IMG/VR virus record: IMGVR_UViG_3300048583_000114 | Location: 1 to 58,070 of that record | Length of the DNA: 58,070 bases | Source: a virus | Reading direction: 5' to 3' (one strand) | Shown here: in pieces, positions 1-58,070 of the stretch | Numbering within the stretch: the stretch's first letter is position 1 | Layout: each line of letters opens with the position of its first letter | Made by a program: the position numbers and the translations under genes | The notes under the pieces: model-generated | Seen by the model: the letters and a program-made list of their open reading frames with translations, nothing else | The model's database searches: none | Told to the model about the DNA's origin: nothing

Positions 1-303
1 CAGTTCATCGAGCCAGTACAGCAGCTCGTCATCGCTGCGCGTATCCGCCACGCCGTCGTCGATGATCGCCTTCAGCAGTTCGTAGGTACGCTGGATGGCG
101 GTCCGCTCGGGGCCGGTCTCCGGCAGTGCAGCCAGCCGGGCGTCGATCATCGCGTGACACTCGGCGTCGTCGTACCAGCCATGTCCGTCGCCGCGAAGCT
201 GGTCCCCGAACCCCTTGAGTTCCGCTTTGATCGCAAGCCGCAGGGCGGCGGGTTCCCCGATGGCCGAGAGTTCTTCCTTGGTGAGCGCGTGAATGCGGGC
301 CAT
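1..303 (-). CDS. Small protein of unknown function, left-end variant copy (C-terminus cut by window edge)
   Basis: This reads MARIHALTKEEL and continues for 101 codons before the window edge. It is a diverged copy of the complete 116-residue gene at 57420-57770. The C-terminal part (bases 1-126) is identical in both copies, while the N-terminal part differs at many positions, largely with conservative amino-acid changes. It starts one base after the DUF1501 stop. I recognise no domain; the sequence is acidic and helical-looking. Because the window ends overlap, this is probably the same locus from another strain rather than a second gene. Confidence 0.7.
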   Translation of the reverse strand, partial: MARIHALTKEELSAIGEPAALRLAIKAELKGFGDQLRGDGHGWYDDAECHAMIDARLAALPETGPERTAIQRTYELLKAIIDDGVADTRSDDELLYWLDEL

Positions 304-603
304 GTCAGATGTCCAGTACGTCGCAGAAGTTGGAGAACCGGGTGCGGTTGACCATGATCGTGTTGCGCTCGGCCACGGTCAGGCCAAACCAGTCGAGAAT
401 CTGGTCATACACCTCCTCCAGCGAGCGATACGGGTACATGATCCCGCCGAGGTTGATGTCGCGGGTCCCCGTGCCATTGACAGAGATCGCTGCCGGCCAG
501 GGGCCGAGGATGCCGGTGCTTCCATCCACGCCAGCGCCACGCACTTTCCCGCCCGCAATGAACATGGCATAGGCCCATGCGTGATCCGTTCCAGCGCCGC
601 CCT
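1..603. repeat. Left end, diverged copy of the right end 57468-58070
   Basis: Positions 1-126 equal 57468-57593 exactly; from 127 onward about 52 of 477 bases differ, without net indels. The window is therefore closable to a circle, with two variants at the junction. Confidence 0.9.
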
Positions 604-1777
604 GAGTCCACAATGTCCGGCCGAAATCGGTAGGGTCCGTGACCACTACGTCATCCCACACCCCGATGGCGATCATCGCGTTGCGGAATGCGGCAAGTCC
701 GTCGCCATACTGCTGCGCGAGGGATGTATAAGTGCCGTCACCCTCGAATCGGACCTTCTCGCTACCGTGCGTGTCGTAGTCTCCGATGGACGCAGCGATT
801 GCCATTCGGATGGGCAAAGCGCCTGCGTTTGCATCCACCGCCGCCTCGATCACCCGAGCGATGCGATGGAACATCGAATACCACCACCCCTTATCCGTCA
901 CTTGCCCGAACGCGGCATCGACTCCGTACAGCGGACCCCCCGCTCCGGGAATCGTGATCTGCACCGGATTCAGGAGGTTGCTGCCATCAAGGGCGGTCTG
1001 GAATGCAGACTTCCACCGCTGATGACGCGGGCTTGTCGGGCTGGCTGCAAGCGAGATCGCTTCCGCCAGCTTGTTCCGCACGTTCACGGATGTCGCTGTG
1101 ACGTGCATCGTCATGGCGACCTGCAGCCCGGCAGAAGACCCACTCGGACCAGCAGGCCCGAATCGGGGCAACGTGAACGGGGAGATCACATCACCCCGGT
1201 GCATCTGGTAGTGCGGAACATTCGGGTTGATGACGATGGTGTGAAGGTTCGAGAACGATGTCGCCAGTTCGTTCGTCGAGGACACTGTGTCCATCACCTG
1301 TCCGATCCATCCTGCGCTGCGCTTATCCAGAGTACCGTTCATGTTGATGTGATGCTCTTGAAAAGCATCGTGCGCACCAACCCCCAAAGGGAGACGGTAC
1401 GCCGTCCGGTAGTCAGGAATATCCGTCAGCCGGTCAGGCAGGGGTTCTTCCAGCACTCCACAATGCGGGACGATGGCGAGGTCGCCTTCAGTCCACGGCT
1501 TGCCTGCGCCAATCAGCCCTGAATAGTTTGGGTGCAAAGCAAAGTCCGGGCTGGTTCCGAGCTTGTTTGCCAGTGCGGCGAGGACGACCGCTTGGCTGTA
1601 CACCCCTGCGTTCTCGCCGTACCGATGCGCGGGACGATTTTGCCACCACTCCTCCAACTGGCTGCGGGTGGGGGCGTTCGTTGTCCCGAGTGGGACGAGT
1701 TTCGCGAAAAGACTCTCGCCACCGAATTTATAAGTGGTGACGAGGAAGCGATTCCCGGTAAGCGGAGATTGCGGCAT
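305..1777 (-). CDS. DUF1501 family protein (alkaline-phosphatase/sulfatase-like fold expected), in virion operon
   Basis: A 490-residue protein. Family-typical blocks are present: FALHPNYSGL near the N-terminal third, GDYDTHG, a VVTDPTDFGRT segment, GTDHAWAYAMFIAGG, and a C-terminal YDQILDWFGL. In the family, the DTHG and TDH blocks lie in the expected metal-binding core. Bacterial DUF1501 proteins usually carry a Tat-type N-terminus and sit next to DUF1800 genes. This one starts MPQSPLTGNRF with no twin-arginine or hydrophobic leader. The start ATG overlaps the TAA of the upstream DUF1800 gene (TAATG), so the two are translationally coupled. It lies in the morphogenesis operon, so a virion role (surface enzyme or decoration) is my inference; the biochemical function is unknown. 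Confidence 0.85.
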   Translation of the reverse strand: MPQSPLTGNRFLVTTYKFGGESLFAKLVPLGTTNAPTRSQLEEWWQNRPAHRYGENAGVYSQAVVLAALANKLGTSPDFALHPNYSGLIGAGKPWTEGDLAIVPHCGVLEEPLPDRLTDIPDYRTAYRLPLGVGAHDAFQEHHINMNGTLDKRSAGWIGQVMDTVSSTNELATSFSNLHTIVINPNVPHYQMHRGDVISPFTLPRFGPAGPSGSSAGLQVAMTMHVTATSVNVRNKLAEAISLAASPTSPRHQRWKSAFQTALDGSNLLNPVQITIPGAGGPLYGVDAAFGQVTDKGWWYSMFHRIARVIEAAVDANAGALPIRMAIAASIGDYDTHGSEKVRFEGDGTYTSLAQQYGDGLAAFRNAMIAIGVWDDVVVTDPTDFGRTLWTQGGAGTDHAWAYAMFIAGGKVRGAGVDGSTGILGPWPAAISVNGTGTRDINLGGIMYPYRSLEEVYDQILDWFGLTVAERNTIMVNRTRFSNFCDVLDI

Positions 1778-4080
1778 TAGATTTGCTCCATTGCTTGCGG
1801 CAGCATGTCTACGCAGGACAGGGCCAGCGCGGCGCGGCGATCCAACTTCATCGCGTTGTCCGGTGCTCCGTACTCGGCCGCCGAATCCAGCGCCGCTTGA
1901 TCCAGAATCTCGATCACCTTCAGCCGCGCAGCCGAGGGAATGGTCCGCCCGCACAAGACTACTTCGATGGCGCGGTCTACTAGCTGCGCATTTGTTGGGG
2001 ATCCAGCGACCATATAGGTCATGTCCCACACACCATGACGCCGGGTGAGAATCCCGGCATACGTTCCGTTCTTGCTGTGGTGTATCGAACCGCGAGGCAT
2101 TCCGTTCCAGAGCGCGAGAACACCCTCGGGGGTCCAGAGGCTTGCCGCCCGACCGAGATACCCATCGTCTATTTCGTAATCAAACGGGTAGTCGTTGAAC
2201 ACCGTGGCAGTGATGCCCCACTCGGCGGGGACTTTGCCTGGGCCGTTGTTGGCGGAGCCGGAGTCAACCCATCCGGTGTTCTCGACGCCCTCGAATAGCG
2301 AGGCGTTCAGGGGTCTCGCAAACTCGAAGGTGTACGTACCGGTGGTGCCGGTGTAGGCGGTGTTGAGGGTCAGCGTGGTGTTTGTTGCCCACGTTGCTGT
2401 GGCGGTAGAGAGTAGTCCTGTTCCACTGACCCGCCATGAGCCGTTGTGTGCCTGCAGCGGAAGATTGTCTCCAGCCGCCACAGTAGCGGTGGTGGAGCCG
2501 TTCGTCACGCTGACAGAACAGGTATACCCAAACTCAGCAACATCCCGCTGCTCTGCCGCACGCCACGCGGACGCGAGTGCCAGATGAATGTCGAGAGCGC
2601 GTCCGAACCGATCCGCGTCCTTGCTTGCAATCGTGCCCCGCGCCTCGGGGTCGAGGTAGATCGCGCGCATGATGTCGCGGACACTGCCACGCACGCCGAG
2701 CCCGTTGTCCTGCGCCGCCGCTACCACCCGCCGGACATACTGCGGGGTCGGATTCTCCGTCACCAACTCGCGAATGAAATGCAGGCAGAAGTAGACGAGG
2801 AATGTGTCGTGGTTGTACAGCCAATCGCAGACTTCTTCGATCTTGCCGTAGACGTTTTCGCCTTGAACGAACTTGGTTCCGAGCGTTGGGACCCCGCCGT
2901 AAGCCGCACGGGTGATCCCTGGAGTCGGCATGTCCACCGCGCCCCGGTAGTGATCTGTTGCCGTGCAAACAAGTTCCGCCGACGTGCCACTAAGGTTGAG
3001 GCCAGAAAACAGCCGCGCCGCATTCAGCACATCCAGATAGACGTAGGTAGGAATACGGTTTCCAAACGCATCCAACTTAAACGAGCCGTCAAGGTTTAGT
3101 TCCCACTGGCCGAGAGTGAACAACTGGAACAGTTCTCGGACCCAGTTCTGATTTGGCTCAACGTCATAAAGCTGAAACGCCGGTTCACGCCCTTTGTTGT
3201 TGATGTTGTCGAGAAACCACTGCGGGTAGCGCGCATACGCCAGCCATCGAACGTAGTCTTGAAGCGTGCCGTCCATCATGTCGAACAGGCTATTCTGCGT
3301 GCGCTCCCACGCGCGGCTCGTTGTCTCCGACAGGATGTTGCCGATTGCCAACTGCTTGTTCCAAGCGGCGACGATCCGCCCCCTGAACGTGTCCGGGCTG
3401 TGTCGCCAGACTAGCGAACGGTACTGCCACGAGGCAGCGAGCGAACGGCGGCCCGCGTTATCTCCCGCACCAGCTCCCTCGGTTATTACAGGGAATGTTC
3501 CTGCAGTGGCCGGAAATGCTCCCCCGTGGTAGCGGTAAGCGCCGTCGTACAGCAAGTCAAATTCTTCGCCAGCCGTCCGCCCGGACGACAGGAGCGTTTG
3601 CGCCTCCCCGGGGAACTCCCCGAAGCCAGCTTGCCGCAGGAACCGACGAGAGTCGGACAGGTCGGCAAACGCCACGTCGAAACCGGGGTCGTAGACCGGG
3701 TTGTATTCCGGCCCGGTGTAGCGCGCGTACACCCGAACGGTGCTGGTGCCACTGCCGCTGATCACACGCGCCTGAATGCCGACGATGCCGCGGGCGGTGA
3801 TCACCTCGTAGGTGTTCATCGCGTCTTCACGCAGGACTTCCCAACTCGCGTGGTCCGGGTCGAGCAGCGCGTTCACGTCGGTCGTGGTGTATATCGCGAC
3901 GATGTTTCCGTCCGGGTTCTTTTCGACCGTGACCGGGCGCGAGACCTCGTCGATGTCCCAGATCACGCCAGTCCCGTTGGCGGTCAACGTGCTGTCGATC
4001 GCGTCGCCGTTGGAGACGGCGGAGCCGCCCCCGCCGGTGCCTGTCTCTAGCTTTAGTCGAACCCTCGAACGGATGCCCAT
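1777..4080 (-). CDS. DUF1800 family protein with extra N-terminal and inserted beta domains
   Basis: A 767-residue protein. The DUF1800 core is recognisable from about residue 145: RRFLRQAGFG, then WVRELFQLFTLG, PTYVYLDVLNAARLFSG, FIRELVTENPTPQYVRRV and AIYLDPEAR. Bacterial relatives are usually exported; here no signal peptide is visible. Instead there are about 140 residues of beta-rich sequence (MGIRSRVRLKLETGTG onward). A second departure is an insertion at roughly residues 520-590 (about 2310-2522), rich in T, S, G and V, that resembles beta modules common in phage tail and fibre proteins. It is followed directly, with overlap, by the DUF1501 gene. Placement between portal and capsid genes suggests a virion-associated protein; no activity can be assigned. 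Confidence 0.85.
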   Translation of the reverse strand: MGIRSRVRLKLETGTGGGGSAVSNGDAIDSTLTANGTGVIWDIDEVSRPVTVEKNPDGNIVAIYTTTDVNALLDPDHASWEVLREDAMNTYEVITARGIVGIQARVISGSGTSTVRVYARYTGPEYNPVYDPGFDVAFADLSDSRRFLRQAGFGEFPGEAQTLLSSGRTAGEEFDLLYDGAYRYHGGAFPATAGTFPVITEGAGAGDNAGRRSLAASWQYRSLVWRHSPDTFRGRIVAAWNKQLAIGNILSETTSRAWERTQNSLFDMMDGTLQDYVRWLAYARYPQWFLDNINNKGREPAFQLYDVEPNQNWVRELFQLFTLGQWELNLDGSFKLDAFGNRIPTYVYLDVLNAARLFSGLNLSGTSAELVCTATDHYRGAVDMPTPGITRAAYGGVPTLGTKFVQGENVYGKIEEVCDWLYNHDTFLVYFCLHFIRELVTENPTPQYVRRVVAAAQDNGLGVRGSVRDIMRAIYLDPEARGTIASKDADRFGRALDIHLALASAWRAAEQRDVAEFGYTCSVSVTNGSTTATVAAGDNLPLQAHNGSWRVSGTGLLSTATATWATNTTLTLNTAYTGTTGTYTFEFARPLNASLFEGVENTGWVDSGSANNGPGKVPAEWGITATVFNDYPFDYEIDDGYLGRAASLWTPEGVLALWNGMPRGSIHHSKNGTYAGILTRRHGVWDMTYMVAGSPTNAQLVDRAIEVVLCGRTIPSAARLKVIEILDQAALDSAAEYGAPDNAMKLDRRAALALSCVDMLPQAMEQI

Positions 4081-4082
4081 GG

Positions 4083-4484
4083 TTACGCCTCCGGCAGCAC
4101 GTCGCCGAAGCCGGCGGCAGACACATCGACCTGTGTGCTCGTCGCGCAGGTGGCGACCAGCTCGCAGCTCTCGAACTCCGACAGCAGCAGGATCATGACC
4201 ATGTGCCCGTTTGCAGCCAGCGTGGTTGGGTCCGCCGAGGCGAACATGGTCACCGGGCCGGGGGTCTGGAAGTCGGCCGTCTGCGCCGGCGCATGCGCGC
4301 TGGGAACGACGCCGCCCCGGGTGGCCCGCAACCCGACGGTGAAGCCGGTCAGCGCCGCTGCGCCCACGTTCTCCAGCTGCACCGACATCGAGTCGACGTT
4401 CTGTGCATCGAGCACGGCCAGCACGGTCGGCGTCGAGGTGACTGTGATGCGCTGCCGGGTGTATTCACGAACGAGCCTGCTCAT
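4083..4484 (-). CDS. Virion-operon protein of unknown function (133 aa)
   Basis: MSRLVREYTRQRITVTSTP followed by alternating hydrophobic and Thr/Val segments that suggest a beta-sandwich. The gene lies between portal-proximal genes and the DUF1800 gene with only a 2-base gap downstream. No catalytic motif is visible. A small head or tail decoration protein is plausible from context only. Confidence 0.75.
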   Translation of the reverse strand: MSRLVREYTRQRITVTSTPTVLAVLDAQNVDSMSVQLENVGAAALTGFTVGLRATRGGVVPSAHAPAQTADFQTPGPVTMFASADPTTLAANGHMVMILLLSEFESCELVATCATSTQVDVSAAGFGDVLPEA

Positions 4485-4492
4485 GGATGCTC

Positions 4493-4765
4493 CTACTTGT
4501 AGTAAGCCACGTTGACGACGGCAGTGCCGGTCTGGGAGATGATGCGGAGTTTCTGCAGCTGGGTGCTGAACACCCGCTCCACGTTGACCGCCAACGGCAT
4601 ACCGATCAGCGTGGTGGGGTCCACGCCGTCATCCCGCCAGCGGATGGCGTTTCCTGTGCACACGATGTGCGCGATGGTGGTGCCCGTGGGCACGGTCAGC
4701 GAGGCGGCCGTGGTCACGCTAAGCTGCTGGTAGCCATTCGGAATGGCGCAATCGAACGGAGTCAT
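4493..4765 (-). CDS. Virion-operon protein of unknown function (90 aa)
   Basis: MTPFDCAIPNGYQQLSVTT, a small beta-rich protein directly downstream of the portal gene (10-base gap) and upstream of the 133-residue protein. Its size, composition and position fit minor structural proteins of podoviruses. No recognised domain. Confidence 0.75.
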   Translation of the reverse strand: MTPFDCAIPNGYQQLSVTTAASLTVPTGTTIAHIVCTGNAIRWRDDGVDPTTLIGMPLAVNVERVFSTQLQKLRIISQTGTAVVNVAYYK

Positions 4766-4775
4766 CTGCTTCCCT

Positions 4776-6839
4776 CTAGGTAGCTGGCCCGGAGACCATC
4801 TGCTGTGCTTCCTGCGCCGGCGTCTGCGGCATCTCGGGCTTGGGCGGCTGGTTCTCCTGCCCCTGCCCCGTCTTCATCCCTTCGAGTTGGCCCTGCATCT
4901 GCTGCATCTGGGCCATGTGCGCCTGAAACTCCTCGACGCTGGGCACGGTGCCCGGCGCGAACTCCAGCCCCTTGGCCAGCTCGTGCAGCACGTTCACCAG
5001 CAGCGTCGGGGGCACCAGCTGCGACTGGATCGCCGGCAGCGCGATCTGCAGAAACTCAAGGCGCCGCTGGTTGAGCAGCTCCTTCAGCAGCAGGCCGCTC
5101 GCGCCCTTGGCTTGGATGAACGCATCGCCCTTGATCGACTCGTCCTCGCCATAGAGCATCAGCGAATAGTAGAGCCGCTCGATCGTCGGCACGATGATGT
5201 CGGTGTCGATGTTGTTGGCGACGTTCTTGATGCCCTTGTTGGCCGCATTCATCAGCATCGACAGGCCGGCCGCGGTCCGCCCCGCGCCCCCCACGTGCTG
5301 GTCGCCCATCATGTAGCGCGGCAGCGACGAGAACTCGTCTGCCAGCACCGAGAACTTGTCGAACACGCCGACCAGCTCGGCCGCGTTGCTGCTGGGCTGG
5401 TAGAACTCCACCGGTGGGCGGGAATCCGCCGACCCGAAGTCGCCGCTCTGCACGACCCACGAGCGCAGCGGGAAAATCTGCCGGATGTCCTCGCCGGCCG
5501 CCATCCGATCCTTGTTGATCATGATCTGCGGGCCGGAGGCGAGCGACATGTTGTTCATCAGCGCCCGCACGGAGGCGTTGCACACGGCCTGCACGTCGCG
5601 CAACTGCTCGCCCAGCCCCACACCCCAGAACGACCCGGGGAGCTTCTCCCAACTCGTCACGCTGTAGGGCACGCGCGCCAGCGGGTCATGGTTCAGCAGC
5701 GCCTTGATTGTGTACGGCCCGACCACCCACACGTTGGCCGGGTATTCGAGGTCCGGGTCCAGCCCCTCGGGGTCCATGCCGAAGTCGATCAGCATCTGCC
5801 CCTGTATCCGCCCCCAGAACTCCAGCGCCTCGATCGTCGGGTGCGGGTCCGCCGAGCCCATGGGCGACTGGTTGCCCAGCGCAGAGGCTTCTGCCGAGTC
5901 GACTGACTGGTAGCTCGACAGCCCGGTCTGGCCGTACTGCGCGAGTGCTGCCCTGATCTGCGCCTCGTCGAACCCCGGAGAGCCGATCATGGAGGCCAAG
6001 TCCCCGCGGGTCAGCTTGTGCCGCTCGATCACGTACGAGTCGGTCACAGTGGCCGCCATCGGCGCCGGGTAGATGTTGAACGGCGACACCCGCTCGAACA
6101 CGTAGGTGAGCTGGTCCTGCACCTGCGGCACAGTCTTGCCCGTGGCCGGGTCGTCGGTCCACTTCACCCGCTTGCGATTCCTCACCACCGGACCCTTCAG
6201 GATGCACGCCTTGAAGGTGGTGATGTCGCTGATGCACTCCTCCAGCGCCGTGTAGAAGTGCCCCTCGACGAGGATGTCATCGACGGCGCGCTCGGCCGCC
6301 TCTGCCTTGTTCTGCGCCTCCTGCCGGGCCGCTTCCTTGGCCTGCTTGAGCAGCTGGGCATGCAACCCCTCCAGCTCGCTGGGGTGCGGCGCCGGCAGCC
6401 CTGCCGCCATGCCCTGTTCCACCATCTGCGCGATCATCTGATCGACTCGCGCGCCCACATCCTGCGGCAGCGACGGCTCCGGCGAGGGCTTGATCGTGAA
6501 CGGCCGCTCGATCTGGAGGTAGATGTCCTTCAGCCACGACTGCGCGCCGCGCATCTTGGTCGCCCCGACACGGCTGTAGATGTCGCTGCCGCCGGGAATC
6601 TGCCGGATGGCTTCCTTGACCTCGGGGTCATACTCGGCGTTGCGCATCCGCAGCGCACGCAGGAGGTCTTCCTCGTGGTGCATCTGCTTGGCCGTGCGAG
6701 CCGCCGAAAAGCACTTCTGCACGTGCATCGCCAAGCCTTGGACGACCGGGTCGGTCGACGGGGACCGAGCGTCCGCCTCGGCCCGCTCCTGCGCAACCAG
6801 CTGGTCGTTACTCAGTACGCGGAGCAGTCCTGCGCTCAT
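4776..6839 (-). CDS. Portal protein
   Basis: A 687-residue protein with the position, length and composition of a podovirus portal, the dodecameric ring at the capsid vertex that takes in and releases DNA. It contains an N-terminal helical part, a long charged helical insertion (residues about 140-190, rich in E, A, Q), a core with SPFNIYPAP and LPGSFWGVGLGEQLRD, and a Gln/Met/Pro-rich C-terminal tail (MAQMQQMQGQLEGM) like the disordered or barrel region of large portals. It lies immediately after the large terminase gene in transcription order, separated by 71 bases containing a promoter-like site. Confidence 0.9.
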   Translation of the reverse strand: MSAGLLRVLSNDQLVAQERAEADARSPSTDPVVQGLAMHVQKCFSAARTAKQMHHEEDLLRALRMRNAEYDPEVKEAIRQIPGGSDIYSRVGATKMRGAQSWLKDIYLQIERPFTIKPSPEPSLPQDVGARVDQMIAQMVEQGMAAGLPAPHPSELEGLHAQLLKQAKEAARQEAQNKAEAAERAVDDILVEGHFYTALEECISDITTFKACILKGPVVRNRKRVKWTDDPATGKTVPQVQDQLTYVFERVSPFNIYPAPMAATVTDSYVIERHKLTRGDLASMIGSPGFDEAQIRAALAQYGQTGLSSYQSVDSAEASALGNQSPMGSADPHPTIEALEFWGRIQGQMLIDFGMDPEGLDPDLEYPANVWVVGPYTIKALLNHDPLARVPYSVTSWEKLPGSFWGVGLGEQLRDVQAVCNASVRALMNNMSLASGPQIMINKDRMAAGEDIRQIFPLRSWVVQSGDFGSADSRPPVEFYQPSSNAAELVGVFDKFSVLADEFSSLPRYMMGDQHVGGAGRTAAGLSMLMNAANKGIKNVANNIDTDIIVPTIERLYYSLMLYGEDESIKGDAFIQAKGASGLLLKELLNQRRLEFLQIALPAIQSQLVPPTLLVNVLHELAKGLEFAPGTVPSVEEFQAHMAQMQQMQGQLEGMKTGQGQENQPPKPEMPQTPAQEAQQMVSGPAT

Positions 6840-6867
6840 GCGCGTGTCCCGGGGTTAGCGATTGCTC

Positions 6868-6896
6868 ACTCTAACCCCCGTGGCTGGACGTGTCAA
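6868..6896 (-). promoter_or_regulatory. Candidate sigma70 promoter before the portal gene
   Basis: On the minus strand, TTGACA (6896-6891) is followed after 17 bases by TAGAGT (6873-6868, 4 of 6 matches to TATAAT). It lies in the 71-base gap between terminase and portal genes. An 8-bp inverted repeat (GGGGTTAG at 6851-6858 and CTAACCCC at 6871-6878) overlaps the -10 region and could be an operator or weak hairpin. Confidence 0.4.
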
Positions 6897-6910
6897 CTAC
6901 AACGCCGTGA

Positions 6911-8305
6911 CTATACAGCCCAGCGACGTGGGACAGGGCGGGGCGTTGGCGCAAACACCCGGGAGTGGCTGGCTGCCGGCCCGAGGAACCACAGGCAGAG
7001 GTACTGGAAGGCGTCGGCGATGTGCGAAGCGTCGTCGGCCTTGTTGGGCTCATCAGCGAGCGTCCCGCCCCGCCGGGTGGCGTACCGGTACTCCCCTGCC
7101 AGCGCGCGGATGAGCCGTGTGCACCGGGGGTCGATCAGCAGCCCCGCCCGCCCGTCGATGGCATTGGCGAGCAGCTTCTCCACGGCCGTCAGCCGGATGC
7201 CGATCCGGTTGCTGCTGGCGGGCTTCACGTCGAACCCGGCCTGCTGGAACACCTTGATGGGTGAAGACTCACTTACCCCCTCGCGGCTCACCGCTGCGGG
7301 GTCGATGATCACCCGCGGCTTCACGCCGCTGAAGTGGGTGGTGATGTAGGGCAGCACGCGGGTCTCGACGAAGCGCTCCATGCCCATGCGATCGTCCGGG
7401 TCGAGCGCGATCTCGCCGAGGATGTGGCGGGTGCCGCGCGGGGTAGTCTGGCCGAACACAGCCCGGGGGGTGAGCCCTGCGTCGACACCCATCACCAGCG
7501 GGTGCGAGTCGCTCCTGACAAATGTCAGATTGTCCTTGGCGACGTGGAAGTCGCGCACGAAGGTGTCCTTGAACACCGGCTGCCCTTCCTTCGACGTGCC
7601 GTACTCGCCGTCGATCATCACCCGGACGTACTCGTCGGAGCGCCCGACGGGGTTGTAGTAGCCGGTGGGCAGGTTCTCGATGTTCTCGGCCTGCGGACTG
7701 CGCCCGGAGGGCTGCTTGAACACGCCCCAGTCGTTGGGGATGTTCTTCTCCATCATGTTGTAGAGCCACGTCCCCACCGCCGGCGGGTTGGTGTCGGCGA
7801 TGATGTACTTGTAGGTCGCCCCCGGCCCCATCTTCTTCGACGGGTAGCGACCGATCCGGCCGGTCATGCCCTCGTAGATGTCCGGGTCGATCTCCCGGAA
7901 CTCGTTGAAGTACGCCCCGGTCACCTCCAGCGACAGCAGCTTGCTCACGTCGTCGGCGTCATCGAGCGCCATGAACATGATCTCGCTGTGCACGTCGTTG
8001 AACGAGAGCACGTACTCCTTGTCGGTGGAGCGCCACTTGCCGAAGATGCCCGGCGGTATCCAGTCAAGGAACGACCGGATGGTGGTCGTCTTCAGCATCG
8101 GCATGGTGTTCCGTACGACCACGAACCGGCTGCGCCGCATGCCGTCGTTGTCCGGCGCCTGCTGCATGGCGGCCATCACGTGGTGGATCAGGCACCCGGA
8201 GGACTTGCCCGAGCCCTGCGGCCCCATGATGACCTTCGTCTCCGACCGGTCGAGCATGAACCGCTTGACCGTCTCCGGTGGCTTGTAGTCGAGCTGGTAG
8301 GCCAT
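6911..8305 (-). CDS. terL: Terminase large subunit (ATPase-nuclease)
   Basis: A 464-residue DNA-packaging motor. The Walker A loop is MGPQGSGKS at residues 27-35. An acidic ATPase segment follows (GAYFNEFREI), in a slightly divergent Walker B form. The C-terminal nuclease domain shows the expected spaced acidic residues in VMGVDAGLTP, VIIDPAA and DDASHIADAF. I chose the ATG at 8305 because it overlaps the TGA of the upstream zinc-ribbon gene (TGATG); a longer in-frame start at 8347 would overlap that gene by 40 bases. It acts with the small terminase (8613-9059) on the portal. Confidence 0.93.
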   Translation of the reverse strand: MAYQLDYKPPETVKRFMLDRSETKVIMGPQGSGKSSGCLIHHVMAAMQQAPDNDGMRRSRFVVVRNTMPMLKTTTIRSFLDWIPPGIFGKWRSTDKEYVLSFNDVHSEIMFMALDDADDVSKLLSLEVTGAYFNEFREIDPDIYEGMTGRIGRYPSKKMGPGATYKYIIADTNPPAVGTWLYNMMEKNIPNDWGVFKQPSGRSPQAENIENLPTGYYNPVGRSDEYVRVMIDGEYGTSKEGQPVFKDTFVRDFHVAKDNLTFVRSDSHPLVMGVDAGLTPRAVFGQTTPRGTRHILGEIALDPDDRMGMERFVETRVLPYITTHFSGVKPRVIIDPAAVSREGVSESSPIKVFQQAGFDVKPASSNRIGIRLTAVEKLLANAIDGRAGLLIDPRCTRLIRALAGEYRYATRRGGTLADEPNKADDASHIADAFQYLCLWFLGPAASHSRVFAPTPRPVPRRWAV

Positions 8306-8616
8306 CAGAGCGAGGTCATGTCGACAAAGCTGCCGCACGACGGGCACACCGCCTGAAGGTGCTCGGTCAGGTAGAACAGGTCATTGCCGCATCCGCACGC
8401 CCAGATGCTGACATCGCCCGGCGGCCCGCAGGCACCGGTCATGATCCCGGTCTCCCGGTGGCACTGCGGGCACTCATAGTAGTCGTTCGCCGTCCCCACA
8501 GGAGCGACCAGAATCCACTCGTGCTTGCACGACAGGCAGCGCGCCGGGCCGGACAGGTGCGGGTTGCGCTCCTCGCGAGCCTTGCACAGGGAGATGATGT
8601 TGGGCTCGTCGCTCAT
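8305..8616 (-). CDS. Zinc-ribbon protein between terminase subunits
   Basis: A 103-residue protein with several Cys pairs: CLSC, CPQC, CGCG and CPSC. This predicts two zinc ribbons. It overlaps both neighbours by 3-4 bases (start inside the small-terminase stop, stop inside the large-terminase start), so it is co-translated with the packaging genes. A role in packaging, such as bridging terminase subunits or binding DNA ends, is inference from this position. Confidence 0.85.
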   Translation of the reverse strand: MSDEPNIISLCKAREERNPHLSGPARCLSCKHEWILVAPVGTANDYYECPQCHRETGIMTGACGPPGDVSIWACGCGNDLFYLTEHLQAVCPSCGSFVDMTSL

Positions 8617-9059
8617 CCGAGGTTGATGTTCACGGCGACCACGTTGCCCGAGCCGACCGACTCCTCGTTCTTGGGCTCGTAGCGCGCCCAGCGCACGGTG
8701 TTGGCGATCATCTTCTCCTTGACCGCCGGCGGCACGTCCGGGTTGTGGATCATCTCGTACTGCACTAGCAGCAGCTGCTCGGCCTGCATCCGCGCCTTGG
8801 CGACGAAGCCGTAGCCGTTCTCGCGCAGCTCCGCCCGGTACTCGTTCACCAGTCGACAGAACGCCGGGTCGTCGAGCGCTGCGATCACCTCCTCGAACCG
8901 ACGGTCGTTTTCCTCGCAGAACGCATTGATGTCGAGCGACAGCCCTTCCCGGTTGCGGGCAATGGCGAGCGCAAGCTCCCGTCGATCGAGGTCTTCGAGC
9001 TGGGTCTGCAGCGTGGAGCTGTAGGTCGAGGCCGTGGCTAGCGAATTGGCGCTGCTCAT
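8613..9059 (-). CDS. terS: Terminase small subunit (putative)
   Basis: A 148-residue helical, charged protein (MSSANSLATASTYSS start; LEDLDRREL and EENDRRFEEV segments) and the first gene of the leftward morphogenesis operon, two genes before the large terminase. Position and size fit a small terminase that recognises phage DNA. I cannot see a clear helix-turn-helix, so the assignment rests mostly on synteny. Confidence 0.7.
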   Translation of the reverse strand: MSSANSLATASTYSSTLQTQLEDLDRRELALAIARNREGLSLDINAFCEENDRRFEEVIAALDDPAFCRLVNEYRAELRENGYGFVAKARMQAEQLLLVQYEMIHNPDVPPAVKEKMIANTVRWARYEPKNEESVGSGNVVAVNINLG

Positions 9060-9164
9060 GGGGCTCCAGTATGAAAAAGCCGTCCCCGCCGCATCGGCCA
9101 GCCCGCGGCGGGCTCGCTGTCCGGTAAGGAGGGACCGGTGGCCTTATCGGGGACGCTGAAACAC

Positions 9165-9193
9165 AGTATTTCGACTGTTCGACTGCTCGTCAA
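9165..9193 (-). promoter_or_regulatory. Candidate promoter for the leftward morphogenesis operon
   Basis: Minus-strand TTGACG (9193-9188), 17-base spacer, AATACT (9170-9165). Both boxes are imperfect (5 of 6 and 4 of 6). The site lies about 105 bases upstream of the small-terminase start, the first gene of the arm. Confidence 0.3.
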
Positions 9194-9536
9194 GGCCAGT
9201 TTCGGCTGTCCGGGGGTGGCGGAGGGGGCTCCGGTTGACCGTGCCCGCTCCGCCGAGTGGGATTCTAGGCGATTTCGTTGGCGAATGCGCACTGGGAGAC
9301 CCGTTTCGCGGTGGATACGGTGCGTGCGAAGGGGAGAAGTGGGGGAAAACGGGCGGGAATGGGACGGCGAAGGGCAAAAATGTGTTGTTTACCATGTTAC
9401 CGAAAGCTGTGGGAGGGGAAAAATTTGGGAGCTAGGGAATAACAGGTGCAGCGGGCCACCCCCCGGTGTCCGCATACCCCCCGTCGGCCCCTCGGCGAGC
9501 GCCGCGAGCGCCGCGAGCGCGGGCGCGCGTGGGTTC

Positions 9537-9617
9537 CTAACTATCATTACCCCGCAACAGAGCAACAAGCTAACTATCATCACTGCTCTGAACAGAGGAA
9601 CGCTTGCTAACTATCAT
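9537..9617 (+). repeat. Iteron-like direct repeats, left cluster (3 copies)
   Basis: CTAACTATCAT occurs at 9537-9547, 9570-9580 and 9607-9617, same orientation, 33 and 37 bases apart. The second gap contains CTGAACAGAGGA, a companion motif also seen in the right cluster. Same-strand spacing of about three helical turns fits binding of a replication initiator or regulator. Confidence 0.75.
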
Positions 9618-9678
9618 CGTGGTGGTTGCATGCAATCAATGCTTCACCTTCGGTGGTTTATCACGTACACTTCAGTTA

Positions 9679-9699
9679 CCGTATGCATATCGCATACGG
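9679..9699. promoter_or_regulatory. Inverted repeat (operator or hairpin) before the 9727 gene
   Basis: CCGTATGC and GCATACGG form perfect 8-bp arms around a 5-base spacer (ATATC). The site ends 27 bases before the start codon, so it could be an autoregulatory operator or a leader hairpin. Confidence 0.5.
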
Positions 9700-9726
9700 A
9701 CTTTCGTACTTCACGGAGACAACATC

Positions 9727-10386
9727 ATGTCCAAGGCAATCAAAGCAATCAACGTGTTCGCTGGCGTGTCGGCAGGCTCGATGGTCAAGGCAGGCGCCGC
9801 GGTCGATGCCGCAGCCGGAACGCTCACGGCGTTGGCAATCAAGGCAGGCGCAGCGATGGCGAAAGCCGCGCCGGTCCTGAACGCCGACACGCCCGATCTG
9901 TCAAAGGCGATCAACGCGCGGGTTCGGTCGTACTTCTCCGTTGAGATCGGCCGGAAAGCGGCCGACGGCGAGGTACCCGGATTGGATAACGCCATCCGGG
10001 CGCTGTCCCGCGCGTTGGTAATCTTCGCATCGGGCGACAAGGTGTCGCCGCATGTCACATTCCGTGAGTTTGTCGCGAAGGCGAAGGACGCCCGGACGGC
10101 ACTCGGCATCGGCCGCAAGGTCGCGGCCGGTAAGACGGCGCCGGATCAGACGTTGACCGGTGAACCCGCATCGCCGACGCTGTCGGAGGCCGCGGATTAC
10201 TTCGCTTCGCTGCGCGAGTCAACACCCGAGGTTCGGACACAAGTCGCAACGTGGCTGCTGCGCCACATGTCGGCCGAGTCGCGTACCGCGCTCCTGCTGT
10301 CGCTTCAGGCGACCCCGGACGGCAAGCCGAAAGGCAAACGCGCGCCGCGCACCGGCAGCAACGCGCCGGAAACCGCGCCGCTGTAG
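9727..10386 (+). CDS. Ala-rich protein flanked by iterons, unknown function
   Basis: A 219-residue protein starting MSKAIKAINVFAGVSAG, with GGAGAC seven bases upstream of the ATG. The N-terminal 50 residues are Ala/Lys-rich and helical; the middle and C-terminal parts are helical (LSEAADYFASLRES, VRTQVATWLLRHM). It ends in a basic, disordered tail (KPKGKRAPRTG). It is the only gene between two iteron clusters and is followed by its own strong terminator, so it forms an isolated transcription unit. A DNA-binding role in replication or partition is inferred from this setting; there is no recognised domain. Confidence 0.8.
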   Translation: MSKAIKAINVFAGVSAGSMVKAGAAVDAAAGTLTALAIKAGAAMAKAAPVLNADTPDLSKAINARVRSYFSVEIGRKAADGEVPGLDNAIRALSRALVIFASGDKVSPHVTFREFVAKAKDARTALGIGRKVAAGKTAPDQTLTGEPASPTLSEAADYFASLRESTPEVRTQVATWLLRHMSAESRTALLLSLQATPDGKPKGKRAPRTGSNAPETAPL

Positions 10387-10395
10387 TCCGCTTCA

Positions 10396-10422
10396 CCCCG
10401 GGCCGATCGGCCCGGGGTTTTT
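10396..10422 (+). terminator. Rho-independent terminator after the 9727 gene
   Basis: A perfect 22-base palindrome built from CCCCGGGCCGA and its complement (10396-10417), followed directly by TTTTT. It starts 9 bases after the TAG stop. Confidence 0.9.
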
Positions 10423-10436
10423 CGCCGGTGCCGGCA

Positions 10437-10543
10437 CTAACTATCATTGGTCTGAACAGTAGTGGCTCTAACTATCATTGGTCTGAACAGTAGTGGCTCT
10501 AACTATCATCTCCCCCTAGAACAGAGGACGCGCTAACTATCAT
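10437..10543 (+). repeat. Iteron-like direct repeats, right cluster (4 copies)
   Basis: CTAACTATCAT at 10437-10447, 10468-10478, 10499-10509 and 10533-10543. The first two copies form an exact 31-base tandem unit that also includes TTGGTCTGAACAGTAGTGGCT; the later ones are followed by a looser CTAGAACAGAGGAC. Same orientation as the left cluster at 9537-9617. Confidence 0.8.
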
Positions 10544-10867
10544 CGGCACGCAGCCCGATGACCCGGCGCCGCGCCCTTGGTTGCGCAACCAAGCCGCCTC
10601 GCAAGCCTCGGTGGTCGATGACGTTTGGCCCCGCGTTCTCACTTTGTGCGAACCGCCGCTTCTCACAGTGTGGTTGCGCAACCAGCACAGTCGATGACGT
10701 TGGGCAGGGGTCGACCTAGTCTCCACCCAGCCGCGCGTCGCCCGCTAATGCAACTGAGTTGCGCGGAAAACGGGGCGGGCGTTACCACGCTGCTTGGTGA
10801 CGTTGGGCAGCAAACTGCGTTCCGCCGGTGTTGTGCTTGGTCGGCGGCGCAGTGTCGCCCAGCGGAC

Positions 10868-11198
10868 GTGACATAGTAAATGCGTACCATGGAGCTTCCC
10901 GGCCGCATGGTAATTTATGCCGCAAAAAGCCACTGGTATGGCAGAAAATTACCAGATTTCGTTGTTACTTTACGGGTCCGTCAGCCGGACCGGGAAGAAA
11001 ATTACCAGTACTCTGTTGTATACCATGCAGTGGTATCAGTGGTATCAGCGGTAACTACCGTGGTAGGTACTACACCTGAATCGGTAATTTTCTTCCGGGC
11101 TGGTCAAAAAATAGGCAATTTTGCCCCAAATATTACCATTCTTTGTTGCTGATACCATCGGGATCGGGAAGCTCCATGGTACGCAATTACTATGTTAC
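10868..11198. repeat. 33-bp inverted repeat enclosing an AT-richer segment
   Basis: The left arm 10868-10900 and right arm 11166-11198 match with two mismatches. The inner 20 bases (TGCGTACCATGGAGCTTCCC, 10881-10900) are perfectly complementary to 11166-11185. The 265 bases between hold GGTATCAG direct repeats near 11031-11048 and AGAAAATTACC motifs. It could be an origin structure or a small terminal-inverted-repeat element; I see no target-site duplication. Confidence 0.85.
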
Positions 11199-11431
11199 CA
11201 TTTCGGGGCTTCGACAGATCGACTGAATAATCAATGGCTTAGGAAGGTAACTATTACGACTGATACTAATCTTTTAGGGGCTAATATGCTAATTTTCTTC
11301 CCGCTCGACCAAGTAGGGTCCACATCTCTCGACTTTGTCTTGGGCTTACGGCCGCGAAAAGTAACATGGTAACAGCCGCCGCCGCCCGAAAAGTTGTCGA
11401 CCCTTGTTTTCCCGGCTGGCAGAAAATTACC
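10943..11431. repeat. AGAAAATTACC motifs in both orientations
   Basis: Exact copies at 10943-10953, 10996-11006 and 11421-11431 on plus, one on minus at 11083-11093, and a partial minus copy at 11290-11298. The first two extend to AGAAAATTACCAG. Most are preceded by a CCGG- or GGC-containing stretch. A binding site for a replication or regulatory protein is likely. Confidence 0.7.
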
Positions 11432-11449
11432 ATATTAACACCCCCTGTA

Positions 11450-11477
11450 TTGACATAACTACCCATTGTGGTATAAT
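11450..11477 (+). promoter_or_regulatory. Strong sigma70 promoter P1 (early operon)
   Basis: TTGACA (11450-11455), 16-base spacer, TATAAT (11472-11477), with TG one base upstream of the -10 (extended -10). It shares the block GTATTGACATAAC with promoter P2 at 17231. It reads into a leader of about 110 bases that contains a variant palindrome TTGGTTGCACGCAACCAA (11538-11555) and then the 11598 gene. Confidence 0.88.
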
Positions 11478-11597
11478 ACTAGCTGGGGTAAGAGACACCA
11501 CATTTTCCTCCCCCAAGTTGCTACCACCCCGGCCACCTTGGTTGCACGCAACCAAGCCGCCCCGCTCCCTCTTTTCTTCCCCACACAGGAGTCGATC

Positions 11598-11942
11598 ATG
11601 GGTCGTCCCCGCAAGCCTCAGTCCCCACCACTCGTTCTCACAATGTCGAAACAGCAGCGACGCAGCGTCGCCGCCGTGCAGACCATCGTCAACCAGCCCG
11701 TCGACCCCGTATCCAGTCGCATCCGCCACCTGCACATCGACCATCCCCCCGGCGCGTCCAACCTCTGCTTCATGTGCGCCGCCGACAGCGCCAAGAGTTT
11801 CATGCACATGCTGGCTGGCCCCGCCGAGCAGTTCGCCAGCGGTCGACACCCGCGCGTGACCGTTCGCACCGTTGGTTGCGCAACCAATGGCCGCTCGCTG
11901 TGCTCCAGCTGCGGCCGCCCGCTCGACGCCAGACTGACGTGA
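11598..11942 (+). CDS. Small zinc-binding protein, first gene of operon P1
   Basis: A 114-residue protein, MGRPRKPQSPPL start, basic N-terminus. Two Cys pairs (CFMC and CSSC) with nearby His residues (HLHIDH) predict a zinc ribbon. AGGAG lies about 10 bases upstream of the ATG. The exact palindrome TTGGTTGCGCAACCAA is embedded in its coding sequence at 11872-11887. A DNA- or RNA-binding regulator is possible but not shown. Confidence 0.75.
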   Translation: MGRPRKPQSPPLVLTMSKQQRRSVAAVQTIVNQPVDPVSSRIRHLHIDHPPGASNLCFMCAADSAKSFMHMLAGPAEQFASGRHPRVTVRTVGCATNGRSLCSSCGRPLDARLT

Positions 11943-11963
11943 ACCTGCGCAAGGAGATCGACA

Positions 11964-12266
11964 ATGCCAGTCCCCAGTAGCTACAGGCTGCAACCAGCCG
12001 ACCGGGTGATGCTCGAACGCCTGTTCCTCATGTGCCAGATGGCAGGCCATTACGTGTTTCACCCCCTCGACCGCGAACCGTTCGTGCGCTGCTTCATCCT
12101 CGACTTCGCCCCGAACAGCATCTTCAGCAGTGAACACGTCGACGTGTCCATCTTCAACGGCCATCTGATCGTCGAGCGGGGCGAGGCAATGACCGCCGGA
12201 GATACCGTCGTCCGCGCGCAGAACCTGCTCGCCCCGATGATGTGCGCCCTGCACACCAGCCCCTGA
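11964..12266 (+). CDS. MAG-motif family protein 1
   Basis: A 100-residue protein; LERLFLMCQMAGHYVFHP near residue 25 carries the array motif xMxxMAGxxx, followed by beta-like segments and a C-terminal helix. It is the first member of a tandem series of paralogous modules that runs to 17234. No known family recognised. Confidence 0.8.
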   Translation: MPVPSSYRLQPADRVMLERLFLMCQMAGHYVFHPLDREPFVRCFILDFAPNSIFSSEHVDVSIFNGHLIVERGEAMTAGDTVVRAQNLLAPMMCALHTSP

Positions 12267-12314
12267 CCCAGTAACACCCTTCACCCACGCTGCACCACCA
12301 CAGGAGACTTGACC

Positions 12315-12458
12315 ATGCGCTTCGCCATCACCCTGTTCCTGCTCGCCCTGCTCTCCGCCGGCGGCACCCACATCGCCCTCCAGTTCGCCGACCACCTGAT
12401 CGGCTACACGCTGGCCCAGCACACCATTGATCGCGCAACCAGTGGGATGCGGCCATGA
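12315..12458 (+). CDS. Small membrane or exported protein (47 aa)
   Basis: MRFAITLFLLALLSAGG: a charged start, then a hydrophobic stretch of about 14 residues, so a signal peptide or single membrane anchor. AGGAG is 8-9 bases upstream. The TGA overlaps the ATG of the next gene (ATGA). Not a MAG-motif member. Confidence 0.65.
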   Translation: MRFAITLFLLALLSAGGTHIALQFADHLIGYTLAQHTIDRATSGMRP

Positions 12459-12766
12459 CCATCCCCGAACAGATGCGCCACGTGGCAAACATGCTGCGCA
12501 TGGCCGGGCTGGAGGTCGCCTGCGCGGAGCTATCCTTCGAGTCGCTGAACGACATACCTGACGAGAGGCCGGCCGAGAAGGCGCGGCTGTGGGTCTACCC
12601 CAAGGGCGACAGCTTCATCGGCTCCGCGACGGTGTGGTTCTATGCCAATCGACCCGTGCGGGTATCGGACGGAGCCAGCCAGCGCAGCGCGCGCACGCTT
12701 GTCGACGTTGTCGTCGGCATCTTCAACGCATCGACCTATGGAGCACACGGCCATGCCCACCCCTGA
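12455..12766 (+). CDS. MAG-motif family protein 2
   Basis: A 103-residue protein starting MTIPEQMRHVANMLRMAGL. The motif NMLRMAGLEV is at residues 12-21, followed by a beta-rich middle (ARLWVYPKG, ATVWFYAN) and a C-terminal hydrophobic helix. Starts within the stop of the 47-residue gene. Confidence 0.85.
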   Translation: MTIPEQMRHVANMLRMAGLEVACAELSFESLNDIPDERPAEKARLWVYPKGDSFIGSATVWFYANRPVRVSDGASQRSARTLVDVVVGIFNASTYGAHGHAHP

Positions 12767-13361
12767 CCACAACACCCCCGCCCACCACATGCGCATCCGC
12801 GCCCTCAAGGAGATCATCCGTCGACCGTACGACGGTCTCTATCATCGGCGCTTGCTGATGGCCGACGGCGCACTGATGTGCCCGGAGTGCGCATACGACA
12901 ACTACAAGCCGATCCTGCAGGCTTGCGCGCAGAGCGCCTACGGCACCCGCAACGACTGGCTGTGCGAGGAACACATCGTCACCGACACGTCTCACTGGCA
13001 CGGCCGCGACGACACCGGTGAGAATTTTCCCTGCTGCGTGCAATGCCAAGAACTGCTGCCGGCCAACTACACCGCGGCGCAGCGGCAGCGGGACTGGTCG
13101 CTGAACGCACGGCTGTACGACATGCTGGTCATGGCCGGCAAGGACGAACGACTGGGCAGCAACGCTCGCAAGTACCGGTCGATCGTCTACTTCGACATGG
13201 ACCCGCGCAGTAGCGACTCGACGGACTTGGTCACGGTCGCCATGGTCAAGGGCACGCTGCGCTACCTGCATGTCCACTGGTCGGTCGCCCCCGCCGTGCA
13301 TGCCCTGATCGAACCCATGGTCGCAGCACTGGTTGCGCAACCAGAGGAGACACAGCCATGA
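12753..13361 (+). CDS. Cys-rich zinc domain fused to a MAG-motif module
   Basis: A 202-residue protein. The N-terminal half has clustered Cys and His (CPEC, CAQS, CEEH, CCVQC), predicting one or two zinc-binding modules. The C-terminal half reads LYDMLVMAGKDE and then the beta-beta-alpha pattern of the array proteins (RSIVYFDMD, LRYLHVHW, LIEPMVAALV). Start chosen at 12753 (GGAG 10 bases upstream) rather than the upstream in-frame ATG at 12642, which would sit deep inside the previous gene. Its end contains an exact TGGTTGCGCAACCA at 13330. Confidence 0.8.
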   Translation: MPTPDHNTPAHHMRIRALKEIIRRPYDGLYHRRLLMADGALMCPECAYDNYKPILQACAQSAYGTRNDWLCEEHIVTDTSHWHGRDDTGENFPCCVQCQELLPANYTAAQRQRDWSLNARLYDMLVMAGKDERLGSNARKYRSIVYFDMDPRSSDSTDLVTVAMVKGTLRYLHVHWSVAPAVHALIEPMVAALVAQPEETQP

Positions 13362-13471
13362 CCTTCGACGAGATGGATCGCTGCATTAAGCGCCTGCAGA
13401 CCGTGCAGCGCATGGTCGCCCAGCTGCGGGCCGAGGATGCTGCCAACGACAACGAGGAGACCCAGTCATGA
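13358..13471 (+). CDS. Micro-ORF (37 aa), helical
   Basis: MTFDEMDRCIKRLQTVQRMV, a single predicted amphipathic helix with an acidic tail. It overlaps both neighbours by four bases (ATGA at each end) and has GGAG upstream, which supports translation. Confidence 0.6.
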   Translation: MTFDEMDRCIKRLQTVQRMVAQLRAEDAANDNEETQS

Positions 13472-14100
13472 CCAACATCGACATCTGCGAACGCATCAAG
13501 GACATCTGCACCATGGCCGGCGTCCCGGTCGAGTACGCCAAGCCGGACTGGCACTACACGCAGGTGCCACGCTTGGGAGAGGACTGCCGTGCGTTCTTCC
13601 AGATCGACAACAAGGGACGGCTGTACGTGGCCGTGGATCACGAAGACCCCGCGGTGCGCTCACTGGTGGAGAATGCCTACCAGCTGGTGACCTCCAGCGT
13701 GACGAGCTTTACTATCATCGAGCCGGAGCCGCCGCATGTGCCATCCGCAGATGCGCGCAGCCGGACTGACGGGGGCCTGTCCCTACTGCTGTCCGACCAG
13801 TGGGGCAGCGAGATGCCCCGCGGGTTCGTCACCCAGATCGACCTGCGCACCTTCTGGGGCATTCGCCCGACGGACGTGGCCATCTGCTCGCAGCCGGACC
13901 ACCCGCACGTGTGGGACGCATGGCAAGACATCGTCGACCGCGCCATCCACCGGGTGAACATCGACGGGCAGACGTACGACTTCTACCTGTACGAGAACGG
14001 CAACCTTTGGCTGGCGTGCAACAAGCTGCTCACGGCAGAAGAACGTCGCTCGCTCTACGATGATTGCGCAACCAGCGAGTACGACGAGGAGGACGCATGA
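13468..14100 (+). CDS. MAG-motif protein with extra C-terminal domain
   Basis: A 210-residue protein. Residues 1-75 carry the module: IKDICTMAGVPVEY, a beta middle and a helix (SLVENAYQLV). A linker follows (EPEPPHVPSADARSR), then a second domain of about 110 residues with GGLSLLLSDQWGSEMPRG and YDFYLYENGNLWLA. No known family. It overlaps the previous and next genes by 4 bases. Confidence 0.82.
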   Translation: MTNIDICERIKDICTMAGVPVEYAKPDWHYTQVPRLGEDCRAFFQIDNKGRLYVAVDHEDPAVRSLVENAYQLVTSSVTSFTIIEPEPPHVPSADARSRTDGGLSLLLSDQWGSEMPRGFVTQIDLRTFWGIRPTDVAICSQPDHPHVWDAWQDIVDRAIHRVNIDGQTYDFYLYENGNLWLACNKLLTAEERRSLYDDCATSEYDEEDA

Positions 14101-14483
14101 ACCCGTTGGATGAAATAGACAAGCAGGCCGATGTGATCCGGCGCGCTGCCGACATGATGTGCATGGCCGGGTTGTTCCCGTCTGTGGGAGGCACGGACTA
14201 CCCGAACAAGCTGTCGAGTGAGGTGCTGGCGAGGCGCGGCAACCTGTGGGTCAGGGAACGGCGCGAGGACTTAATCACGGAGTCGTACACCGTGATGTTC
14301 GACTTCCACTCGCGGTCGATCTCCGTGCGCAAGGACGGCGCCAGCGGGCAGTACACGGAACAGCTGCGGGCGGGCCATGTGCGGTTCGCCGTGCACGACA
14401 CTGCCATCTACTCAAAGGGTAACGACGAAGCGCTGCGGCACATGGTCCACGAGGCGCACCGGCTGATTAGGGAGGAATCATGA
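14097..14483 (+). CDS. MAG-motif family protein 4
   Basis: A 128-residue protein, MNPLDEIDKQADVIRRAADM start; motif ADMMCMAGLFPS near residue 23, then NLWVRERR, two further beta segments and a C-terminal helix ending HRLIREES. The ATG lies within the previous stop. The REES ending recurs in its neighbours and encodes the next gene's ribosome binding site (GGAGGAATC). Confidence 0.85.
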   Translation: MNPLDEIDKQADVIRRAADMMCMAGLFPSVGGTDYPNKLSSEVLARRGNLWVRERREDLITESYTVMFDFHSRSISVRKDGASGQYTEQLRAGHVRFAVHDTAIYSKGNDEALRHMVHEAHRLIREES

Positions 14484-14764
14484 CGACACCGATGAAGATC
14501 GTGCGCCTGCGACGCGATGCGGCCGCGTTGCTGGAGCAAGCAGGGACAATGCTGAATTTGGCTGGCATGCAAACTTCCTTCTATCCCTCGGTACCTGCGT
14601 TGTGGGTCCGCGCTGGAGATGACGATGGCGCCCTTGGCGGGCTACGAGTCGGGATTATCCATAGCAGAGGGGAGATCAGGTTCACTTTCTCAACCGACTG
14701 TGACGAGAAAGTTGCTGCGGTGGCTCGCTTGGTTGTAAAGCAACTGCGCAAGGAGGAATCATGA
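14480..14764 (+). CDS. MAG-motif family protein 5
   Basis: A 94-residue protein with motif GTMLNLAGMQTSFY, then ALWVRAGDD, a beta hairpin (GGLRVGIIHSRGEIRFTF) and C-terminal helix VARLVVKQLRKEES. It shows the alpha-beta-beta-beta-alpha layout of the array well. Four-base overlaps on both sides. Confidence 0.85.
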   Translation: MTTPMKIVRLRRDAAALLEQAGTMLNLAGMQTSFYPSVPALWVRAGDDDGALGGLRVGIIHSRGEIRFTFSTDCDEKVAAVARLVVKQLRKEES

Positions 14765-15018
14765 CCCTTCACAAAGCCCAGCAGCGGGAGCTGCTGACCC
14801 GGCTGTACGCCATGTGCACCATGGCTGGGTATGGTTGCCGACTGGTGCCGGCGCTGCCTTCGTTGTGGGTGGCAGGCCGCGTGCGGGTAGACGTGCAACG
14901 CTCCGGCAAGCTACTCACATACCCGGTCGGATTGTTCGACGACGAGCCGGAGGAAGCCATCAAGATCATCGCGCTCGTCAAGGCGTCGTACGAACAACTG
15001 CGCAAGGAGTTCCCATGA
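14761..15018 (+). CDS. MAG-motif family protein 6
   Basis: An 85-residue protein, LLTRLYAMCTMAGYGCRL followed by SLWVAGRVRVDVQRSGK and the C-terminal helix YEQLRKEFP. Its C-terminus closely parallels the previous paralogue (QLRKEES), consistent with tandem duplication and divergence. Confidence 0.87.
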   Translation: MTLHKAQQRELLTRLYAMCTMAGYGCRLVPALPSLWVAGRVRVDVQRSGKLLTYPVGLFDDEPEEAIKIIALVKASYEQLRKEFP

Positions 15019-15305
15019 GGAAGCCTCCGCTCAAGGCCGCGCAACGACGCGCCATCCTGCACCGGCTGGTCTCCATGTACACCATGGCGGGGTACGACTG
15101 CGACACCGCCGACTCGTGCTACCTCGCGTGGGTTCGCCAGCGAGGCAGTACCTCACTCGACAGCTTGTTCGAGGGCGTGCGGCTGGAGGTCACCCGCGTC
15201 GGCAACGTGCAGAGTGAGGTGCACTTCGCGCGGGAGTTCCATGTGAAGGTGCTGGAGATGCTACGCGTGGCCGCGCCGATGATCTACAAGGAGGTGGTGG
15301 CATGA
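15015..15305 (+). CDS. MAG-motif family protein 7
   Basis: A 96-residue protein, ILHRLVSMYTMAGYDCDT then a beta-rich middle (GVRLEVTRVGNVQSEVHF) and a terminal helix. Its MYTMAGYDC closely matches the MCTMAGYGC of protein 6. Four-base overlaps with both neighbours. Confidence 0.87.
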   Translation: MRKPPLKAAQRRAILHRLVSMYTMAGYDCDTADSCYLAWVRQRGSTSLDSLFEGVRLEVTRVGNVQSEVHFAREFHVKVLEMLRVAAPMIYKEVVA

Positions 15306-15562
15306 GTGCCAAGCTACTGACGGACCGACTGGCGATGGTTGCGCAATCAGCGGGGTTCGAGCTGGAGTATCTGCCGCTGGTCGAGTCCCAGATCGAGTGC
15401 CCGCAGCTGATCATCAACAATCCGCGCAACGAGTATGAGTGGGTCTCCGTCTACATCGAAGATGGCGCGGGCAACCTGCGCGTGTTTTCATCTGTCGAGG
15501 GTATTTCGCTGCGGCATTGGACCCAGACGACTATCACCGCGCTGATGAAGGAGGAGACATGA
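15302..15562 (+). CDS. MAG-motif family protein 8 (degenerate motif)
   Basis: An 86-residue protein. The motif position reads AMVAQSAGFELEY (SAG instead of MAG), then QLIINNP, WVSVYIEDGAGNLRVF and a C-terminal helix with KEET. A one-mismatch copy of the dispersed palindrome (15336-15349) lies over the motif itself, which may explain the residue change. Confidence 0.82.
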   Translation: MSAKLLTDRLAMVAQSAGFELEYLPLVESQIECPQLIINNPRNEYEWVSVYIEDGAGNLRVFSSVEGISLRHWTQTTITALMKEET

Positions 15563-15837
15563 TCGCATCGTGGCAGGAACTGACCGACCGCGTGAAGCTC
15601 GCACTGGAGATGGCCGGATACGTGGTCGAGCACGCCCCGTATTCCGACTCGAAGCTGTACGTGTGCCCGCCTAGCTGGGATCGCACTGGGCGGTGGATAC
15701 CCGTGTGGGTAGGGGCATTCCCGGAGGTTTCCTCGTGTGGCGACAACGACCCTGACGCGGCCGTGCTGCGGCAGCTGGTCACCGACATCTACCGGCACCT
15801 GTTGGAGGAGACATGTGTTCACGAATACAGGCTTTAG
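15559..15837 (+). CDS. MAG-motif family protein 9
   Basis: A 92-residue protein with VKLALEMAGYVVEHAPY, then KLYVCPPSW, a beta segment (IPVWVGAF) and the helix LRQLVTDIYRHLLEE. It overlaps the next gene by 25 bases, longer than other junctions; the expected helix end (HLLEET) is reached before this overlap, so the last residues are an extension. Confidence 0.83.
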   Translation: MIASWQELTDRVKLALEMAGYVVEHAPYSDSKLYVCPPSWDRTGRWIPVWVGAFPEVSSCGDNDPDAAVLRQLVTDIYRHLLEETCVHEYRL

Positions 15838-16073
15838 CCGAGCGGCTGCAGGACATGGCCAAGCTGGCGGGGCATGCCACCACGCTCCTTCCCGAGTCGG
15901 CATCGTCTTGGCCTGTGCTGATCGTTCGTGATGTGGTCGTTCGCAGGCAGCTGGCGAGGGCCATCGTGAACGACGACATGAACGAGCTGTCGCTGGACAC
16001 CAGCGGCGATGAAGCGATCTGCATATGGCTGCGCATGGTGTTCGACCAGCTCGTCGCACAGGAGGGGAGATGA
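15813..16073 (+). CDS. MAG-motif family protein 10
   Basis: An 86-residue protein, LAERLQDMAKLAGHATTLLP (LAG variant), then WPVLIVRDVVV and the C-terminal helix MVFDQLVAQEGR. The GGAGGAGACATG context before the start gives a good ribosome binding site inside the previous gene. Confidence 0.83.
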   Translation: MCSRIQALAERLQDMAKLAGHATTLLPESASSWPVLIVRDVVVRRQLARAIVNDDMNELSLDTSGDEAICIWLRMVFDQLVAQEGR

Positions 16074-16333
16074 AACCCACAGAGCGAACCGAGCGCGTGG
16101 CAGACATGCTGCGCATGGCAGGCTACGGCGTGCGCGTGTCGCCCGGACTCAGTAGCAACCGACTGGTGGTGCGCATTCCGGTGATGGAGTCGAGTCTGGA
16201 GGTGGCCGTGTGGATCGACAGCCCGGAGCCCTACATCAGCTTCTTGGCTGATGTCCTGCCCGACAACCACGGCCCCCGGCTGCGCTCGTTGGTCGAGGAA
16301 TGCTGTCGACAACTGGCGGAGGAGAGATCATGA
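16070..16333 (+). CDS. MAG-motif family protein 11
   Basis: An 87-residue protein, ERVADMLRMAGYGVRVSPG, then RLVVRIPVMESSLEVAVWI and the helix LVEECCRQLAEERS. It shares ADMLRMAGYGV with the consensus and closely resembles protein 2 (ANMLRMAGLEV). Confidence 0.87.
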   Translation: MKPTERTERVADMLRMAGYGVRVSPGLSSNRLVVRIPVMESSLEVAVWIDSPEPYISFLADVLPDNHGPRLRSLVEECCRQLAEERS

Positions 16334-16575
16334 CCCAGAACGAGTTTGCCGAGCGGCTGGCCTTGGTGCTGGTCATGGCGGGGTATGCGATCGACCGGGT
16401 AGGTGCGACGCTCTACTGGAGGTACTGGAGGACTAGCGAGCGGGCCATAGGGAGCCTGCGATCATGGACAGTCAAGATCAGCATCACACCAGCTGGGGAG
16501 GCCGTCATGGACCGCGCAAACGCTGCCGATCCGCTGCCGATCCGCTGCCGATCGAGTTCGTCACCTTGGTATTGA
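16330..16575 (+). CDS. MAG-motif family protein 12, C-terminus frame-shifted by an 11-bp repeat
   Basis: An 81-residue protein with ALVLVMAGYAIDRV at the motif. After residue 62 the frame runs through three perfect tandem copies of CGCTGCCGATC (16521-16553) and ends in an atypical CRSSSSPWY. With two copies instead of three, the frame would continue EFVTLVLNTAAALREEA and stop at 16622, which restores the helix seen in all siblings. So this copy looks like an off-state of a length-variable tract, a recent mutation, or an assembly error. Confidence 0.75.
   Translation: MTQNEFAERLALVLVMAGYAIDRVGATLYWRYWRTSERAIGSLRSWTVKISITPAGEAVMDRANAADPLPIRCRSSSSPWY
16521..16553. repeat. Tandem 11-bp repeat x3 (CGCTGCCGATC) inside a MAG-motif gene
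   Basis: Three perfect copies at 16521-16531, 16532-16542 and 16543-16553. The unit is not a multiple of three, so copy number sets the reading frame of the 16330 gene. Slipped-strand change by one unit toggles between the short form and a family-typical C-terminus. Confidence 0.9.
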
Positions 16576-16635
16576 ACACAGCGGCTGCGCTTAGGGAGGA
16601 AGCATGGGCGACAAAGAACTGACGAAGGAGGGACA

Positions 16636-16905
16636 ATGAACAAGGCGCAGAGTGCGGCGCACGTGGCCCGCATAGACCGCATGGCGACCGTGCTGCAGAT
16701 GGCGGGGTACCGCGTGCAGCGGGTGAAGTGGAAGCTGTTTGTGAACCTGCCAACGACTGAGCTGGCCTTCGTGCCGTTCACGGTGTACCCAGATCAGGTA
16801 GTGGGCAGCTTCGGCCACTTATCCCGCGCTGTGCGCGACGAGGGAGCGGCTGTGATGAAGCTACTAGCGGAAGCTTTCGAGCTGACGAAGGAGAAGGCGC
16901 AATGA
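16636..16905 (+). CDS. MAG-motif family protein 13
   Basis: An 89-residue protein, MATVLQMAGYRVQRVKWKLF, then the beta segment LAFVPFTVYPDQVVGSF and the helix MKLLAEAFELTKEKAQ. Strong ribosome binding site AAGGAGGG upstream. The gap from 16576 would vanish if the 16330 frame were restored (stop at 16622), keeping the tight packing of the array. Confidence 0.86.
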   Translation: MNKAQSAAHVARIDRMATVLQMAGYRVQRVKWKLFVNLPTTELAFVPFTVYPDQVVGSFGHLSRAVRDEGAAVMKLLAEAFELTKEKAQ

Positions 16906-17234
16906 GCACCGAGGTACTGCATCTAAAGCACTCGCTATCATCCGACGACGCGCGGGCGCTGCTGGAGCGCGCCGAGATGCAGTGCAGGATGGCCGGCATG
17001 CACACCCGGCTCACGTTGCGGATCACCGAGGGCTTGCACGGGATGCTGCTGGCCAGCCTGACCAACGAGGAGGTGAACGACCGGACCCAGTCCGTGGTCG
17101 ACTGCGCGCTGCTGCTGATCGCCGGCGACGAGCTGGCTACTGCCCACAACTCGTCCGAGGAGGCGTCCGCCGAGGTACTCAACACCATCGTGCAGTCCCT
17201 GCTCACAACCTATACAACACAGGAGGTGTATTGA
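16902..17234 (+). CDS. MAG-motif family protein 14, last of the array
   Basis: A 110-residue protein with ERAEMQCRMAGMHTRLTLRI (one extra residue in the motif), a beta hairpin and the C-terminal helix VLNTIVQSLLTTY. Its stop codon overlaps the -35 box of promoter P2, marking the end of the array. Confidence 0.85.
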   Translation: MSTEVLHLKHSLSSDDARALLERAEMQCRMAGMHTRLTLRITEGLHGMLLASLTNEEVNDRTQSVVDCALLLIAGDELATAHNSSEEASAEVLNTIVQSLLTTYTTQEVY

Positions 17235-17258
17235 CATAACAACCTAGCAGAGTATAAT
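17231..17258 (+). promoter_or_regulatory. Strong sigma70 promoter P2 (MoxR operon)
   Basis: TTGACA (17231-17236), 16-base spacer, TATAAT (17253-17258). It shares GTATTGACATAAC with P1 at 11450. The leader of about 95 bases carries an exact TGGTTGCGCAACCA (17308-17321) about 50 bases after the -10, matching the layout of the P1 leader. Confidence 0.9.
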
Positions 17259-17358
17259 ACATACTTCGCCGGGGAGTTTGCTGACTATTCGGCGAAGCGC
17301 AACACACTGGTTGCGCAACCAACACACTTCATATACTTCACATCAAGGAGATGCAAGC

Positions 17359-18420
17359 ATGGCAAGCAAAGAGAACGCCGCAGTGTCCGGGTCGTCGATC
17401 GGGTTCAAGGATGCAGTCGAGCTGATCGCCGGCCTCGCCCGCCACGATGTGCGGCACGTCGTGTACCTCGAAGGTGCTCCGGGCGACGGCAAGACGGCAG
17501 CTGCTGTCGAGGCTGCCTACGAGATGGGCTTCGAGTCCGACGAGATCATGCTGGTGCGGCCGTCGCTGCACGAGTCGGTCGACTACAGCGGGGCACTGTT
17601 CGTCGAGCAGGGCACGGCGCGCTGGGCGCCCATGGAGCTGATGAAGCGCATGACCGAGAAGCGCGCCTTCGTGGTCATCGACGAGATGGCCGACGCTCCT
17701 GTGATGACGCAGAACGTCATGTGCGGCGTCGTGTACGACCGGATGCTGTCCGGGCTGGTGTTCCATCCCGAGACCGTGTTCGTGCTCACCGGCAACCGCA
17801 CGATCGACCGCAGCGGCGCCAACCGGGTGGTGACCAAGCTGTACAACCGGGTGTGCCTGCGCACCTTCGTCGCGAACGTCGATGACTGGAGCACGTGGGC
17901 AGACGCGCAGGAGGGGTTCGTGCCGTGGGTGTCGGCGTTCCACCGGTACAACCGGGGCGAGTACTTCAGCAAGTTCGACCCGGCCGAGCGGCAGTCCCCC
18001 ACGCCGCGCCAGTGGGAGAAGGTCGCCATCCTGCCCGATGAGCTGCCGGCGAAAATCCACATGCACGCGGTCTGCGGGTACGTGGGTGACGCCGCGGCGG
18101 CCGCCTACGGTGCCTTCCGGGCGCACAAGGCGAGCCTGCCGACCCGCGAGGAGGTCGAGAAGTCGCCGGACACCGCCACCCTCCCCGCGGGGCTGGATGC
18201 GCAGTGGGCCGTGGCTGCGGCTGTCGCGCAGTGGCTAGGCGCGAAGAACGCCGCCAAGCTCGCCGAGTACATCGTCCGGCTGCCGAAAGACCTGCAGATG
18301 ATGATCTGGACCAGCGCCCCGCGCCGCCCCGGCAACGAGACGCTGATCACCCACGAGGCGTGGCTCAAGGCGACCTGTGCGCTCAGCGGGTCGTTGCAGA
18401 AAGCCAAGGCCGGCAAGTAG
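17359..18420 (+). CDS. MoxR-type AAA+ ATPase
   Basis: A 353-residue protein. Walker A is GAPGDGKT (K45) and Walker B is AFVVIDEM (D108). The sensor-like FVLTGNRT follows, with a MoxR-like helical C-terminal part. ATG at 17359 chosen for AAGGAG upstream; the frame is open further upstream, but that would run through the promoter leader. With the next two genes it forms a MoxR ATPase, DUF3150-like, metallopeptidase/VWA set. In such systems the ATPase typically remodels a target recruited through the VWA partner. The phage target is unknown. Confidence 0.88.
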   Translation: MASKENAAVSGSSIGFKDAVELIAGLARHDVRHVVYLEGAPGDGKTAAAVEAAYEMGFESDEIMLVRPSLHESVDYSGALFVEQGTARWAPMELMKRMTEKRAFVVIDEMADAPVMTQNVMCGVVYDRMLSGLVFHPETVFVLTGNRTIDRSGANRVVTKLYNRVCLRTFVANVDDWSTWADAQEGFVPWVSAFHRYNRGEYFSKFDPAERQSPTPRQWEKVAILPDELPAKIHMHAVCGYVGDAAAAAYGAFRAHKASLPTREEVEKSPDTATLPAGLDAQWAVAAAVAQWLGAKNAAKLAEYIVRLPKDLQMMIWTSAPRRPGNETLITHEAWLKATCALSGSLQKAKAGK

Positions 18421-18439
18421 TTCCAGTGCTTCACCGGGC

Positions 18440-18453
18440 TGGTTGCGCAACCA
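18440..18453. promoter_or_regulatory. Exact palindrome TGGTTGCGCAACCA between MoxR and DUF3150-like genes
   Basis: One of the dispersed palindromes, in the 66-base gap before the 18487 gene. See the repeat entry at 9624 for the full set. Confidence 0.8.
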
Positions 18454-18486
18454 GTCCCCCACCATCCTTTACTTCTGGAGAATGCA

Positions 18487-19329
18487 ATGACCAACGAAAT
18501 GCAACTTCCCCTGTCCCGCAAGGCCGTGCTGGTTCGCTGCAAGCTGTCGCTGCTCAACGTGTATGTGGGAGACGCCAAGGTGACCCACGAGGTCGACCAG
18601 CAGAACGGCGTGCACGGCGCCGGGCGCTACTCCAAGCGGCTGTTCAAGGGCTGCAAGCCGGTCGAGGACGCGCTGTCCGCCTACCGCGAGGTCTACGCCT
18701 ATGTCCGCAAGGCCACCGTGCCGTGGGACACCGGCTACGGGCTGCTGCCGTCGGCCAAGCTGCTGGAGTTCGGCGCGAAGTTCGGCTCGCTCAAGGCGAC
18801 CGCCCAGTCGCTGCGCGACGCGCTGGTCCCGCAGTGGGACGCGCTGGTTGCCGCCGACATCGCTCGCCTCGGGCCGCTGGGTTCCGAGTCCGACTACCCC
18901 GCCAGCCCGGTGGGCCGGTTCGACGTGTCGTACCTGATGACGCCCGTGCCGGAGGAGGGTGACTTCCGCGTCACCATGACCGATCTGGACCGTGCGGCGT
19001 TCCGCGAGGCGCTGAAGGATGCCGAGGACACGGTCGTGACCAACCTGCGGGAGTCGCTGCTGGAGCCCCTCAAGAAGGCCGTGCAGACACTCGGCGTGCC
19101 GGACGGGGAGAAGGGTGGCAAGTTCCACGACACGCTCATCACGAACATCGTGGAGGCCGCGCAGCGTGCTCTGGACCTGAACCTGACCGGCGACCCGCAG
19201 GTCGAGACGCTGGCCAAGGAGGCGCTGGCCGTGGCCGCGCCGTTCGCCGATGCGGTCGACGTGGTTCGCCGGGTGCCCTCCGTCCGCCAGTCGGTGCGGG
19301 GCAAGCTGTCCAACATCTGCGCGATGTAA
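18487..19329 (+). CDS. DUF3150-like protein (MoxR/VWA partner)
   Basis: A 280-residue protein with GRYSKRLFKG and VRKATVPWDTGYGLLP, typical of phage DUF3150-like proteins. Helical segments follow, with TDLDRAAFREALKDAEDT in the middle. Sandwiched between the MoxR ATPase and the VWA metallopeptidase, which is the usual neighbourhood. Probably a structural or adaptor partner; no catalytic motif seen. Confidence 0.75.
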   Translation: MTNEMQLPLSRKAVLVRCKLSLLNVYVGDAKVTHEVDQQNGVHGAGRYSKRLFKGCKPVEDALSAYREVYAYVRKATVPWDTGYGLLPSAKLLEFGAKFGSLKATAQSLRDALVPQWDALVAADIARLGPLGSESDYPASPVGRFDVSYLMTPVPEEGDFRVTMTDLDRAAFREALKDAEDTVVTNLRESLLEPLKKAVQTLGVPDGEKGGKFHDTLITNIVEAAQRALDLNLTGDPQVETLAKEALAVAAPFADAVDVVRRVPSVRQSVRGKLSNICAM

Positions 19330-19339
19330 GGAGACTGAC

Positions 19340-20512
19340 ATGAGCTTGGATCAAACCATGGAGGACGCCCGCCTGCTGCTGGCGTTCGATCACCCGTTCT
19401 TCTCGGCGCTGTTCGCCGGGAGCAAGGTGCAACTCGTCGACGATCTGGAAGCCGTCATCGGCATGCCGGCCCCGGCCTGCTGCACGACCCGCAACCGGCT
19501 GATGTTCTGCCGCAAGCGGCTGGCCACCGCGACGGCCCCGGCGGTGATGTTCGTCACCGGGCACGAGGCGCTGCACGCAGCGCTTCACCACACCCAGTCG
19601 CATGTGGCAGATGCCCGGCCCGACGCCCGGCTGCGCAACATGGCCATGGACTTCGTCATCAACGATATGCTGATCGACTGCGGGCTCAAGATGCCGGAGG
19701 GTGAGCTGCGCGGGCTGCATCGCCCGGGCAAGGAAGACCGGCTCAAGTCGTGGATCGAGGTCTACGACGAGCTGGAGCAGAGCGGCGAGGGTGGCAAGGG
19801 GGGCGGTGCCGGCGACAAGTTCATCGACTTGGTGTCCGACCCGGACGGCGACCCGTCCCCGGCCGAGCGTGACCAGATCGAGATGGAGGCCAAGGTCACG
19901 CTGGCCACGGCTGCCAAGCTGGCGCAGGATGTGGGCAAGGTGCCGGCGTCGCTCAAGCGCATGGTCGACGAGGCGCTCAACCCCAAGCTGCCGTGGTGGG
20001 CGATTCTGGAGCCGTTCATGACCGGGTTGATGAAGCAGGAGGTGTCGTGGTCCCGCCCGCATCGGCGCTACCTGTGGCAGGGCATCTACCTGCCCTCGGC
20101 GATCGACGAGCCGCGGCTGTCCCACGTCGGGCTGGTGATCGACACCAGCGGATCGATCGGGGCTGCGGAGCTGGGTCTGTACCAGACCCAGATCAACCGC
20201 ATCTTCGAGACCTGCCGCCCGGCCAAGGTCACGGTCGTATACGCCGATGCGCGGGTCAACCACGTCGACACGTTCGAGGATGATGATTTCCCCGTGCAGC
20301 TCAGCCCGCATGGCGGGGGCGGCACCGACTTCCGGCCGGCCGTCCGGTGGTTCGAGGCGGAGGGCGAGCCGCCCGAGGTCGTCGTGTACCTGACTGACGG
20401 CTACGGTAACTTCCCCGAGCGGGCGCCGTCGTTCCCGATGGTATGGTGCATCACAACCAACGTAGTTGCCCCACACGGCGTAACCATCCACACTGACCTG
20501 AAAGGAGCGTGA
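19340..20512 (+). CDS. Metallopeptidase-like/VWA protein (DUF2201-like)
   Basis: A 390-residue protein. The N-terminal domain holds a zincin-like motif GHEALHAALHH (H75, E76, H79) and a conserved MAMDFVINDMLID. The C-terminal VWA domain shows the MIDAS loop VIDTSGSIG (D268), GGGGTDF and VVYLTDGYGNFP. A Gly/Asp-rich linker lies between (GEGGKGGGAGDKF). It is the third gene of the MoxR set; the VWA part probably recruits substrates to the ATPase. Whether the peptidase site is active cannot be told from sequence alone. Confidence 0.87.
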   Translation: MSLDQTMEDARLLLAFDHPFFSALFAGSKVQLVDDLEAVIGMPAPACCTTRNRLMFCRKRLATATAPAVMFVTGHEALHAALHHTQSHVADARPDARLRNMAMDFVINDMLIDCGLKMPEGELRGLHRPGKEDRLKSWIEVYDELEQSGEGGKGGGAGDKFIDLVSDPDGDPSPAERDQIEMEAKVTLATAAKLAQDVGKVPASLKRMVDEALNPKLPWWAILEPFMTGLMKQEVSWSRPHRRYLWQGIYLPSAIDEPRLSHVGLVIDTSGSIGAAELGLYQTQINRIFETCRPAKVTVVYADARVNHVDTFEDDDFPVQLSPHGGGGTDFRPAVRWFEAEGEPPEVVVYLTDGYGNFPERAPSFPMVWCITTNVVAPHGVTIHTDLKGA

Positions 20513-20745
20513 TGCCACGATACAACCCAGCCGAGGGCAACGGCGTATACTTGCGGCTGTGGGAAGAATGGTCCCTCAGTCAGTTCGGTACGCTGTTGCC
20601 GATCACTGACATCTCACTCGACGCGGACGCGGGGTACAGCTACCTGATCCACACTGGCCCCGTGACTACGTTGTCCGGTGTCACCTACCGGTCCGCACGA
20701 CTACCGATCGAGTACAAGGAGATTCCCCATGCCCTCAAGTGCTGA
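20512..20745 (+). CDS. Small protein of unknown function (77 aa)
   Basis: MPRYNPAEGNGVYLRLWEEW, beta-rich (GVTYRSARLPIEYKEIP). The ATG overlaps the TGA of the VWA gene with AAAGGAG upstream. No recognised domain. Confidence 0.7.
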   Translation: MPRYNPAEGNGVYLRLWEEWSLSQFGTLLPITDISLDADAGYSYLIHTGPVTTLSGVTYRSARLPIEYKEIPHALKC

Positions 20746-21022
20746 GCGGCCAGCGAGAACGCCGCTGGCCTCCCCGGAGCTGCTGTCCCGGGTCAAGCGC
20801 ATCGAGACGAAGCTGACCCGCCTCGCCGAAGCGTTCCACGTGCAGGTCGCAGACACGGCCGACGGCATCACCGTCGACACGACTGCCCGGCGCGTGACGC
20901 TGCCCACCACCAACCGCACCTTTGCCAGCGTGCTCACCGCGCTGACCGAAGCAGGTGCCGTCGCCGGTGACATGTACGTCATCGTCGTTGACGGCGACTC
21001 CGTCGCAACCCTGCGGGTGTGA
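20729..21022 (+). CDS. Small protein of unknown function (97 aa)
   Basis: MPSSAERPARTPLASPELLS, then a helix (LLSRVKRIETKLTRLAEAF) and beta strands with DMYVIVVDGDSVATLRV. Start chosen after AAGGAGATTCCCC; it overlaps the preceding gene by 17 bases. Confidence 0.72.
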   Translation: MPSSAERPARTPLASPELLSRVKRIETKLTRLAEAFHVQVADTADGITVDTTARRVTLPTTNRTFASVLTALTEAGAVAGDMYVIVVDGDSVATLRV

Positions 21023-21043
21023 CCCGCGCAACAGGAGCAACAT

Positions 21044-21403
21044 ATGGACGACATCAACGAACAAGACCTGACCCTCGCAGTGGCAACCGGTGCCGGCCTG
21101 CCGCCGCCGGTGAAGGCCACGCCCCCGCGATCCGTCGTGAGCATGCCGGGACTGGTCGACCGACTGCGGCTGCTCACCCCGGGCATGATGCAGGCGATCC
21201 AGATTCCGGCGACGCTGTCCGCGTCGCAGGTGCAGGCGCTGCGCTCCCGCATCCTCGTTTCGGCGAAGCGGGTATTCCCGGCGGGCACGGTCCCTATCAC
21301 CCGGCGCAACACGGCCAACAGCACGCTGGAGGTGTACTGCATGACCGAGGCGGACGCCGAGCCGTACCGGCGCGGGCCGATGCCGAAGGAGACCACGTCA
21401 TGA
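21044..21403 (+). CDS. Small protein of unknown function (119 aa)
   Basis: MDDINEQDLTLAVATGAGLP, Pro-rich early segment, central helix LVDRLRLLTPGMMQ and a C-terminal beta part. AGGAGC upstream. The last 4 bases overlap the next start. Confidence 0.72.
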   Translation: MDDINEQDLTLAVATGAGLPPPVKATPPRSVVSMPGLVDRLRLLTPGMMQAIQIPATLSASQVQALRSRILVSAKRVFPAGTVPITRRNTANSTLEVYCMTEADAEPYRRGPMPKETTS

Positions 21404-21522
21404 TGACCCAGTTCCACATCATCCAGACGAAGCAAGGCCGGTACCTTGTCTTGACCGGCACGTCGACGTTCGACCTCATGTGGGGCTTCGGCCGCGTGAT
21501 GCGTCGGTGGGAGGTCGCATGA
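21400..21522 (+). CDS. Micro-protein (40 aa)
   Basis: MMTQFHIIQTKQGRYLVLTG and on to MRRWEVA. Four-base overlaps with both neighbours and AAGGAGACC upstream support translation. Confidence 0.6.
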   Translation: MMTQFHIIQTKQGRYLVLTGTSTFDLMWGFGRVMRRWEVA

Positions 21523-21743
21523 TGACGCAACCCGACGGCACTGTGGCCGGTGCCATCGCCTACCTGAAGGCACGCGGCAAGTGGCAGGGCGCCGACGACA
21601 CGCAGTGGCGCCCACGGTCTGCCGCGAAGACCAACGTGGCCCGCACCTTCATCGAAGTGGCCAAGGAGACCGCTGACTCCGACGAGCCGCTGATCATCAC
21701 CCCGGGGCTGCGTCGGCTGGCCTCGGTGACGCGCAAGCGCTGA
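21519..21743 (+). CDS. Small basic protein of unknown function (74 aa)
   Basis: MMTQPDGTVAGAIAYLKARG, helical and basic with an ITPGLRRLASVTRKR end. Starts within the previous stop. Followed by a one-mismatch palindrome TGATTGCGCAACCA (21741-21754) that overlaps its stop and leads into the next ribosome binding site. Confidence 0.68.
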   Translation: MMTQPDGTVAGAIAYLKARGKWQGADDTQWRPRSAAKTNVARTFIEVAKETADSDEPLIITPGLRRLASVTRKR

Positions 21744-21765
21744 TTGCGCAACCAAGGAGAACGAG

Positions 21766-22014
21766 ATGAGCGGTGACCCGAAGCCGGCGGTTGTCGTCCG
21801 CAAGTGCGTCGACTGCGGCAACGTGCAGCGTGTCCGGTCAGCAGCATCCCGGTGGAATGATGACGGAACGGCGGCGTACTATTTCGGCAGTGCGTACGAC
21901 TTCTGCAACAAGTGCGACGGGTCGATGGAGACTGTCGCCGATACGAAAGGACACGATGAGCAAACTCACGGAAACCCCGCGGCTGCGCAAGGAAGTGACC
22001 CGCGTCCTCAATGA
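21766..22014 (+). CDS. Zinc-ribbon protein (82 aa)
   Basis: KCVDCGNVQRVRS and FCNKCDGS supply two Cys pairs separated by about 35 residues, a classic zinc ribbon. The ribosome binding site AAGGAGA directly abuts the palindrome at 21741. Its end overlaps the next gene by 59 bases in another frame. Confidence 0.7.
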   Translation: MSGDPKPAVVVRKCVDCGNVQRVRSAASRWNDDGTAAYYFGSAYDFCNKCDGSMETVADTKGHDEQTHGNPAAAQGSDPRPQ

Positions 22015-22135
22015 CCTGCGTACGGCGCACACGCAGGTGCAACTGGCAGGCTACGCTGGCGATGCGGCGGACCTGCGCACCATGATCGACATCATCATCG
22101 CAGCGGTCGAGTGGGAAGACGGCCGCGAACCCTGA
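21956..22135 (+). CDS. Small helical protein (59 aa)
   Basis: MSKLTETPRLRKEVTRVLND and an acidic C-terminus (AAVEWEDGREP). Preceded by AAAGGA; overlaps the end of the zinc-ribbon gene in a different frame, so one of the two ends may be shorter in reality. Confidence 0.6.
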   Translation: MSKLTETPRLRKEVTRVLNDLRTAHTQVQLAGYAGDAADLRTMIDIIIAAVEWEDGREP

Positions 22136-22190
22136 GCATCACCCCGCTGTAACACCACGCTTCACACTACCCTTTACCAAGGAGAACACC

Positions 22191-22637
22191 ATGGCTTCAA
22201 AGAACAAGCTTCGTCCTTCGTTCGAGGATCAGCTCGAACTGCACAACTTCCTGCTCGGGCACAAGACGCAGCTGGAGGCGATGCAGCGCACCGAGGGCAA
22301 TGCGTGGATCGCCAAGAACTTCACCGGCTTCGCGCCCAAGTCGACGATCGAGAAGGCCGCGCGCCGGGCTGGGATCAAGTACAAGCGCGTCCCCGCCGGT
22401 GCCGCGCTCGTAGGCTACCCCCGCATCCCCGCCGCGCGCAGGGCAGAGTCGACCCCCGGCCGGTCCACGGCACACTACGTGGCGCTCGCACTGCGCGAGT
22501 TGCTGATCCGGTTGGGTGAGCCGGTGCCGGGCTATCTACACTACATCTGCAGCAACAAGGCCATCGCGGACGTGTACGAGGAGTTCGAGAAGGAGCGGGC
22601 CGCGCTGCGGGAGAAGCTGCCGGCCGAGAGGGGCTGA
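22191..22637 (+). CDS. Protein of unknown function upstream of DNA polymerase (148 aa)
   Basis: MASKNKLRPSFEDQLELHNF, helical and basic in the middle (KAARRAGIKYKRV, which could be a helix-turn-helix). C-terminal helix YEEFEKERAALREKLPAE. AAGGAG upstream. Ends just before the polymerase start, so it probably belongs to the replication set. Confidence 0.78.
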   Translation: MASKNKLRPSFEDQLELHNFLLGHKTQLEAMQRTEGNAWIAKNFTGFAPKSTIEKAARRAGIKYKRVPAGAALVGYPRIPAARRAESTPGRSTAHYVALALRELLIRLGEPVPGYLHYICSNKAIADVYEEFEKERAALREKLPAERG

Positions 22638-22638
22638 T

Positions 22639-24486
22639 ATGGACCGGCTGCCGCGCATTGCGCTGGACTTCGAGACGTACTACGACAAGCGCACCTACTC
22701 GCTCAGACTGATGACGACCGAGGAGTACATCCGCGACAGCCGGTTCCAAGTCATCGGGTTCTCGCTGGTCAGCGAGAGTGGTGCACGCAAGTGGGTCACC
22801 GGCCCGGACGATCACATCCGCGCCGAGCTGGCCAAGGTGCCGTGGGACAAGGTTGCGGTCGTCGCCCACAACGCTCCGTTCGACGGTGCCATCCTCACAT
22901 GGCGCTACGGCTTCAAGCCGGCGCAGTGGATCGACACACTCGGCGCGAGCCGGGCGTTGTATTCCTGCGCACCCAGTCACTCGCTGGATGCGATGGCAAT
23001 GCACCACCTGATGCCGGAGAAGCACGCCGGCGCGCTCGATGAGTGGGACGGGGTCCGCCGGGAGCAGGGCACCCCGCAGATGTTGCACCGCATGGGCGAA
23101 TACTGCATGCACGACGCCACACTGGCGATGGCATTGGCCCTGCTGTACGAGGACCGGCTGCCGTGGATGGAGTGGCGCCTGATCGACATCACTACCCGCA
23201 TGTTCACCGAGCCTATGTTCGACGGCGACGCGCCACTGTTCGATGCGCTCGCCCAGAAGGAGATCACCCGGACCGATGAGCTGCTGCGCTCGCTGAAGAC
23301 CGATGCCAAGGCACTGGGGTCGAACGATGCCTTCGCGGCGCTACTGGAGCAGATGGGCGTCGAGCCGCCGCGCAAGACCAGCCCGACCACTGGCAAGGAG
23401 GTCTACGCCTTCGCCAAGACCGACCCCGGCATGCAGGAGTTGCTGGAGGGCGCCGATGCGGACGTGGCGCTGCTGGCCGAGGCGCGGCTGCGCGTGAAGT
23501 CGACCAACGTGGTGACCCGGTCGCAGCGCATGGCTGACATTGCCCGCCGCGGGAAGATACCGATCCCGCTCAATTACTGGGGCGCCATGGTCACCGGCCG
23601 GCACTCCGGTGGCGGCAAGATGAACGCGCTCAACCTGCACGTGAAGTCCGGCATCCGCTCCGGGTTCCGCGCACCCCCGGGGTATGTGGTGATCAGCGGC
23701 GACTCCGCGCAGATCGAGTTGCGGTCGACCCTGTACCTGTCGAGGGAGGATGCGCCGCTGGAGATTCTTCGTGCCGGGGGCGACCTGTACAAGGACACGG
23801 CGGCCAAGCTGTTCAGTGTGCCGATAGAACAAGTGCAGCCGCCCCAGCGCAAGGTGGGCAAGATCGCTGACCTGTCGCTGCAGTACGGCGCCGGCGACAA
23901 GACGTTCAAGGGCATGCTGCGCAAGGAGGGCGTGCACAAGGACATCCCCGGGGTCGACCTAGACCTGCTGGCGCGGAACACGGTGTTCGGCTACCGGGCG
24001 TCCAAGCTGATGGTGGTGAAGCAGTGGGAACGCGCCGCCGCGGCGCTGTCGTCCATGCGGCATGGTCGCTCCGGGTATCTGGATCAGCGCGGCATCGTGC
24101 GGTTCGAGGGCAACACGTTCGCCATTCCCGGCTACCCGCCGGTGGAGTACGCTGACCTGCGATTCGATCGCAGCGATGACGGGCGGATCGAGTTTGCATA
24201 CACCCGCGGGCGATTCAGGCGCCGGCTGTACGGCCCGAAGGTAGTCGAGAACATGGTGCAGTATTTCGCACGTATGATCGTCATGCTGCAGACGGTCATG
24301 TACGCCGAGCGGTTCCCCGTGCACCTGTCGGTGTACGACGAGATCGTGTCGGTCGTGCCCGAGGACGTGGCGGAGGAGGCCGCCCGGTACATGCAGGAGT
24401 GCCTGTCAACCACGCCGCTGTTCTGCACTGACCTGCCCGTGAAGGGGGAGGTACACATCGGCCCAACCTTCGGAGATGTGAAGTGA
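22639..24486 (+). CDS. DNA polymerase, family A, with 3'-5' exonuclease domain
   Basis: A 615-residue replicative polymerase. DEDDy exonuclease: ALDFETYYD (D10, E12), AHNAPFDG (N78, D82) and YCMHDA (Y155, D159). Polymerase domain: motif A SGDSAQIELRS (D355), the O-helix region RKVGKIADLSLQYG (K408) and motif C HLSVYDEI (D567), where Tyr replaces the more common His before Asp-Glu. ATG at 22639 chosen because the longer frame overlaps the previous gene. The stop overlaps the next gene (ATGTGAAGT region). Confidence 0.95.
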   Translation: MDRLPRIALDFETYYDKRTYSLRLMTTEEYIRDSRFQVIGFSLVSESGARKWVTGPDDHIRAELAKVPWDKVAVVAHNAPFDGAILTWRYGFKPAQWIDTLGASRALYSCAPSHSLDAMAMHHLMPEKHAGALDEWDGVRREQGTPQMLHRMGEYCMHDATLAMALALLYEDRLPWMEWRLIDITTRMFTEPMFDGDAPLFDALAQKEITRTDELLRSLKTDAKALGSNDAFAALLEQMGVEPPRKTSPTTGKEVYAFAKTDPGMQELLEGADADVALLAEARLRVKSTNVVTRSQRMADIARRGKIPIPLNYWGAMVTGRHSGGGKMNALNLHVKSGIRSGFRAPPGYVVISGDSAQIELRSTLYLSREDAPLEILRAGGDLYKDTAAKLFSVPIEQVQPPQRKVGKIADLSLQYGAGDKTFKGMLRKEGVHKDIPGVDLDLLARNTVFGYRASKLMVVKQWERAAAALSSMRHGRSGYLDQRGIVRFEGNTFAIPGYPPVEYADLRFDRSDDGRIEFAYTRGRFRRRLYGPKVVENMVQYFARMIVMLQTVMYAERFPVHLSVYDEIVSVVPEDVAEEAARYMQECLSTTPLFCTDLPVKGEVHIGPTFGDVK

Positions 24487-25142
24487 AGTTTCCCATATCG
24501 TTTTCCCGGCTGGTCAAGATGGAGCAGTGCCCGGCGCAGTTCGAGGCGCTATACATCACCAAGGTCGTGCAGGACACAGGGTCGGAGGCATCGCGCCACG
24601 GCGACGTGGTGCACAAGGCGCTGCAGGTGGCAGTCGACACCGGCATGTCGCCAAGCGTGTTCCCCGAGGTGGTCAGGCCGCTGATCGAGTGGAAGCAGCG
24701 CCCGGGGGTGACGGTGCGCACCGAGCAGCAACTGGCCATCGACGAGAACCTGAAGCCCACCGACTGGTTCAGCAAGACCGCATGGTTCCGGGCGATTATC
24801 GACGTGAACGTGGTCGACGCCCCGCGCAACTTCGCCATGCAGCTCGACTGGAAGACCGGCAAGATCAAGCCCGAGGCGACCCAGCTGGCCATCTTCTCGC
24901 TGTTCGGGTTCATCTTCTACCCCGAGGTCGAGCGCATCAAGTCCGCCTATGTGTGGCTGGGGCACGGGCAGGTGACCGACATGATGATGAGCAGGAAGGA
25001 CGCTGCGGTTGCGTGGGATGCGCTGTCCCCGCGGCTGGAGCGGTACCAAGGGCACATCGACAGCGGAGACTTCCCGACGCGGCCGTCGGGGCTCTGCCCG
25101 TGGTGCCCGAAGAAACACCTGTGCCCGGATGCCCGGGTGTAG
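24483..25142 (+). CDS. Cas4/RecB-like PD-(D/E)XK exonuclease with probable Fe-S cluster
   Basis: A 219-residue protein starting at GTG. SFSRLVKMEQCPAQF carries Cys14, and the C-terminus has CPWCPKKHLC (C-x2-C-x5-C), the arrangement that holds a 4Fe-4S cluster in Cas4 and AddB. The nuclease core MQLDWKTGK gives D122 and K124, with a His-containing early helix (SRHGDVVHKAL). Directly follows the DNA polymerase with a 4-base overlap, so a role in DNA recombination or end processing is likely. Confidence 0.85.
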   Translation: MKFPISFSRLVKMEQCPAQFEALYITKVVQDTGSEASRHGDVVHKALQVAVDTGMSPSVFPEVVRPLIEWKQRPGVTVRTEQQLAIDENLKPTDWFSKTAWFRAIIDVNVVDAPRNFAMQLDWKTGKIKPEATQLAIFSLFGFIFYPEVERIKSAYVWLGHGQVTDMMMSRKDAAVAWDALSPRLERYQGHIDSGDFPTRPSGLCPWCPKKHLCPDARV

Positions 25143-25149
25143 GCCACGC

Positions 25150-25163
25150 TGGTTGTGCAACCA
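25150..25163. promoter_or_regulatory. Palindrome copy TGGTTGTGCAACCA before the 25175 gene
   Basis: One central mismatch from the consensus. It runs straight into AAGGAGA, so a bound protein could affect ribosome access or transcription. Confidence 0.6.
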
Positions 25164-25174
25164 AGGAGACTGAC

Positions 25175-25561
25175 ATGGGTGATCGAGTATTGCTGCAGTG
25201 CGTAGCCGGCCACGGCACGGCGAAGCAGGAGGTGGGGCCGGTGCTGTACTTGCACTGGGAGGGCGACAAAGCGCCGGATGTGGTGGCTGTGCTGGCCGAG
25301 CGGATGAAGGACCGCGGGTCGATCGGCGACGTGGTGTACTGCTCTGCCCGGCTGGTAGAGGCGGCACTCGACGCTTGCGGGCTGCGCGGGACAGACACCG
25401 GCATCGGCATGTGGAACCACGACACGCCGCTGACTGCCAAGGACTCGCACGGCGACGCCGGGTGCGTACTGATCCATGTTGACAAGAAGTTCCGTTGCGA
25501 CTGCATGGGCGGTTACCTGAAGACGGGCGCAGACGGGTTTCCGGCGATGGGGGGTGTGTGA
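25175..25561 (+). CDS. Protein of unknown function (128 aa)
   Basis: MGDRVLLQCVAGHGTAKQEV, a compact alpha/beta protein ending in a Cys-containing KKFRCDCMGGYLKTG. AAGGAGA upstream. The last codon overlaps the next ATG. Confidence 0.78.
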   Translation: MGDRVLLQCVAGHGTAKQEVGPVLYLHWEGDKAPDVVAVLAERMKDRGSIGDVVYCSARLVEAALDACGLRGTDTGIGMWNHDTPLTAKDSHGDAGCVLIHVDKKFRCDCMGGYLKTGADGFPAMGGV

Positions 25562-25782
25562 TGAACGGAACCGACAAGACACTCGTATATGGGGTATGCA
25601 TCGTCGCGGTGCTGGTAATCGCGCTGGTTGGCATGAGCAACATGCGCGCCGCGAACGAAGCGCGGGCTATCGGCGAGGCCATCGAGGCCGGAGTGAACCC
25701 GATCGCTGCCCGGTGCGCAATCGTGGGGACGAACGGAATCGAGGCGCTGTGCTTGGCGGCGCTGCAGGAGGCCGAGCGATGA
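25561..25782 (+). CDS. Small single-pass membrane protein (73 aa)
   Basis: MNGTDKTLVYGVCIVAVLVI: one hydrophobic segment at residues 8-25, then a helical soluble tail (NEARAIGEAIEAG). Overlaps its neighbours by 1 and 4 bases. Confidence 0.72.
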   Translation: MNGTDKTLVYGVCIVAVLVIALVGMSNMRAANEARAIGEAIEAGVNPIAARCAIVGTNGIEALCLAALQEAER

Positions 25783-25991
25783 AGCCCTTTGACCGGTGGT
25801 GGAAGCAGTGGCGGCGCCGGGTGTGGCGGCGCGGGTACGACTGTGCGGCCGGTGAGTTGCTACGCGGCGCGTCGCCTAGGTGCATTGAGGGGTTGTACGA
25901 CCTGTGCGACATCGAGGGTGGCGAGTATGCCGAGGGTATCCGCGAAGCCATCGCTGACTGGAACCGACTGGAGAGGAGGAGCAAGCAATGA
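25779..25991 (+). CDS. Small protein of unknown function (70 aa)
   Basis: MKPFDRWWKQWRRRVWRRGY, strongly basic and Trp-rich N-terminus, acidic middle (CDIEGGEYAEGI). Four-base overlaps on both sides. Confidence 0.7.
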   Translation: MKPFDRWWKQWRRRVWRRGYDCAAGELLRGASPRCIEGLYDLCDIEGGEYAEGIREAIADWNRLERRSKQ

Positions 25992-26278
25992 CAAATGACC
26001 CCACGAACCATCCCCTCTACCCCATCCTGATGGCGGTCATCGAGCAGGTGACCAAGGGCAAGGGCGAGCGGCACGGGGGCGAAGCGACGCCGTTCCTTGA
26101 GCAGCAGTGGACGACACTGGCGCGGGTGCACGGCCGGGGGTTTCTCACCGGGCAGGCGGCGAAGAAGCTGAACGAAGCCGTCGACCGAGGGCTGCAGGAC
26201 GTGGCGTTCGAGCGCGAGGTGCTGGGTGCCATCGCGTACATCGGCATGGCTGTGCTGTTCGACCGAGGAGAGGTGTGA
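25988..26278 (+). CDS. Protein of unknown function (96 aa)
   Basis: MTNDPTNHPLYPILMAVIEQ, helical; resembles small phage proteins with a GQAAKKLNEAVDRG segment but I cannot name a family. GGAGGAGC upstream. Confidence 0.72.
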   Translation: MTNDPTNHPLYPILMAVIEQVTKGKGERHGGEATPFLEQQWTTLARVHGRGFLTGQAAKKLNEAVDRGLQDVAFEREVLGAIAYIGMAVLFDRGEV

Positions 26279-26448
26279 TGATCGAAATCCTGACTGTGCT
26301 GGGGACCATCGGCGGCCTGTTGTTCTTGGCGCTGATCGTCGGCGTGATCCTGCTGGCGGTGTTCTGCCTGATCGTTGGATACGTCGGCTGTCGGATCGGG
26401 CGGCGCGTGATGCAAATCGAAGCGATGGAAGGGAGGATTCCGCGATGA
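26278..26448 (+). CDS. Small membrane protein (56 aa)
   Basis: MIEILTVLGTIGGLLFLALI: a long hydrophobic stretch (residues 4-40, one long or two short membrane segments), then a basic tail. Possible accessory lysis or host-membrane factor; no proof. Overlaps the next gene (ATGA). Confidence 0.7.
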   Translation: MIEILTVLGTIGGLLFLALIVGVILLAVFCLIVGYVGCRIGRRVMQIEAMEGRIPR

Positions 26449-26813
26449 GCAAAAAGCCAACCCGAGATCGGTGCAAGGAAGCGGTGTACGCCCCGGGCAT
26501 GTTCCGCAGTTCGCAGTGTGCGAAGTACGCGGTGAAGGAGGGCTACTGCGCGCAGCACCACCCCGACGCGGTGAAGGCTCGGCAAGAGAAGTCGATGGAG
26601 ACGTACAAGGCAAAGCAGGAAGCCGAGCGGAGTCGATACAAAGCATACGGCGACGCGCTGCTCAGGGAAGAACTCGCCGCCGCGAAGGCGGATGCGGAGA
26701 GGTATCGGTGGCTACGAATGAATCGTCTTTGGCTCAAGGCGAATCTGCCTATGCTAGCCGCGCCACAGTTAGATGCCGCCATCGACGCCGCCATCGCCAA
26801 GGAGAAGGCATGA
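26445..26813 (+). CDS. Helical protein with Cys/His motif (122 aa)
   Basis: MSKKPTRDRCKEAVY, followed by SSQCAKYAVKEGYCAQHH, a CHC-type metal-binding candidate common in phage early genes. A long coiled-coil helix follows (residues 45-85). Confidence 0.75.
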   Translation: MSKKPTRDRCKEAVYAPGMFRSSQCAKYAVKEGYCAQHHPDAVKARQEKSMETYKAKQEAERSRYKAYGDALLREELAAAKADAERYRWLRMNRLWLKANLPMLAAPQLDAAIDAAIAKEKA

Positions 26814-27070
26814 CCACGATGCAAGACCAGTCGCGCAAGTTCTCCGGCGCATTGCAGGCCGTGCCGACTCTGGAGCAGGTCACCGCCGGGTCGGTCCTAC
26901 GCATAGCCGATGCCGTCGAGAAGATGGCGGCGAATTACGACATCCTGCGCGATGACCGCGACTACTGGAAAGCGAGATGCGCGCGGTACGAACAGTTACT
27001 TGACATAGAGCGCCGTCGAACGGCCGTGCTGCGCGGAGTCGTCAAGCGGATGAAGGAGAAAGCATCGTGA
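26810..27070 (+). CDS. Coiled-coil protein (86 aa)
   Basis: MTTMQDQSRKFSGALQAVPT, mostly helical (ADAVEKMAANYDILRDDRDY, YEQLLDIERRRTAVLRGV). No known family. Starts in the previous stop (ATGA). Confidence 0.7.
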   Translation: MTTMQDQSRKFSGALQAVPTLEQVTAGSVLRIADAVEKMAANYDILRDDRDYWKARCARYEQLLDIERRRTAVLRGVVKRMKEKAS

Positions 27071-27369
27071 TCACCATCACCGAAGTGATCGAGCAGTGCG
27101 CGAAGATGGTCGAACCAACCGATGCACACCGAAACAACCCATACGACTACATCAGCGGCAGAGAGGCAGTGGAGGTGCTAGAGCTTCTTGCTAACAACAT
27201 CCGCGCCCTCGCCGCGCAGTATGAAGGCTGCATCGTGGCGGATGGTGAGCCGGTAGCCGAAGTCAAGCGGTATCAACAATGGGCGTGCGACGTTGTATTG
27301 GTTGATGCCGGCACGCACGAAGAACTCGCCGGCAAACTTCTTTACCTCGCCAAGGAGCCAAAGCCATGA
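27067..27369 (+). CDS. Protein of unknown function (100 aa, GTG start)
   Basis: Starts GTGATCACC within the previous TGA; ITITEVIEQCAKMVEPTD, GREAVEVLELLANNIRAL and VAEVKRYQQWACDVVLV. Alpha/beta; similar layouts occur in small phage early proteins, unassigned. Confidence 0.7.
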   Translation: MITITEVIEQCAKMVEPTDAHRNNPYDYISGREAVEVLELLANNIRALAAQYEGCIVADGEPVAEVKRYQQWACDVVLVDAGTHEELAGKLLYLAKEPKP

Positions 27370-27902
27370 CCGAGAAGAACCATTGCCTATCCGGTGACGT
27401 GTGCAATACGCCCATCGCTTGCATCGAGAAGGGTTGCCACATCGTGCGCGAAGCAAAGAAAGAAATGACCGAGCCGATCAAGCTGCCGCCTTTTAGTCCG
27501 AATCTGCGGGTAAGCGAAAGACAGCGCGAGTTTGCGCAAGACTACGCCCGCCTCGCCGTCGAGCAGGCAACGGCGGAGTTGCGGGCGGAGTTGGCGGCTG
27601 TGACAGAACGGGCTGAGAATTTGGACCGTGCGAAAGAGTTTATGCGCTGTGCCCTGTCAGTAAGAACTGACGAGCGCGACGAAGCCCGTGCCGAACTGGC
27701 GCGGCTGACGACTTTGCGGCCGATTAAGACTGCGCCGACAGACGGCACGGAAATCATGCTCTACAACGGCAAGCGCCGGGCTACCGGCTTCTACGGTAAG
27801 CCAGAAGGTTGGGCCAACCCGAAGATGTTTATCTGGCCCTACATCAAAGTGAACCCGACCCACTGGACCCCGCTCCCGCCCGTGAAGGAGGCAGACAAGT
27901 GA
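27366..27902 (+). CDS. Coiled-coil plus DUF551-like domain protein (178 aa)
   Basis: The N-terminus has CNTPIACIEKGC, followed by a long coiled coil (residues 60-115). The C-terminal part reads RPIKTAPTDGTEIMLYN and ends THWTPLPP, the pattern of DUF551-type phage domains. This domain is widespread in phage early operons; its function is unknown. Confidence 0.75.
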   Translation: MTEKNHCLSGDVCNTPIACIEKGCHIVREAKKEMTEPIKLPPFSPNLRVSERQREFAQDYARLAVEQATAELRAELAAVTERAENLDRAKEFMRCALSVRTDERDEARAELARLTTLRPIKTAPTDGTEIMLYNGKRRATGFYGKPEGWANPKMFIWPYIKVNPTHWTPLPPVKEADK

Positions 27903-28093
27903 GCAACAGATATATGACCAACCTCGGCCGCAAATGGGTCGGGTACAAGTTTCCTCGCCCGTGGAAATACTGGCACATACGATGGGCGTCCAAGCGCGGC
28001 GGTGCGCGGTGGGCATACAACTTTCCGCAGTCTTGCCCTGAATGGGCTTGCCAGCATTGCCGACCTGTGGCCGGAAAGAGGGCAGACAAATGA
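27899..28093 (+). CDS. Small basic aromatic protein (64 aa, GTG start)
   Basis: SNRYMTNLGRKWVGYKFPRP after a GTG start; rich in Trp, Tyr, Arg and Lys, with a CPEWACQHC pair near the end. Four-base overlaps with neighbours (GTGA, ATGA). Confidence 0.6.
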   Translation: MSNRYMTNLGRKWVGYKFPRPWKYWHIRWASKRGGARWAYNFPQSCPEWACQHCRPVAGKRADK

Positions 28094-28167
28094 GCGACAT
28101 CGAAGTGATCTGCGCAACTATCGTGCTTGTAGTCGGAATTCTTGCTGCTGCGTGGATGAACCGATGA
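28090..28167 (+). CDS. Micro membrane protein (25 aa)
   Basis: MSDIEVICATIVLVVGILAA and five more residues; a single hydrophobic helix with an acidic head. It overlaps both neighbours by 4 bases (ATGA), which supports real translation despite its length. Confidence 0.5.
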   Translation: MSDIEVICATIVLVVGILAAAWMNR

Positions 28168-28346
28168 TGCGGCGCTATAGATTGCATGCGGCGCTTCACC
28201 GAAATAACCAGCGGACGCGAGCAAATCCGTACTCGTTAAAACGTGTATGGGGCAGCGGCATGCGCGTTGCTTGCGGATGGGCGTGCGCTGCGTGTCTGCC
28301 GATGCGGATCAGAACGAGGGCGAAGATGATGAGGAAACTACGATGA
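28164..28346 (+). CDS. Small basic protein (60 aa)
   Basis: MMRRYRLHAALHRNNQRTRA and on to RIRTRAKMMRKLR. Highly basic with no family. Overlaps neighbours by 4 bases, otherwise weakly supported. Confidence 0.45.
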   Translation: MMRRYRLHAALHRNNQRTRANPYSLKRVWGSGMRVACGWACAACLPMRIRTRAKMMRKLR

Positions 28347-28681
28347 GCGCCGGCGAATGGGCTTTTGCTAGCTTCTTTCTAATATGGGCAGGTTGGCTAG
28401 TTGTTGCGGTTGCGTTATGCCGCCGATCAGGGAGGCCGCCAGTGCGCTATCCGCGGCCTCTTAGGGCCGAGTGCGAACCGCAGCACGCCAACGAAGACGG
28501 CTGGACGGATTGGATAACGCCTGTTACGTCCGGCTACCTGATGCAGTGCTGCGACTGCAAGCTGATCCACGAAGTCGAGTTCCGGGTAGCGCATCGGGTT
28601 AACGGCGGTGCTGACGAATACACCGTCGAGGACGCAGACTTCCGCGCGCAGTTCAGGATGCGCAGAAAGGCAACGCCATGA
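28343..28681 (+). CDS. Membrane-anchored protein with Cys motif (112 aa)
   Basis: An N-terminal membrane segment (residues 6-24, FFLIWAGWLVVAVALC), then a soluble domain with MQCCDCKLIHEVEFRV and a TVEDADFRAQFRMRRK end. This CCDC-HEVEF pattern recurs in small phage proteins of unknown role. Confidence 0.75.
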   Translation: MSAGEWAFASFFLIWAGWLVVAVALCRRSGRPPVRYPRPLRAECEPQHANEDGWTDWITPVTSGYLMQCCDCKLIHEVEFRVAHRVNGGADEYTVEDADFRAQFRMRRKATP

Positions 28682-28923
28682 CCCCACGCGGACGCAAAGC
28701 CGTCGCCCGCACGCTGCGAGAGTGGGCTGCCGCGCATGAGCTAGGAAAAGCACCCCGCATTGATCTATCCAAGATGCCGCTCTACTTGGCGGCGCGGGCG
28801 CATTCGCACTCGTTTACGGTGCACGTCAGCGAACGCCGCATCGTAGAATCGCTTACAGGCAAAGAACTCGCCACCGGCCTGCTGCTGGCTGCGGCGGTGA
28901 TTGAGGCGGGGGATTCGGCGTGA
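28678..28923 (+). CDS. Small protein of unknown function (81 aa)
   Basis: MTPRGRKAVARTLREWAAAH, basic helix then a mixed segment (SFTVHVSERRIVESLTG). Overlaps both neighbours. Confidence 0.68.
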   Translation: MTPRGRKAVARTLREWAAAHELGKAPRIDLSKMPLYLAARAHSHSFTVHVSERRIVESLTGKELATGLLLAAAVIEAGDSA

Positions 28924-29063
28924 CCCCCAAGCGCTGCATCCAGTGTCGCTCCCGTCTGGCTGTGGCTACACTGTACCGCGGAGGCAAGCGTCAGCCCCGG
29001 TGTGCGGAGTGCATCGCCGCGCGCAAGCGTGCGGAGGCGCGCAACAAGAAGGAGGGTAAGTGA
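28920..29063 (+). CDS. Zinc-finger micro-protein (47 aa, GTG start)
   Basis: TPKRCIQCRSRLAVATLYRG with CIQC and, 22 residues later, CAEC, followed by a basic tail (ARKRAEARNKKEG). A complete small zinc ribbon. GTG overlaps the previous TGA; its own TGA overlaps the next ATG. Confidence 0.65.
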   Translation: MTPKRCIQCRSRLAVATLYRGGKRQPRCAECIAARKRAEARNKKEGK

Positions 29064-29218
29064 TGGATGCGTATGAGCGTCTGGTATTCCCGAAGTACGT
29101 AGGGTCGTACCGCGTTGGTGGTAACACCGGTGTGCTGCTTATGTTGGTGCGCAAGCCCTGCTGGTTCCGCCGCACTATGGTTCGGCTGGTGCTGGGCTGG
29201 GAGTGGGTAGACGGATGA
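29063..29218 (+). CDS. Micro-protein (51 aa)
   Basis: MDAYERLVFPKYVGSYRVGG, beta-like, basic and Trp-rich end (RKPCWFRRTMVRLVLGWEW). GGAGG upstream; the stop overlaps the VRR-NUC start. Confidence 0.6.
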   Translation: MDAYERLVFPKYVGSYRVGGNTGVLLMLVRKPCWFRRTMVRLVLGWEWVDG

Positions 29219-29526
29219 CCCCCATCCGCAACGAGCGGGGAGTCAAAGCCCGGGTCAAGACGATACTTAATTCTTACGGGCCGAGAGTCTGGTACTACAT
29301 GCCAGTGCCCGGTGGCTATGGCCGATCAGGTGTGCCAGACTTCGTTGGTTGCGCAAACAAGCGGTTCTTCAGCATCGAGACCAAGTTCGGCGGCAACCAG
29401 CCGACCCTGCACCAGTCGCAGGAACTCGCCGCCATAAAGGTTGCCGGGGGCTTGGCGTTTGTCATCGACGAGACGAACGTGGAAGGGCTGTCCATCGCCA
29501 TGGACCTGATCCTGCGAGAAACCTAG
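29215..29526 (+). CDS. VRR-NUC nuclease
   Basis: A 103-residue protein. GVKARVKTILNSYG, then VPGGYGRSGVPDFVGC with the catalytic Asp, FFSIETKFGG with the E-x-K pair, and HQSQELAAIKVAGG. This is the minimal VRR-NUC form of the PD-(D/E)XK fold, often a phage structure-specific nuclease or junction resolvase. ATG 29215 chosen over GTG 29203 because of the ATGA overlap. A one-mismatch palindrome (29346-29359) lies inside. Confidence 0.9.
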   Translation: MTPIRNERGVKARVKTILNSYGPRVWYYMPVPGGYGRSGVPDFVGCANKRFFSIETKFGGNQPTLHQSQELAAIKVAGGLAFVIDETNVEGLSIAMDLILRET

Positions 29527-29534
29527 GAGACATC

Positions 29535-29753
29535 ATGGAGTACGACGAGTCGACGCCGGAACCTGTACCGGCGCCGTTCACCGAAGCAGAGGTCGCAATC
29601 CTGACCCGCATGACCGAGTATCTGGAAGCGGACGCCAACCGCCGAGAAGCGCTGCGGCTGGAGTGGCGAGCCCGCCGGGCGATGCCGGAGACTGCCACCG
29701 AGCGACGCAAGGCTACGCGGGACGCGGACTTGGCACGGCTGCGGGAGCAGTGA
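29535..29753 (+). CDS. Small charged helical protein (72 aa)
   Basis: MEYDESTPEPVPAPFTEAEV and then a long helix rich in Arg and Glu (RREALRLEWRARRAMPETA). TAGGAGA upstream; TGATG overlap with the helicase gene. Confidence 0.7.
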   Translation: MEYDESTPEPVPAPFTEAEVAILTRMTEYLEADANRREALRLEWRARRAMPETATERRKATRDADLARLREQ

Positions 29754-31297
29754 TGCAACTGGTCGGTGACAAGCTGGTGTTCCCGGTGGTGGACACCTCG
29801 AACCTGCTGCAGGCGATACCGCATGCACGCTCACTGATGCACAACGGGCAGCTGCTCGCTGCCGTGCCGCATGGGCTCGACGAGACGCTGGTGCTGCGCA
29901 ACCTAGGCTACGAGCCGCCAGCCCCGCTGGAGCGCACCTACACATGGCCGGGCCGGTATACGCCCATGCCGCACCAGATCGCTACCGCATCGTTCCTGTC
30001 GCTGCGCAGGCGGGCCATGGTGCTGTCCTCGATGGGCACGGGCAAGACCATCAGCTCGCTGTGGGCAGCGGACTACCTGCTGCGCAGCAAGCACGCCACG
30101 CGGGTGCTGGTGGTAGCCAAGCTGTCGACCGTTCGCCCGGTGTGGGCACGGGAGATGGCGGCGTCGTTCCCCTACCGCACGCTGCATGTGCTGGTCGGTG
30201 ACAAGGCGAAGCAACACCGGGTGCTGGGGAATGTGCAGGACGGCGACTGGGCGGTCATCAACCACGACGGGTTCACCGGGCTCACGCAGCACCTGCGCAA
30301 GTTCGACCTGATCATCTACGATGAGGCGACCGCGGTGAAGACTACCGGGTCGATCCGGTTCCGCCGACTGTTCCGGTTTGTCGAGGAGAACAAGCCGTGG
30401 CTGTGGCTGCTCACCGGCACGCCGATCACGCAGACTCCGATGGATGCGTGGGCCTATGGCCGACTACTGGCCAGCCCCGCGCTGCCCCGGTCGAAGGCGA
30501 CCTTTGAAGACCTTGTCATGAACAAGGTGTCGAAGTTCAAGTCCGTCCCCCGGCCCAACGCCATCGCCGAATGCCAGAAGGTGCTCCAGCCGTCGATCCG
30601 GTTCTCGCTCGACGAGTGCGTGGCGCTGCCACCGCAGGTCATGGTGTACCGCGAATCCACTTTGTCCAAGACGCAGGCGGCGGTGTTCGCGGAGATGAAG
30701 GCCACGGCTGCCATCGCAGCGCACCAGATCACGGCGGCCAATGCGGCGGTCGTGGTGACCAAGCTGCTGCAGGTGTGCTGTGGCTGCGTCTACACCTCCG
30801 GCGGGGTCGTGCGCACGGCGGTCATCGACGCCGAGCAGAGGCTCACGACGCTGATGGATGTGCTGGACGAGGCGGGGGGCAAGGTTGTAGTGTTCGTACC
30901 CTTCCGCGCGGTTCTCGACTGGCTGGAAACTGCATTGACACAACGCGGCTATAGCGTAGCATCTGTCCATGGCGATGTGCCCGAGACGGAGCGCAGCAGG
31001 CGGTTCCATGCGTTCCAGCACGACGAGCATCCGCACTTCCTTCTCGCGCACCCGACAGTCGCCTCCCACGGGCACACACTGACGCGGGCGCAGACCGCGG
31101 TGTGGTACGTCCCGACGCATAGCCTAGAGACATACGAACAAGCCAACGCGCGCATCCAGCGCATTGGCACCACAGCAAGAACGCAGGTGGTGCACCTGCT
31201 GGCTACCTCGTTCGAGCGCGGCTTGTACACCCGGCTGCAGAACAAGCAGTCTGTCCTTAACGATTTTCTTGACCTAGTGAAGGGGGTAAACGAATGA
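29753..31297 (+). CDS. SNF2-like superfamily 2 helicase
   Basis: A 514-residue protein. PMPHQIATASFLS (Q-like region), Walker A SMGTGKT (K98), DEAT box IIYDEATAVKT (D190, E191), motif III LLTGTPITQTP. The C-terminal half has VFVPFRAVLDWLE and motif VI NARIQRIGTTART. A DNA translocase/helicase for replication or repair. Start ATG 29753 overlaps the previous TGA; the longer frame from 29663 is a shadow. Confidence 0.93.
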   Translation: MQLVGDKLVFPVVDTSNLLQAIPHARSLMHNGQLLAAVPHGLDETLVLRNLGYEPPAPLERTYTWPGRYTPMPHQIATASFLSLRRRAMVLSSMGTGKTISSLWAADYLLRSKHATRVLVVAKLSTVRPVWAREMAASFPYRTLHVLVGDKAKQHRVLGNVQDGDWAVINHDGFTGLTQHLRKFDLIIYDEATAVKTTGSIRFRRLFRFVEENKPWLWLLTGTPITQTPMDAWAYGRLLASPALPRSKATFEDLVMNKVSKFKSVPRPNAIAECQKVLQPSIRFSLDECVALPPQVMVYRESTLSKTQAAVFAEMKATAAIAAHQITAANAAVVVTKLLQVCCGCVYTSGGVVRTAVIDAEQRLTTLMDVLDEAGGKVVVFVPFRAVLDWLETALTQRGYSVASVHGDVPETERSRRFHAFQHDEHPHFLLAHPTVASHGHTLTRAQTAVWYVPTHSLETYEQANARIQRIGTTARTQVVHLLATSFERGLYTRLQNKQSVLNDFLDLVKGVNE

Positions 31298-31701
31298 CGG
31301 GCGCAGTCACGCTGGACGCAGCCGTCACGAAGTTTCTGGACATCCGCAAGCAGATCGACGCGATCGAGCGGGAGACCAAGGCCAAGGTGGCGCCGATGAA
31401 GGAATCGCTCGCCATGCTGGAGGCGTGGATCACGCGGGAAGCCGATGCACAGGGACTGAAGACGGTAGCGACCAAGGCCGGCACCGGCTACTGGTCGACG
31501 CATGCCACGGTGTCCATCGCCGATGGCAATCTGTTCTGGGAATATGTCCGCAACAACGACGCATGGGAGCTGGTCGAGAAGCGGGCATCGAAGACGGGTG
31601 TGGAGGCTCACATCCAAGGCACGGGCGAGGCGCCCCCCGGGTTGAACATCAACCGCCGGCGCGTATTCAATGTACGGTCTACTCAGGGAGAGCAAGAATG
31701 A
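31294..31701 (+). CDS. Conserved phage early protein (coiled coil plus GTxxW motif)
   Basis: A 135-residue protein. A helical half (FLDIRKQIDAIERETKAKV) is followed by LKTVATKAGTGYWSTHA, NNDAWELVEKRASKTGVE and GEAPPGLNINRRR. This KT-GT-Y, W-fI, EKRVSK, PPGv pattern is common in phage replication regions; function unknown, weakly Gam-like in layout. Confidence 0.75.
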   Translation: MTGAVTLDAAVTKFLDIRKQIDAIERETKAKVAPMKESLAMLEAWITREADAQGLKTVATKAGTGYWSTHATVSIADGNLFWEYVRNNDAWELVEKRASKTGVEAHIQGTGEAPPGLNINRRRVFNVRSTQGEQE

Positions 31702-32813
31702 CCACCGATGTAACCCTGCAAGTCCCCGCACACATCGCCGCGCGGGTCGCTGCGCGCAACGCGAACGGGCGGACCAAGTCGGAAGTCGCGGCACAGATCG
31801 ACGCCAGCAACCCGACGCCGAAGATCAGCATCCGCGCCTCGCGCTTCCGCATCGTGACCAACGGCGAGGAGACCATGATCGGCTCCGAGATGCTGGGCGT
31901 GATCGTGGGTGGCAACCCCGCTACCAGCCGCGCGTACTACGCGGAGAAGTACGTGTCGGGCGACTCCGGCCCGCCGACCTGCAGCTCGGTCAACGGCAAG
32001 ACCCCGGACGCCAACATCGCAGCGCCGGTGTCGCAGCAGTGCGCTGCCTGCCCGAATCAGGTCCGCGGGTCGAAGATTCTCCCCTCCGGCGCGCAGGGCA
32101 CGCTGTGCTCCCCGTACAAGCTGCTGGCGGTCGTGCCGCTGGTGCAGGGGGTGGGTCTGGCGCCCTACCAGCTGTCGGTGCCGGTGACCGGCCTGTCGGC
32201 GCTGCGTGAGTACGTGAACAAGTTGGCCAACTACGGGCTGTCGCCGGAGGAGGTCATCACCAAGTTCACGTTCGACGACGAGGCGTCCTTCCCGCTGCTG
32301 CAGTTCGACCAGCACGGGTTCGTGCCGGAGACCGCGCTCGGCCAGATCGACGCGATCGTGTCGAGCCCCGAGGTGAAGGAGGTCACGTGGGTCAACCCGC
32401 CGGCCCTGCCGCAGGTGGCCGCCCCCGCAGCGGTGGCGCAGATCGCAGCGCCGGTTGCTGCAACCATCCCGGCCCCGGTGGCACCCGCAGCAGCCCCGGC
32501 TGCGCTCGCGCAGTTGTTCCCGGCAGCAGCCCCCGCACCGGCCCCGGTGGCAGCCCCCGCGCCGGTCGTCGCGTCCCCGGAGGCGTTGTTCGCCGCAGCA
32601 GCGCCCGCAGCGCAGGTGCAGGCAGCAGTCGAGGCAGTCGCCGCCCAGCCCCTCCCCGCCCCGGTTCTCGGTGCATCCCCGCCGCCGCGTCCCCGGCGCG
32701 CTCGGGTCACCGTCGACCAGCCCGCAGAAGCGCCCGCAGCGCAGGTGCAGGCAACCGCAGAGCCGGCCGCACCGGATCAGCTGGAGGCGAAGATCGCCGC
32801 ATTGTTCGCCTGA
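31698..32813 (+). CDS. Replication-region protein with Ala/Pro-rich tail, possibly ssDNA-binding
   Basis: A 371-residue protein. The N-terminal 230 residues form a globular part with ISIRASRFRIVTNGEE, a Cys set (CSSVNG, CAACPNQV, CSPYKLL) that may bind metal, and LPLVQG-type beta segments. The C-terminal 130 residues are low-complexity Ala/Pro/Val/Gln (QVAAPAAVAQIAAPV) ending LEAKIAALFA. A conserved end after a disordered linker resembles interaction tips of ssDNA-binding proteins, but I do not recognise the fold. Followed by a terminator. Confidence 0.7.
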   Translation: MTTDVTLQVPAHIAARVAARNANGRTKSEVAAQIDASNPTPKISIRASRFRIVTNGEETMIGSEMLGVIVGGNPATSRAYYAEKYVSGDSGPPTCSSVNGKTPDANIAAPVSQQCAACPNQVRGSKILPSGAQGTLCSPYKLLAVVPLVQGVGLAPYQLSVPVTGLSALREYVNKLANYGLSPEEVITKFTFDDEASFPLLQFDQHGFVPETALGQIDAIVSSPEVKEVTWVNPPALPQVAAPAAVAQIAAPVAATIPAPVAPAAAPAALAQLFPAAAPAPAPVAAPAPVVASPEALFAAAAPAAQVQAAVEAVAAQPLPAPVLGASPPPRPRRARVTVDQPAEAPAAQVQATAEPAAPDQLEAKIAALFA

Positions 32814-32836
32814 CGCGGTAGCATCGGCTTGATCCC

Positions 32837-32863
32837 CCGGGGGCCGCTGGCCCCCGGTTCTTT
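32837..32863 (+). terminator. Rho-independent terminator after the 31698 gene
   Basis: CCGGGGGCC, loop GCT, GGCCCCCGG (32837-32857) followed by TTCTTT. It falls in the 64-base gap before the primase-helicase gene, so that gene may be expressed by read-through. Confidence 0.75.
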
Positions 32864-32877
32864 CTGCGGAGGCGCGT

Positions 32878-35778
32878 ATGGGAATGGATTTGCGCGGGTT
32901 CTTCGGGCGGACGCTGCCGCCGGAAGGGCGATACGTGTTGCTCGTGATCCGGTCGAGTGGGGCACGATTCAACATCCAGACAGAATCACTCGATGAACTG
33001 GTCGACATGGTCGACACGATGGACCGTCGAGCGGACACGACGGTGTACCACGCGGTAGGTGCATTCGCCGACAGCATCATCACCGGCGAGAAGGTCCGCA
33101 GGCTGCAGGAGGATGCGCGAGCGTTCCGCACGCTGGCGATGGATGTGGACGTGGGGGCAGGCAAGCCCTACCAGACGCAGCAGGAAGCCGCCCTCGCCGT
33201 GCTCAGGGCCGCAGCGGACAGCGGGATGCCGGAGCCGATGCTGGTGTCTTCCGGCTACGGGGTGCACGTCTACTGGCCCATGTCCGCGGATGTCGACCCG
33301 GCGCAGTGGGTGCAGATGTCGACCCAGCTGCTGGCGCTGATGCGTCACACCGGCGTGCAGGTCGATGCGAGCAAGGTGCGTGACCCGTCGATGGTGCTGC
33401 GCCCGCCGGGCAGCAACAACAAGAAGCGCGACCCGTGGGTGCCGGTGCGCGTCGTGCAGGAGGGGTCGATCACTGCCCCGGCCGACCTGCAGATGGTGCT
33501 GGCCAATGCGCCAGCGGAAGTCGTGGCAACCCTCACCGCCCCCGCCGCCAAGGTGGCAGCGCCCCTGTCCAGCATTGCCAGTGCGATCGTAGGCGACGCA
33601 CCGGAGTACCCGCCGCTGGCCCCCGCCGACATGGAGCCTCAGTGCGCGCAGCTGGCTGAAGCCGCTGCGACCGGGTTCGCCGGCAACTACAAGGCGTGGA
33701 TCACCGCGCTGACGGTGGCGAAGTTCTGCGAAGACCCGCTCGACGCAGCCCATCGGTGGTCCGAGCATGCCCCCGACTACGACGCAGCCGAGACCGAGCG
33801 CGTGCTGTCGACACTGCATGCCACCGGCCCGTCGCTGTGCCAGACCTTCGCCCTGCACAACCCGTCGGGGTGCGCAGCCTGCCCGCACAACGGCAAGATT
33901 CGCAGCGTGGCTGCGTTGTCCGGTGCGTCTCTACCAACAACTGTGCCGGTGCCGCCTGCGGCGCTGGTTGCGCAACCAGCCGCTACCCTGACCCTGCCAC
34001 CCGGCTACGTCACCGCCAACCGGGCGATCTATCGCGTCATCGACGGCGTGCGCGATCTGGTCATCGAGTACCCGCTGATCGTCATCTCGCACACGACCGA
34101 GGTCAGTCAGACGACGGAGGCCCGTTGCGCAGAGATCATGGCGGACATACCGTCGGAGGGATGGCGGACATTCCTGATCCCCATGAAGGCCCTGTACGGG
34201 CGCGACACGGAGCTGGCCGAGGCGCTGGCGAGTCGTGGCGTGTACCTACCCAAGGGAAGGACCGCACGTGTTGGAGCGTACATCGTGGACTACCTGAAGC
34301 AACTGCAGCAGGCAGCAGCCGCAGCCGAGGTGTACCGGCAGATGGGCTGGTCGGCGCGGGAGGATGTGTTCGTGGCAGGGTCGACTGCCTATACTGCGAC
34401 GGGCAGCGCGCCGTGTCGCGTCGGAGACCGGGTCCGCAGCATTTCCGGGTCGTTCCGCACCGAGGGGCAACTCGCCAACTGGAGCGCGGCGGCCAACGTG
34501 TACAACTCGCCTGAGCTTCGCATGCACGCCTTTTGTCTGCTGGCGATGATGGGCGCCCCGCTGATGCGCGGCTCGGGACTGGATGCCGCGGTGCTGTACA
34601 TGTACAGCCCGCAGTCAGGCACCGGCAAGTCGACCACCGGCCTGCTCGGGCTGTCAGCCTTCGGGGAACCCGGCCGGATGAAGATGCAGGCGGCCGATAC
34701 CCACAACGCGATGATGATGCGCTTCTCGCTGCACGGCTCGACACCGGCCTACATCGACGAAGTGACCACGATGGACGACGAGCAGATGCGCATGCTGCTC
34801 CTTCAGGTCACCCACGGGCAGCAGCGCGCCCGGCTGCACTCGGATGCGTCGTTGCATGACGCAGTGCAGTGGAACACGATCGTGGCGGCTAGCGGCAACC
34901 GGGACATCCACGCCGGGCTGGCAGCAGCAGCGAACAACGAGGGAGCGCAGATGCGGGTGCTGCAGGTAACCCTGCCCCCGACGGCGACGTTCTCGCGGAC
35001 CAACGCGGGCGCGCGGATCAGCGCCCTGATCGACTCGAACTACGGCCACGCCGGCCCGATGCTGGCGCAGGAGATCATCCGCATGGGTGGGCCGGGCAAG
35101 CTGTTCCGCGCGGCCGAGGAGTCGATGGATGCGACATACAAGTTCCGGTTCGAGGGGCCGGAGCGGTTCTGGCGGGCCATCGCGGTGTGCGCCTATGCGG
35201 CCGGCACGCTGGCCAACCGGATGGGGCTGGTGCAGCTCGACGTGCCGGCGATCATGAAGGCAGCGGTCGAGAACGTGGACATCCTGCGGTCGTCGGTGCG
35301 CGAGGGTGCGCTCGACGGCATCGACCTTGTCGGCGAGTTCGTCCGGCAGCTGGCGCCGCAGATCGTAGTGATGAAGCACAATCAGGACAGCGGGCTGCAG
35401 ACACCGCAGTACGTGCCGCCAACAGGCGAGGTGGTGGGCAGGCTCGACGCGCTATGCACGAACCGGGTCAGCTTCTCCGGTGGTTCCCTGCACATATCCA
35501 GCAGCGCGCTGCAGCAGTGGGCGCGCAAGCGGGGGACCGATCAGGCGACGATCCTGACGCAACTGATGCGCGACGGGGTGGCAGTTGTGCGGCCGAGCAC
35601 GGCGAGCCCCAACAAGGTCACGCTGACTCGTGGGACGGGTTCCCTCGGGACGGCAGTGAGGTGCTACTCGATCAGCCTGACGCACCCGCGTCTGATGAGC
35701 GCGATCGGGAGCAGTTTCGACAACAAGCAGCCAGCAATCGCACCACTGCAGGTGGTGCCGGCAAACGCTGCACAATAG
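32878..35778 (+). CDS. AEP-type primase fused to superfamily 3-like helicase (DUF927-like)
   Basis: A 966-residue replication protein. Primase: LAMDVDVGAG (D89, D91), SSGYGVHVYWPM (H130) and RDPSMVLRPPGSNNKK, matching archaeo-eukaryotic primase motifs. A Cys set LCQTFALHNPSGCAACPHNG near residue 320 may bind zinc. The helicase ATPase has Walker A SGTGKST (K584) and TPAYIDEVTTMDDEQ as Walker B. The C-terminus is a helix-turn-helix-like region with LQQWARKRGTD. An exact palindrome (33965-33978) is embedded between the two halves, decoded as LVAQP. Confidence 0.92.
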   Translation: MGMDLRGFFGRTLPPEGRYVLLVIRSSGARFNIQTESLDELVDMVDTMDRRADTTVYHAVGAFADSIITGEKVRRLQEDARAFRTLAMDVDVGAGKPYQTQQEAALAVLRAAADSGMPEPMLVSSGYGVHVYWPMSADVDPAQWVQMSTQLLALMRHTGVQVDASKVRDPSMVLRPPGSNNKKRDPWVPVRVVQEGSITAPADLQMVLANAPAEVVATLTAPAAKVAAPLSSIASAIVGDAPEYPPLAPADMEPQCAQLAEAAATGFAGNYKAWITALTVAKFCEDPLDAAHRWSEHAPDYDAAETERVLSTLHATGPSLCQTFALHNPSGCAACPHNGKIRSVAALSGASLPTTVPVPPAALVAQPAATLTLPPGYVTANRAIYRVIDGVRDLVIEYPLIVISHTTEVSQTTEARCAEIMADIPSEGWRTFLIPMKALYGRDTELAEALASRGVYLPKGRTARVGAYIVDYLKQLQQAAAAAEVYRQMGWSAREDVFVAGSTAYTATGSAPCRVGDRVRSISGSFRTEGQLANWSAAANVYNSPELRMHAFCLLAMMGAPLMRGSGLDAAVLYMYSPQSGTGKSTTGLLGLSAFGEPGRMKMQAADTHNAMMMRFSLHGSTPAYIDEVTTMDDEQMRMLLLQVTHGQQRARLHSDASLHDAVQWNTIVAASGNRDIHAGLAAAANNEGAQMRVLQVTLPPTATFSRTNAGARISALIDSNYGHAGPMLAQEIIRMGGPGKLFRAAEESMDATYKFRFEGPERFWRAIAVCAYAAGTLANRMGLVQLDVPAIMKAAVENVDILRSSVREGALDGIDLVGEFVRQLAPQIVVMKHNQDSGLQTPQYVPPTGEVVGRLDALCTNRVSFSGGSLHISSSALQQWARKRGTDQATILTQLMRDGVAVVRPSTASPNKVTLTRGTGSLGTAVRCYSISLTHPRLMSAIGSSFDNKQPAIAPLQVVPANAAQ

Positions 35779-35788
35779 GAGAACCAAC

Positions 35789-36100
35789 ATGGCAACGAGA
35801 ACACCGCCCGGACGCACCGGGCTCATCAAGCTGGTCGACGAGATCAGCAGGCTGAAGCGGCCGGAGTACGTGGACGAAGATGACTTCTCAGACGCGCCAC
35901 CCGCAGTGAAGCGGGCCAAGACCGCTCGGGATACTGCGCGGGAGATCATCCGGGCATGGAACGAGAAGCGAAGCAAGGCATACGAGGAGCGAGTCGACAA
36001 GCTCCACGCCGAGTCCCGGCGCATCCGGCTGGTGATCGAGACCGGGACGCTGGACGAAGCCCGCAAGGCGATCGAGGCGTTCGAGCGGGCGAAGTTCTGA
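35789..36100 (+). CDS. Helical charged protein, last gene of the rightward arm (103 aa)
   Basis: MATRTPPGRTGLIKLVDEIS, then almost continuous helix rich in Lys, Arg and Glu. AGGAG upstream. Ends one base from the stop of the opposing HNH gene, with no obvious bidirectional terminator between them. Confidence 0.75.
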   Translation: MATRTPPGRTGLIKLVDEISRLKRPEYVDEDDFSDAPPAVKRAKTARDTAREIIRAWNEKRSKAYEERVDKLHAESRRIRLVIETGTLDEARKAIEAFERAKF

Positions 36101-36101
36101 C

Positions 36102-36335
36102 CTAGCGGCGCCCGCGGTTCTCGCTCTTGCTCATCACGCGCAAGTTGCTGCGGGCGTTGCTTCCACCCTTGTCGATCGGATGCTTGTGGTCGACATCCTT
36201 GCCGTCGCCCTTGCGGACGGCACCTTCCTTCTCCATGATCGACCGGGCCGCGTTGCGCTGTGCCCGGTTTTCTTTTTGTTCGGGCTTGCTGTGGTACTCC
36301 CGGTACTCCTTAGCGTAGTCACGTGCCTTGGCCAT
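36102..36335 (-). CDS. Small HNH nuclease-like protein
   Basis: A 77-residue protein with DVDHKHPIDKGGSNARSNLR (H50 and the downstream Asn), the core of an HNH motif, after a basic helix. It is last in the leftward arm. Its start overlaps the stop of the giant protein gene (TAATGGCC). Small HNH proteins in phages often aid packaging or are free-standing endonucleases. Confidence 0.82.
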   Translation of the reverse strand: MAKARDYAKEYREYHSKPEQKENRAQRNAARSIMEKEGAVRKGDGKDVDHKHPIDKGGSNARSNLRVMSKSENRGRR

Positions 36336-39300
36336 TATTGCTGCTTCTCCTTGATCTTCTCGTGAAGTCGATCGTACTGCTCGGCGATGAACTGCTGCAG
36401 CTCCGCCGGGTCAGGGTTGCCGCGAGCGTACTGGTCACGCACATGCTTGCTGATCGCCGCCCGGGTGTCCGATAGCATCCCACGAATCGCCGATGACTGG
36501 AACGCCTGTGCTTCAGCCAGCGGCTGTTCGCTCAGCCGGAACCCGAGGAGCGCTGCCAGCGCAATTGCCTTCGACGGCTCGTTGCCGAGGATGGTCATTT
36601 TCTCGTCGATGAGCGTATCCATCGCCTTGCCGAAGTCGGCCGAGCCGGGCACCACGAAGAAGTTGGGCATCATCGACTTCCACATGTGGTGGATGCTGGC
36701 GTTGACCTTCTCGGTGGCGCTGTCGGTCGGCCCGTGGATGTCCTTGCTGCGGAAGAAGTCCCGTCCGAACATCGACTCGACCACGTTGACCACCGGGCCG
36801 GATGGCATGAACGCCTGCATGAACGGCACGCCCATCAGCCCAGTCTGGCTGGGGTCGAGGATGCCGCCCAGCGGGATGAACGGCCGCACGTCCATGTAGA
36901 CCGGGTTGTCCCCGAACGGCATGCGGATCACCTTCGGCGCGTTGATTAGGCCCGGCAGCAGCGGGCCTTTCTGGTCGTCGCGCAACAGCTTCGCTTCGCG
37001 CTCCCGGTCCTCATCATCGAGGCCGAGGAGTGCGTATGATAGCGCGTGCGTTGCGTACAGCGCAGTGGTCAGCGTGGCGAGCTTCCACGGTCGGGTGAGC
37101 GCGATCTGCGCGAACGCCGGGATCATCCGGTACGGCCACGACACGAACGGCAGCACGGTCGCACGGGCGACGTTCACCCACGGCGCGCGGATGTCGTAGT
37201 TGAGGAACGCATCGCGAGCAAACTCCGAGGCCCGGACCCGGTCCCCGTCGTAGCGCACGAGCGCATCCATGTAGGCGGCCAGCCGGAACACGTCGTCCTC
37301 GGCTGCGTACAGCGCGCTGGCGATGTCATCGGCCTGCCCAGCCTTGGTCCGCGCCCACTGCACACCGGGCGACTGCGTGATGCCGTTGATGAGAAGCGAC
37401 GCCGAACCCAGCGCGCCGGCTTGGTTGGGCGCCTTGGCGAAGGCTTTCTTGGCGTCGTCGAGCAGCTGGGTCAGCTCGTCGCGGCGCAGCTCGTTGACCG
37501 AGTACGACCCGAGGTCGGCACCGCTGGTCTGGAACTCGCGCAGGATCGCCGCATGCTCCGGCTTCTTCGGGTCCAGCATAACCTGCAGCGCCTCGATGAC
37601 CCGCTCGGCCGGCACGTCGTTCAGGAACGCCAGCGAGATGTTCGATACGCTGTTGGCGATGTGCGTCTTCGGCGACCACTTGGTCTTGACCGCCTTCCAC
37701 CACTGCGTCATCGGGGTGACGAACGGGATCACCGGCTGGCGGGTGTAGTAGGGGCGCAGGTCGTACCAAACGGTCGCCGGCACGTACATGCCGGACAGCG
37801 CACCGTACTTCTTGGCCACTGTTCCCGGCAGCGTCGTCTCCGGCACCTTCACCCACTGGCGTGTGTTCACGGCAACGAAGAACGACTTGGTGTCGTCCAG
37901 CTCCTTCGCCGAGATGAGCGTAGCCTGCCCGGACTGCTGCAGCGCCTCGAACTCGTCGGCGGTGATCGCGACGCCGTCTTTCATGTTGCTGCCGTAGGCA
38001 AGAAACGAGAACATTTCCGCCCGGGCGACTTCCTTCGACATCAGCTCCAGCGTGATCGCCATGTTGTAGAGCGGGTCTTCGATCTCGCCCAGCGCCTTGC
38101 GCTCGTCCGTCGTCAGGTCAGCGCGCAGCAGCACCCGCTCCGGGGTGGCATGCTGCAGGTCGATGTGCCACTCGCGGCTGGTGTCGGCAACGTAGTCCTG
38201 CGGGATCGGCGTGCCCTTCTTGATGAACCGCTGCTGCGACTTCTCGCGCTCGGGGCGGACGTTGGCCGGCAGCACCCGGATGTACACGTCCCCGTCCTGC
38301 ATCGGACCGTAGGCGGCGACCAGATCGTCGCGCGAGACGAAGTGCCGCAGCCCGCGCATCTTGGCGATGTCGAGCTTGTTGCCCCGGCCGGAGTACACCC
38401 CACCGGTCGCCTCGAACTCCTCCAGCTTGCTCAGGTAGCTGCGGTGCAGGTAGGCAAACTCGTTCTTCGCGAACGTCTGCTTGTCGAGCAGGTTCAGGTT
38501 GACCATGGCCGCGCCCAGATCGCGGATGGCGGACCGGGCGTTAGTGAGCACTTCCTTCTCGCGGGCGCTGAAGCCGGTGTTGGGGTCGGCCATCATGGCG
38601 TCCCATGCCGCGGGCGACTGCAGCGCGGTCTGCACGATCACCTTCTGCGGCGGAGTCATCGCCGACAACTCGTGGAGCACGTCGTACACCAGCCGGGATG
38701 CAGGCTGGCTCACGCGCATCTGTACGTCGATTTCCTTGCGAATCTGGTCTTCCGGCACACCATACCGGTCGATGAGGCCGACACCGACCACGTCGATCCA
38801 GTCCTGCACGATGGGCGGGGCCTTGGTGTAGGCAGCACGCATCAGCGCGCCGGTCTTCGACGACAGCAGGGCGGCCAGCTTGGGCCAGCCGATGAACTCG
38901 AAGCCTGCCTTGTAGATGCTGTCGATCGCACGCAGAACCGACAGGCCCACCGACAGGCTGGTGTACTTGCGCTCCCGGGTACGGATCGGGCTCATCGCCG
39001 TGGTCCGGTCGCGGAAGTCGGCGCCGACTGCGCGCGCCATGGGGGAGGTCATGACCTTGCCGCGGATGCGCGGGGTGGTCGAGTCGTACGGGGCGAGCAG
39101 GGGGCTGGCCGGCGGCCCGGGGGCGGCGCCAGCGGCGTAGTTCGGCTTCATCGCGGTGAACCCGATGTCCGAGTCGAACACGTCCGCCCGCGGACGGTCA
39201 TTTGCCCCTTCGTACTGCCCCGGATCGGTCGTGCCGCCCTTCTTCGTGTTGCGCGGCGGCGCTGGCGCCATCGTTTCGACGGCTTCGAGGATGGCAGCAG

Positions 39301-42300
39301 ACGTGACCAGAATCTCCTTGGCCAGCGTGTCGTTCGGGATGCCCATGATGCGCGCCCACGACTGCACGAACACGTCCCACAGGTTCTTGGCCATTTTCAC
39401 GAGGCTGAGCTTCTTGCTCAGCTCGGGCGTGACCTTCATCTCCTTGAGTACGCGCTGCAGCGCCGGGTCGGTCATCGAGTAGGCGAGCATCTCCTTGACC
39501 TTGCCCAGCTGATCGAGCTTGCCAGCCAACAGCGCCTCGATGCCGCTCATCGACTGGCCGGAGGCTTGGTTGGTCAGCCCGAGGCGATCTGCGTGGCCGC
39601 GCGCTTCTGCCGCGCGAGCGGCGAAGTCGTTGGCCAGCGCAAGCATGCGGTTGAACAGCGGGCTGCCCACGTTGTCCGCCGCCCACACCGCGGTGGCTGC
39701 GTGCACACCTTCGTGCAGCGCGTAGCTCCAGTACGCCCCGTTCGAGGAGATAGTGATCGTCGGGTCTTGCTTGCCCGGCACACCCGGCACGAACGCAGCG
39801 ACGGCGCTGGGGGGCAGCGTGCCATCCTCCAGCTTCACCTTCGGGTTGAAGTTGATCCGCAACAGCGCGTTGGCGAGCGTTGCCTCGATCGGTGACAGGT
39901 CGCGCATGGCCAGATACCGCAGCAGCGCGCGGTAGCCGGTGTACTTGGTCGGCTTGCCGAACTCCCCGAACTTCCCATCGAGGATGTCCTGCAGCTTGTC
40001 CATGGCCACGTTGCCTGCTTCGACCTTGCCCCGGATCACATCGGTGAACACCGGCTGCAGCGCGCGGGTGCCATCGGCGTTGAGCGAGCCCATGCGGTAC
40101 TGGTGCCACAGCGCAGCGAAGCGGGTCACCGCCGGCGAGTCGCTGGCCGGCGTCGCCGCCTTGGCCACGCCCAGCAGGTAGTTGATGTCCGCCTCGCCGT
40201 GCTCCTCGACCAGCGCCGAGAAGTAGCTGTTCGCCTGCATCGTGAGAGCGCGTATCGCTTCGACTTGCTGCGCAGTCGACTCGCTGGCCTTGGCAGCAAC
40301 CTTGGTGAACGGAGAGGTGTCGCCCAGCTTGTCCGTGGCCGAGCGCGGTCCCAGCTTCTGCGCGAGGCTGCTTATCAACTTGCCGAGCTTCTCGGCGATG
40401 CCGTTAAACTCGGCGCCGCCAACGACTTCCAGCGCGTACTCGGTGTCCGCATCCAGATCGAGGCCCGGGCCATCCGCCTTGGTGATCTCGCCGGTTTCTT
40501 CGTCGACCTCGTCGTCCAGCAGCATCTTGGCGACGGACTTCGTGGCGGGCTTCTTGCCTTTGCCACCGGCGGCGTAGTTCGGCGCATCGACGCGCCCGAC
40601 CAGATTACCGGCCAGCACATCGGGGTCGACTTCCACCCGCTTCAGCGCGTCGGCCACCGCGGCGCGGTAGGCCATCGGCACCGCCTTGCGCATCGCCTTC
40701 TGGAACTCCGGCGTCAGGTCGTAGTCGGTCAATGCGCCGATCGCCCGCGCAGCAGCCCGTGCCACGGCGTTGCGTTGCCGGCCCGGGGGGACGTTGCCCA
40801 CGGCGGCGAACATGGCCGCCAGCCGCTCGGGCAGGGTCTTGATGTCGCCGGCAGGCGTGTCGGCTTTCTCGTCGTACACCTTGGTGACTGCAGCGCGCAG
40901 CTCTTTCGGCGGCAGCGCCTTGGCCGTCATCGGCGTGGGCGCCGGGGCCAGCAGGTCGCTGGCCAGTGCCTTGCCCTGCTCCTTGGCTTCGGCCTTGGTC
41001 ACCTTGTCGGTGGTGCGCTCGCCAGCGGGCTTCTCGGCCGGGGCCGAGGGCTTCGGTGCCTTCTGCTCGGCCGTGGCCTTCTCTGCAGCTGCGACTTCTC
41101 CACGGATGCGCTCGGCAACCGCTGCCGCTTCGAGCTGCGCGGCGCGCTCCTTCTTCGACATCGCCTTGGCCGGCTTGGCGGCGGGCTTCTCTGCAGCCGG
41201 TTTCTTGGCCTTCGCCGCGACCTTCTCCTTGACGGGCGCTGGTTGCGCAACCGGCGCAGTCTTGGCAGCGGCCGGCTTCTTCGCTTTCGTTGCGATGTGT
41301 TCACGCAGTTTGGTGGCCGCAGCGGTCATCTTGCCGGCGAACTCGTCAGCTACCTGCGCCAGCCCCGTCGAAACAGGCGGCGGGGTTACAGGGCTTGTAA
41401 CCTCCGTCGGGGCCGCGGCGAGTTCTTCCTGCAGCTGCGCTTGCAGGTCTTCCTCGGTCTCCGGCGCAGCACGCTTGGCCTTAACACGAGTATTTGCAGC
41501 GACCGCCTTGGTTTTCGCCGCAGTCGTTGGTTGCGCAACCGGCGCGGTAGCAGCGAGTGCAGCCTTCGCCCGCTTGGCCTTGCCGCGGACCTTGGCACCA
41601 GTGCCCAGAGCGGGCGCAGCCGGAGCGGTAGTCGTGGTCGGACCTTCTCCTGCAGGAGCCGCAGGCTGCGCAGCCGGAGGCTCGGTCGGGGGTGTGCCCT
41701 GCCGACCCTTGGCCAGACGCTTGGCCGTGGCGGTCTTGTCCGCAGCGGAGAATGCGCCCTCTACCGGCAGCTCTCGACCTTCGACGATGCCGGCCTGATC
41801 GAACAGCGAGCCGGGAGACTCCGGGCCGACCATGTCGCTTGGCGGGTTGCTCAGCAGCGCGCCCGGACCCATCGGGATGGCCTGCGCCGGCGCCATCGGC
41901 TCGGTCATCGGCGTGCCGAACAGGTCACCCTGCGTCGGCTGCAGGCCGAACAGCTCCATCTGGCGCGGGTCGATCTCGGGCATGCGCGACACCGTCGGCG
42001 GCACGACCTCACCGGGAACCTGCGGACCTTGGAACTGCGGATCGTCGGGGAACAGCTGACCGTTGGGCGCCGGCGGCCGGGGCGGGTTGTAGAACCTCGG
42101 GTCGACCTGCGGGGTCTCGGGCGGGCGCGGGCGGCCAGCAGCACCAGCAACACCACCAGCGAGGGCACCGGGCAGCGCCCCGAACACGGCGGCGGTGGCG
42201 AAGTTCTCCTTCGACTGGTCGTTCCAGAACGTCTGCTCCGGGTTGACCGCCATGCGGCCGACCTGTTCCAGCATCGTCTGTCCCAGCTCACCGGCAGACT

Positions 42301-43783
42301 CGCCGGCAGCGGTGATTCCAGCCTGCGCAGCGCCGCCGCGGGCACGTGATAGCAGGTTGGTCGCCATGCTAGCACCGGGCTGCACGACCCCACCCTTGAG
42401 CGCACCGGTAAGCGCCTTGGGCACGAGCCCGCCGACGCCGACCATGTTGGCCGCAGCGTAGGGCACGGCGAGCGCCGCCGCGCTCAGCATGTCGGTCGAT
42501 CCTGCCTCATCCAGCTGGCCGCTGAGCACCGCGCCGATCGCGGACGGATACCCTGCTGCACCGCCTGCGGCGCTGGCGATGACCATGCCCACGCGCTTCT
42601 CGGCCTGCTCCCGCGCCATGTACGCGGGCAGTCCCTTCGTGCGGATCAGGTTGTCTTCGACTGCGGTAACGGCACGCAGCACCGCCGGCGCGCGCCGGGC
42701 GGCCATGGTAGCCAGTCCTGCACCGGTGAGAATCTCGGCCATGTACGGCGCCGACTGCACCAGCAGGTTGAGCGCTGCCTCGGGTGCGTTGGTCAGGGTC
42801 AGGTCGGCCAGCCGCTGCGGCGAGGTGTTGCGAGCGCTCAGCTCCTGTCGGTACAGGTCACCCTGCGCCGCGCTGTCGGCCAACGACGATGCGAGCGAGT
42901 CAGCACCCACCGCGCGGGCAGCACCGGAACCCAGTGAGCGCCAGCCGTCGGTATACCCGGACATGCCAGCCGCAAACGACTTGCCCAGATTCGAGCTGGG
43001 GACGGTCGCCTCGACCTCCTTCTCGAACTGATCGGGGTACATCGGCGTAAACCCCGCCGGGATCGGCGCACCGGCAGGCTGGGTATGCCACCCCTCGCGC
43101 GCCGCGCGCAGCAGCAGGCCCGAGTCCTTCGCCGGGTCGATGATCTGCCCGTTGATGAAGTAGCGCCCCTTGGCGTCCTTGCCGACGGGCGTGGGTGCCT
43201 GCTGCGGACGGCCGGCACGATCGGTTGCGGGGGGCGGGGCGCCGAAAGCGGTCATGTACTGCAGCACTGCCGGGACATACGCACGGGTTTCGGAGTGCAG
43301 CGCGCGCTTCTTGGCCAGAACCTTGTCGAGGTTGCCTTCGCCGGTGTTGTACGCGGCGATGGCCTTGGTCATGTCCCCGCCGTACCGCTCAGCCAGTTTG
43401 ACCAGATACCGCGCGGCACCGTCGATCGACGATGCCGGATCGAGCGGGTCGACGCCGTACTGCTTGGCCGTGGCCGGCATGAACTGCATCAGCCCGGTAG
43501 CACCGGCGGAGCTTTTCCGCTTGCCCGACACGACGTTCGGGTCACCGCCGGATTCCTGCGCAGCGATGGCAGCGAGCAGGTTGCGCGGCAGGCCGTACTT
43601 GTCCTCGGTCTCGGCGAACAGCTGGGCGAACGGCTGCAAACCGCGTGGCAGCGCACCACCCACCGGCGCCGGAGGAGCAGCCGGCGCTGGAGCAGGCGCA
43701 CCCGGCATGGAGAATCCGGGGATGGCCGCCTGCGGCTCGGGCTGCGCCGGGCCGGTGGTGAACGACCGGGTGAGTCCTACCAT
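36335..43783 (-). CDS. Giant ejection/polyvalent protein with lytic transglycosylase domain
   Basis: A 2482-residue protein. Residues 50-170 form a soluble lytic transglycosylase domain: AAIAAQESGGDP (catalytic E77), GLMQFMPATA and AIAAYNTGEGN. Residues about 700-1000 are a long Ala/Lys/Pro linker. Near residue 1357 is a zincin-like HEGVH motif (ALHEGVHAAT). The C-terminal 900 residues match the helical large-polyvalent-protein-associated (LPD38-like) layout with EVARAEMFSFL, TRPWKLATLTTALYATHAL and LLPGLINAPKVI. Such proteins are virion-borne and injected, opening the cell wall for DNA entry. Start 43783 overlaps the previous gene by 7 bases. Confidence 0.88.
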   Translation of the reverse strand: MVGLTRSFTTGPAQPEPQAAIPGFSMPGAPAPAPAAPPAPVGGALPRGLQPFAQLFAETEDKYGLPRNLLAAIAAQESGGDPNVVSGKRKSSAGATGLMQFMPATAKQYGVDPLDPASSIDGAARYLVKLAERYGGDMTKAIAAYNTGEGNLDKVLAKKRALHSETRAYVPAVLQYMTAFGAPPPATDRAGRPQQAPTPVGKDAKGRYFINGQIIDPAKDSGLLLRAAREGWHTQPAGAPIPAGFTPMYPDQFEKEVEATVPSSNLGKSFAAGMSGYTDGWRSLGSGAARAVGADSLASSLADSAAQGDLYRQELSARNTSPQRLADLTLTNAPEAALNLLVQSAPYMAEILTGAGLATMAARRAPAVLRAVTAVEDNLIRTKGLPAYMAREQAEKRVGMVIASAAGGAAGYPSAIGAVLSGQLDEAGSTDMLSAAALAVPYAAANMVGVGGLVPKALTGALKGGVVQPGASMATNLLSRARGGAAQAGITAAGESAGELGQTMLEQVGRMAVNPEQTFWNDQSKENFATAAVFGALPGALAGGVAGAAGRPRPPETPQVDPRFYNPPRPPAPNGQLFPDDPQFQGPQVPGEVVPPTVSRMPEIDPRQMELFGLQPTQGDLFGTPMTEPMAPAQAIPMGPGALLSNPPSDMVGPESPGSLFDQAGIVEGRELPVEGAFSAADKTATAKRLAKGRQGTPPTEPPAAQPAAPAGEGPTTTTAPAAPALGTGAKVRGKAKRAKAALAATAPVAQPTTAAKTKAVAANTRVKAKRAAPETEEDLQAQLQEELAAAPTEVTSPVTPPPVSTGLAQVADEFAGKMTAAATKLREHIATKAKKPAAAKTAPVAQPAPVKEKVAAKAKKPAAEKPAAKPAKAMSKKERAAQLEAAAVAERIRGEVAAAEKATAEQKAPKPSAPAEKPAGERTTDKVTKAEAKEQGKALASDLLAPAPTPMTAKALPPKELRAAVTKVYDEKADTPAGDIKTLPERLAAMFAAVGNVPPGRQRNAVARAAARAIGALTDYDLTPEFQKAMRKAVPMAYRAAVADALKRVEVDPDVLAGNLVGRVDAPNYAAGGKGKKPATKSVAKMLLDDEVDEETGEITKADGPGLDLDADTEYALEVVGGAEFNGIAEKLGKLISSLAQKLGPRSATDKLGDTSPFTKVAAKASESTAQQVEAIRALTMQANSYFSALVEEHGEADINYLLGVAKAATPASDSPAVTRFAALWHQYRMGSLNADGTRALQPVFTDVIRGKVEAGNVAMDKLQDILDGKFGEFGKPTKYTGYRALLRYLAMRDLSPIEATLANALLRINFNPKVKLEDGTLPPSAVAAFVPGVPGKQDPTITISSNGAYWSYALHEGVHAATAVWAADNVGSPLFNRMLALANDFAARAAEARGHADRLGLTNQASGQSMSGIEALLAGKLDQLGKVKEMLAYSMTDPALQRVLKEMKVTPELSKKLSLVKMAKNLWDVFVQSWARIMGIPNDTLAKEILVTSAAILEAVETMAPAPPRNTKKGGTTDPGQYEGANDRPRADVFDSDIGFTAMKPNYAAGAAPGPPASPLLAPYDSTTPRIRGKVMTSPMARAVGADFRDRTTAMSPIRTRERKYTSLSVGLSVLRAIDSIYKAGFEFIGWPKLAALLSSKTGALMRAAYTKAPPIVQDWIDVVGVGLIDRYGVPEDQIRKEIDVQMRVSQPASRLVYDVLHELSAMTPPQKVIVQTALQSPAAWDAMMADPNTGFSAREKEVLTNARSAIRDLGAAMVNLNLLDKQTFAKNEFAYLHRSYLSKLEEFEATGGVYSGRGNKLDIAKMRGLRHFVSRDDLVAAYGPMQDGDVYIRVLPANVRPEREKSQQRFIKKGTPIPQDYVADTSREWHIDLQHATPERVLLRADLTTDERKALGEIEDPLYNMAITLELMSKEVARAEMFSFLAYGSNMKDGVAITADEFEALQQSGQATLISAKELDDTKSFFVAVNTRQWVKVPETTLPGTVAKKYGALSGMYVPATVWYDLRPYYTRQPVIPFVTPMTQWWKAVKTKWSPKTHIANSVSNISLAFLNDVPAERVIEALQVMLDPKKPEHAAILREFQTSGADLGSYSVNELRRDELTQLLDDAKKAFAKAPNQAGALGSASLLINGITQSPGVQWARTKAGQADDIASALYAAEDDVFRLAAYMDALVRYDGDRVRASEFARDAFLNYDIRAPWVNVARATVLPFVSWPYRMIPAFAQIALTRPWKLATLTTALYATHALSYALLGLDDEDREREAKLLRDDQKGPLLPGLINAPKVIRMPFGDNPVYMDVRPFIPLGGILDPSQTGLMGVPFMQAFMPSGPVVNVVESMFGRDFFRSKDIHGPTDSATEKVNASIHHMWKSMMPNFFVVPGSADFGKAMDTLIDEKMTILGNEPSKAIALAALLGFRLSEQPLAEAQAFQSSAIRGMLSDTRAAISKHVRDQYARGNPDPAELQQFIAEQYDRLHEKIKEKQQ

Positions 43784-44874
43784 GAGGTCGGGTCCGAGAA
43801 GAAGAACGGCGAACGGCCCGCCGCCGAGCCGGGCGGCGCGGCAGGTGCCGCGGGAGCGGCGGGGGCAGCTCCGGGCTGGAGACCTTGCGGCGGCGCCGGT
43901 ACCGGTGTCCTGACGCCGGTGTTGCGATCCATGCGCTCGATGCCGCGCGGGGAGGACAGCACGGCGGCACCACCCATCGGGTCCATGGTCACAGTCGGTG
44001 CACGGGTTTCCGCTTCGAGCAGGATGCGCTGCTCCTGCTGCGTCAGCTCGTACCCGGCTTTCAGCTTGTCACGGAGCAGGTTCACCTGCGCCTCGAACTG
44101 CTTGGCAGCGAGCGCGTTGCGCCCCTCGGCGGTCTTGGATGCGCGAATGGTCATCAGCTGCGCGAAGATGGCAGGGTTGGCCAGCGCCGACAGGTCTTCG
44201 ACCATCGCCTCCATGGTGCCGTCGACTTCCTTGCCATCGTCGTACCGGAACTTCAGGGTGTTGTTCGGACCGCGAGCGAACGCGACGATCTGCCGGCCGG
44301 TTGGCGCGGCGTGGTTGTACACGTCGATCGCTGCCTTGATGTCACCCGCCACGAGCCGCCGGATGCCTTCCTGCGCCAGCTCGCCGTTGCGGCGCATGGT
44401 CATGTCGAAGTAGGCAGCGCGATGCTTCTGCGCGTCCTCGTTCAGCCCCAGTGCCGCCGCGGCGCGCTCGGAAAACTGCTCGATGCGGATGGCGTCATCG
44501 AACATCGACCGCGGGCGCTGGCTCTGGTAGTCCTCGAACGCCAGCCCGGGAGCGGGCTTCGTTGCTGGCGCCGTTGGCGCGGGCTTGGCTGCTCCGCTGG
44601 CCGGCGCAGGCGCTGGCTTACCCGCCGGGTGCGTGACCTCGATGACCGTCGGCGAAGACGGCGCGACCGCAGCTGCGCTCGGCGGCATGGGCGGGCCGGC
44701 CGGATTCACTGCGTCGGTCATGATGCGACGCGGCGCTGCACGGTGCGGTTGCAGCATCGCCGGGCTGCCGGCGGCGGCCAGTTCTTCCTCATACGACCGG
44801 GCGAACGTAGGGTCGCCGGCCGGCGCGCGCATGTTGTGCGGGTTGACCCGCGCGAAGTCGATCGCGGAAGCCAT
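43777..44874 (-). CDS. Internal virion protein candidate (365 aa)
   Basis: MASAIDFARVNPHNMRAPAG start; Pro/Ala-rich disordered N-terminal third, a helical core (ERAAAALGLNEDAQKHRAAY, KQFEAQVNLLRDKL) and another Pro/Ala tail. ATG 44874 overlaps the previous TGA (TGATG). Position just before the giant ejection protein suggests an ejected internal protein. Confidence 0.75.
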   Translation of the reverse strand: MASAIDFARVNPHNMRAPAGDPTFARSYEEELAAAGSPAMLQPHRAAPRRIMTDAVNPAGPPMPPSAAAVAPSSPTVIEVTHPAGKPAPAPASGAAKPAPTAPATKPAPGLAFEDYQSQRPRSMFDDAIRIEQFSERAAAALGLNEDAQKHRAAYFDMTMRRNGELAQEGIRRLVAGDIKAAIDVYNHAAPTGRQIVAFARGPNNTLKFRYDDGKEVDGTMEAMVEDLSALANPAIFAQLMTIRASKTAEGRNALAAKQFEAQVNLLRDKLKAGYELTQQEQRILLEAETRAPTVTMDPMGGAAVLSSPRGIERMDRNTGVRTPVPAPPQGLQPGAAPAAPAAPAAPPGSAAGRSPFFFSDPTSW

Positions 44875-45524
44875 CACTTACCCCCTTCCGGCTGCATGTA
44901 CTTCTCCTTGAGCCGGTCGAAGAACTCCGTGCCCTTGGCGCGCACGACCGCCGCCGGGACGACGTATTCCCCATCGCTCAGCGCAGCGGGACGCTGGCCG
45001 TCGATCATCGCCGGGATGCTGTCGCTGGTGCCGGTCCCCGGGCCTTCCACCGGCCCGCCCTGATTGAACGGCACCGGCTTGGCCATGGGCATCGGCAGCG
45101 CCTGCATCGGAAAGGTCTGCGCACCCTGCGGCGCGGGCGCCGGCGGCGGGGCCATTTCCTCAGCATCGGGTTGCTGCATGTCTTCGTACAGCCGGAGCCA
45201 GATCGACGGGAACTGCTCCCCGCCTACCATCGCATCGTCGTAGATGCCGTCGAACGCCGACTCCCCGGGCGGCGGCATGGCCGGCGCCGCAGGCTTGGCA
45301 CCCGGTGCGGCCGGAGCGGGCATGGCAGCCGGCGCAGCGCCGCCGGTGGCAGGCTGGTACAGGCCGCGAGCGAACTCCTCCTGAGCGCGGCGAAGCGTGC
45401 GCCGGCGCATCATCATCTCGTCCATCTCATTCAGCTGCGAAGTCTCTGCCCGGTCGCGCCGGTCCCGGGCATCCAGATCGCGGATGGCCGAGTTGGCAAT
45501 ACCCATCGACTGCAAGAAGCTCAT
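44874..45524 (-). CDS. Internal virion protein candidate with long helix (216 aa)
   Basis: Start MSFLQSMGIANSAIRDLDAR at 45524, after GGGGGG and with ATGA overlap; an alternative ATG at 45536 is 4 codons longer. The N-terminal long charged helix (residues 15-60) is followed by a Pro/Ala/Gly-rich tail with GPGTGTSDSIPAMIDGQRPA, a segment common in phage internal proteins. Confidence 0.75.
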   Translation of the reverse strand: MSFLQSMGIANSAIRDLDARDRRDRAETSQLNEMDEMMMRRRTLRRAQEEFARGLYQPATGGAAPAAMPAPAAPGAKPAAPAMPPPGESAFDGIYDDAMVGGEQFPSIWLRLYEDMQQPDAEEMAPPPAPAPQGAQTFPMQALPMPMAKPVPFNQGGPVEGPGTGTSDSIPAMIDGQRPAALSDGEYVVPAAVVRAKGTEFFDRLKEKYMQPEGGK

Positions 45525-46297
45525 GATGCCCCCCATCCGTAGCGGCTCATCTGCTGGCGCAGCCGCCGCATCATCTCCTCCTCGAACTGCGACGTGCGCT
45601 CATCCCGATCGTACGCATCGACCGACAGCCACGGCTGTCGGAACGCCTGCGCCGTGTCGGCCACTTCCTGCCGATACTGCCGATCGGTCTCACGGCCTGC
45701 AAGCGTCAGGCCACCCGCCGCCGAGCCGTAGATGCTGGCCGGAACACCATAGTTGGGCGCCATGTTGAGCGGCGCCAGCGCGCGAGTCGTGGCAGCGTCA
45801 CCCTGCTCCTGCCGGGACCGCAGCGCGGCGTTGAGTGTGGTCAGGTACGACGGCACGGCGCTGGCCCCCAGCGCGCCCATCGCGGCCCCGTAGGCGCCGG
45901 AGGTGGGGTCCACACCCATGCTCCCCAGCTGCCGCTGCACCGCGCCGGTCTGCGCTGCCTGATTGGCGGCAAAGTCTGCCGTCACCTGATCCATCACCTG
46001 CGACAGGTCGGCACCGGTGCCAATGGTGCGCGCCCGGTTCAGGTTGTCGATCGCGCCGGGCAGGTAGTAGCTGTTGAACGCATTGGCCTGCTGGTCGGCG
46101 AACGCCGCCTGCCGGCCGGCAAGGTTTGCCGTCTGCTGGTACAGCGGGATGGCCGCCTCCGCCGCGCGGGTGGCCTGCGGCTTCTTGACGATCAGGGACG
46201 TGAACAGCGACGGGATGGCGTCCTTGGCCACCCGCCCCAGCGGGCCGGCGAAGGCCCGGCTGGCACCATCGAGGAAGCTCGAACCGAAGTCGCTCAC
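45521..46297 (-). CDS. Internal virion protein candidate (258 aa)
   Basis: MSDFGSSFLDGASRAFAGPL; helical Ala/Gln-rich middle (QTANLAGRQAAFADQQANAF) and a charged C-terminal helix (EEEMMRRLRQQMSRYGW). It overlaps both neighbours. Typical of ejectosome components in podoviruses by position and composition. Confidence 0.75.
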   Translation of the reverse strand: MSDFGSSFLDGASRAFAGPLGRVAKDAIPSLFTSLIVKKPQATRAAEAAIPLYQQTANLAGRQAAFADQQANAFNSYYLPGAIDNLNRARTIGTGADLSQVMDQVTADFAANQAAQTGAVQRQLGSMGVDPTSGAYGAAMGALGASAVPSYLTTLNAALRSRQEQGDAATTRALAPLNMAPNYGVPASIYGSAAGGLTLAGRETDRQYRQEVADTAQAFRQPWLSVDAYDRDERTSQFEEEMMRRLRQQMSRYGWGAS

Positions 46298-47241
46298 TGG
46301 AACACCCCCGTGTTCTTGCCGGTGCTCATGCGAGTCGGGCGCAGGTTGATGGCACCCGTGCTACCAGAGGGCATGCCCGGCGCGTTTGGCGTGCCGGTGA
46401 TGAACGGCTGCGAGTCACCGAGGTTGGCGTTCACCGGTGCGCCCGGTGCTGCGCGCTCCATGTTGAACGCGGAGATGCCCCCGCCGCCCAGCGTAGCCGG
46501 CTGCGGAGCCGACATGCCGCCGGTGGCGCCCGGTGCGTAGGCGCTGCTCATGTCCGGCGCGGACGGCGCGGTCAGCTTGTCGACCAGTGCCATGCCGAGG
46601 TTGGTGGCGATCTGGGTGCCCATCTTGTTGCCGAACGACCCGATGGCCCCGGGCAGCGAGTCTGCGAACGACGGGGTGGCCCCGCCAAACGACCCGCCGC
46701 GCGCCGAGAACCCCACCTTGTCGGCCGTGTCCAGTACAAAGCCCTGCCCGGTGTTCGACCCACCCGGCGCCTTGAAGCCCAGCCCCGAGTCGCCCCCGCC
46801 GATCGACGTGCCCCCACCACCCATGGCGCCGGACAGCCAGTCCACCGCAGTCGATCCGGCCGTGGTCATCGCATCGCCGGTAACTGCACCGCCGATCGCA
46901 CCCCCCAGCCCGCCCTTGATCGCGCCTGCGAGGCCGCCGATGCCTGCCCCGAGCAGGTTGCCGGAGCCGAGCGATGCCAGCGGAGCCAGCGTCCCTGTCT
47001 GCGCAACCTGCGTAGCAGTGCCCAGCAACGAGCCGGGCTGCGCGCCGAAGTACCCCGTGGCCGCGCCGAGCGCCGCACCCTTCAGGCCCCCGCCACCGGA
47101 TGCTCCCAGCCCCGCGCCCAGCGCGCCAGCAGCCCAGCCAGCATTCGCCGCCGTCATCAGACCGAAGCCTACCGGTCCCAGCGCCAAGCCAACTGCCGAC
47201 GGCAGGACGCTCTTGATCAGTGATTTCGCTTTACCGCCCAT
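46294..47241 (-). CDS. Gly/Ala-rich putative membrane-active internal protein (315 aa)
   Basis: Start MGGKAKSLIKSVLPSAVGLA at 47241, preceded by GGAGG. Gly/Ala repeats (GALGAGLGASGGGGLKGAAL, GAIKGGLGGAIGGAVTGDA) could form membrane-inserting helices, as in injected channel proteins. The C-terminal half is Pro/Gly-rich and disordered. It overlaps the GNAT-like gene by 11 bases. Confidence 0.75.
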   Translation of the reverse strand: MGGKAKSLIKSVLPSAVGLALGPVGFGLMTAANAGWAAGALGAGLGASGGGGLKGAALGAATGYFGAQPGSLLGTATQVAQTGTLAPLASLGSGNLLGAGIGGLAGAIKGGLGGAIGGAVTGDAMTTAGSTAVDWLSGAMGGGGTSIGGGDSGLGFKAPGGSNTGQGFVLDTADKVGFSARGGSFGGATPSFADSLPGAIGSFGNKMGTQIATNLGMALVDKLTAPSAPDMSSAYAPGATGGMSAPQPATLGGGGISAFNMERAAPGAPVNANLGDSQPFITGTPNAPGMPSGSTGAINLRPTRMSTGKNTGVFQ

Positions 47242-47659
47242 CGTCGACCTCCAGTTCAAGGACCGCCGCCGCGCGGGCAAAGCCCAGCCGCATCCACAGC
47301 CGCTCCGTTCCGGCGCTGGTCGCCTCTGCCCGGATCACGGAACAGCGCTGCTCGCGCGCCCAGTCCAGCAGGGACGGCAGCCACTCGCCGATCCATTCAC
47401 CGGTGGCGGACAGCACCACGGCAATGTTGCGCATCGGCCCGATGTGGGTCTGGCACAAGGCCCACCCATGGATCGTGGCCGTCTCGTCTTCGTCGTCCAT
47501 GGCGCCCAGCAGGGTGAGCTGGTCGTTGCACAGCAGCAGTCGGCAGATGTCCGGCGTCAGGTCGAGCGCAGAGCGACCCATGCCCGCGACAAGGCGCTCG
47601 CCCCACTCGGGCCAGAGGGTCTCGATGTCGGCTGGCTGGGCCTGCACTAGATACTTCAC
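47231..47659 (-). CDS. GNAT acetyltransferase-like protein
   Basis: A 142-residue protein; LLGAMDDEDETATIHGWALC, RNIAVVLSATGEWIGEWLP and the C-terminal TERLWMRLGFARAAAVLELE resemble the GNAT fold with its terminal G-F strand. Proteins of this kind occur near tail and internal genes in several podoviruses. No acetylation target known. Confidence 0.7.
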   Translation of the reverse strand: MKYLVQAQPADIETLWPEWGERLVAGMGRSALDLTPDICRLLLCNDQLTLLGAMDDEDETATIHGWALCQTHIGPMRNIAVVLSATGEWIGEWLPSLLDWAREQRCSVIRAEATSAGTERLWMRLGFARAAAVLELEVDDGR

Positions 47660-47922
47660 GGCTTCATCTCCGCTAGAAGCGCCCGAACGGTGTCGGCTAG
47701 CGCTTGCGTTGATGCCGCGAGGGCTGCCAGCGTTGTTCCGTTGATGCTGCCCGGATACGCTGTCTCGATGTCTCCCCGTAGTATCGCATGGTTACCCCGG
47801 TCCCCTGCAAGTGCTGCAAGGAGTTCGACGTTCTCTTTCAGGCTGGCCAAGAAGTCGATCAGCTCCGGGTTGTCCAGCGACCCGGGCACCGACGGTAGCG
47901 CAACAAAGTCCCTACGCGGCAT
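47656..47922 (-). CDS. Small coiled-coil protein (88 aa)
   Basis: MPRRDFVALPSVPGSLDNPE and helices with LIDFLASLKENVELLAALAG and LAASTQALADTVRALLAE. Overlaps the tail-tube gene by 11 bases. A small tail chaperone or connector is possible. Confidence 0.7.
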   Translation of the reverse strand: MPRRDFVALPSVPGSLDNPELIDFLASLKENVELLAALAGDRGNHAILRGDIETAYPGSINGTTLAALAASTQALADTVRALLAEMKP

Positions 47923-50221
47923 CGAGTTGCTCCAGTTGGTAGGGGGTCTCGGCGATCAGCACGGCGTCTATGTCCAGCGCGGCGCTCACGCGGAACGACC
48001 ACGTGTCTGCCCGGAACCCCGTCGGCAGGCGGAAGGTGGTGTCCAGCGCGACGAACCGCTGCCAGTACAGGTTGCCGTCGACGTAGACCTGAAACAGCAC
48101 TGATTGCGAGGCCGAGATCAGCGGGCGAAGGTAATCACCCGCAACTTCCAGCGTGGCCACGTCCGCGCCGGCGACATCCCCACCGAGGTCGGTGAGCGCT
48201 TCGTTGGCGGCGATGATCGCCGCGAGGGCTGCTTCTGGGTCCACGTCGGTCCGTCCGTAGATGCGCGCTGCGCCGAGGTTGGAGGGCTTCGCCAGCGAGA
48301 ACTCCTTGCTGTGCCAGTCCTGCACCGCGTAGGGCTCGTCCGGGTGGTCCCACAGGTCGAGGTCCGATCCCAGCACGAAGAAGAACTCGCCAGTGGTCAG
48401 ATCGGAGTAGCCGGCGTCGGCATAGATGTCGGTGCGCACCAGCAACGGCAGCCGGTCCGACGCGCTCTGGAAGATGAACGACTCGCGGGTGCCGTCCGGC
48501 CGGGTGAAGTGGCCGAAGTATTTGCCGTCGTAGAAGCGCCCGTACAGCGTCTCGGGATAGAACTCGCGCCAGTCATCCCGGGTCATCAGCTGCGCCGTGG
48601 CGAGGCGAGGCGCCACACCGGACACATAGACCAGCCCCTCGTAGGAGGCGTACAGCACGCCGGCGCCCATGTTCACCATCGACCGCTTACTCACGCACGG
48701 GTACGGCACGTCCAGCAGTCGCATCGTCACCGAGGACGGATGGTTGCCGGAGGCCAGATACGGACGCCCCTGCGTCGCCACCACGACCGAGTTACCCACG
48801 GCGCCCAGCGCCACGATCGGCGTGTCGGTCGCGTACCGGTAGGCCGGCGGCCACGCCCACGGCTTGTTCGGCTCGCTGAAGCACAGCTCGTTGCCGCGGA
48901 AGCCGGCGGTCATGCCGTTGGTCAGGTTGATGATGCCCTTCAGGTCGGCGGGCGGCGCGTCGAAGAACGTCGACTCCAGCACCTCGCCCAGCCCAGAGTC
49001 GACCACGTTGTCGGTAAACGACCCGCTGGAGCCCAGCAGCGTGATCTCGGTCACGAACTGGTAGAACGTGCCGCGGTTGCCGGTGTTGGTCCGGTACAGG
49101 CGAATCTTCTTGATGTTGTGGTTGCCCGCCGGCGGCGCCGTGGGCAGCCCGCTGACCACCACCCGCTGGCCCGAGGTGTGCACCAGCAGCGCGCTCGTCG
49201 CCGAGGGCTTGGACTGCTCGCCCCACTCCGACACCCATGTGTACACCCACGTCTTGAAGCCACTGGTGATCGTCGATGCGCCGAACGCGGTTCCGTTGCA
49301 GGTGATGACCCCGACCTCGCCGGACTTGATCACGAGCGACGCGGCGCCGTTGATAAGCTCGCCGCCGGTGGTGTTGACCGTCAGGTCGCCGGTGCCCAGA
49401 TTGCGCACCACGGCGATGAAGGTGGCCGTGAGGGTAGCCGCTGCACTCAGCGTGAGCGTCCATGGCGTAGACGTGCAATCAATCGTCTTGCCAGAGTCCG
49501 CCGCGAGTACGGTGTATGTCGTCGCCTTGGGCAGTGAGTCGTAGGCAACGGTCGGTGGCGTGGTGGGCGCAGGAAGCCCCAGATCGAAGTGGTCATAGGG
49601 GTACTGGGTGACCACACCGGCCGCCCATGCGGTGGTGGAGATGGACTTGACCAGCACCTTCTGCCCGGGCAGCACGGTGAAGGACGTGCCGCCGTTGATC
49701 GTGTCGCCGCCGGTGCGCTGGATCGTGATGTTGCCCGAGGCCGCGTCGTTGTGCACGACGACTGCCCACTGCGGCCCGACCGTGTTCGCCAGAAACAGCG
49801 TGACGGTATAGGGCGCGGACACATACCGGATGGTCTTCTGGTAGTCGCCGATGACCGCCGTGTAGCTGGCCACCCGGTCGTTCACCACCCGGAACGTGGC
49901 GCGGGCGATGTCGGTCGTCTTCGGCACCCCGTCGCCGGTGTAGTAGATGCGCGTGTCGGTGATGCCGGCGACCGCCGCACGCACCACATCCACGTCGTTC
50001 GCCCACATCATCCAGTAGTAGGTGCCCGACTCGCTGAACGGGAACAGCGTCTTCGCGTTGGGGATGGAGGCTGCGAGGATGCGCTGCGGCTTGCGATACG
50101 GAATCAGCGCACCGGAGGTGATCTTGCAGTTGCGGGCGATCTGCCCGTAGCCGTCAGGCAGCAGGCGTGGGGCGACCCGCGGAGCTTCCCCGCCAAAGCG
50201 GTTCAGCTTGATTCCGATCAC
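47912..50221 (-). CDS. Tail tubular protein B-like (tail nozzle) protein
   Basis: A 769-residue protein with GTG start at 50221 that overlaps the previous TGA (GTGA); an ATG at 50263 is an alternative. N-terminal IGIKLNRFGGEAPRVAPRLL and NCKITSGALIPYRKPQRI resemble the start of podovirus tube-nozzle proteins. The middle contains two repeated beta modules (VTLFLANTVGPQWAVVVHN and LTLSAAATLTATFIAVVRN), then FRGNELCFSEPNKPWAWPPA and PYPCVSKRSMV typical of nozzle domains. It joins the adaptor ring to the fibre. Confidence 0.82.
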   Translation of the reverse strand: MIGIKLNRFGGEAPRVAPRLLPDGYGQIARNCKITSGALIPYRKPQRILAASIPNAKTLFPFSESGTYYWMMWANDVDVVRAAVAGITDTRIYYTGDGVPKTTDIARATFRVVNDRVASYTAVIGDYQKTIRYVSAPYTVTLFLANTVGPQWAVVVHNDAASGNITIQRTGGDTINGGTSFTVLPGQKVLVKSISTTAWAAGVVTQYPYDHFDLGLPAPTTPPTVAYDSLPKATTYTVLAADSGKTIDCTSTPWTLTLSAAATLTATFIAVVRNLGTGDLTVNTTGGELINGAASLVIKSGEVGVITCNGTAFGASTITSGFKTWVYTWVSEWGEQSKPSATSALLVHTSGQRVVVSGLPTAPPAGNHNIKKIRLYRTNTGNRGTFYQFVTEITLLGSSGSFTDNVVDSGLGEVLESTFFDAPPADLKGIINLTNGMTAGFRGNELCFSEPNKPWAWPPAYRYATDTPIVALGAVGNSVVVATQGRPYLASGNHPSSVTMRLLDVPYPCVSKRSMVNMGAGVLYASYEGLVYVSGVAPRLATAQLMTRDDWREFYPETLYGRFYDGKYFGHFTRPDGTRESFIFQSASDRLPLLVRTDIYADAGYSDLTTGEFFFVLGSDLDLWDHPDEPYAVQDWHSKEFSLAKPSNLGAARIYGRTDVDPEAALAAIIAANEALTDLGGDVAGADVATLEVAGDYLRPLISASQSVLFQVYVDGNLYWQRFVALDTTFRLPTGFRADTWSFRVSAALDIDAVLIAETPYQLEQLDAA

Positions 50222-52323
50222 AGCACACGCACCCACGCCCGGCCGTCGGGCAGAACCTTCCACACCTTGCCGACGACATGCGGGTCATCCCCCGACGTGG
50301 TAGCCGCTGGCAGAATCTTGCCGTCCGCGCCGCGCGCAGCCCGAACGTACTCACCGCCATAGGAGCCCTTCAGGTTCACCGGCACCTGCCCGGCGAACGA
50401 CAGCTGAACGTACCGGCTCTCGTCATCCCCCTCGGCGATCTCCGCGCCCACGAATGCCGGCGCCGTCGAGACGATCATGAAGGAGTGCGCCAGCGCGTGC
50501 TGGTCGGTCACCTCGCCATAACCGTCGATGCCCACGACATCGCCGGGGGCTACCGGGCCGCAGTCTGTGCGCTTGCGTACGCACTCGGCATAGTCCAACC
50601 CCCCACCGACAATCGTGCCGCCGGCCGTGATCGACCGCCCCGTGCTGGTCACGGTGCCGAGCTTGAGCACCGCGGCGCCTGCGTTCCATCCGGCGCCATC
50701 GGCCGTGTAGAACGACGTGTTCTGGTAGATGCCGGACTTGAAGCCGATGCGCAGAATCTCCTCGCCGGCGCTCACTGCCTTGTCACCAGACAGCGAGTGG
50801 AACACCCCGCCCGGCAAACCCGCAGCCCGCGCGCCCGCGTAGATGCGATCCGCCGCCACCGTGGCGGCGTTGAACGTGCGCTTGCCAAGATCGGTGCCTT
50901 CGGCGTAGCCCAGCTCGTCGCCGAGGTACACGCCGTGCTCGATGTACATGCGGTTGGTGTTCTCGGTGGTGGCGAACACGCCAGCGCTGACCGTGGCCAG
51001 CCCGAGGCGACCACGCGGGTCGTTCGGGTTCGGGTCGAGAATCTCCGCGTTGATGCCGGCGTACACTGCATCCACGCCCAGTGAACCCGTCAAGCGCCCA
51101 GCGAAGGCGATGTTGCCCGTCGGGCTGTTCACCGGCGGGTTGGCGATGTCGCGGCAGATGAGCATCGTCGGGCCGGCATCGAGCTGATCGTTGCCGCCCG
51201 CGTCGATTTGGACATATGGGGGCAGCGCGTAGCCGGAGCCGCCGAGCCCCAGCGTGATGCCAGTGACCGAGCGGTCTTGGTACGCCGTGGCCGTTGCGCC
51301 ACTGCCACCGCCGCCAGTGATCGACACGCCCGGCGTGCTGGTGTACCCGGTGCCCTTATTGAACAGGTGGATGCCGGTGACGATCCCGCCCTTGACCACA
51401 GCGGCCGCAGTCGCACCAGACCCGCCGCCGCCACTGATCGTCACAGTTGGTGCGCTGGTGTAGCCGCTGCCGCCGTTCGTGACCTTGATGTAGTAGAGCG
51501 GCACTGCTCCGCCGGTGATCGTCGTGGTCGCCGTGGCCCCGCTGCCGGGACCGCCGTTCGCCGGGATGAACGTAACCGCCGGCGCCGTGTTGTACCCGCG
51601 GCCGCCGAGCTGAAGGGTCACCGCACTCACCGCGTCGCCGGTCAGCGTCGACGTGGCCCACGCACCGAGGCGCTTGTTGTTGTTGCTGATCCAGTAGATG
51701 TTCTGTGCGTTCTGGAACCAGAAGTCCGAATCGCACCCGTACGGCTGCCCGCCGTTGGCGAACCCTTGGTTCGGCACCAGCGTGATGCCCGGCTCGACGC
51801 GGTTGTAGTCGTAGTTGTCGAAGATGCGGATCAGCGCACGCTTGCTGGAGAACGACCCGTCCGCGCTCAGGTTGTTCTGCAGCTCGATGCCCCCGCCCGG
51901 CAGGCCGAGCACACCGGTGACGCCCGACACCGCCGACCAGCGGAACAGGCCGCTTTCGTCGTCATCCAGCGTGGAGTTGTCGAACTTGAACGTGTCGACC
52001 GCCGTGATGTCGTTGGAGTCGACGAACTCCGAGAAGTCCTGCGCGGTCACCCGGTGCGACACGACGCTGCCGCTGGCGAAGGCCGTGGGCGTGGTGCCTT
52101 CCTGCCCGCGCACGATGGTCAGTACATCGCCCGACCGCGCCGTGCACTGGCAGATTTCGCGCACCGTGGTCGTGACATTGACCAGCACCAGCCGGAAGGT
52201 TTCCCCGACGCCCAGCGACGGGAACCGCGAGCCATGACCGGAGGCCACCGTCAGCGTCAGGTCGGAATCCGAGATGCCCGACGCGAGCGTCGAGCTGGCG
52301 AAGTTGGCGAATTTGCGAGCCAT
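50218..52323 (-). CDS. Tail fibre/spike with GGSGYT repeats and chaperone-like C-terminus
   Basis: A 701-residue protein. The N-terminus (MARKFANFASSTLASGISDS) is a fibre-attachment type. Residues about 235-370 are four imperfect repeats of a GGxGYTxxPxVTIxGGGGSGAT unit (about 51220-51620). The C-terminal 130 residues (CVRKRTDCGPVAPGDVVGID, VKGKVWKVLP-like end) resemble an intramolecular chaperone/auto-cleaving peptidase tail. Probable receptor-binding fibre. Stop overlaps the next gene. Confidence 0.85.
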   Translation of the reverse strand: MARKFANFASSTLASGISDSDLTLTVASGHGSRFPSLGVGETFRLVLVNVTTTVREICQCTARSGDVLTIVRGQEGTTPTAFASGSVVSHRVTAQDFSEFVDSNDITAVDTFKFDNSTLDDDESGLFRWSAVSGVTGVLGLPGGGIELQNNLSADGSFSSKRALIRIFDNYDYNRVEPGITLVPNQGFANGGQPYGCDSDFWFQNAQNIYWISNNNKRLGAWATSTLTGDAVSAVTLQLGGRGYNTAPAVTFIPANGGPGSGATATTTITGGAVPLYYIKVTNGGSGYTSAPTVTISGGGGSGATAAAVVKGGIVTGIHLFNKGTGYTSTPGVSITGGGGSGATATAYQDRSVTGITLGLGGSGYALPPYVQIDAGGNDQLDAGPTMLICRDIANPPVNSPTGNIAFAGRLTGSLGVDAVYAGINAEILDPNPNDPRGRLGLATVSAGVFATTENTNRMYIEHGVYLGDELGYAEGTDLGKRTFNAATVAADRIYAGARAAGLPGGVFHSLSGDKAVSAGEEILRIGFKSGIYQNTSFYTADGAGWNAGAAVLKLGTVTSTGRSITAGGTIVGGGLDYAECVRKRTDCGPVAPGDVVGIDGYGEVTDQHALAHSFMIVSTAPAFVGAEIAEGDDESRYVQLSFAGQVPVNLKGSYGGEYVRAARGADGKILPAATTSGDDPHVVGKVWKVLPDGRAWVRVL

Positions 52324-52955
52324 CAGGCAAACCTCCGAAGTTGCGGGTGCGACGTGCGGCCCACGTTGCCGCGATTACCGGCCGCCATTCCATCCGTGAT
52401 CGCGCGGTTCCATAGCGCGAGCTGAACCTTCACCGTGTCGACATCCCGCCACGGCACGTTGGGCTGGGCTGCCAGCATCCACGCCGCGCCGGCGATGATG
52501 CCCTCGCGGTACCGGTCGATAATGGCGTCCGCCAGTCCGGCAGCAGCGCGCGTGGGCGCGGCCGTGTAGGCGATCACCAACGCGCTCGACACGGTCTCGT
52601 TCGGAATCGGGTGCAGCACGGCCTGCGTCCAGCTGGGGAACCGGATGGTGTTCGGCGCACCGGTAGCGGCCATCAGCCGGTCGGTATCTAGCGTGGTGGC
52701 CAGATCAACGACGCGCAGCGGGGCGCCGAGGTACGTCGCATGCTGGACCGTGCGCACCTCCACATCCGTAGGCAGGGTCAGGGTGTATGTCGAGGTGTTC
52801 GCCACGACGTTGATCGGGGCAAAGCTCAGTCGGTAGGCGTCGGTGCGGATGAAGAACTCGCGCGCCGCGCGCTGCAAGGCGTTGACAATGACCGGCTGCG
52901 GGCACCCGCCCACCAGCACATTCACGTCGGGTACCAGCGTCGTGTATGCAGCCAT
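52323..52955 (-). CDS. Tail adaptor-like protein (210 aa)
   Basis: MAAYTTLVPDVNVLVGGCPQ with ALQRAAREFFIRTDAYRLSF, a typical opening of podovirus adaptor or tail-tubular-A-like proteins, then beta-rich TYTLTLPTDVEVRTVQHATY and a helical end. It overlaps the fibre and the second adaptor by 1 base each. Confidence 0.78.
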   Translation of the reverse strand: MAAYTTLVPDVNVLVGGCPQPVIVNALQRAAREFFIRTDAYRLSFAPINVVANTSTYTLTLPTDVEVRTVQHATYLGAPLRVVDLATTLDTDRLMAATGAPNTIRFPSWTQAVLHPIPNETVSSALVIAYTAAPTRAAAGLADAIIDRYREGIIAGAAWMLAAQPNVPWRDVDTVKVQLALWNRAITDGMAAGNRGNVGRTSHPQLRRFA

Positions 52956-53590
52956 TACTTGCCTTTCTGCTGGTTGCCGGCGTCCTCGTCATCGCTCAGG
53001 GCGCGCACCTGCAGCGACACGCCGAGCGCTTCCATGGCCCGCTGGTAGAACTTGTCCGCACGACCCGACATCACATTCTCGTTGTCGCCCCACTCCACTT
53101 CGGCCACCAGCATGTCGGCCGCCACCGGCAGGTAGCGATCGTCCAGCGGCAGCTGGTCGCCCAGCGCAGTCTCCGACGGCGCGATGGTGTACTCAGTCAC
53201 CAGAAGCTCGTCTCCCACCGCGGGCGGGTAGACGAAGAACACAGACGGGTTGCGCGGGTGGCGCACCCAGTTCACCGGCGGTGCCGGCGTGGCAGAGCGC
53301 CAGCTCGGCGCCTGCCGGTCCAGCGTCCCGCGATCAACTTCATCCACCACGGTGCCGCCGGCTACTTGGAAGATTTCCACCACACGCCCGCGGTTGGGAA
53401 CCGTCTGGATCGTGCCGGGGATGCAGGCAATGTTGCCGATGGTGGTGAACAGGTCCGGGCGGGCGATCGAGATGCGCAGCATCGCACGATGCAGGTACTT
53501 CGACAGCACCGCGTCGGAGTACCGCAGGAACGTAGCGTCCTCGTCCTGCAGCGTGGTGCGTGCCAGCTCGATAACCTGTGCCGGGGTCAT
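52955..53590 (-). CDS. Head-tail adaptor protein (DUF6682-like, 211 aa)
   Basis: MTPAQVIELARTTLQDEDAT with LRYSDAVLSKYLHRAMLRIS, VVEIFQV and LLVTEYTIAPSE. These are characteristic of the DUF6682 type adaptor that sits beneath the portal. The C-terminus is acidic and disordered. Confidence 0.8.
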   Translation of the reverse strand: MTPAQVIELARTTLQDEDATFLRYSDAVLSKYLHRAMLRISIARPDLFTTIGNIACIPGTIQTVPNRGRVVEIFQVAGGTVVDEVDRGTLDRQAPSWRSATPAPPVNWVRHPRNPSVFFVYPPAVGDELLVTEYTIAPSETALGDQLPLDDRYLPVAADMLVAEVEWGDNENVMSGRADKFYQRAMEALGVSLQVRALSDDEDAGNQQKGK

Positions 53591-53898
53591 TTCAGGATCG
53601 CATCGGCCACGGGCGAGACCGTAGCGCCATCGAGGCGAGCCAGCGCTTCATTGATGCCGCTGGTGCTGCCGGGCATCTGCGCCGGGAGTTCTTCGAGCGC
53701 CTTCACTCTGCGCGGGCGGCGGGACACCACGGAGGGGATCGCCTGCACCAGCTCGGCCATCGAATCGGACATCACCGGGGCGTAGCCTTCTTCCCACGGC
53801 AGCGGGCCGACCCACGGCTGGTAATCGGTTTCGTTGGCAGCCAGCGTATCGTTCCACGGGATGCACTCCCCGCTGGCCAGTTGACGAAGGTAGGGCAT
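53587..53898 (-). CDS. Structural-operon protein of unknown function (103 aa)
   Basis: MPYLRQLASGECIPWNDTLA; an N-terminal Trp-rich part then a helical end. It is the first gene after the internal terminator in the leftward direction. No known domain. Confidence 0.7.
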   Translation of the reverse strand: MPYLRQLASGECIPWNDTLAANETDYQPWVGPLPWEEGYAPVMSDSMAELVQAIPSVVSRRPRRVKALEELPAQMPGSTSGINEALARLDGATVSPVADAILK

Positions 53899-53907
53899 GT
53901 ATGTCTC

Positions 53908-53940
53908 CGAAAAAGACCCGGGGGCATTGCGGCCCCCGGG
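53908..53940 (-). terminator. Terminator after capsid/decoration genes, leftward
   Basis: Minus-strand stem CCCGGGGGC (53940-53932), 6-base loop, GCCCCCGGG (53925-53917), followed by TCTTTTTC. It separates the high-dose capsid genes from tail genes, and partial read-through would set their ratio. Confidence 0.85.
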
Positions 53941-53997
53941 CTGAATCCCGCGGCTGGGGGAGGAGGAACCAGCGCGGGTGATCGCACTACCTGCCGG

Positions 53998-54441
53998 TTA
54001 CGACACCTCGCGCGGCGAGATCAGCAGCATCCAGACACTGATCTTGCCGTTGGTCATCGCGGCGGTGTTGATGGTGAGGCGCAGGTACGTCTGGGTGATG
54101 TACGCCTCGGCCGCCGAGAACGGCGCGGCCATGAACGACGCCGCCGCCCCGACTGCTGCCTTCGGGTTCAGCGAGGCGTTCAGGTACTGGGTGGCACCTG
54201 CCACGTCACCCAGCGACAGCGTGGGCGAGTTGGCGGTGGTATCGGGCACCAGAACCTCGATGCCCGCGGTCAGCACCATGGAGCCGGCCGGAATGGCGAA
54301 CACGTCGAACGTGTCGGCCGCGGCCTTGTTGGCGGTGATGGTGTTGAAGTCGATCGTGCGCTTCAACAGGCTCACCGAGTTGCTGGTGTACGGAGCACCC
54401 GGCCCTACGGACGTGGTGGACTCCAGAACGGTGTTTGGCAT
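53998..54441 (-). CDS. Head decoration-like protein (147 aa)
   Basis: MPNTVLESTTSVGPGAPYTS, a beta-rich protein with FDVFAIPAGSMVLTAGIEVL and TYLRLTINTAAMTNGKISV. It lies right after the major capsid gene and before the terminator, the classic place for a decoration protein. Family not recognised with certainty. Confidence 0.72.
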   Translation of the reverse strand: MPNTVLESTTSVGPGAPYTSNSVSLLKRTIDFNTITANKAAADTFDVFAIPAGSMVLTAGIEVLVPDTTANSPTLSLGDVAGATQYLNASLNPKAAVGAAASFMAAPFSAAEAYITQTYLRLTINTAAMTNGKISVWMLLISPREVS

Positions 54442-54462
54442 GATTGAATCTCCGGTGAGGGA

Positions 54463-55383
54463 TTACTGACGGACGTAGGCGCGGGCCAGAGCATCGCCCT
54501 TGACGATCTTGTAGCCGTAGACCTGCAGGCCACGCATGATCGTGCCGAACGTCGACTCGCCGCGGAGGGTCTCGGTGTTCGTGAACTGCGACGCGAACGC
54601 GAGGCCGACCTGATGACCGGCGAGTATGTCGTGGGTAGTGACGCCGTCGGTGTAGCGGCCAAGCAGGTTGCTGACGTACACCGTGAAGCGGTCGATCATC
54701 CCGACGCGCCCGTTGCGCATGATCGAGGTGCCGTCACCCGCCAGCGAGGCATCCTTGAGGTCGGACTTCTTGATCAGCGCCGCGGCCCACGCCGGCATGA
54801 CCACGAAGCGGCCGGTCTCGGGGATGTTCTGCTCATCCAGCACGGTGCCGAGGTCGACGATCTTGTCGAGGATGTTGCTCTTGGTCAGCTGGAACGGCGA
54901 ACCGGTGACGCCGAGGTCGATGCTCTGCGAGATGCGCCCCGCCGTCGCGCCGCGGTTGGCGGCAACGATGTCGGTACTCACCGCGACGTTGAGCAGCACG
55001 TCGGAGTCGATGGTGATCTTCAGCTGCTCGGATGCGTCGGACGACCACATGTTCATCTGGTCGATGTCGTTCTGCACCTTCGCCACGTCATCGAGCACGA
55101 CTTGGAAATACTTGCCCTTGTCGATGTTCAGCTCGACGATCGGCGACTCAGGGCGGTCGACCGTCAGGTTCTGGTTCATCACGTAGTTGCGGATGACGAT
55201 GCTGGGGACGGTGCGAATCTTGACCTTGTCGCCCATCGACTTGATCTCGCCCTCGTAGGTCGAGTTCGAGATGAACGGCAGGACGCTGGCGTCGTAGAAC
55301 TTCTCCAGCAGTTTGCCGGACCAGATTTCTGGGGTGAAGGTACCCGAGTAATTCGGGGTACCGGGCGCGGCTGCGTACGGCAT
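54463..55383 (-). CDS. Major capsid protein (HK97-fold expected)
   Basis: A 306-residue protein. MPYAAAPGTPNYSGTFTPEI, FISNSTYEGEIKSMGDKVKI, VELNIDKGKYFQVVLDDVAK and YTDGVTTHDILAGHQVGLAF match the podovirus coat protein type. Located between the scaffold gene and a decoration-like gene. It forms the capsid shell. Confidence 0.92.
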   Translation of the reverse strand: MPYAAAPGTPNYSGTFTPEIWSGKLLEKFYDASVLPFISNSTYEGEIKSMGDKVKIRTVPSIVIRNYVMNQNLTVDRPESPIVELNIDKGKYFQVVLDDVAKVQNDIDQMNMWSSDASEQLKITIDSDVLLNVAVSTDIVAANRGATAGRISQSIDLGVTGSPFQLTKSNILDKIVDLGTVLDEQNIPETGRFVVMPAWAAALIKKSDLKDASLAGDGTSIMRNGRVGMIDRFTVYVSNLLGRYTDGVTTHDILAGHQVGLAFASQFTNTETLRGESTFGTIMRGLQVYGYKIVKGDALARAYVRQ

Positions 55384-55405
55384 GATGGACCTCGTTGGTT
55401 ATGCG

Positions 55406-56440
55406 TCAGGCGGGGATGACCCGTCCTTCAGCTTGAGCTTTGAAGATGTCCGCCTCGATCCGCGCTGCTTCCGGCCCCTTCGCACGGCCTGCGACCTTGT
55501 CGTCGTAGAACCGCTTGATCTCCGAAGGGTGCCACATCCGGCCTTCGCCACGGGAGGTGGGCGGCGGTGCTTCTCCGCGCCGGGTCTCCGGGGTAGCTTG
55601 GTCGGCAAGTGTCCGCCGGGCCGGCTGTTGCTGCTGAGCCGGGTTCGTGTATTTCGCAGCACCGGGCCACGCGAAGAAGTACCGCGCCACCCGTTCTGCT
55701 GCCCACGCTTGCACAGCGCTGTCGAAGTCAGCCTTGAGGGGCCGACCGGTCAGCGGGTTCTCGGATTGCAGCCATTCGATGAACTCCAGATCGTTGTTCC
55801 ACGCTTCCAGATTCGGCACGAGCGCGGAGAGCTGGCTGTAGAAAGCCTGCTGCTTCTGCTCGGCTGATTCGGTCGCGACACCACGAACTGTGTCTTCGAG
55901 TTGCTTGTTGCGCTGCGCCAGTTCCTGAACCGTGCGCTGGAGCGATGCTGCCAGCTCCTTTGCTTCGTTCAATTCGGCGCCGACCACTTCTCGGGCCTTG
56001 CGCCCCACGACATCCAGAAATTCGGGCTGGTACTCCGCGATTTCTTCGGGGGTAAGGCCAGAGGCGGCAGGCGCCGTGCGCGCTGCAAGCCGTCTTTCCA
56101 GCTCGTCCAACCGGGCTGCGAGGTCACGGTTGTCCGATTGCAGGCGGGCGTTGGCTTGCGTCAACTCCTCGCGTGCGTCCAACAGGGGCTTGTGCATCCC
56201 CTGCAGGGTACGAAACTGTCTGAACAAGGCGTCGTATTCCGCCTTGGAAACTACCTCTCCGTCGATCTGCGCGGGCCGCGGGGGGCGCGCTTCGATCGCT
56301 TCGACATACTCCGGGGGCACACCTGTGTCCGTCGATTGTGGTGCCGGGGGTGCGTCCTCTGCAGCGGCCGGGGCCGTTGCTTCGCGGATCAGTCGGTCGG
56401 CTTCAGCAGCCGCATCTGCTACTTGCTTAGGCAGGGCCAT
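55406..56440 (-). CDS. Scaffolding protein
   Basis: A 344-residue, highly charged, largely helical protein (MALPKQVADAAAEADRLIRE; coiled coil REELTQANARLQSDNRDLAA). It lies directly upstream of the major capsid gene, as phage scaffolds do. The Ala/Pro-rich N-terminal segment and a basic C-terminus (WHPSEIKRFYDDKV) are typical. It directs procapsid assembly. Confidence 0.85.
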   Translation of the reverse strand: MALPKQVADAAAEADRLIREATAPAAAEDAPPAPQSTDTGVPPEYVEAIEARPPRPAQIDGEVVSKAEYDALFRQFRTLQGMHKPLLDAREELTQANARLQSDNRDLAARLDELERRLAARTAPAASGLTPEEIAEYQPEFLDVVGRKAREVVGAELNEAKELAASLQRTVQELAQRNKQLEDTVRGVATESAEQKQQAFYSQLSALVPNLEAWNNDLEFIEWLQSENPLTGRPLKADFDSAVQAWAAERVARYFFAWPGAAKYTNPAQQQQPARRTLADQATPETRRGEAPPPTSRGEGRMWHPSEIKRFYDDKVAGRAKGPEAARIEADIFKAQAEGRVIPA

Positions 56441-56443
56441 ATC

Positions 56444-56704
56444 CTAGCTCTTGGTCAGCGCCCGCTCACACTCAGCGGGCAGTTGGAGAATCCGCTCCAG
56501 CGCCTCCACAGCCCCTTGGCTGCGGAAGATGGTCGGCGTATCGGTCGACGTGTTCAGGCGCGTCTGCGCCCGGTCACGTTCGTCACGAATGGACTTGGCG
56601 AACTCTGCCCACCCCATCGAGCGCGACAGCAGCACCACGGCGCGCGCCTGCTCCGGGCTCAACTGCCCCGGCATTGCAAACCGCTGTGGAACGACTGTGC
56701 TCAT
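56444..56704 (-). CDS. Small structural-operon protein (86 aa)
   Basis: MSTVVPQRFAMPGQLSPEQA, helical (ARAVVLLSRSMGWAEFAKSI). Three-base gap to the scaffold gene. Preceded by a 69-base intergenic region with a perfect 12-base palindrome and a TTGACA box. Confidence 0.72.
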   Translation of the reverse strand: MSTVVPQRFAMPGQLSPEQARAVVLLSRSMGWAEFAKSIRDERDRAQTRLNTSTDTPTIFRSQGAVEALERILQLPAECERALTKS

Positions 56705-56720
56705 GGTTACTCTGTCAGTA

Positions 56721-56732
56721 GTGAGCGCTCAC
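56721..56732. promoter_or_regulatory. Palindrome GTGAGCGCTCAC upstream of the capsid gene set
   Basis: A perfect 12-base palindrome 16 bases before the 86-residue gene. A leftward TTGACA (56768-56763) lies upstream, but the matching -10 is poor (CAGCAT). It could be an operator for a capsid promoter. Confidence 0.35.
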
Positions 56733-56773
56733 CCGTGAGATGCTGCTCTACCCACGTGTACTTGTCAACAAAA

Positions 56774-57067
56774 TCAGAACGGCAGAGAGTCGCTGTGTCG
56801 GCGGAACATAGACCGAGGGATGCCGCTTTTCCACCGCCGCATGTCAGTCAGTAAATACACCGCAACGACAGTCAGCCCCGCCGCATCTGTCAGTGTGTGC
56901 GTCCCGCCCGCCAGCGTCTCCAGTCCACGGGCTGCCGCCCAGCCAGCCATCCCGATGTAGCACAGGATCACCAGCGGGTTGTGGGCCTTGAACGACACGA
57001 GCGACAGCCGGCAGATCACGCACATGATCACCGCAGTGCCGCTAATCAGAATGATCAGCGCAAGCAT
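56774..57067 (-). CDS. Small membrane protein, holin candidate 2 (97 aa)
   Basis: MLALIILISGTAVIMCVICR then VILCYIGMAGWAAARGLETL and LTVVAVYLLTDM: three membrane segments and a charged C-terminus (RRWKSGIPRSMFRRHSD). This is the usual small-holin layout. ATG 57067 overlaps the previous TAA (TAATG). No endolysin gene is adjacent. Confidence 0.75.
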   Translation of the reverse strand: MLALIILISGTAVIMCVICRLSLVSFKAHNPLVILCYIGMAGWAAARGLETLAGGTHTLTDAAGLTVVAVYLLTDMRRWKSGIPRSMFRRHSDSLPF

Positions 57068-57423
57068 TACCTGTCTCCGAATTTTTGCAGCCGCTTCGCG
57101 GCTGCTTCGACTGCGCTCTGCAGGAACAGCTGCGCGCCGAATCCAATGAAGAACGCGCTGGACACCAGCGCGCCTCGGCTTCCCGGGGTTGATGCCATCT
57201 CCGCCAGCCCGTGCGCCGTAGCGCTGGCTGCCACCGTCGATGCTGCCACGGCAATGGCAGACTTCACGGTGTTGGTCGGCTTGTCGTCGAAGGCCAGTCG
57301 CACCAGCGCTCCCAGCATCCCCCAGACGACGGCGTAGTAATCCACGCCGATCAGCGCGATCGAGATGGCGGAAAGAGAGGCGGCTATGGCCACCGCTCCG
57401 GTTGATGTTGCCGGGTCGCTCAC
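57067..57423 (-). CDS. Small membrane protein, holin candidate 1 (118 aa)
   Basis: GTG start (57423) that overlaps the previous TGA. SDPATSTGAVAIAASLSAIS, YYAVVWGMLGALVRLAF and ALVSSAFFIGFGAQLFLQ give two to three membrane segments; a Thr-rich N-terminus and a basic C-terminus (KRLQKFGDR). Paired with the next membrane gene, which suggests a holin pair or holin/antiholin. Confidence 0.75.
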   Translation of the reverse strand: MSDPATSTGAVAIAASLSAISIALIGVDYYAVVWGMLGALVRLAFDDKPTNTVKSAIAVAASTVAASATAHGLAEMASTPGSRGALVSSAFFIGFGAQLFLQSAVEAAAKRLQKFGDR

Positions 57424-57770
57424 TCCGCGTCCTGCTCCGGCGCCAGATCACCCCGACGCACGCCACTCAGTTCATCGAGCCAGTACAGCAGCTCGTCATC
57501 GCTGCGCGTATCCGCCACGCCGTCGTCGATGATCGCCTTCAGCAGTTCGTAGGTACGCTGGATGGCGGTCCGCTCGGGGCCGGTCTCCGGCAGCGCAGCC
57601 AGCCGGGCGTCGATCAGCTCGTGGCACTTCGCATCGTCGTACCAGCCGTGACCGTCGTCGAGAAGTTGGTCGCCGAACCCCCTGAGTTCCGCGTTGATAG
57701 CGGCCCGCAGGACGGCTGAATCGCCGATGGCCGCGAGTTCATCCTTGGTGAGCGCGTGAATGCGAGCCAT
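57420..57770 (-). CDS. Small protein of unknown function, complete right-end copy (116 aa)
   Basis: MARIHALTKDELAAIGDSAV start; acidic end (LSGVRRGDLAPEQDAE). Start 57770 chosen rather than the longer frame from 57830, which overlaps the DUF1501 gene. Full-length form of the partial copy at 1-303; lies between DUF1501 and the holin candidates. Confidence 0.78.
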   Translation of the reverse strand: MARIHALTKDELAAIGDSAVLRAAINAELRGFGDQLLDDGHGWYDDAKCHELIDARLAALPETGPERTAIQRTYELLKAIIDDGVADTRSDDELLYWLDELSGVRRGDLAPEQDAE

Positions 57771-57771
57771 G

Positions 57772-58070
57772 TCAGATGTCCAGTACGTCGACGAAGTTGG
57801 AAAACCGAGTGCGGTTGACCATGATCGCATTGCGCTCGGCCACGGTCAGGCCAAACCAGCCGAGAATCTGGTCATACACTTCCTCAAGCGAGCGATACGG
57901 ATACATGATTCCGCCGAGGTTGATGTCGCGGGTTCCCGTACCGTTAACAGAGATCGCCGCCGGCCAAGGTCCGAGGATGCCGGTGCTGCCGTCAACGCCA
58001 GCGCCGCGCACCTTCCCGCCAGAAATGAACATGGCATAGGCCCATGCGTGATCCGTTCCAGCGCCGCCCT
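57772..58070 (-). CDS. DUF1501 protein C-terminus, right-end variant (partial)
   Basis: The last 98 codons of a DUF1501 gene, cut by the window edge. Compared with 305-603 it has only a few amino-acid changes (for example GWFGL for DWFGL and FVDVLDI for FCDVLDI) despite many silent base changes. It represents the same gene from another strain or the continuation of a circular map. Confidence 0.85.
   Translation of the reverse strand, partial: GGAGTDHAWAYAMFISGGKVRGAGVDGSTGILGPWPAAISVNGTGTRDINLGGIMYPYRSLEEVYDQILGWFGLTVAERNAIMVNRTRFSNFVDVLDI

Follow-up and report, generated by a model that had tools for sequence, protein, structure and literature searches.

The 58,070-base stretch of DNA analysed here (the window; IMG/VR virus record IMGVR_UViG_3300048583_000114) carries repeated copies of the 12-base palindrome GGTTGCGCAACC, and the question raised by this locus is what recognises these copies and with what effect on the phage. 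The window belongs to an HMO-2011-like podovirus with homologous portal, terminase and PolA proteins and divergent arms. An SNF2-type helicase, an AAA ATPase (termed MoxR) and a DUF2201/VWA protein were also identified. By proteins and gene order, the nearest phage is Rhizobium phage RHph_TM3_14A (portal 36% identical), and HMO-2011 is more distant. Neither the early nor the late arm gave a Megablast match among phage records, and a search with the MoxR-type protein of the window found no close relative. A search of viral contigs for the palindrome followed by the SD sequence returned two stretches with the same surrounding sequence and a single copy each. The polymerase at locus L263 is 41% identical to that of the window, and the record of this locus, to which locus L333 also belongs, carries TAATCCC-NN-GGGATTA.

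An earlier reading made from the sequence only (the sequence-only reading) had listed nine exact copies, five copies with one mismatch and two wider variants. All were recovered by scanning, the exact copies at 10579, 10672, 11874, 13331, 17309, 18441, 33966, 41241 and 41529, the one-mismatch copies at 14062, 15337, 21742, 25151 and 29347, and the wider variants at 9624 and 11540. Nine exact copies compare with a mean of 0.007 (maximum 1) in 300 third-order resamples, and GGTTGCGCAACC is the commonest 12-base palindrome in the window, the runner-up having 2 copies. When up to two mismatches were allowed, 23 sites were found against 4.87 expected, the highest of 100 shuffles giving 12. A scan for wide variants (spacers of 1–8 bases, at most one mismatch) added sites at 32453 (spacer 1, exact arms, in an early gene) and 4320 (spacer 2, one mismatch, late arm), and also returned 41104 (spacer 5) and 21513 (spacer 8). 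The variants at 4320, 41104 and 21513 are perhaps due to chance. The features of the window are as follows, the palindromic sites being given without a strand.

9624–9637, wide variant GGTTGC-AT-GCAATC with one mismatch, first early gene 89 nt on
9727–10386, plus strand, first early gene, encoding the 219-aa protein P0002, by position a candidate palindrome-binding protein
10396–10422, plus strand, terminator-like hairpin and T run 3' of the first early gene, read directly from the sequence
10579–10590, exact copy found by the scan, in a leader region that is non-coding by inspection
10672–10683, exact copy found by the scan
11450–11477, plus strand, sigma70-type promoter TTGACA-N16-TATAAT
11540–11553, wide variant GGTTGC-AC-GCAACC in the leader, 62 nt past the -10 element
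11874–11885, exact copy within the 3' part of a small gene
12429–12440, two-mismatch copy, start codon 14 nt on
13331–13342, exact copy, start codon 16 nt on
14062–14073, one-mismatch copy, start codon 23 nt on
15337–15348, one-mismatch copy just within a small gene, may be coding
17231–17258, plus strand, sigma70-type promoter TTGACA-N16-TATAAT
17309–17320, exact copy in the leader preceding the MoxR-type AAA ATPase gene, 50 nt past the -10 element and 39 nt before the ATG
18441–18452, exact copy, start codon 34 nt on
21742–21753, one-mismatch copy, start codon 12 nt on
25151–25162, one-mismatch copy, start codon 12 nt on
29347–29358, one-mismatch copy, intragenic
32453–32465, wide variant GGTTGC-T-GCAACC, intragenic
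33966–33977, exact copy in a DUF927 gene, may be coding
41241–41252, exact copy in a 2482-codon late gene, may be coding
41529–41540, exact copy in the same 2482-codon late gene, may be coding

Three copies said to run straight into ribosome binding sites do so. They end 12–16 nt before a start codon with the SD sequence immediately next, and start at 13331, 21742 and 25151, the positions 13330, 21741 and 25150 reported for them being one base low. A copy in each of the two sigma70 leaders was likewise present, at 62 nt (promoter at 11450) and 50 nt (promoter at 17231) past the -10 element. The bias to the early arm held for the 16 sites made up of the nine exact copies, the five one-mismatch copies, 9624 and 11540, of which 14 are in that arm (p = 0.0007). 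It becomes 15 of 18 once 32453 and 4320 are included, and is weaker for the exact copies alone (7 of 9, p = 0.054). The exact copies inside genes at 33966, 41241 and 41529 may be coding coincidences.

The relatives were examined as IMG/VR loci collected with the PolA, VWA and MoxR proteins, with open reading frames from a simple caller. All counts refer to loci; these are related to one another, and some contigs contribute two of them, so that the numbers do not stand for independent phages. With a minimum length of 5 kb, 157 of 233 loci, the window counted with its relatives, carried one inverted repeat in three or more copies, a cut made without a shuffle control that admits a few repeats that are clearly something else, for example a run of T. 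Under tighter criteria (a length of 8 kb or more, at least four copies and a count above that of every one of eight shuffles), 60 of 131 loci qualified. Loci L009, L012 and L133, whose repeats looked unlike the others, are retained in both counts and were removed by hand from later ones.

Many of the relatives carry a palindrome peculiar to them. Many of these repeats have near-invariant inverted arms around a free centre, and the arms vary by phage (GTTAGTG, GTTAGGGA, TTCGGGCA, GTTACC and others). The dyad classes include GTTAGTG-N3, GTTAGGGA-N1, GTTAGTCC-N2, TTCGGGCA-N2, GTTCTACA-N1, TAGCCA-N1, TTTAGGG-N4, GTAGGGA-N3 and GTTAGC-N6, their spacer lengths leaning low since class extension adds complementary bases only. 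The arms in the window are as invariant as those of the relatives, but mostly without a spacer, and its palindrome of 12–14 bp is among the short classes, many classes of the relatives spanning 17–18 bp. In Rhizobium phage RHph_TM3_14A (L007), GTTACC-N5/6-GGTAAC occurs at 48 places with at most one arm mismatch, several of them directly at start codons. Exact GTTAGTG-N3-CACTAAC is present in 7–9 copies in five of the 14 records searched (the five being 59.8–62.4 kb), confined in each to one stretch, which in one record spans the record's ends. The spacing differs by 1–2 bp within some genomes (the window, L007, L140 and L166), which is unusual for a rigid dimer. The related phages carry analogous networks built on other palindromes, and these support the suggestion of the sequence-only reading that the palindrome is a repeated operator.

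Such repeats are not a mark of the HMO-2011-like group. Seven named phages, several of them more distant, were scanned in pieces of 50 kb. The best dyad did not exceed the shuffle range in L010, L011 and L014. It reached 3 copies in HMO-2011 (L008) and 4 in CRP-1 (L009) and Rollin (L012), the shuffle maximum being 2, and AAATC-N11-GATTT was found 14 times in Vibrio phage CHOED (L013).

The early operon, which is conserved among the relatives, opens, after the late genes, with a variable gene of mostly 170–240 codons. An automatic rule was used to pick these first early genes, and it erred in some loci (in L211 and L212 the profile described below picked another gene). The first early gene of L184, a phage with TTTACGGAA, gave no BLAST match to those of L176, L178 and L182, which have GTTAGTG. 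Its identity to the first early genes of two phages of the TTTACG type is 68% (L183) and 38% (L143). The nearest flanking genes of L184 and the GTTAGTG phages (terminase subunits, a DUF3150-like gene and MoxR) are 83–96% identical, and farther genes are less alike (43–94%). The first early gene of L176 is 51–93% identical to those of four GTTAGTG phages, the blanks for L177 and L181 being uninformative as both stop short of this gene.

The same relation was followed in pairs of loci whose MoxR proteins are 70–99% identical. Of the 623 pairs that share a dyad, 536 have homologous first early genes (median identity 44%), as do 430 of the 871 pairs whose dyads differ (median identity 0). A shared dyad here means identical arms aligned at the axis, non-comparable pairs count as different, and the pairs depend on one another. 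For seven other genes the medians of the two groups are close, 37–82% in same-dyad and 31–80% in different-dyad pairs (large terminase 82 and 80%, VWA 63 and 62%), but these controls were chosen by a BLAST match to one reference phage, which partly builds in their mutual matches, and MoxR is the selector. In these comparisons, the first early gene tends to be replaced when the palindrome changes.

Within the first early protein, the segment whose similarity best tracks dyad similarity among 44 non-redundant proteins is the basic GARRNDFK (partial rho 0.43, reached in none of 200 label permutations, the largest being 0.385). As a control for ancestry, the segment maxima of eight other genes gave partial rho of 0.28–0.44; on the same loci the first early protein gave 0.44–0.67, higher in every comparison and always at the same segment. 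Over the whole length, identity follows dyad similarity equally in MoxR (rho 0.66) and the first early protein (rho 0.65; 44 loci). Shared ancestry contributes to the correlation between dyad and protein. By eye, GARRNDFK or GARIGDFK goes with TAGTG sites across diverged proteins, and GSKLKDLR, GSAIKDIK, GSKIKDLR or GSAITDLK with TAGGG sites. The proposal that the binder is an early phage protein with no recognised function gains support from this tendency of one early protein family to change with the palindrome.

A profile built from 54 first early proteins found 17 further proteins at E < 0.003, every one in a locus with at least three dyad copies. They comprise 13 first early genes by the rule, three fragments near the locus start and the L211 gene that the rule had missed. 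A second family (L007, L100 and L110, with the gene position checked in L007 only) shares KAN-(I/V)-SKLR and goes with TTACC-GGTAA dyads, which are also found in L098, L099 and L113 and are absent from L101 and L115. Pfam gave no match above the cut-off for ten such proteins, P0002 included, and PHROGs gave two weak matches of unknown function (E = 0.002 and 0.0098) and none for P0002. One relative's first early protein could be modelled with pLDDT 82 and pTM 0.61. The model had no match at E ≤ 0.001 in PDB or among viral models, the best viral one being an uncharacterised protein at E = 0.026. The basic segment may, by our own inspection, form a helix-turn-helix, for which the family searches gave no support.

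In the window, the most likely counterpart of this regulator, judged by position only, is the gene at 9727–10386. It sits after the divergence of the late and early arms, as the first early gene does in the relatives. In L140 and L167, too, this gene is followed by a similar hairpin and T tracts, and in L333 a one-mismatch dyad is likewise located upstream of this gene. P0002 showed no detectable homology to either protein family, with scores no better than those of shuffles. A resemblance to the first early protein of L333 was not significant, as 174 of 3000 shuffles scored as well (212 of 3000 when P0002 was shuffled, and 168 of 1000 in semi-global alignment). Places two to four among 1319 proteins compared with P0002 are first early proteins, two of them near-identical. 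The single-sequence structure model of P0002 (pLDDT 45) was unusable.

Placement was determined in the 94 loci that have five or more copies, 688 sites in all. Of these, 42% lie inside genes, as compared with 89% of random positions in the same span, and 42% (289) precede a forward start by at most 70 nt, as do 10% of random positions. About half of these 289 sites (143) form a peak 15–24 nt before the start codon, just upstream of the SD sequence. A promoter with at most one mismatch was found within 110 bp upstream of the dyad in 39 of 108 loci, compared with 8.2 for random positions, at a distance of 38–80 nt. The peak before start codons would also be expected if the repeats were RNA hairpins through which a phage RNA-binding protein or RNase controls translation or processing. 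Stems are possible in many classes, several right arms in L007 include the SD sequence by eye, and the core has a small orientation bias (437 of 535 in the majority orientation; null 420, sd 6). However, the one-mismatch sites comprise 20 G.U on the plus strand, 23 A.C and 62 others and hence have no RNA strand bias. Many classes, with spacers of 0–2 bases, are palindromic up to the axis where a loop would sit (partly a result of class extension), and 42% of sites are intragenic, some at gene ends. RNA hairpins were rejected as the main reading on strand symmetry and retained as an unlikely rival, and the translation-level switch put forward in the sequence-only reading is not favoured on the same three grounds. 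As the mismatched copies have no RNA strand bias, the sites probably act as DNA and would be double-stranded sites for a symmetric dimer.

Other roles for such DNA sites fit parts of the data. Immunity operators of a temperate or phage-plasmid lifestyle, silencing a resident genome as stoperators do, are a possibility that we hold to be rather doubtful. Close relatives differ in their sites, and two genomes of Bradyrhizobium isolates contain loci of relatives that have TTACC dyads (7 in L319 and 6 in L327, against about 0.1 expected); one of these loci is on a contig of 60.6 kb. Against this reading, no PF00589 tyrosine integrase was found in the window or 14 relative records, and 13 records, one of them the window, gave no PF00239 resolvase, although several records may be incomplete and a degenerate PF00589 member could be missed. 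Sites for genome organisation, partition or packaging would account for the intragenic and gene-end sites of some phages, but hardly for the strong preference for positions ahead of early genes and downstream of early promoters or for the confinement of copies to one stretch in five records, and such a role is improbable. Palindromes are typical of both host DNA-binding proteins and methylases, which the sequence-only reading had also considered. Recognition by either is very improbable and was not favoured, since the palindrome differs together with a phage gene between phages whose nearest flanking genes are 83–96% identical. Moreover, GGTTGCGCAACC is absent from all four of the bacterial genomes that yielded loci of relatives.

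The palindrome is thus probably a dispersed operator for a self-encoded dimeric regulator of early transcription, most likely the product of the first early gene. The confidence placed in this operator reading was lowered because the controls of the pair test are partly built in and MoxR also tracks the dyad. Counting against it are also the 430 different-dyad pairs with homologous first early genes, the variable spacing, the 42% of sites that are intragenic, the slight orientation bias of the cores, the lack of a solved fold matching the modelled relative and the lack of significant similarity between P0002 and the proteins of the relatives. From the repeated palindrome, its counterparts in relatives, their symmetry and placement and their tendency in relatives to change with the first early gene, all of them seen at the sequence level, we infer binding of the palindrome by the protein, the identity of the window gene and the silencing of early transcription. 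A dimeric phage DNA-binding protein, here most likely that of 9727–10386, would occupy the copies in early promoter leaders and ahead of individual early genes. The bound protein would most likely lower or stop early transcription by obstructing the path of RNA polymerase, and would repress its own gene via the copy upstream of that gene. The outcome would be either the end of the lytic early phase, which the lack of an integrase favours, or the silencing of a persisting or superinfecting genome, which the changes of specificity and the Bradyrhizobium loci keep alive.

More tentatively, a family that is unknown to Pfam may have evolved a dozen or more palindrome specificities, largely via one basic segment, with the operators rewritten in each genome, and each specificity may represent an incompatibility or immunity group that silences its own kind. 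If so, a resident or co-infecting phage would silence only its own kind, though it has no recognised integrase. The pattern suggests a family of DNA-binding regulators of phages that has gone unrecognised. It offers many candidate site–protein pairs within a single conserved genome layout, some of them in close relatives whose site and protein are both different, so that the role of dispersed operators and the joint change of a regulator and all its sites become directly testable. If binding is confirmed, the family would provide a set of orthogonal DNA-binding proteins. A search of the open-licence literature found no description of these palindromes, and within that literature the protein family and the many natural site–protein pairs appear to be new.

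Dispersed operators as such are already known from the Cluster A stoperators, the Cluster O repeats and the SPBRE element. Conserved inverted repeats bound by the phage repressor are also found at many places in Streptomyces phage phiC31, which is temperate and has a serine integrase. The stoperators of Cluster A mycobacteriophages (PMC9283540, PMC6550527) resemble the present sites in being numerous, mostly away from promoters, different between related phages and matched to the repressor. Unlike the palindromes described here, they are asymmetric; they are 13 bp long, follow the direction of transcription, are bound by a monomer and belong to temperate phages. The arms of a palindrome have no orientation, and the likeness to stoperators is a functional analogy only, these being asymmetric and orientated (PMC9283540). 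The SPBRE of Bacillus phage SPbeta is likewise a dispersed repeated element bound by one phage protein, MrpR, but its bound sites are in promoter regions and MrpR is a lysogeny repressor with a tyrosine-recombinase fold (PMC10516654). No PF00589 match, of which a degenerate one could be missed, was found here. The start-associated sequences of Cluster K are similarly near translation starts, but nearly all have one orientation, and in the extended form the 17-bp inverted repeats are imperfect and separated by a spacer that varies (PMC3203893).

Among the known systems compared, only the general form of the Cluster O repeats was found here. Cluster O mycobacteriophages have 17-bp dyad repeats TGTTCGG-N3-CCGAACA and no integrase; Corndog has 34 copies, of which about a third fall in coding sequence and many are intergenic. 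The 2015 paper left both function and binding protein open (PMC4351075). Invariant arms, a free centre (in the relatives), many intergenic copies and the lack of a recognised integrase are common to both, whereas the sequence and phage group differ and the authors report no close link to translation starts (PMC4351075). Neither of the two first-early-protein family profiles found a homologue in Firecracker, in which the dyad scanner used here recovers the published Cluster O repeat.

Direct repeats flank the first early gene of the window (9727-10386, +), and further repeats precede its first early promoter (sigma70-type TTGACA-N16-TATAAT at 11450-11477, +). The features concerned, with two gene groups, are as follows.

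9537-10543, all copies on a single strand: CTAACTATCAT, seven copies
10700-11450: long stretch without obvious genes, preceding the first early promoter
12400-17200: array of small early genes
305-4080, (-), late strand: adjacent DUF1501 and DUF1800 genes, beyond the portal gene

Three copies of CTAACTATCAT lie before the first early gene and four after it, and these repeats may represent iterons or a second operator. The gene-poor stretch includes three copies of the GAAAATTACCA repeat and is a possible origin.

Among related phages, L167, L140, L171, L162, L121 and L042 have in common the element GATACCAGT, which adjoins their dyads (dispersed inverted repeats read as candidate operators) near the first early gene. 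Vibrio phage CHOED has 14 copies of AAATC-N11-GATTT within a 50-kb piece.

The products of the small early genes share an MLxMAGY-like motif, as judged by eye, and an array of similar appearance is present in Rhizobium phage RHph_TM3_14A. The DUF1501 and DUF1800 pair is unusual cargo for a phage.

Two relatives' loci with TTACC dyads, L327 and L319, are contained in genomes of Bradyrhizobium isolates, one of them on a 60.6-kb contig, which is approximately the size of one phage genome.

Follow-up and report, generated by a model that had tools for sequence, protein, structure and literature searches.

An unusual tandem expansion of an undescribed small-protein family in a podovirus-like tailed phage

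A phage genome held as an IMG/VR virus record (58,070 bases, 65% GC; the whole record is the window analysed here) carries a long run of small genes, each with a short MAG motif near the end of its N-terminal helix. Do these genes descend from a single ancestor, and what would a phage do with so many versions of one protein? The carrier is a tailed phage whose gene content resembles that of podoviruses. Gene calling together with PHROGs and Pfam matches placed the portal gene at 4776-6839 and the terminase gene at 6911-8305, and a second structural block occupies the minus strand from 36335 to the right end and includes the major head protein (54463-55383). The replication half, on the plus strand, encodes a MoxR-type ATPase (17359), a DUF2201 metallopeptidase/VWA protein (19340), a PolA-like polymerase (22639), a helicase (29753) and a primase (32878). 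The MAG array lies between the structural genes and these MoxR/VWA and replication genes. The closest sequenced phages found were Pseudomonas phage Rollin and Rhizobium phages of the RHph_TM3_14A type, with 25-40% protein identity; the closest IMG/VR contig found has a portal that is 56% identical. Scans of the 58,070-base window for tRNAs and Rfam families returned no matches. The ends of the record (1-603 and 57468-58070) form a 603-base direct repeat with 91% identity, ungapped and with 52 mismatches, which is either a diverged terminal duplication or an assembly join of two strains.

The initial annotation had placed the array between two strong promoters. The window's only two perfect sigma70 matches (0.00 expected), at 11450 and 17231, do border it, and the genes between them are tightly packed: 11 of 16 junctions are 4-base ATGA overlaps, two more overlap further (25 and 29 bases), and at another two the genes stand 48 and 60 bases apart. 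These flanking promoters and ATGA junctions indicate that the array is one unit. As in an early host-takeover operon, a strong host-type promoter, judged by its consensus match, precedes an operon of small genes. The features, all on the plus strand, are as follows (evidence in brackets).

11450..11477, +, perfect sigma70 promoter upstream of the array, TTGACA-16-TATAAT (12/12 consensus match)
11598..11942, +, 114-aa gene, the first behind the promoter, two CxxC pairs, non-MAG (read from the sequence; no Pfam match)
11964..12266, +, MAG member 1, MCQMAGH (profiles; AlphaFold2 model abbbba, pLDDT 79.9)
12315..12458, +, hydrophobic 47-aa ORF inside the array, non-MAG (gene call)
12455..12766, +, MAG member 2, MLRMAGL (profiles; closest to 14097, Z 10)
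12738..13361, +, Cys-rich domain (CPEC, CCVQC) plus MAG member 3, MLVMAGK (profile match at 13068-13343)
13358..13471, +, 37-aa ORF inside the array, non-MAG (gene call)
13468..14100, +, MAG member 4, ICTMAGV, plus a phrog_21544-like C-terminal domain (profiles)
14097..14483, +, MAG member 5, MMCMAGL, with an insertion (profiles, masked test, shuffle Z)
14480..14764, +, MAG member 6, MLNLAGM (profiles, shuffle Z)
14761..15018, +, MAG member 7, MCTMAGY (profiles, shuffle Z; AlphaFold2 model abbbba, pLDDT 92.2)
15015..15305, +, MAG member 8, MYTMAGY (profiles; closest to 14761, Z 13.3)
15302..15562, +, MAG member 9, VAQSAGF (profiles, shuffle Z)
15559..15837, +, MAG member 10, ALEMAGY, running past the usual ATGA junction (profiles; closest to 16070, Z 13.3)
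15813..16073, +, MAG member 11, MAKLAGH (profiles, shuffle Z)
16070..16333, +, MAG member 12, MLRMAGY (profiles, shuffle Z)
16330..16575, +, MAG member 13, VLVMAGY, frame lost before the C-terminal helix (profiles)
16636..16905, +, MAG member 14, VLQMAGY (profiles, shuffle Z)
16902..17234, +, MAG member 15, QCRMAGM (profiles, shuffle Z)
17231..17258, +, second perfect sigma70 promoter, following the array and leading into the MoxR ATPase operon

All fifteen motifs that had been listed from the sequence fall in real gene calls, in the order named. Two of the modules are indeed embedded in larger proteins, as had been described for genes at 12753 and 13468, but the Cys-rich one is called from an ATG at 12738. 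The C-terminal half of 13468-14100 matches phrog_21544 (function unknown) with an E of 2e-7, and this fused domain has weak relatives in jumbo Erwinia/Serratia phages (E 0.02). A shorter call of the 114-aa gene, from 11643, has a weak coding score. At the ATGA junctions a strong Shine-Dalgarno sequence lies within the end of the upstream gene. This sequence, AAGGAGGA, encodes K-E-E or R-E-E, and outside the array, coupled genes from other families likewise tend toward KE-type ends; the (R/K)EE ending, once taken as a family signature, is therefore a by-product of translational coupling, the downstream gene's Shine-Dalgarno before the ATGA stop/start, and not a feature of the proteins. The junction at 15813 has ATGT in place of the usual ATGA, and the upstream protein (15559) extends some residues further.

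Several other sequence elements occur around the array. The palindrome GGTTGCGCAACC is present at 14 sites within 10579-41540 (at most one mismatch, 0.3 expected), several of them intergenic; one copy lies about 50 bases past the 17231 promoter, and the 11450 promoter is followed at about 60 bases by a variant, GGTTGCACGCAACC. It is possibly an operator or an RNA hairpin. Upstream, CTAACTATCAT occurs in seven exact copies (0.07 expected) in two clusters, 9537-9617 and 10437-10543, which surround a 219-aa gene at 9727-10386; these repeats are iteron-like and may mark a replication origin. A perfect 20-base inverted repeat (GCGTACCATGGAGCTTCCCG; 10882-10901 and 11165-11184) encloses an AT-rich stretch in the gene-poor zone ahead of the array. 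Downstream, the next operon (17359-20512) encodes the MoxR-type ATPase, an unassigned 280-aa protein and the DUF2201 metallopeptidase/VWA protein, and one relative seems, from start sequences only, to have a comparable set, ordered differently.

To what extent, then, are the fifteen modules (11964-17234) one family? Their N-terminal helix has in common the pattern R-x(6)-(M/L/S)AG, the motif reaching back in 13 of 15 members to an Arg seven residues ahead of the M of MAG. When each module was scored by an HMM built from the others against 2515 ORFs, 14 of the 15 outscored every non-member, which bears out the paralogy that had been proposed; the exception was the weakest member, the module in 12738-13361. 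Shuffle Z values exceeded 4 in 23 of 105 array pairs versus 0.7% of 406 control pairs drawn from small genes of the same genome. Searched with a profile, the genome yielded exactly 15 places, all inside the array; as the profile was built from those same 15, the informative part is that no others appeared. The only similar near-start string in gene calls outside the array, QVQLAGY at 21956-22135, was not matched by the profile. When linked small proteins were counted without supervision over 82 sequences (the window plus 81 related loci), this genome ranked second, with 11 linked genes against a median of 0; the sole sequence ahead of it was RHph_TM3_14A.

A sceptical reading would be that the MAG segment is the sole similarity. 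With the seven residues of MxxMAGY masked, likeness nevertheless persisted in 10 of 15 modules, for which at most 5 of about 1500 decoys scored equally; it was not significant for 11964, 12455, 12738, 16330 and 16902, whose membership depends chiefly on the motif and helix 1. Together, the results indicate that all fifteen modules descend from one ancestor, and that the expansion is genuine and out of the ordinary, in a family of small proteins new to the databases searched. BLAST at an E of 1e-4 missed array pairs, and arrays as diverged as this one escape ordinary BLAST.

The strongest pairs are often adjacent genes (14761/15015, 14480/14761, 15302/15559) and similarity shows a weak relation to tandem distance (Mantel r -0.18, p 0.04), both of which point to a tandem origin. 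Frequent tandem duplication under weak selection could even account for most of the array, leaving one or two useful members. Such a by-product would fit the weak constraint outside the core, the member that is frameshifted and the one that reads beyond its usual stop. We consider this quite unlikely, since each of the 15 frames stays open through most of the fold and has a Shine-Dalgarno site and a positive coding score, and copies so diverged usually decay in a compact genome. The frameshifted copy, member 13 (16330), contains at 16522-16555 three tandem copies of an 11-bp unit, CGCTGCCGATC, to which we attribute its going out of frame near the end; its C-terminal helix is still readable in another frame. 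The repeat is slip-prone, and this may be a decayed or switchable copy, or the frame change may be a sequencing error.

A shared alpha-beta-beta-beta-alpha (abbba) fold had been proposed for the modules. With an alignment of the fifteen paralogues as input, AlphaFold2 predicted a compact helix-four strands-helix domain for 14761 (pLDDT 92.2, pTM 0.80). It returned the same element order for 11964 (pLDDT 79.9), a member without support outside the motif, although both models drew on one alignment, which biases them toward a common result, and the second is not fully independent. Structure prediction thus gave a common element order in the two members modelled, with a fold that has one strand more than proposed: DSSP assigned H-E-E-E-E-H (abbbba) in both. 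A HicA/dsRBD-like (abbba) reading was rejected on account of the four strands. In the models, the MAG motif falls where helix 1 ends and the chain turns toward strand 1; as modelled, it is a scaffold turn between these elements and not an active site.

Foldseek found nothing significant for either model (E above 0.1 throughout). Its weak retrievals for both were KA1/AMPK-alpha C-terminal domains (6e4u with TMq 0.60 for 14761; 5wi2 with TM 0.50/0.53 for 11964) and phosphoglucomutase-type enzymes, and the weak matches for 14761 included archaeal TA0095 (2joi) and MTH677 (1pu1). KA1 domains have abbbba topology, the KA1/AMPK-alpha C-terminal domains combining two helices with a four-stranded sheet as the MAG models do. 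Given E values above 0.1, this likeness is a simple resemblance of topology and not membership, and a sequence relation was not found: profile searches of Pfam and PDB sequences gave no relevant match.

Residue conservation bears more directly on what the proteins might do. In the alignment only the A and G are invariant; polar residues never are, the best being the Arg at 13 of 15, which argues against an enzyme family. Net charge at pH 7 ranges from -9 to +4 among members, which argues against one common nucleic-acid-binding role. Each member could instead be a small nucleic-acid-binding regulator of the phage's own genes with its own site, as small early proteins, a weak Foldseek resemblance to Sm-like proteins and several dispersed genomic palindromes might suggest. 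That is very unlikely, given that many members are acidic (down to -9), that there is neither a conserved basic patch nor an invariant basic residue, and that the palindromes are one sequence and not fifteen. The lack of invariant polar residues and the spread of charges point to a binding scaffold with re-used surfaces.

The search for relatives agreed with the earlier statement that the motif belongs to no named family: Pfam, PHROGs, NCBIfam, PADLOC and PDB sequences held no MAG homologue. No stand-alone member matched a PHROG at E≤0.1, and the two fusions did so through their other halves only. PADLOC assigned 0 families to all 15, a silence that says little since its library consists of defence and not counter-defence proteins. 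Neither tblastn of all 15 proteins against 50,697 phages (E≤10) nor blastn with the array DNA yielded a homologue. Relatives identified through terminase, DNA polymerase and portal, the array comparison that had been called for, were without a MAG module. The MAG profile found no homologue in 38 records (36 IMG/VR contigs, many of them fragments, plus Rollin and RHph_TM3_14A), a set that may lack records very near the window and in which the reach to distant relatives is uncalibrated; the same profile finds 15 of 15 in its own genome, so the search works. Two DNA patterns of the motif retrieved 7 and 89 stretches from IMG/VR with zero MAG homologues, the best profile E being 0.012, in a 698-aa protein. 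A bacterial-genome match to the C-terminal part of one member (53% over about 30 residues) was dismissed as chance, as the profile did not match the locus. A literature search did not find such an array described.

These comparisons also bear on whether the members are subunits of one hetero-oligomer, such as a ring, a filament or a regulator of the neighbouring MoxR/VWA machine, with coupling keeping their proportions. A single ATGA-coupled transcript, a common fold with a conserved helix-1 face, and MoxR and VWA genes directly after the array would all suit such an assembly. It is unlikely, however: MoxR and VWA are kept in relatives that have no MAG proteins, the MoxR operon has its own promoter, lengths and net charges vary widely among members, and one has lost the frame of its C-terminal helix.

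Among the related loci compared, only RHph_TM3_14A (MN988472) has a comparable array. It encodes about 10 small paralogues with the motif xARAMLLGxxY at 10651-14024 and also at 22760 and 26508, with no convincing PHROG match (best E 0.02). Like the MAG array, this AMLLG array lies between terminase and MoxR ATPase, and each member has a short conserved N-terminal motif, but the motif differs and profile similarity is lacking (hhalign probability 0.1%, E 0.73). Homology of the two is thus unsupported, and from their sequences they look like separate expansions.

In the view we favour, the MAG array encodes diversified binding proteins without enzymatic activity and is expressed early as one operon, a takeover or counter-defence battery with a different host target for each member; we give this view an even chance of being right. 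The promoters, the coupled small genes, the genome position and the binding-scaffold argument make it the likeliest role. We counted in its favour the distant relative's unrelated small-paralogue array at the same position, and against it the lack of a match between any member and the counter-defence or takeover proteins known so far. The battery would have arisen as one scaffold was duplicated again and again. Host RNA polymerase would transcribe it from the 11450 sigma70 promoter, presumably early, to judge from the promoter consensus, and ATGA-coupled translation would give the fifteen proteins, all descended from one small ancestor; each would be a single abbbba domain, with two of them fused to other domains. 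Surfaces and net charges have diverged almost completely on the one scaffold, perhaps under diversifying selection. We infer that members bind proteins and that their targets are distinct, each occupying a different host component of defence, nuclease, transcription or toxin-antitoxin function.

A bolder proposal, possible but doubtful, is that a single unseen abbbba scaffold gave rise to a 15-member inhibitor battery on one transcript, and that a distant relative independently built an equivalent at the same locus. The place behind the terminase block would then serve generally as a location where multi-target batteries evolve.

One main source of new proteins for counter-defence and takeover is clusters of small early genes, which are usually read as unrelated mixtures. 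Fifteen members of one fold, with no relatives in the databases, would show that phages can also build such sets from one scaffold, and an operon as compact as this (5.3 kb) makes member-by-member cloning and screening feasible. In the early region of T7 and the host-takeover module of SPO1, small genes are likewise clustered behind strong promoters of the host type and encode mostly unrelated proteins. The MAG array resembles them in its small genes and its strong host-type promoter; it differs in that its role is predicted and in that its fifteen members are built on one fold.
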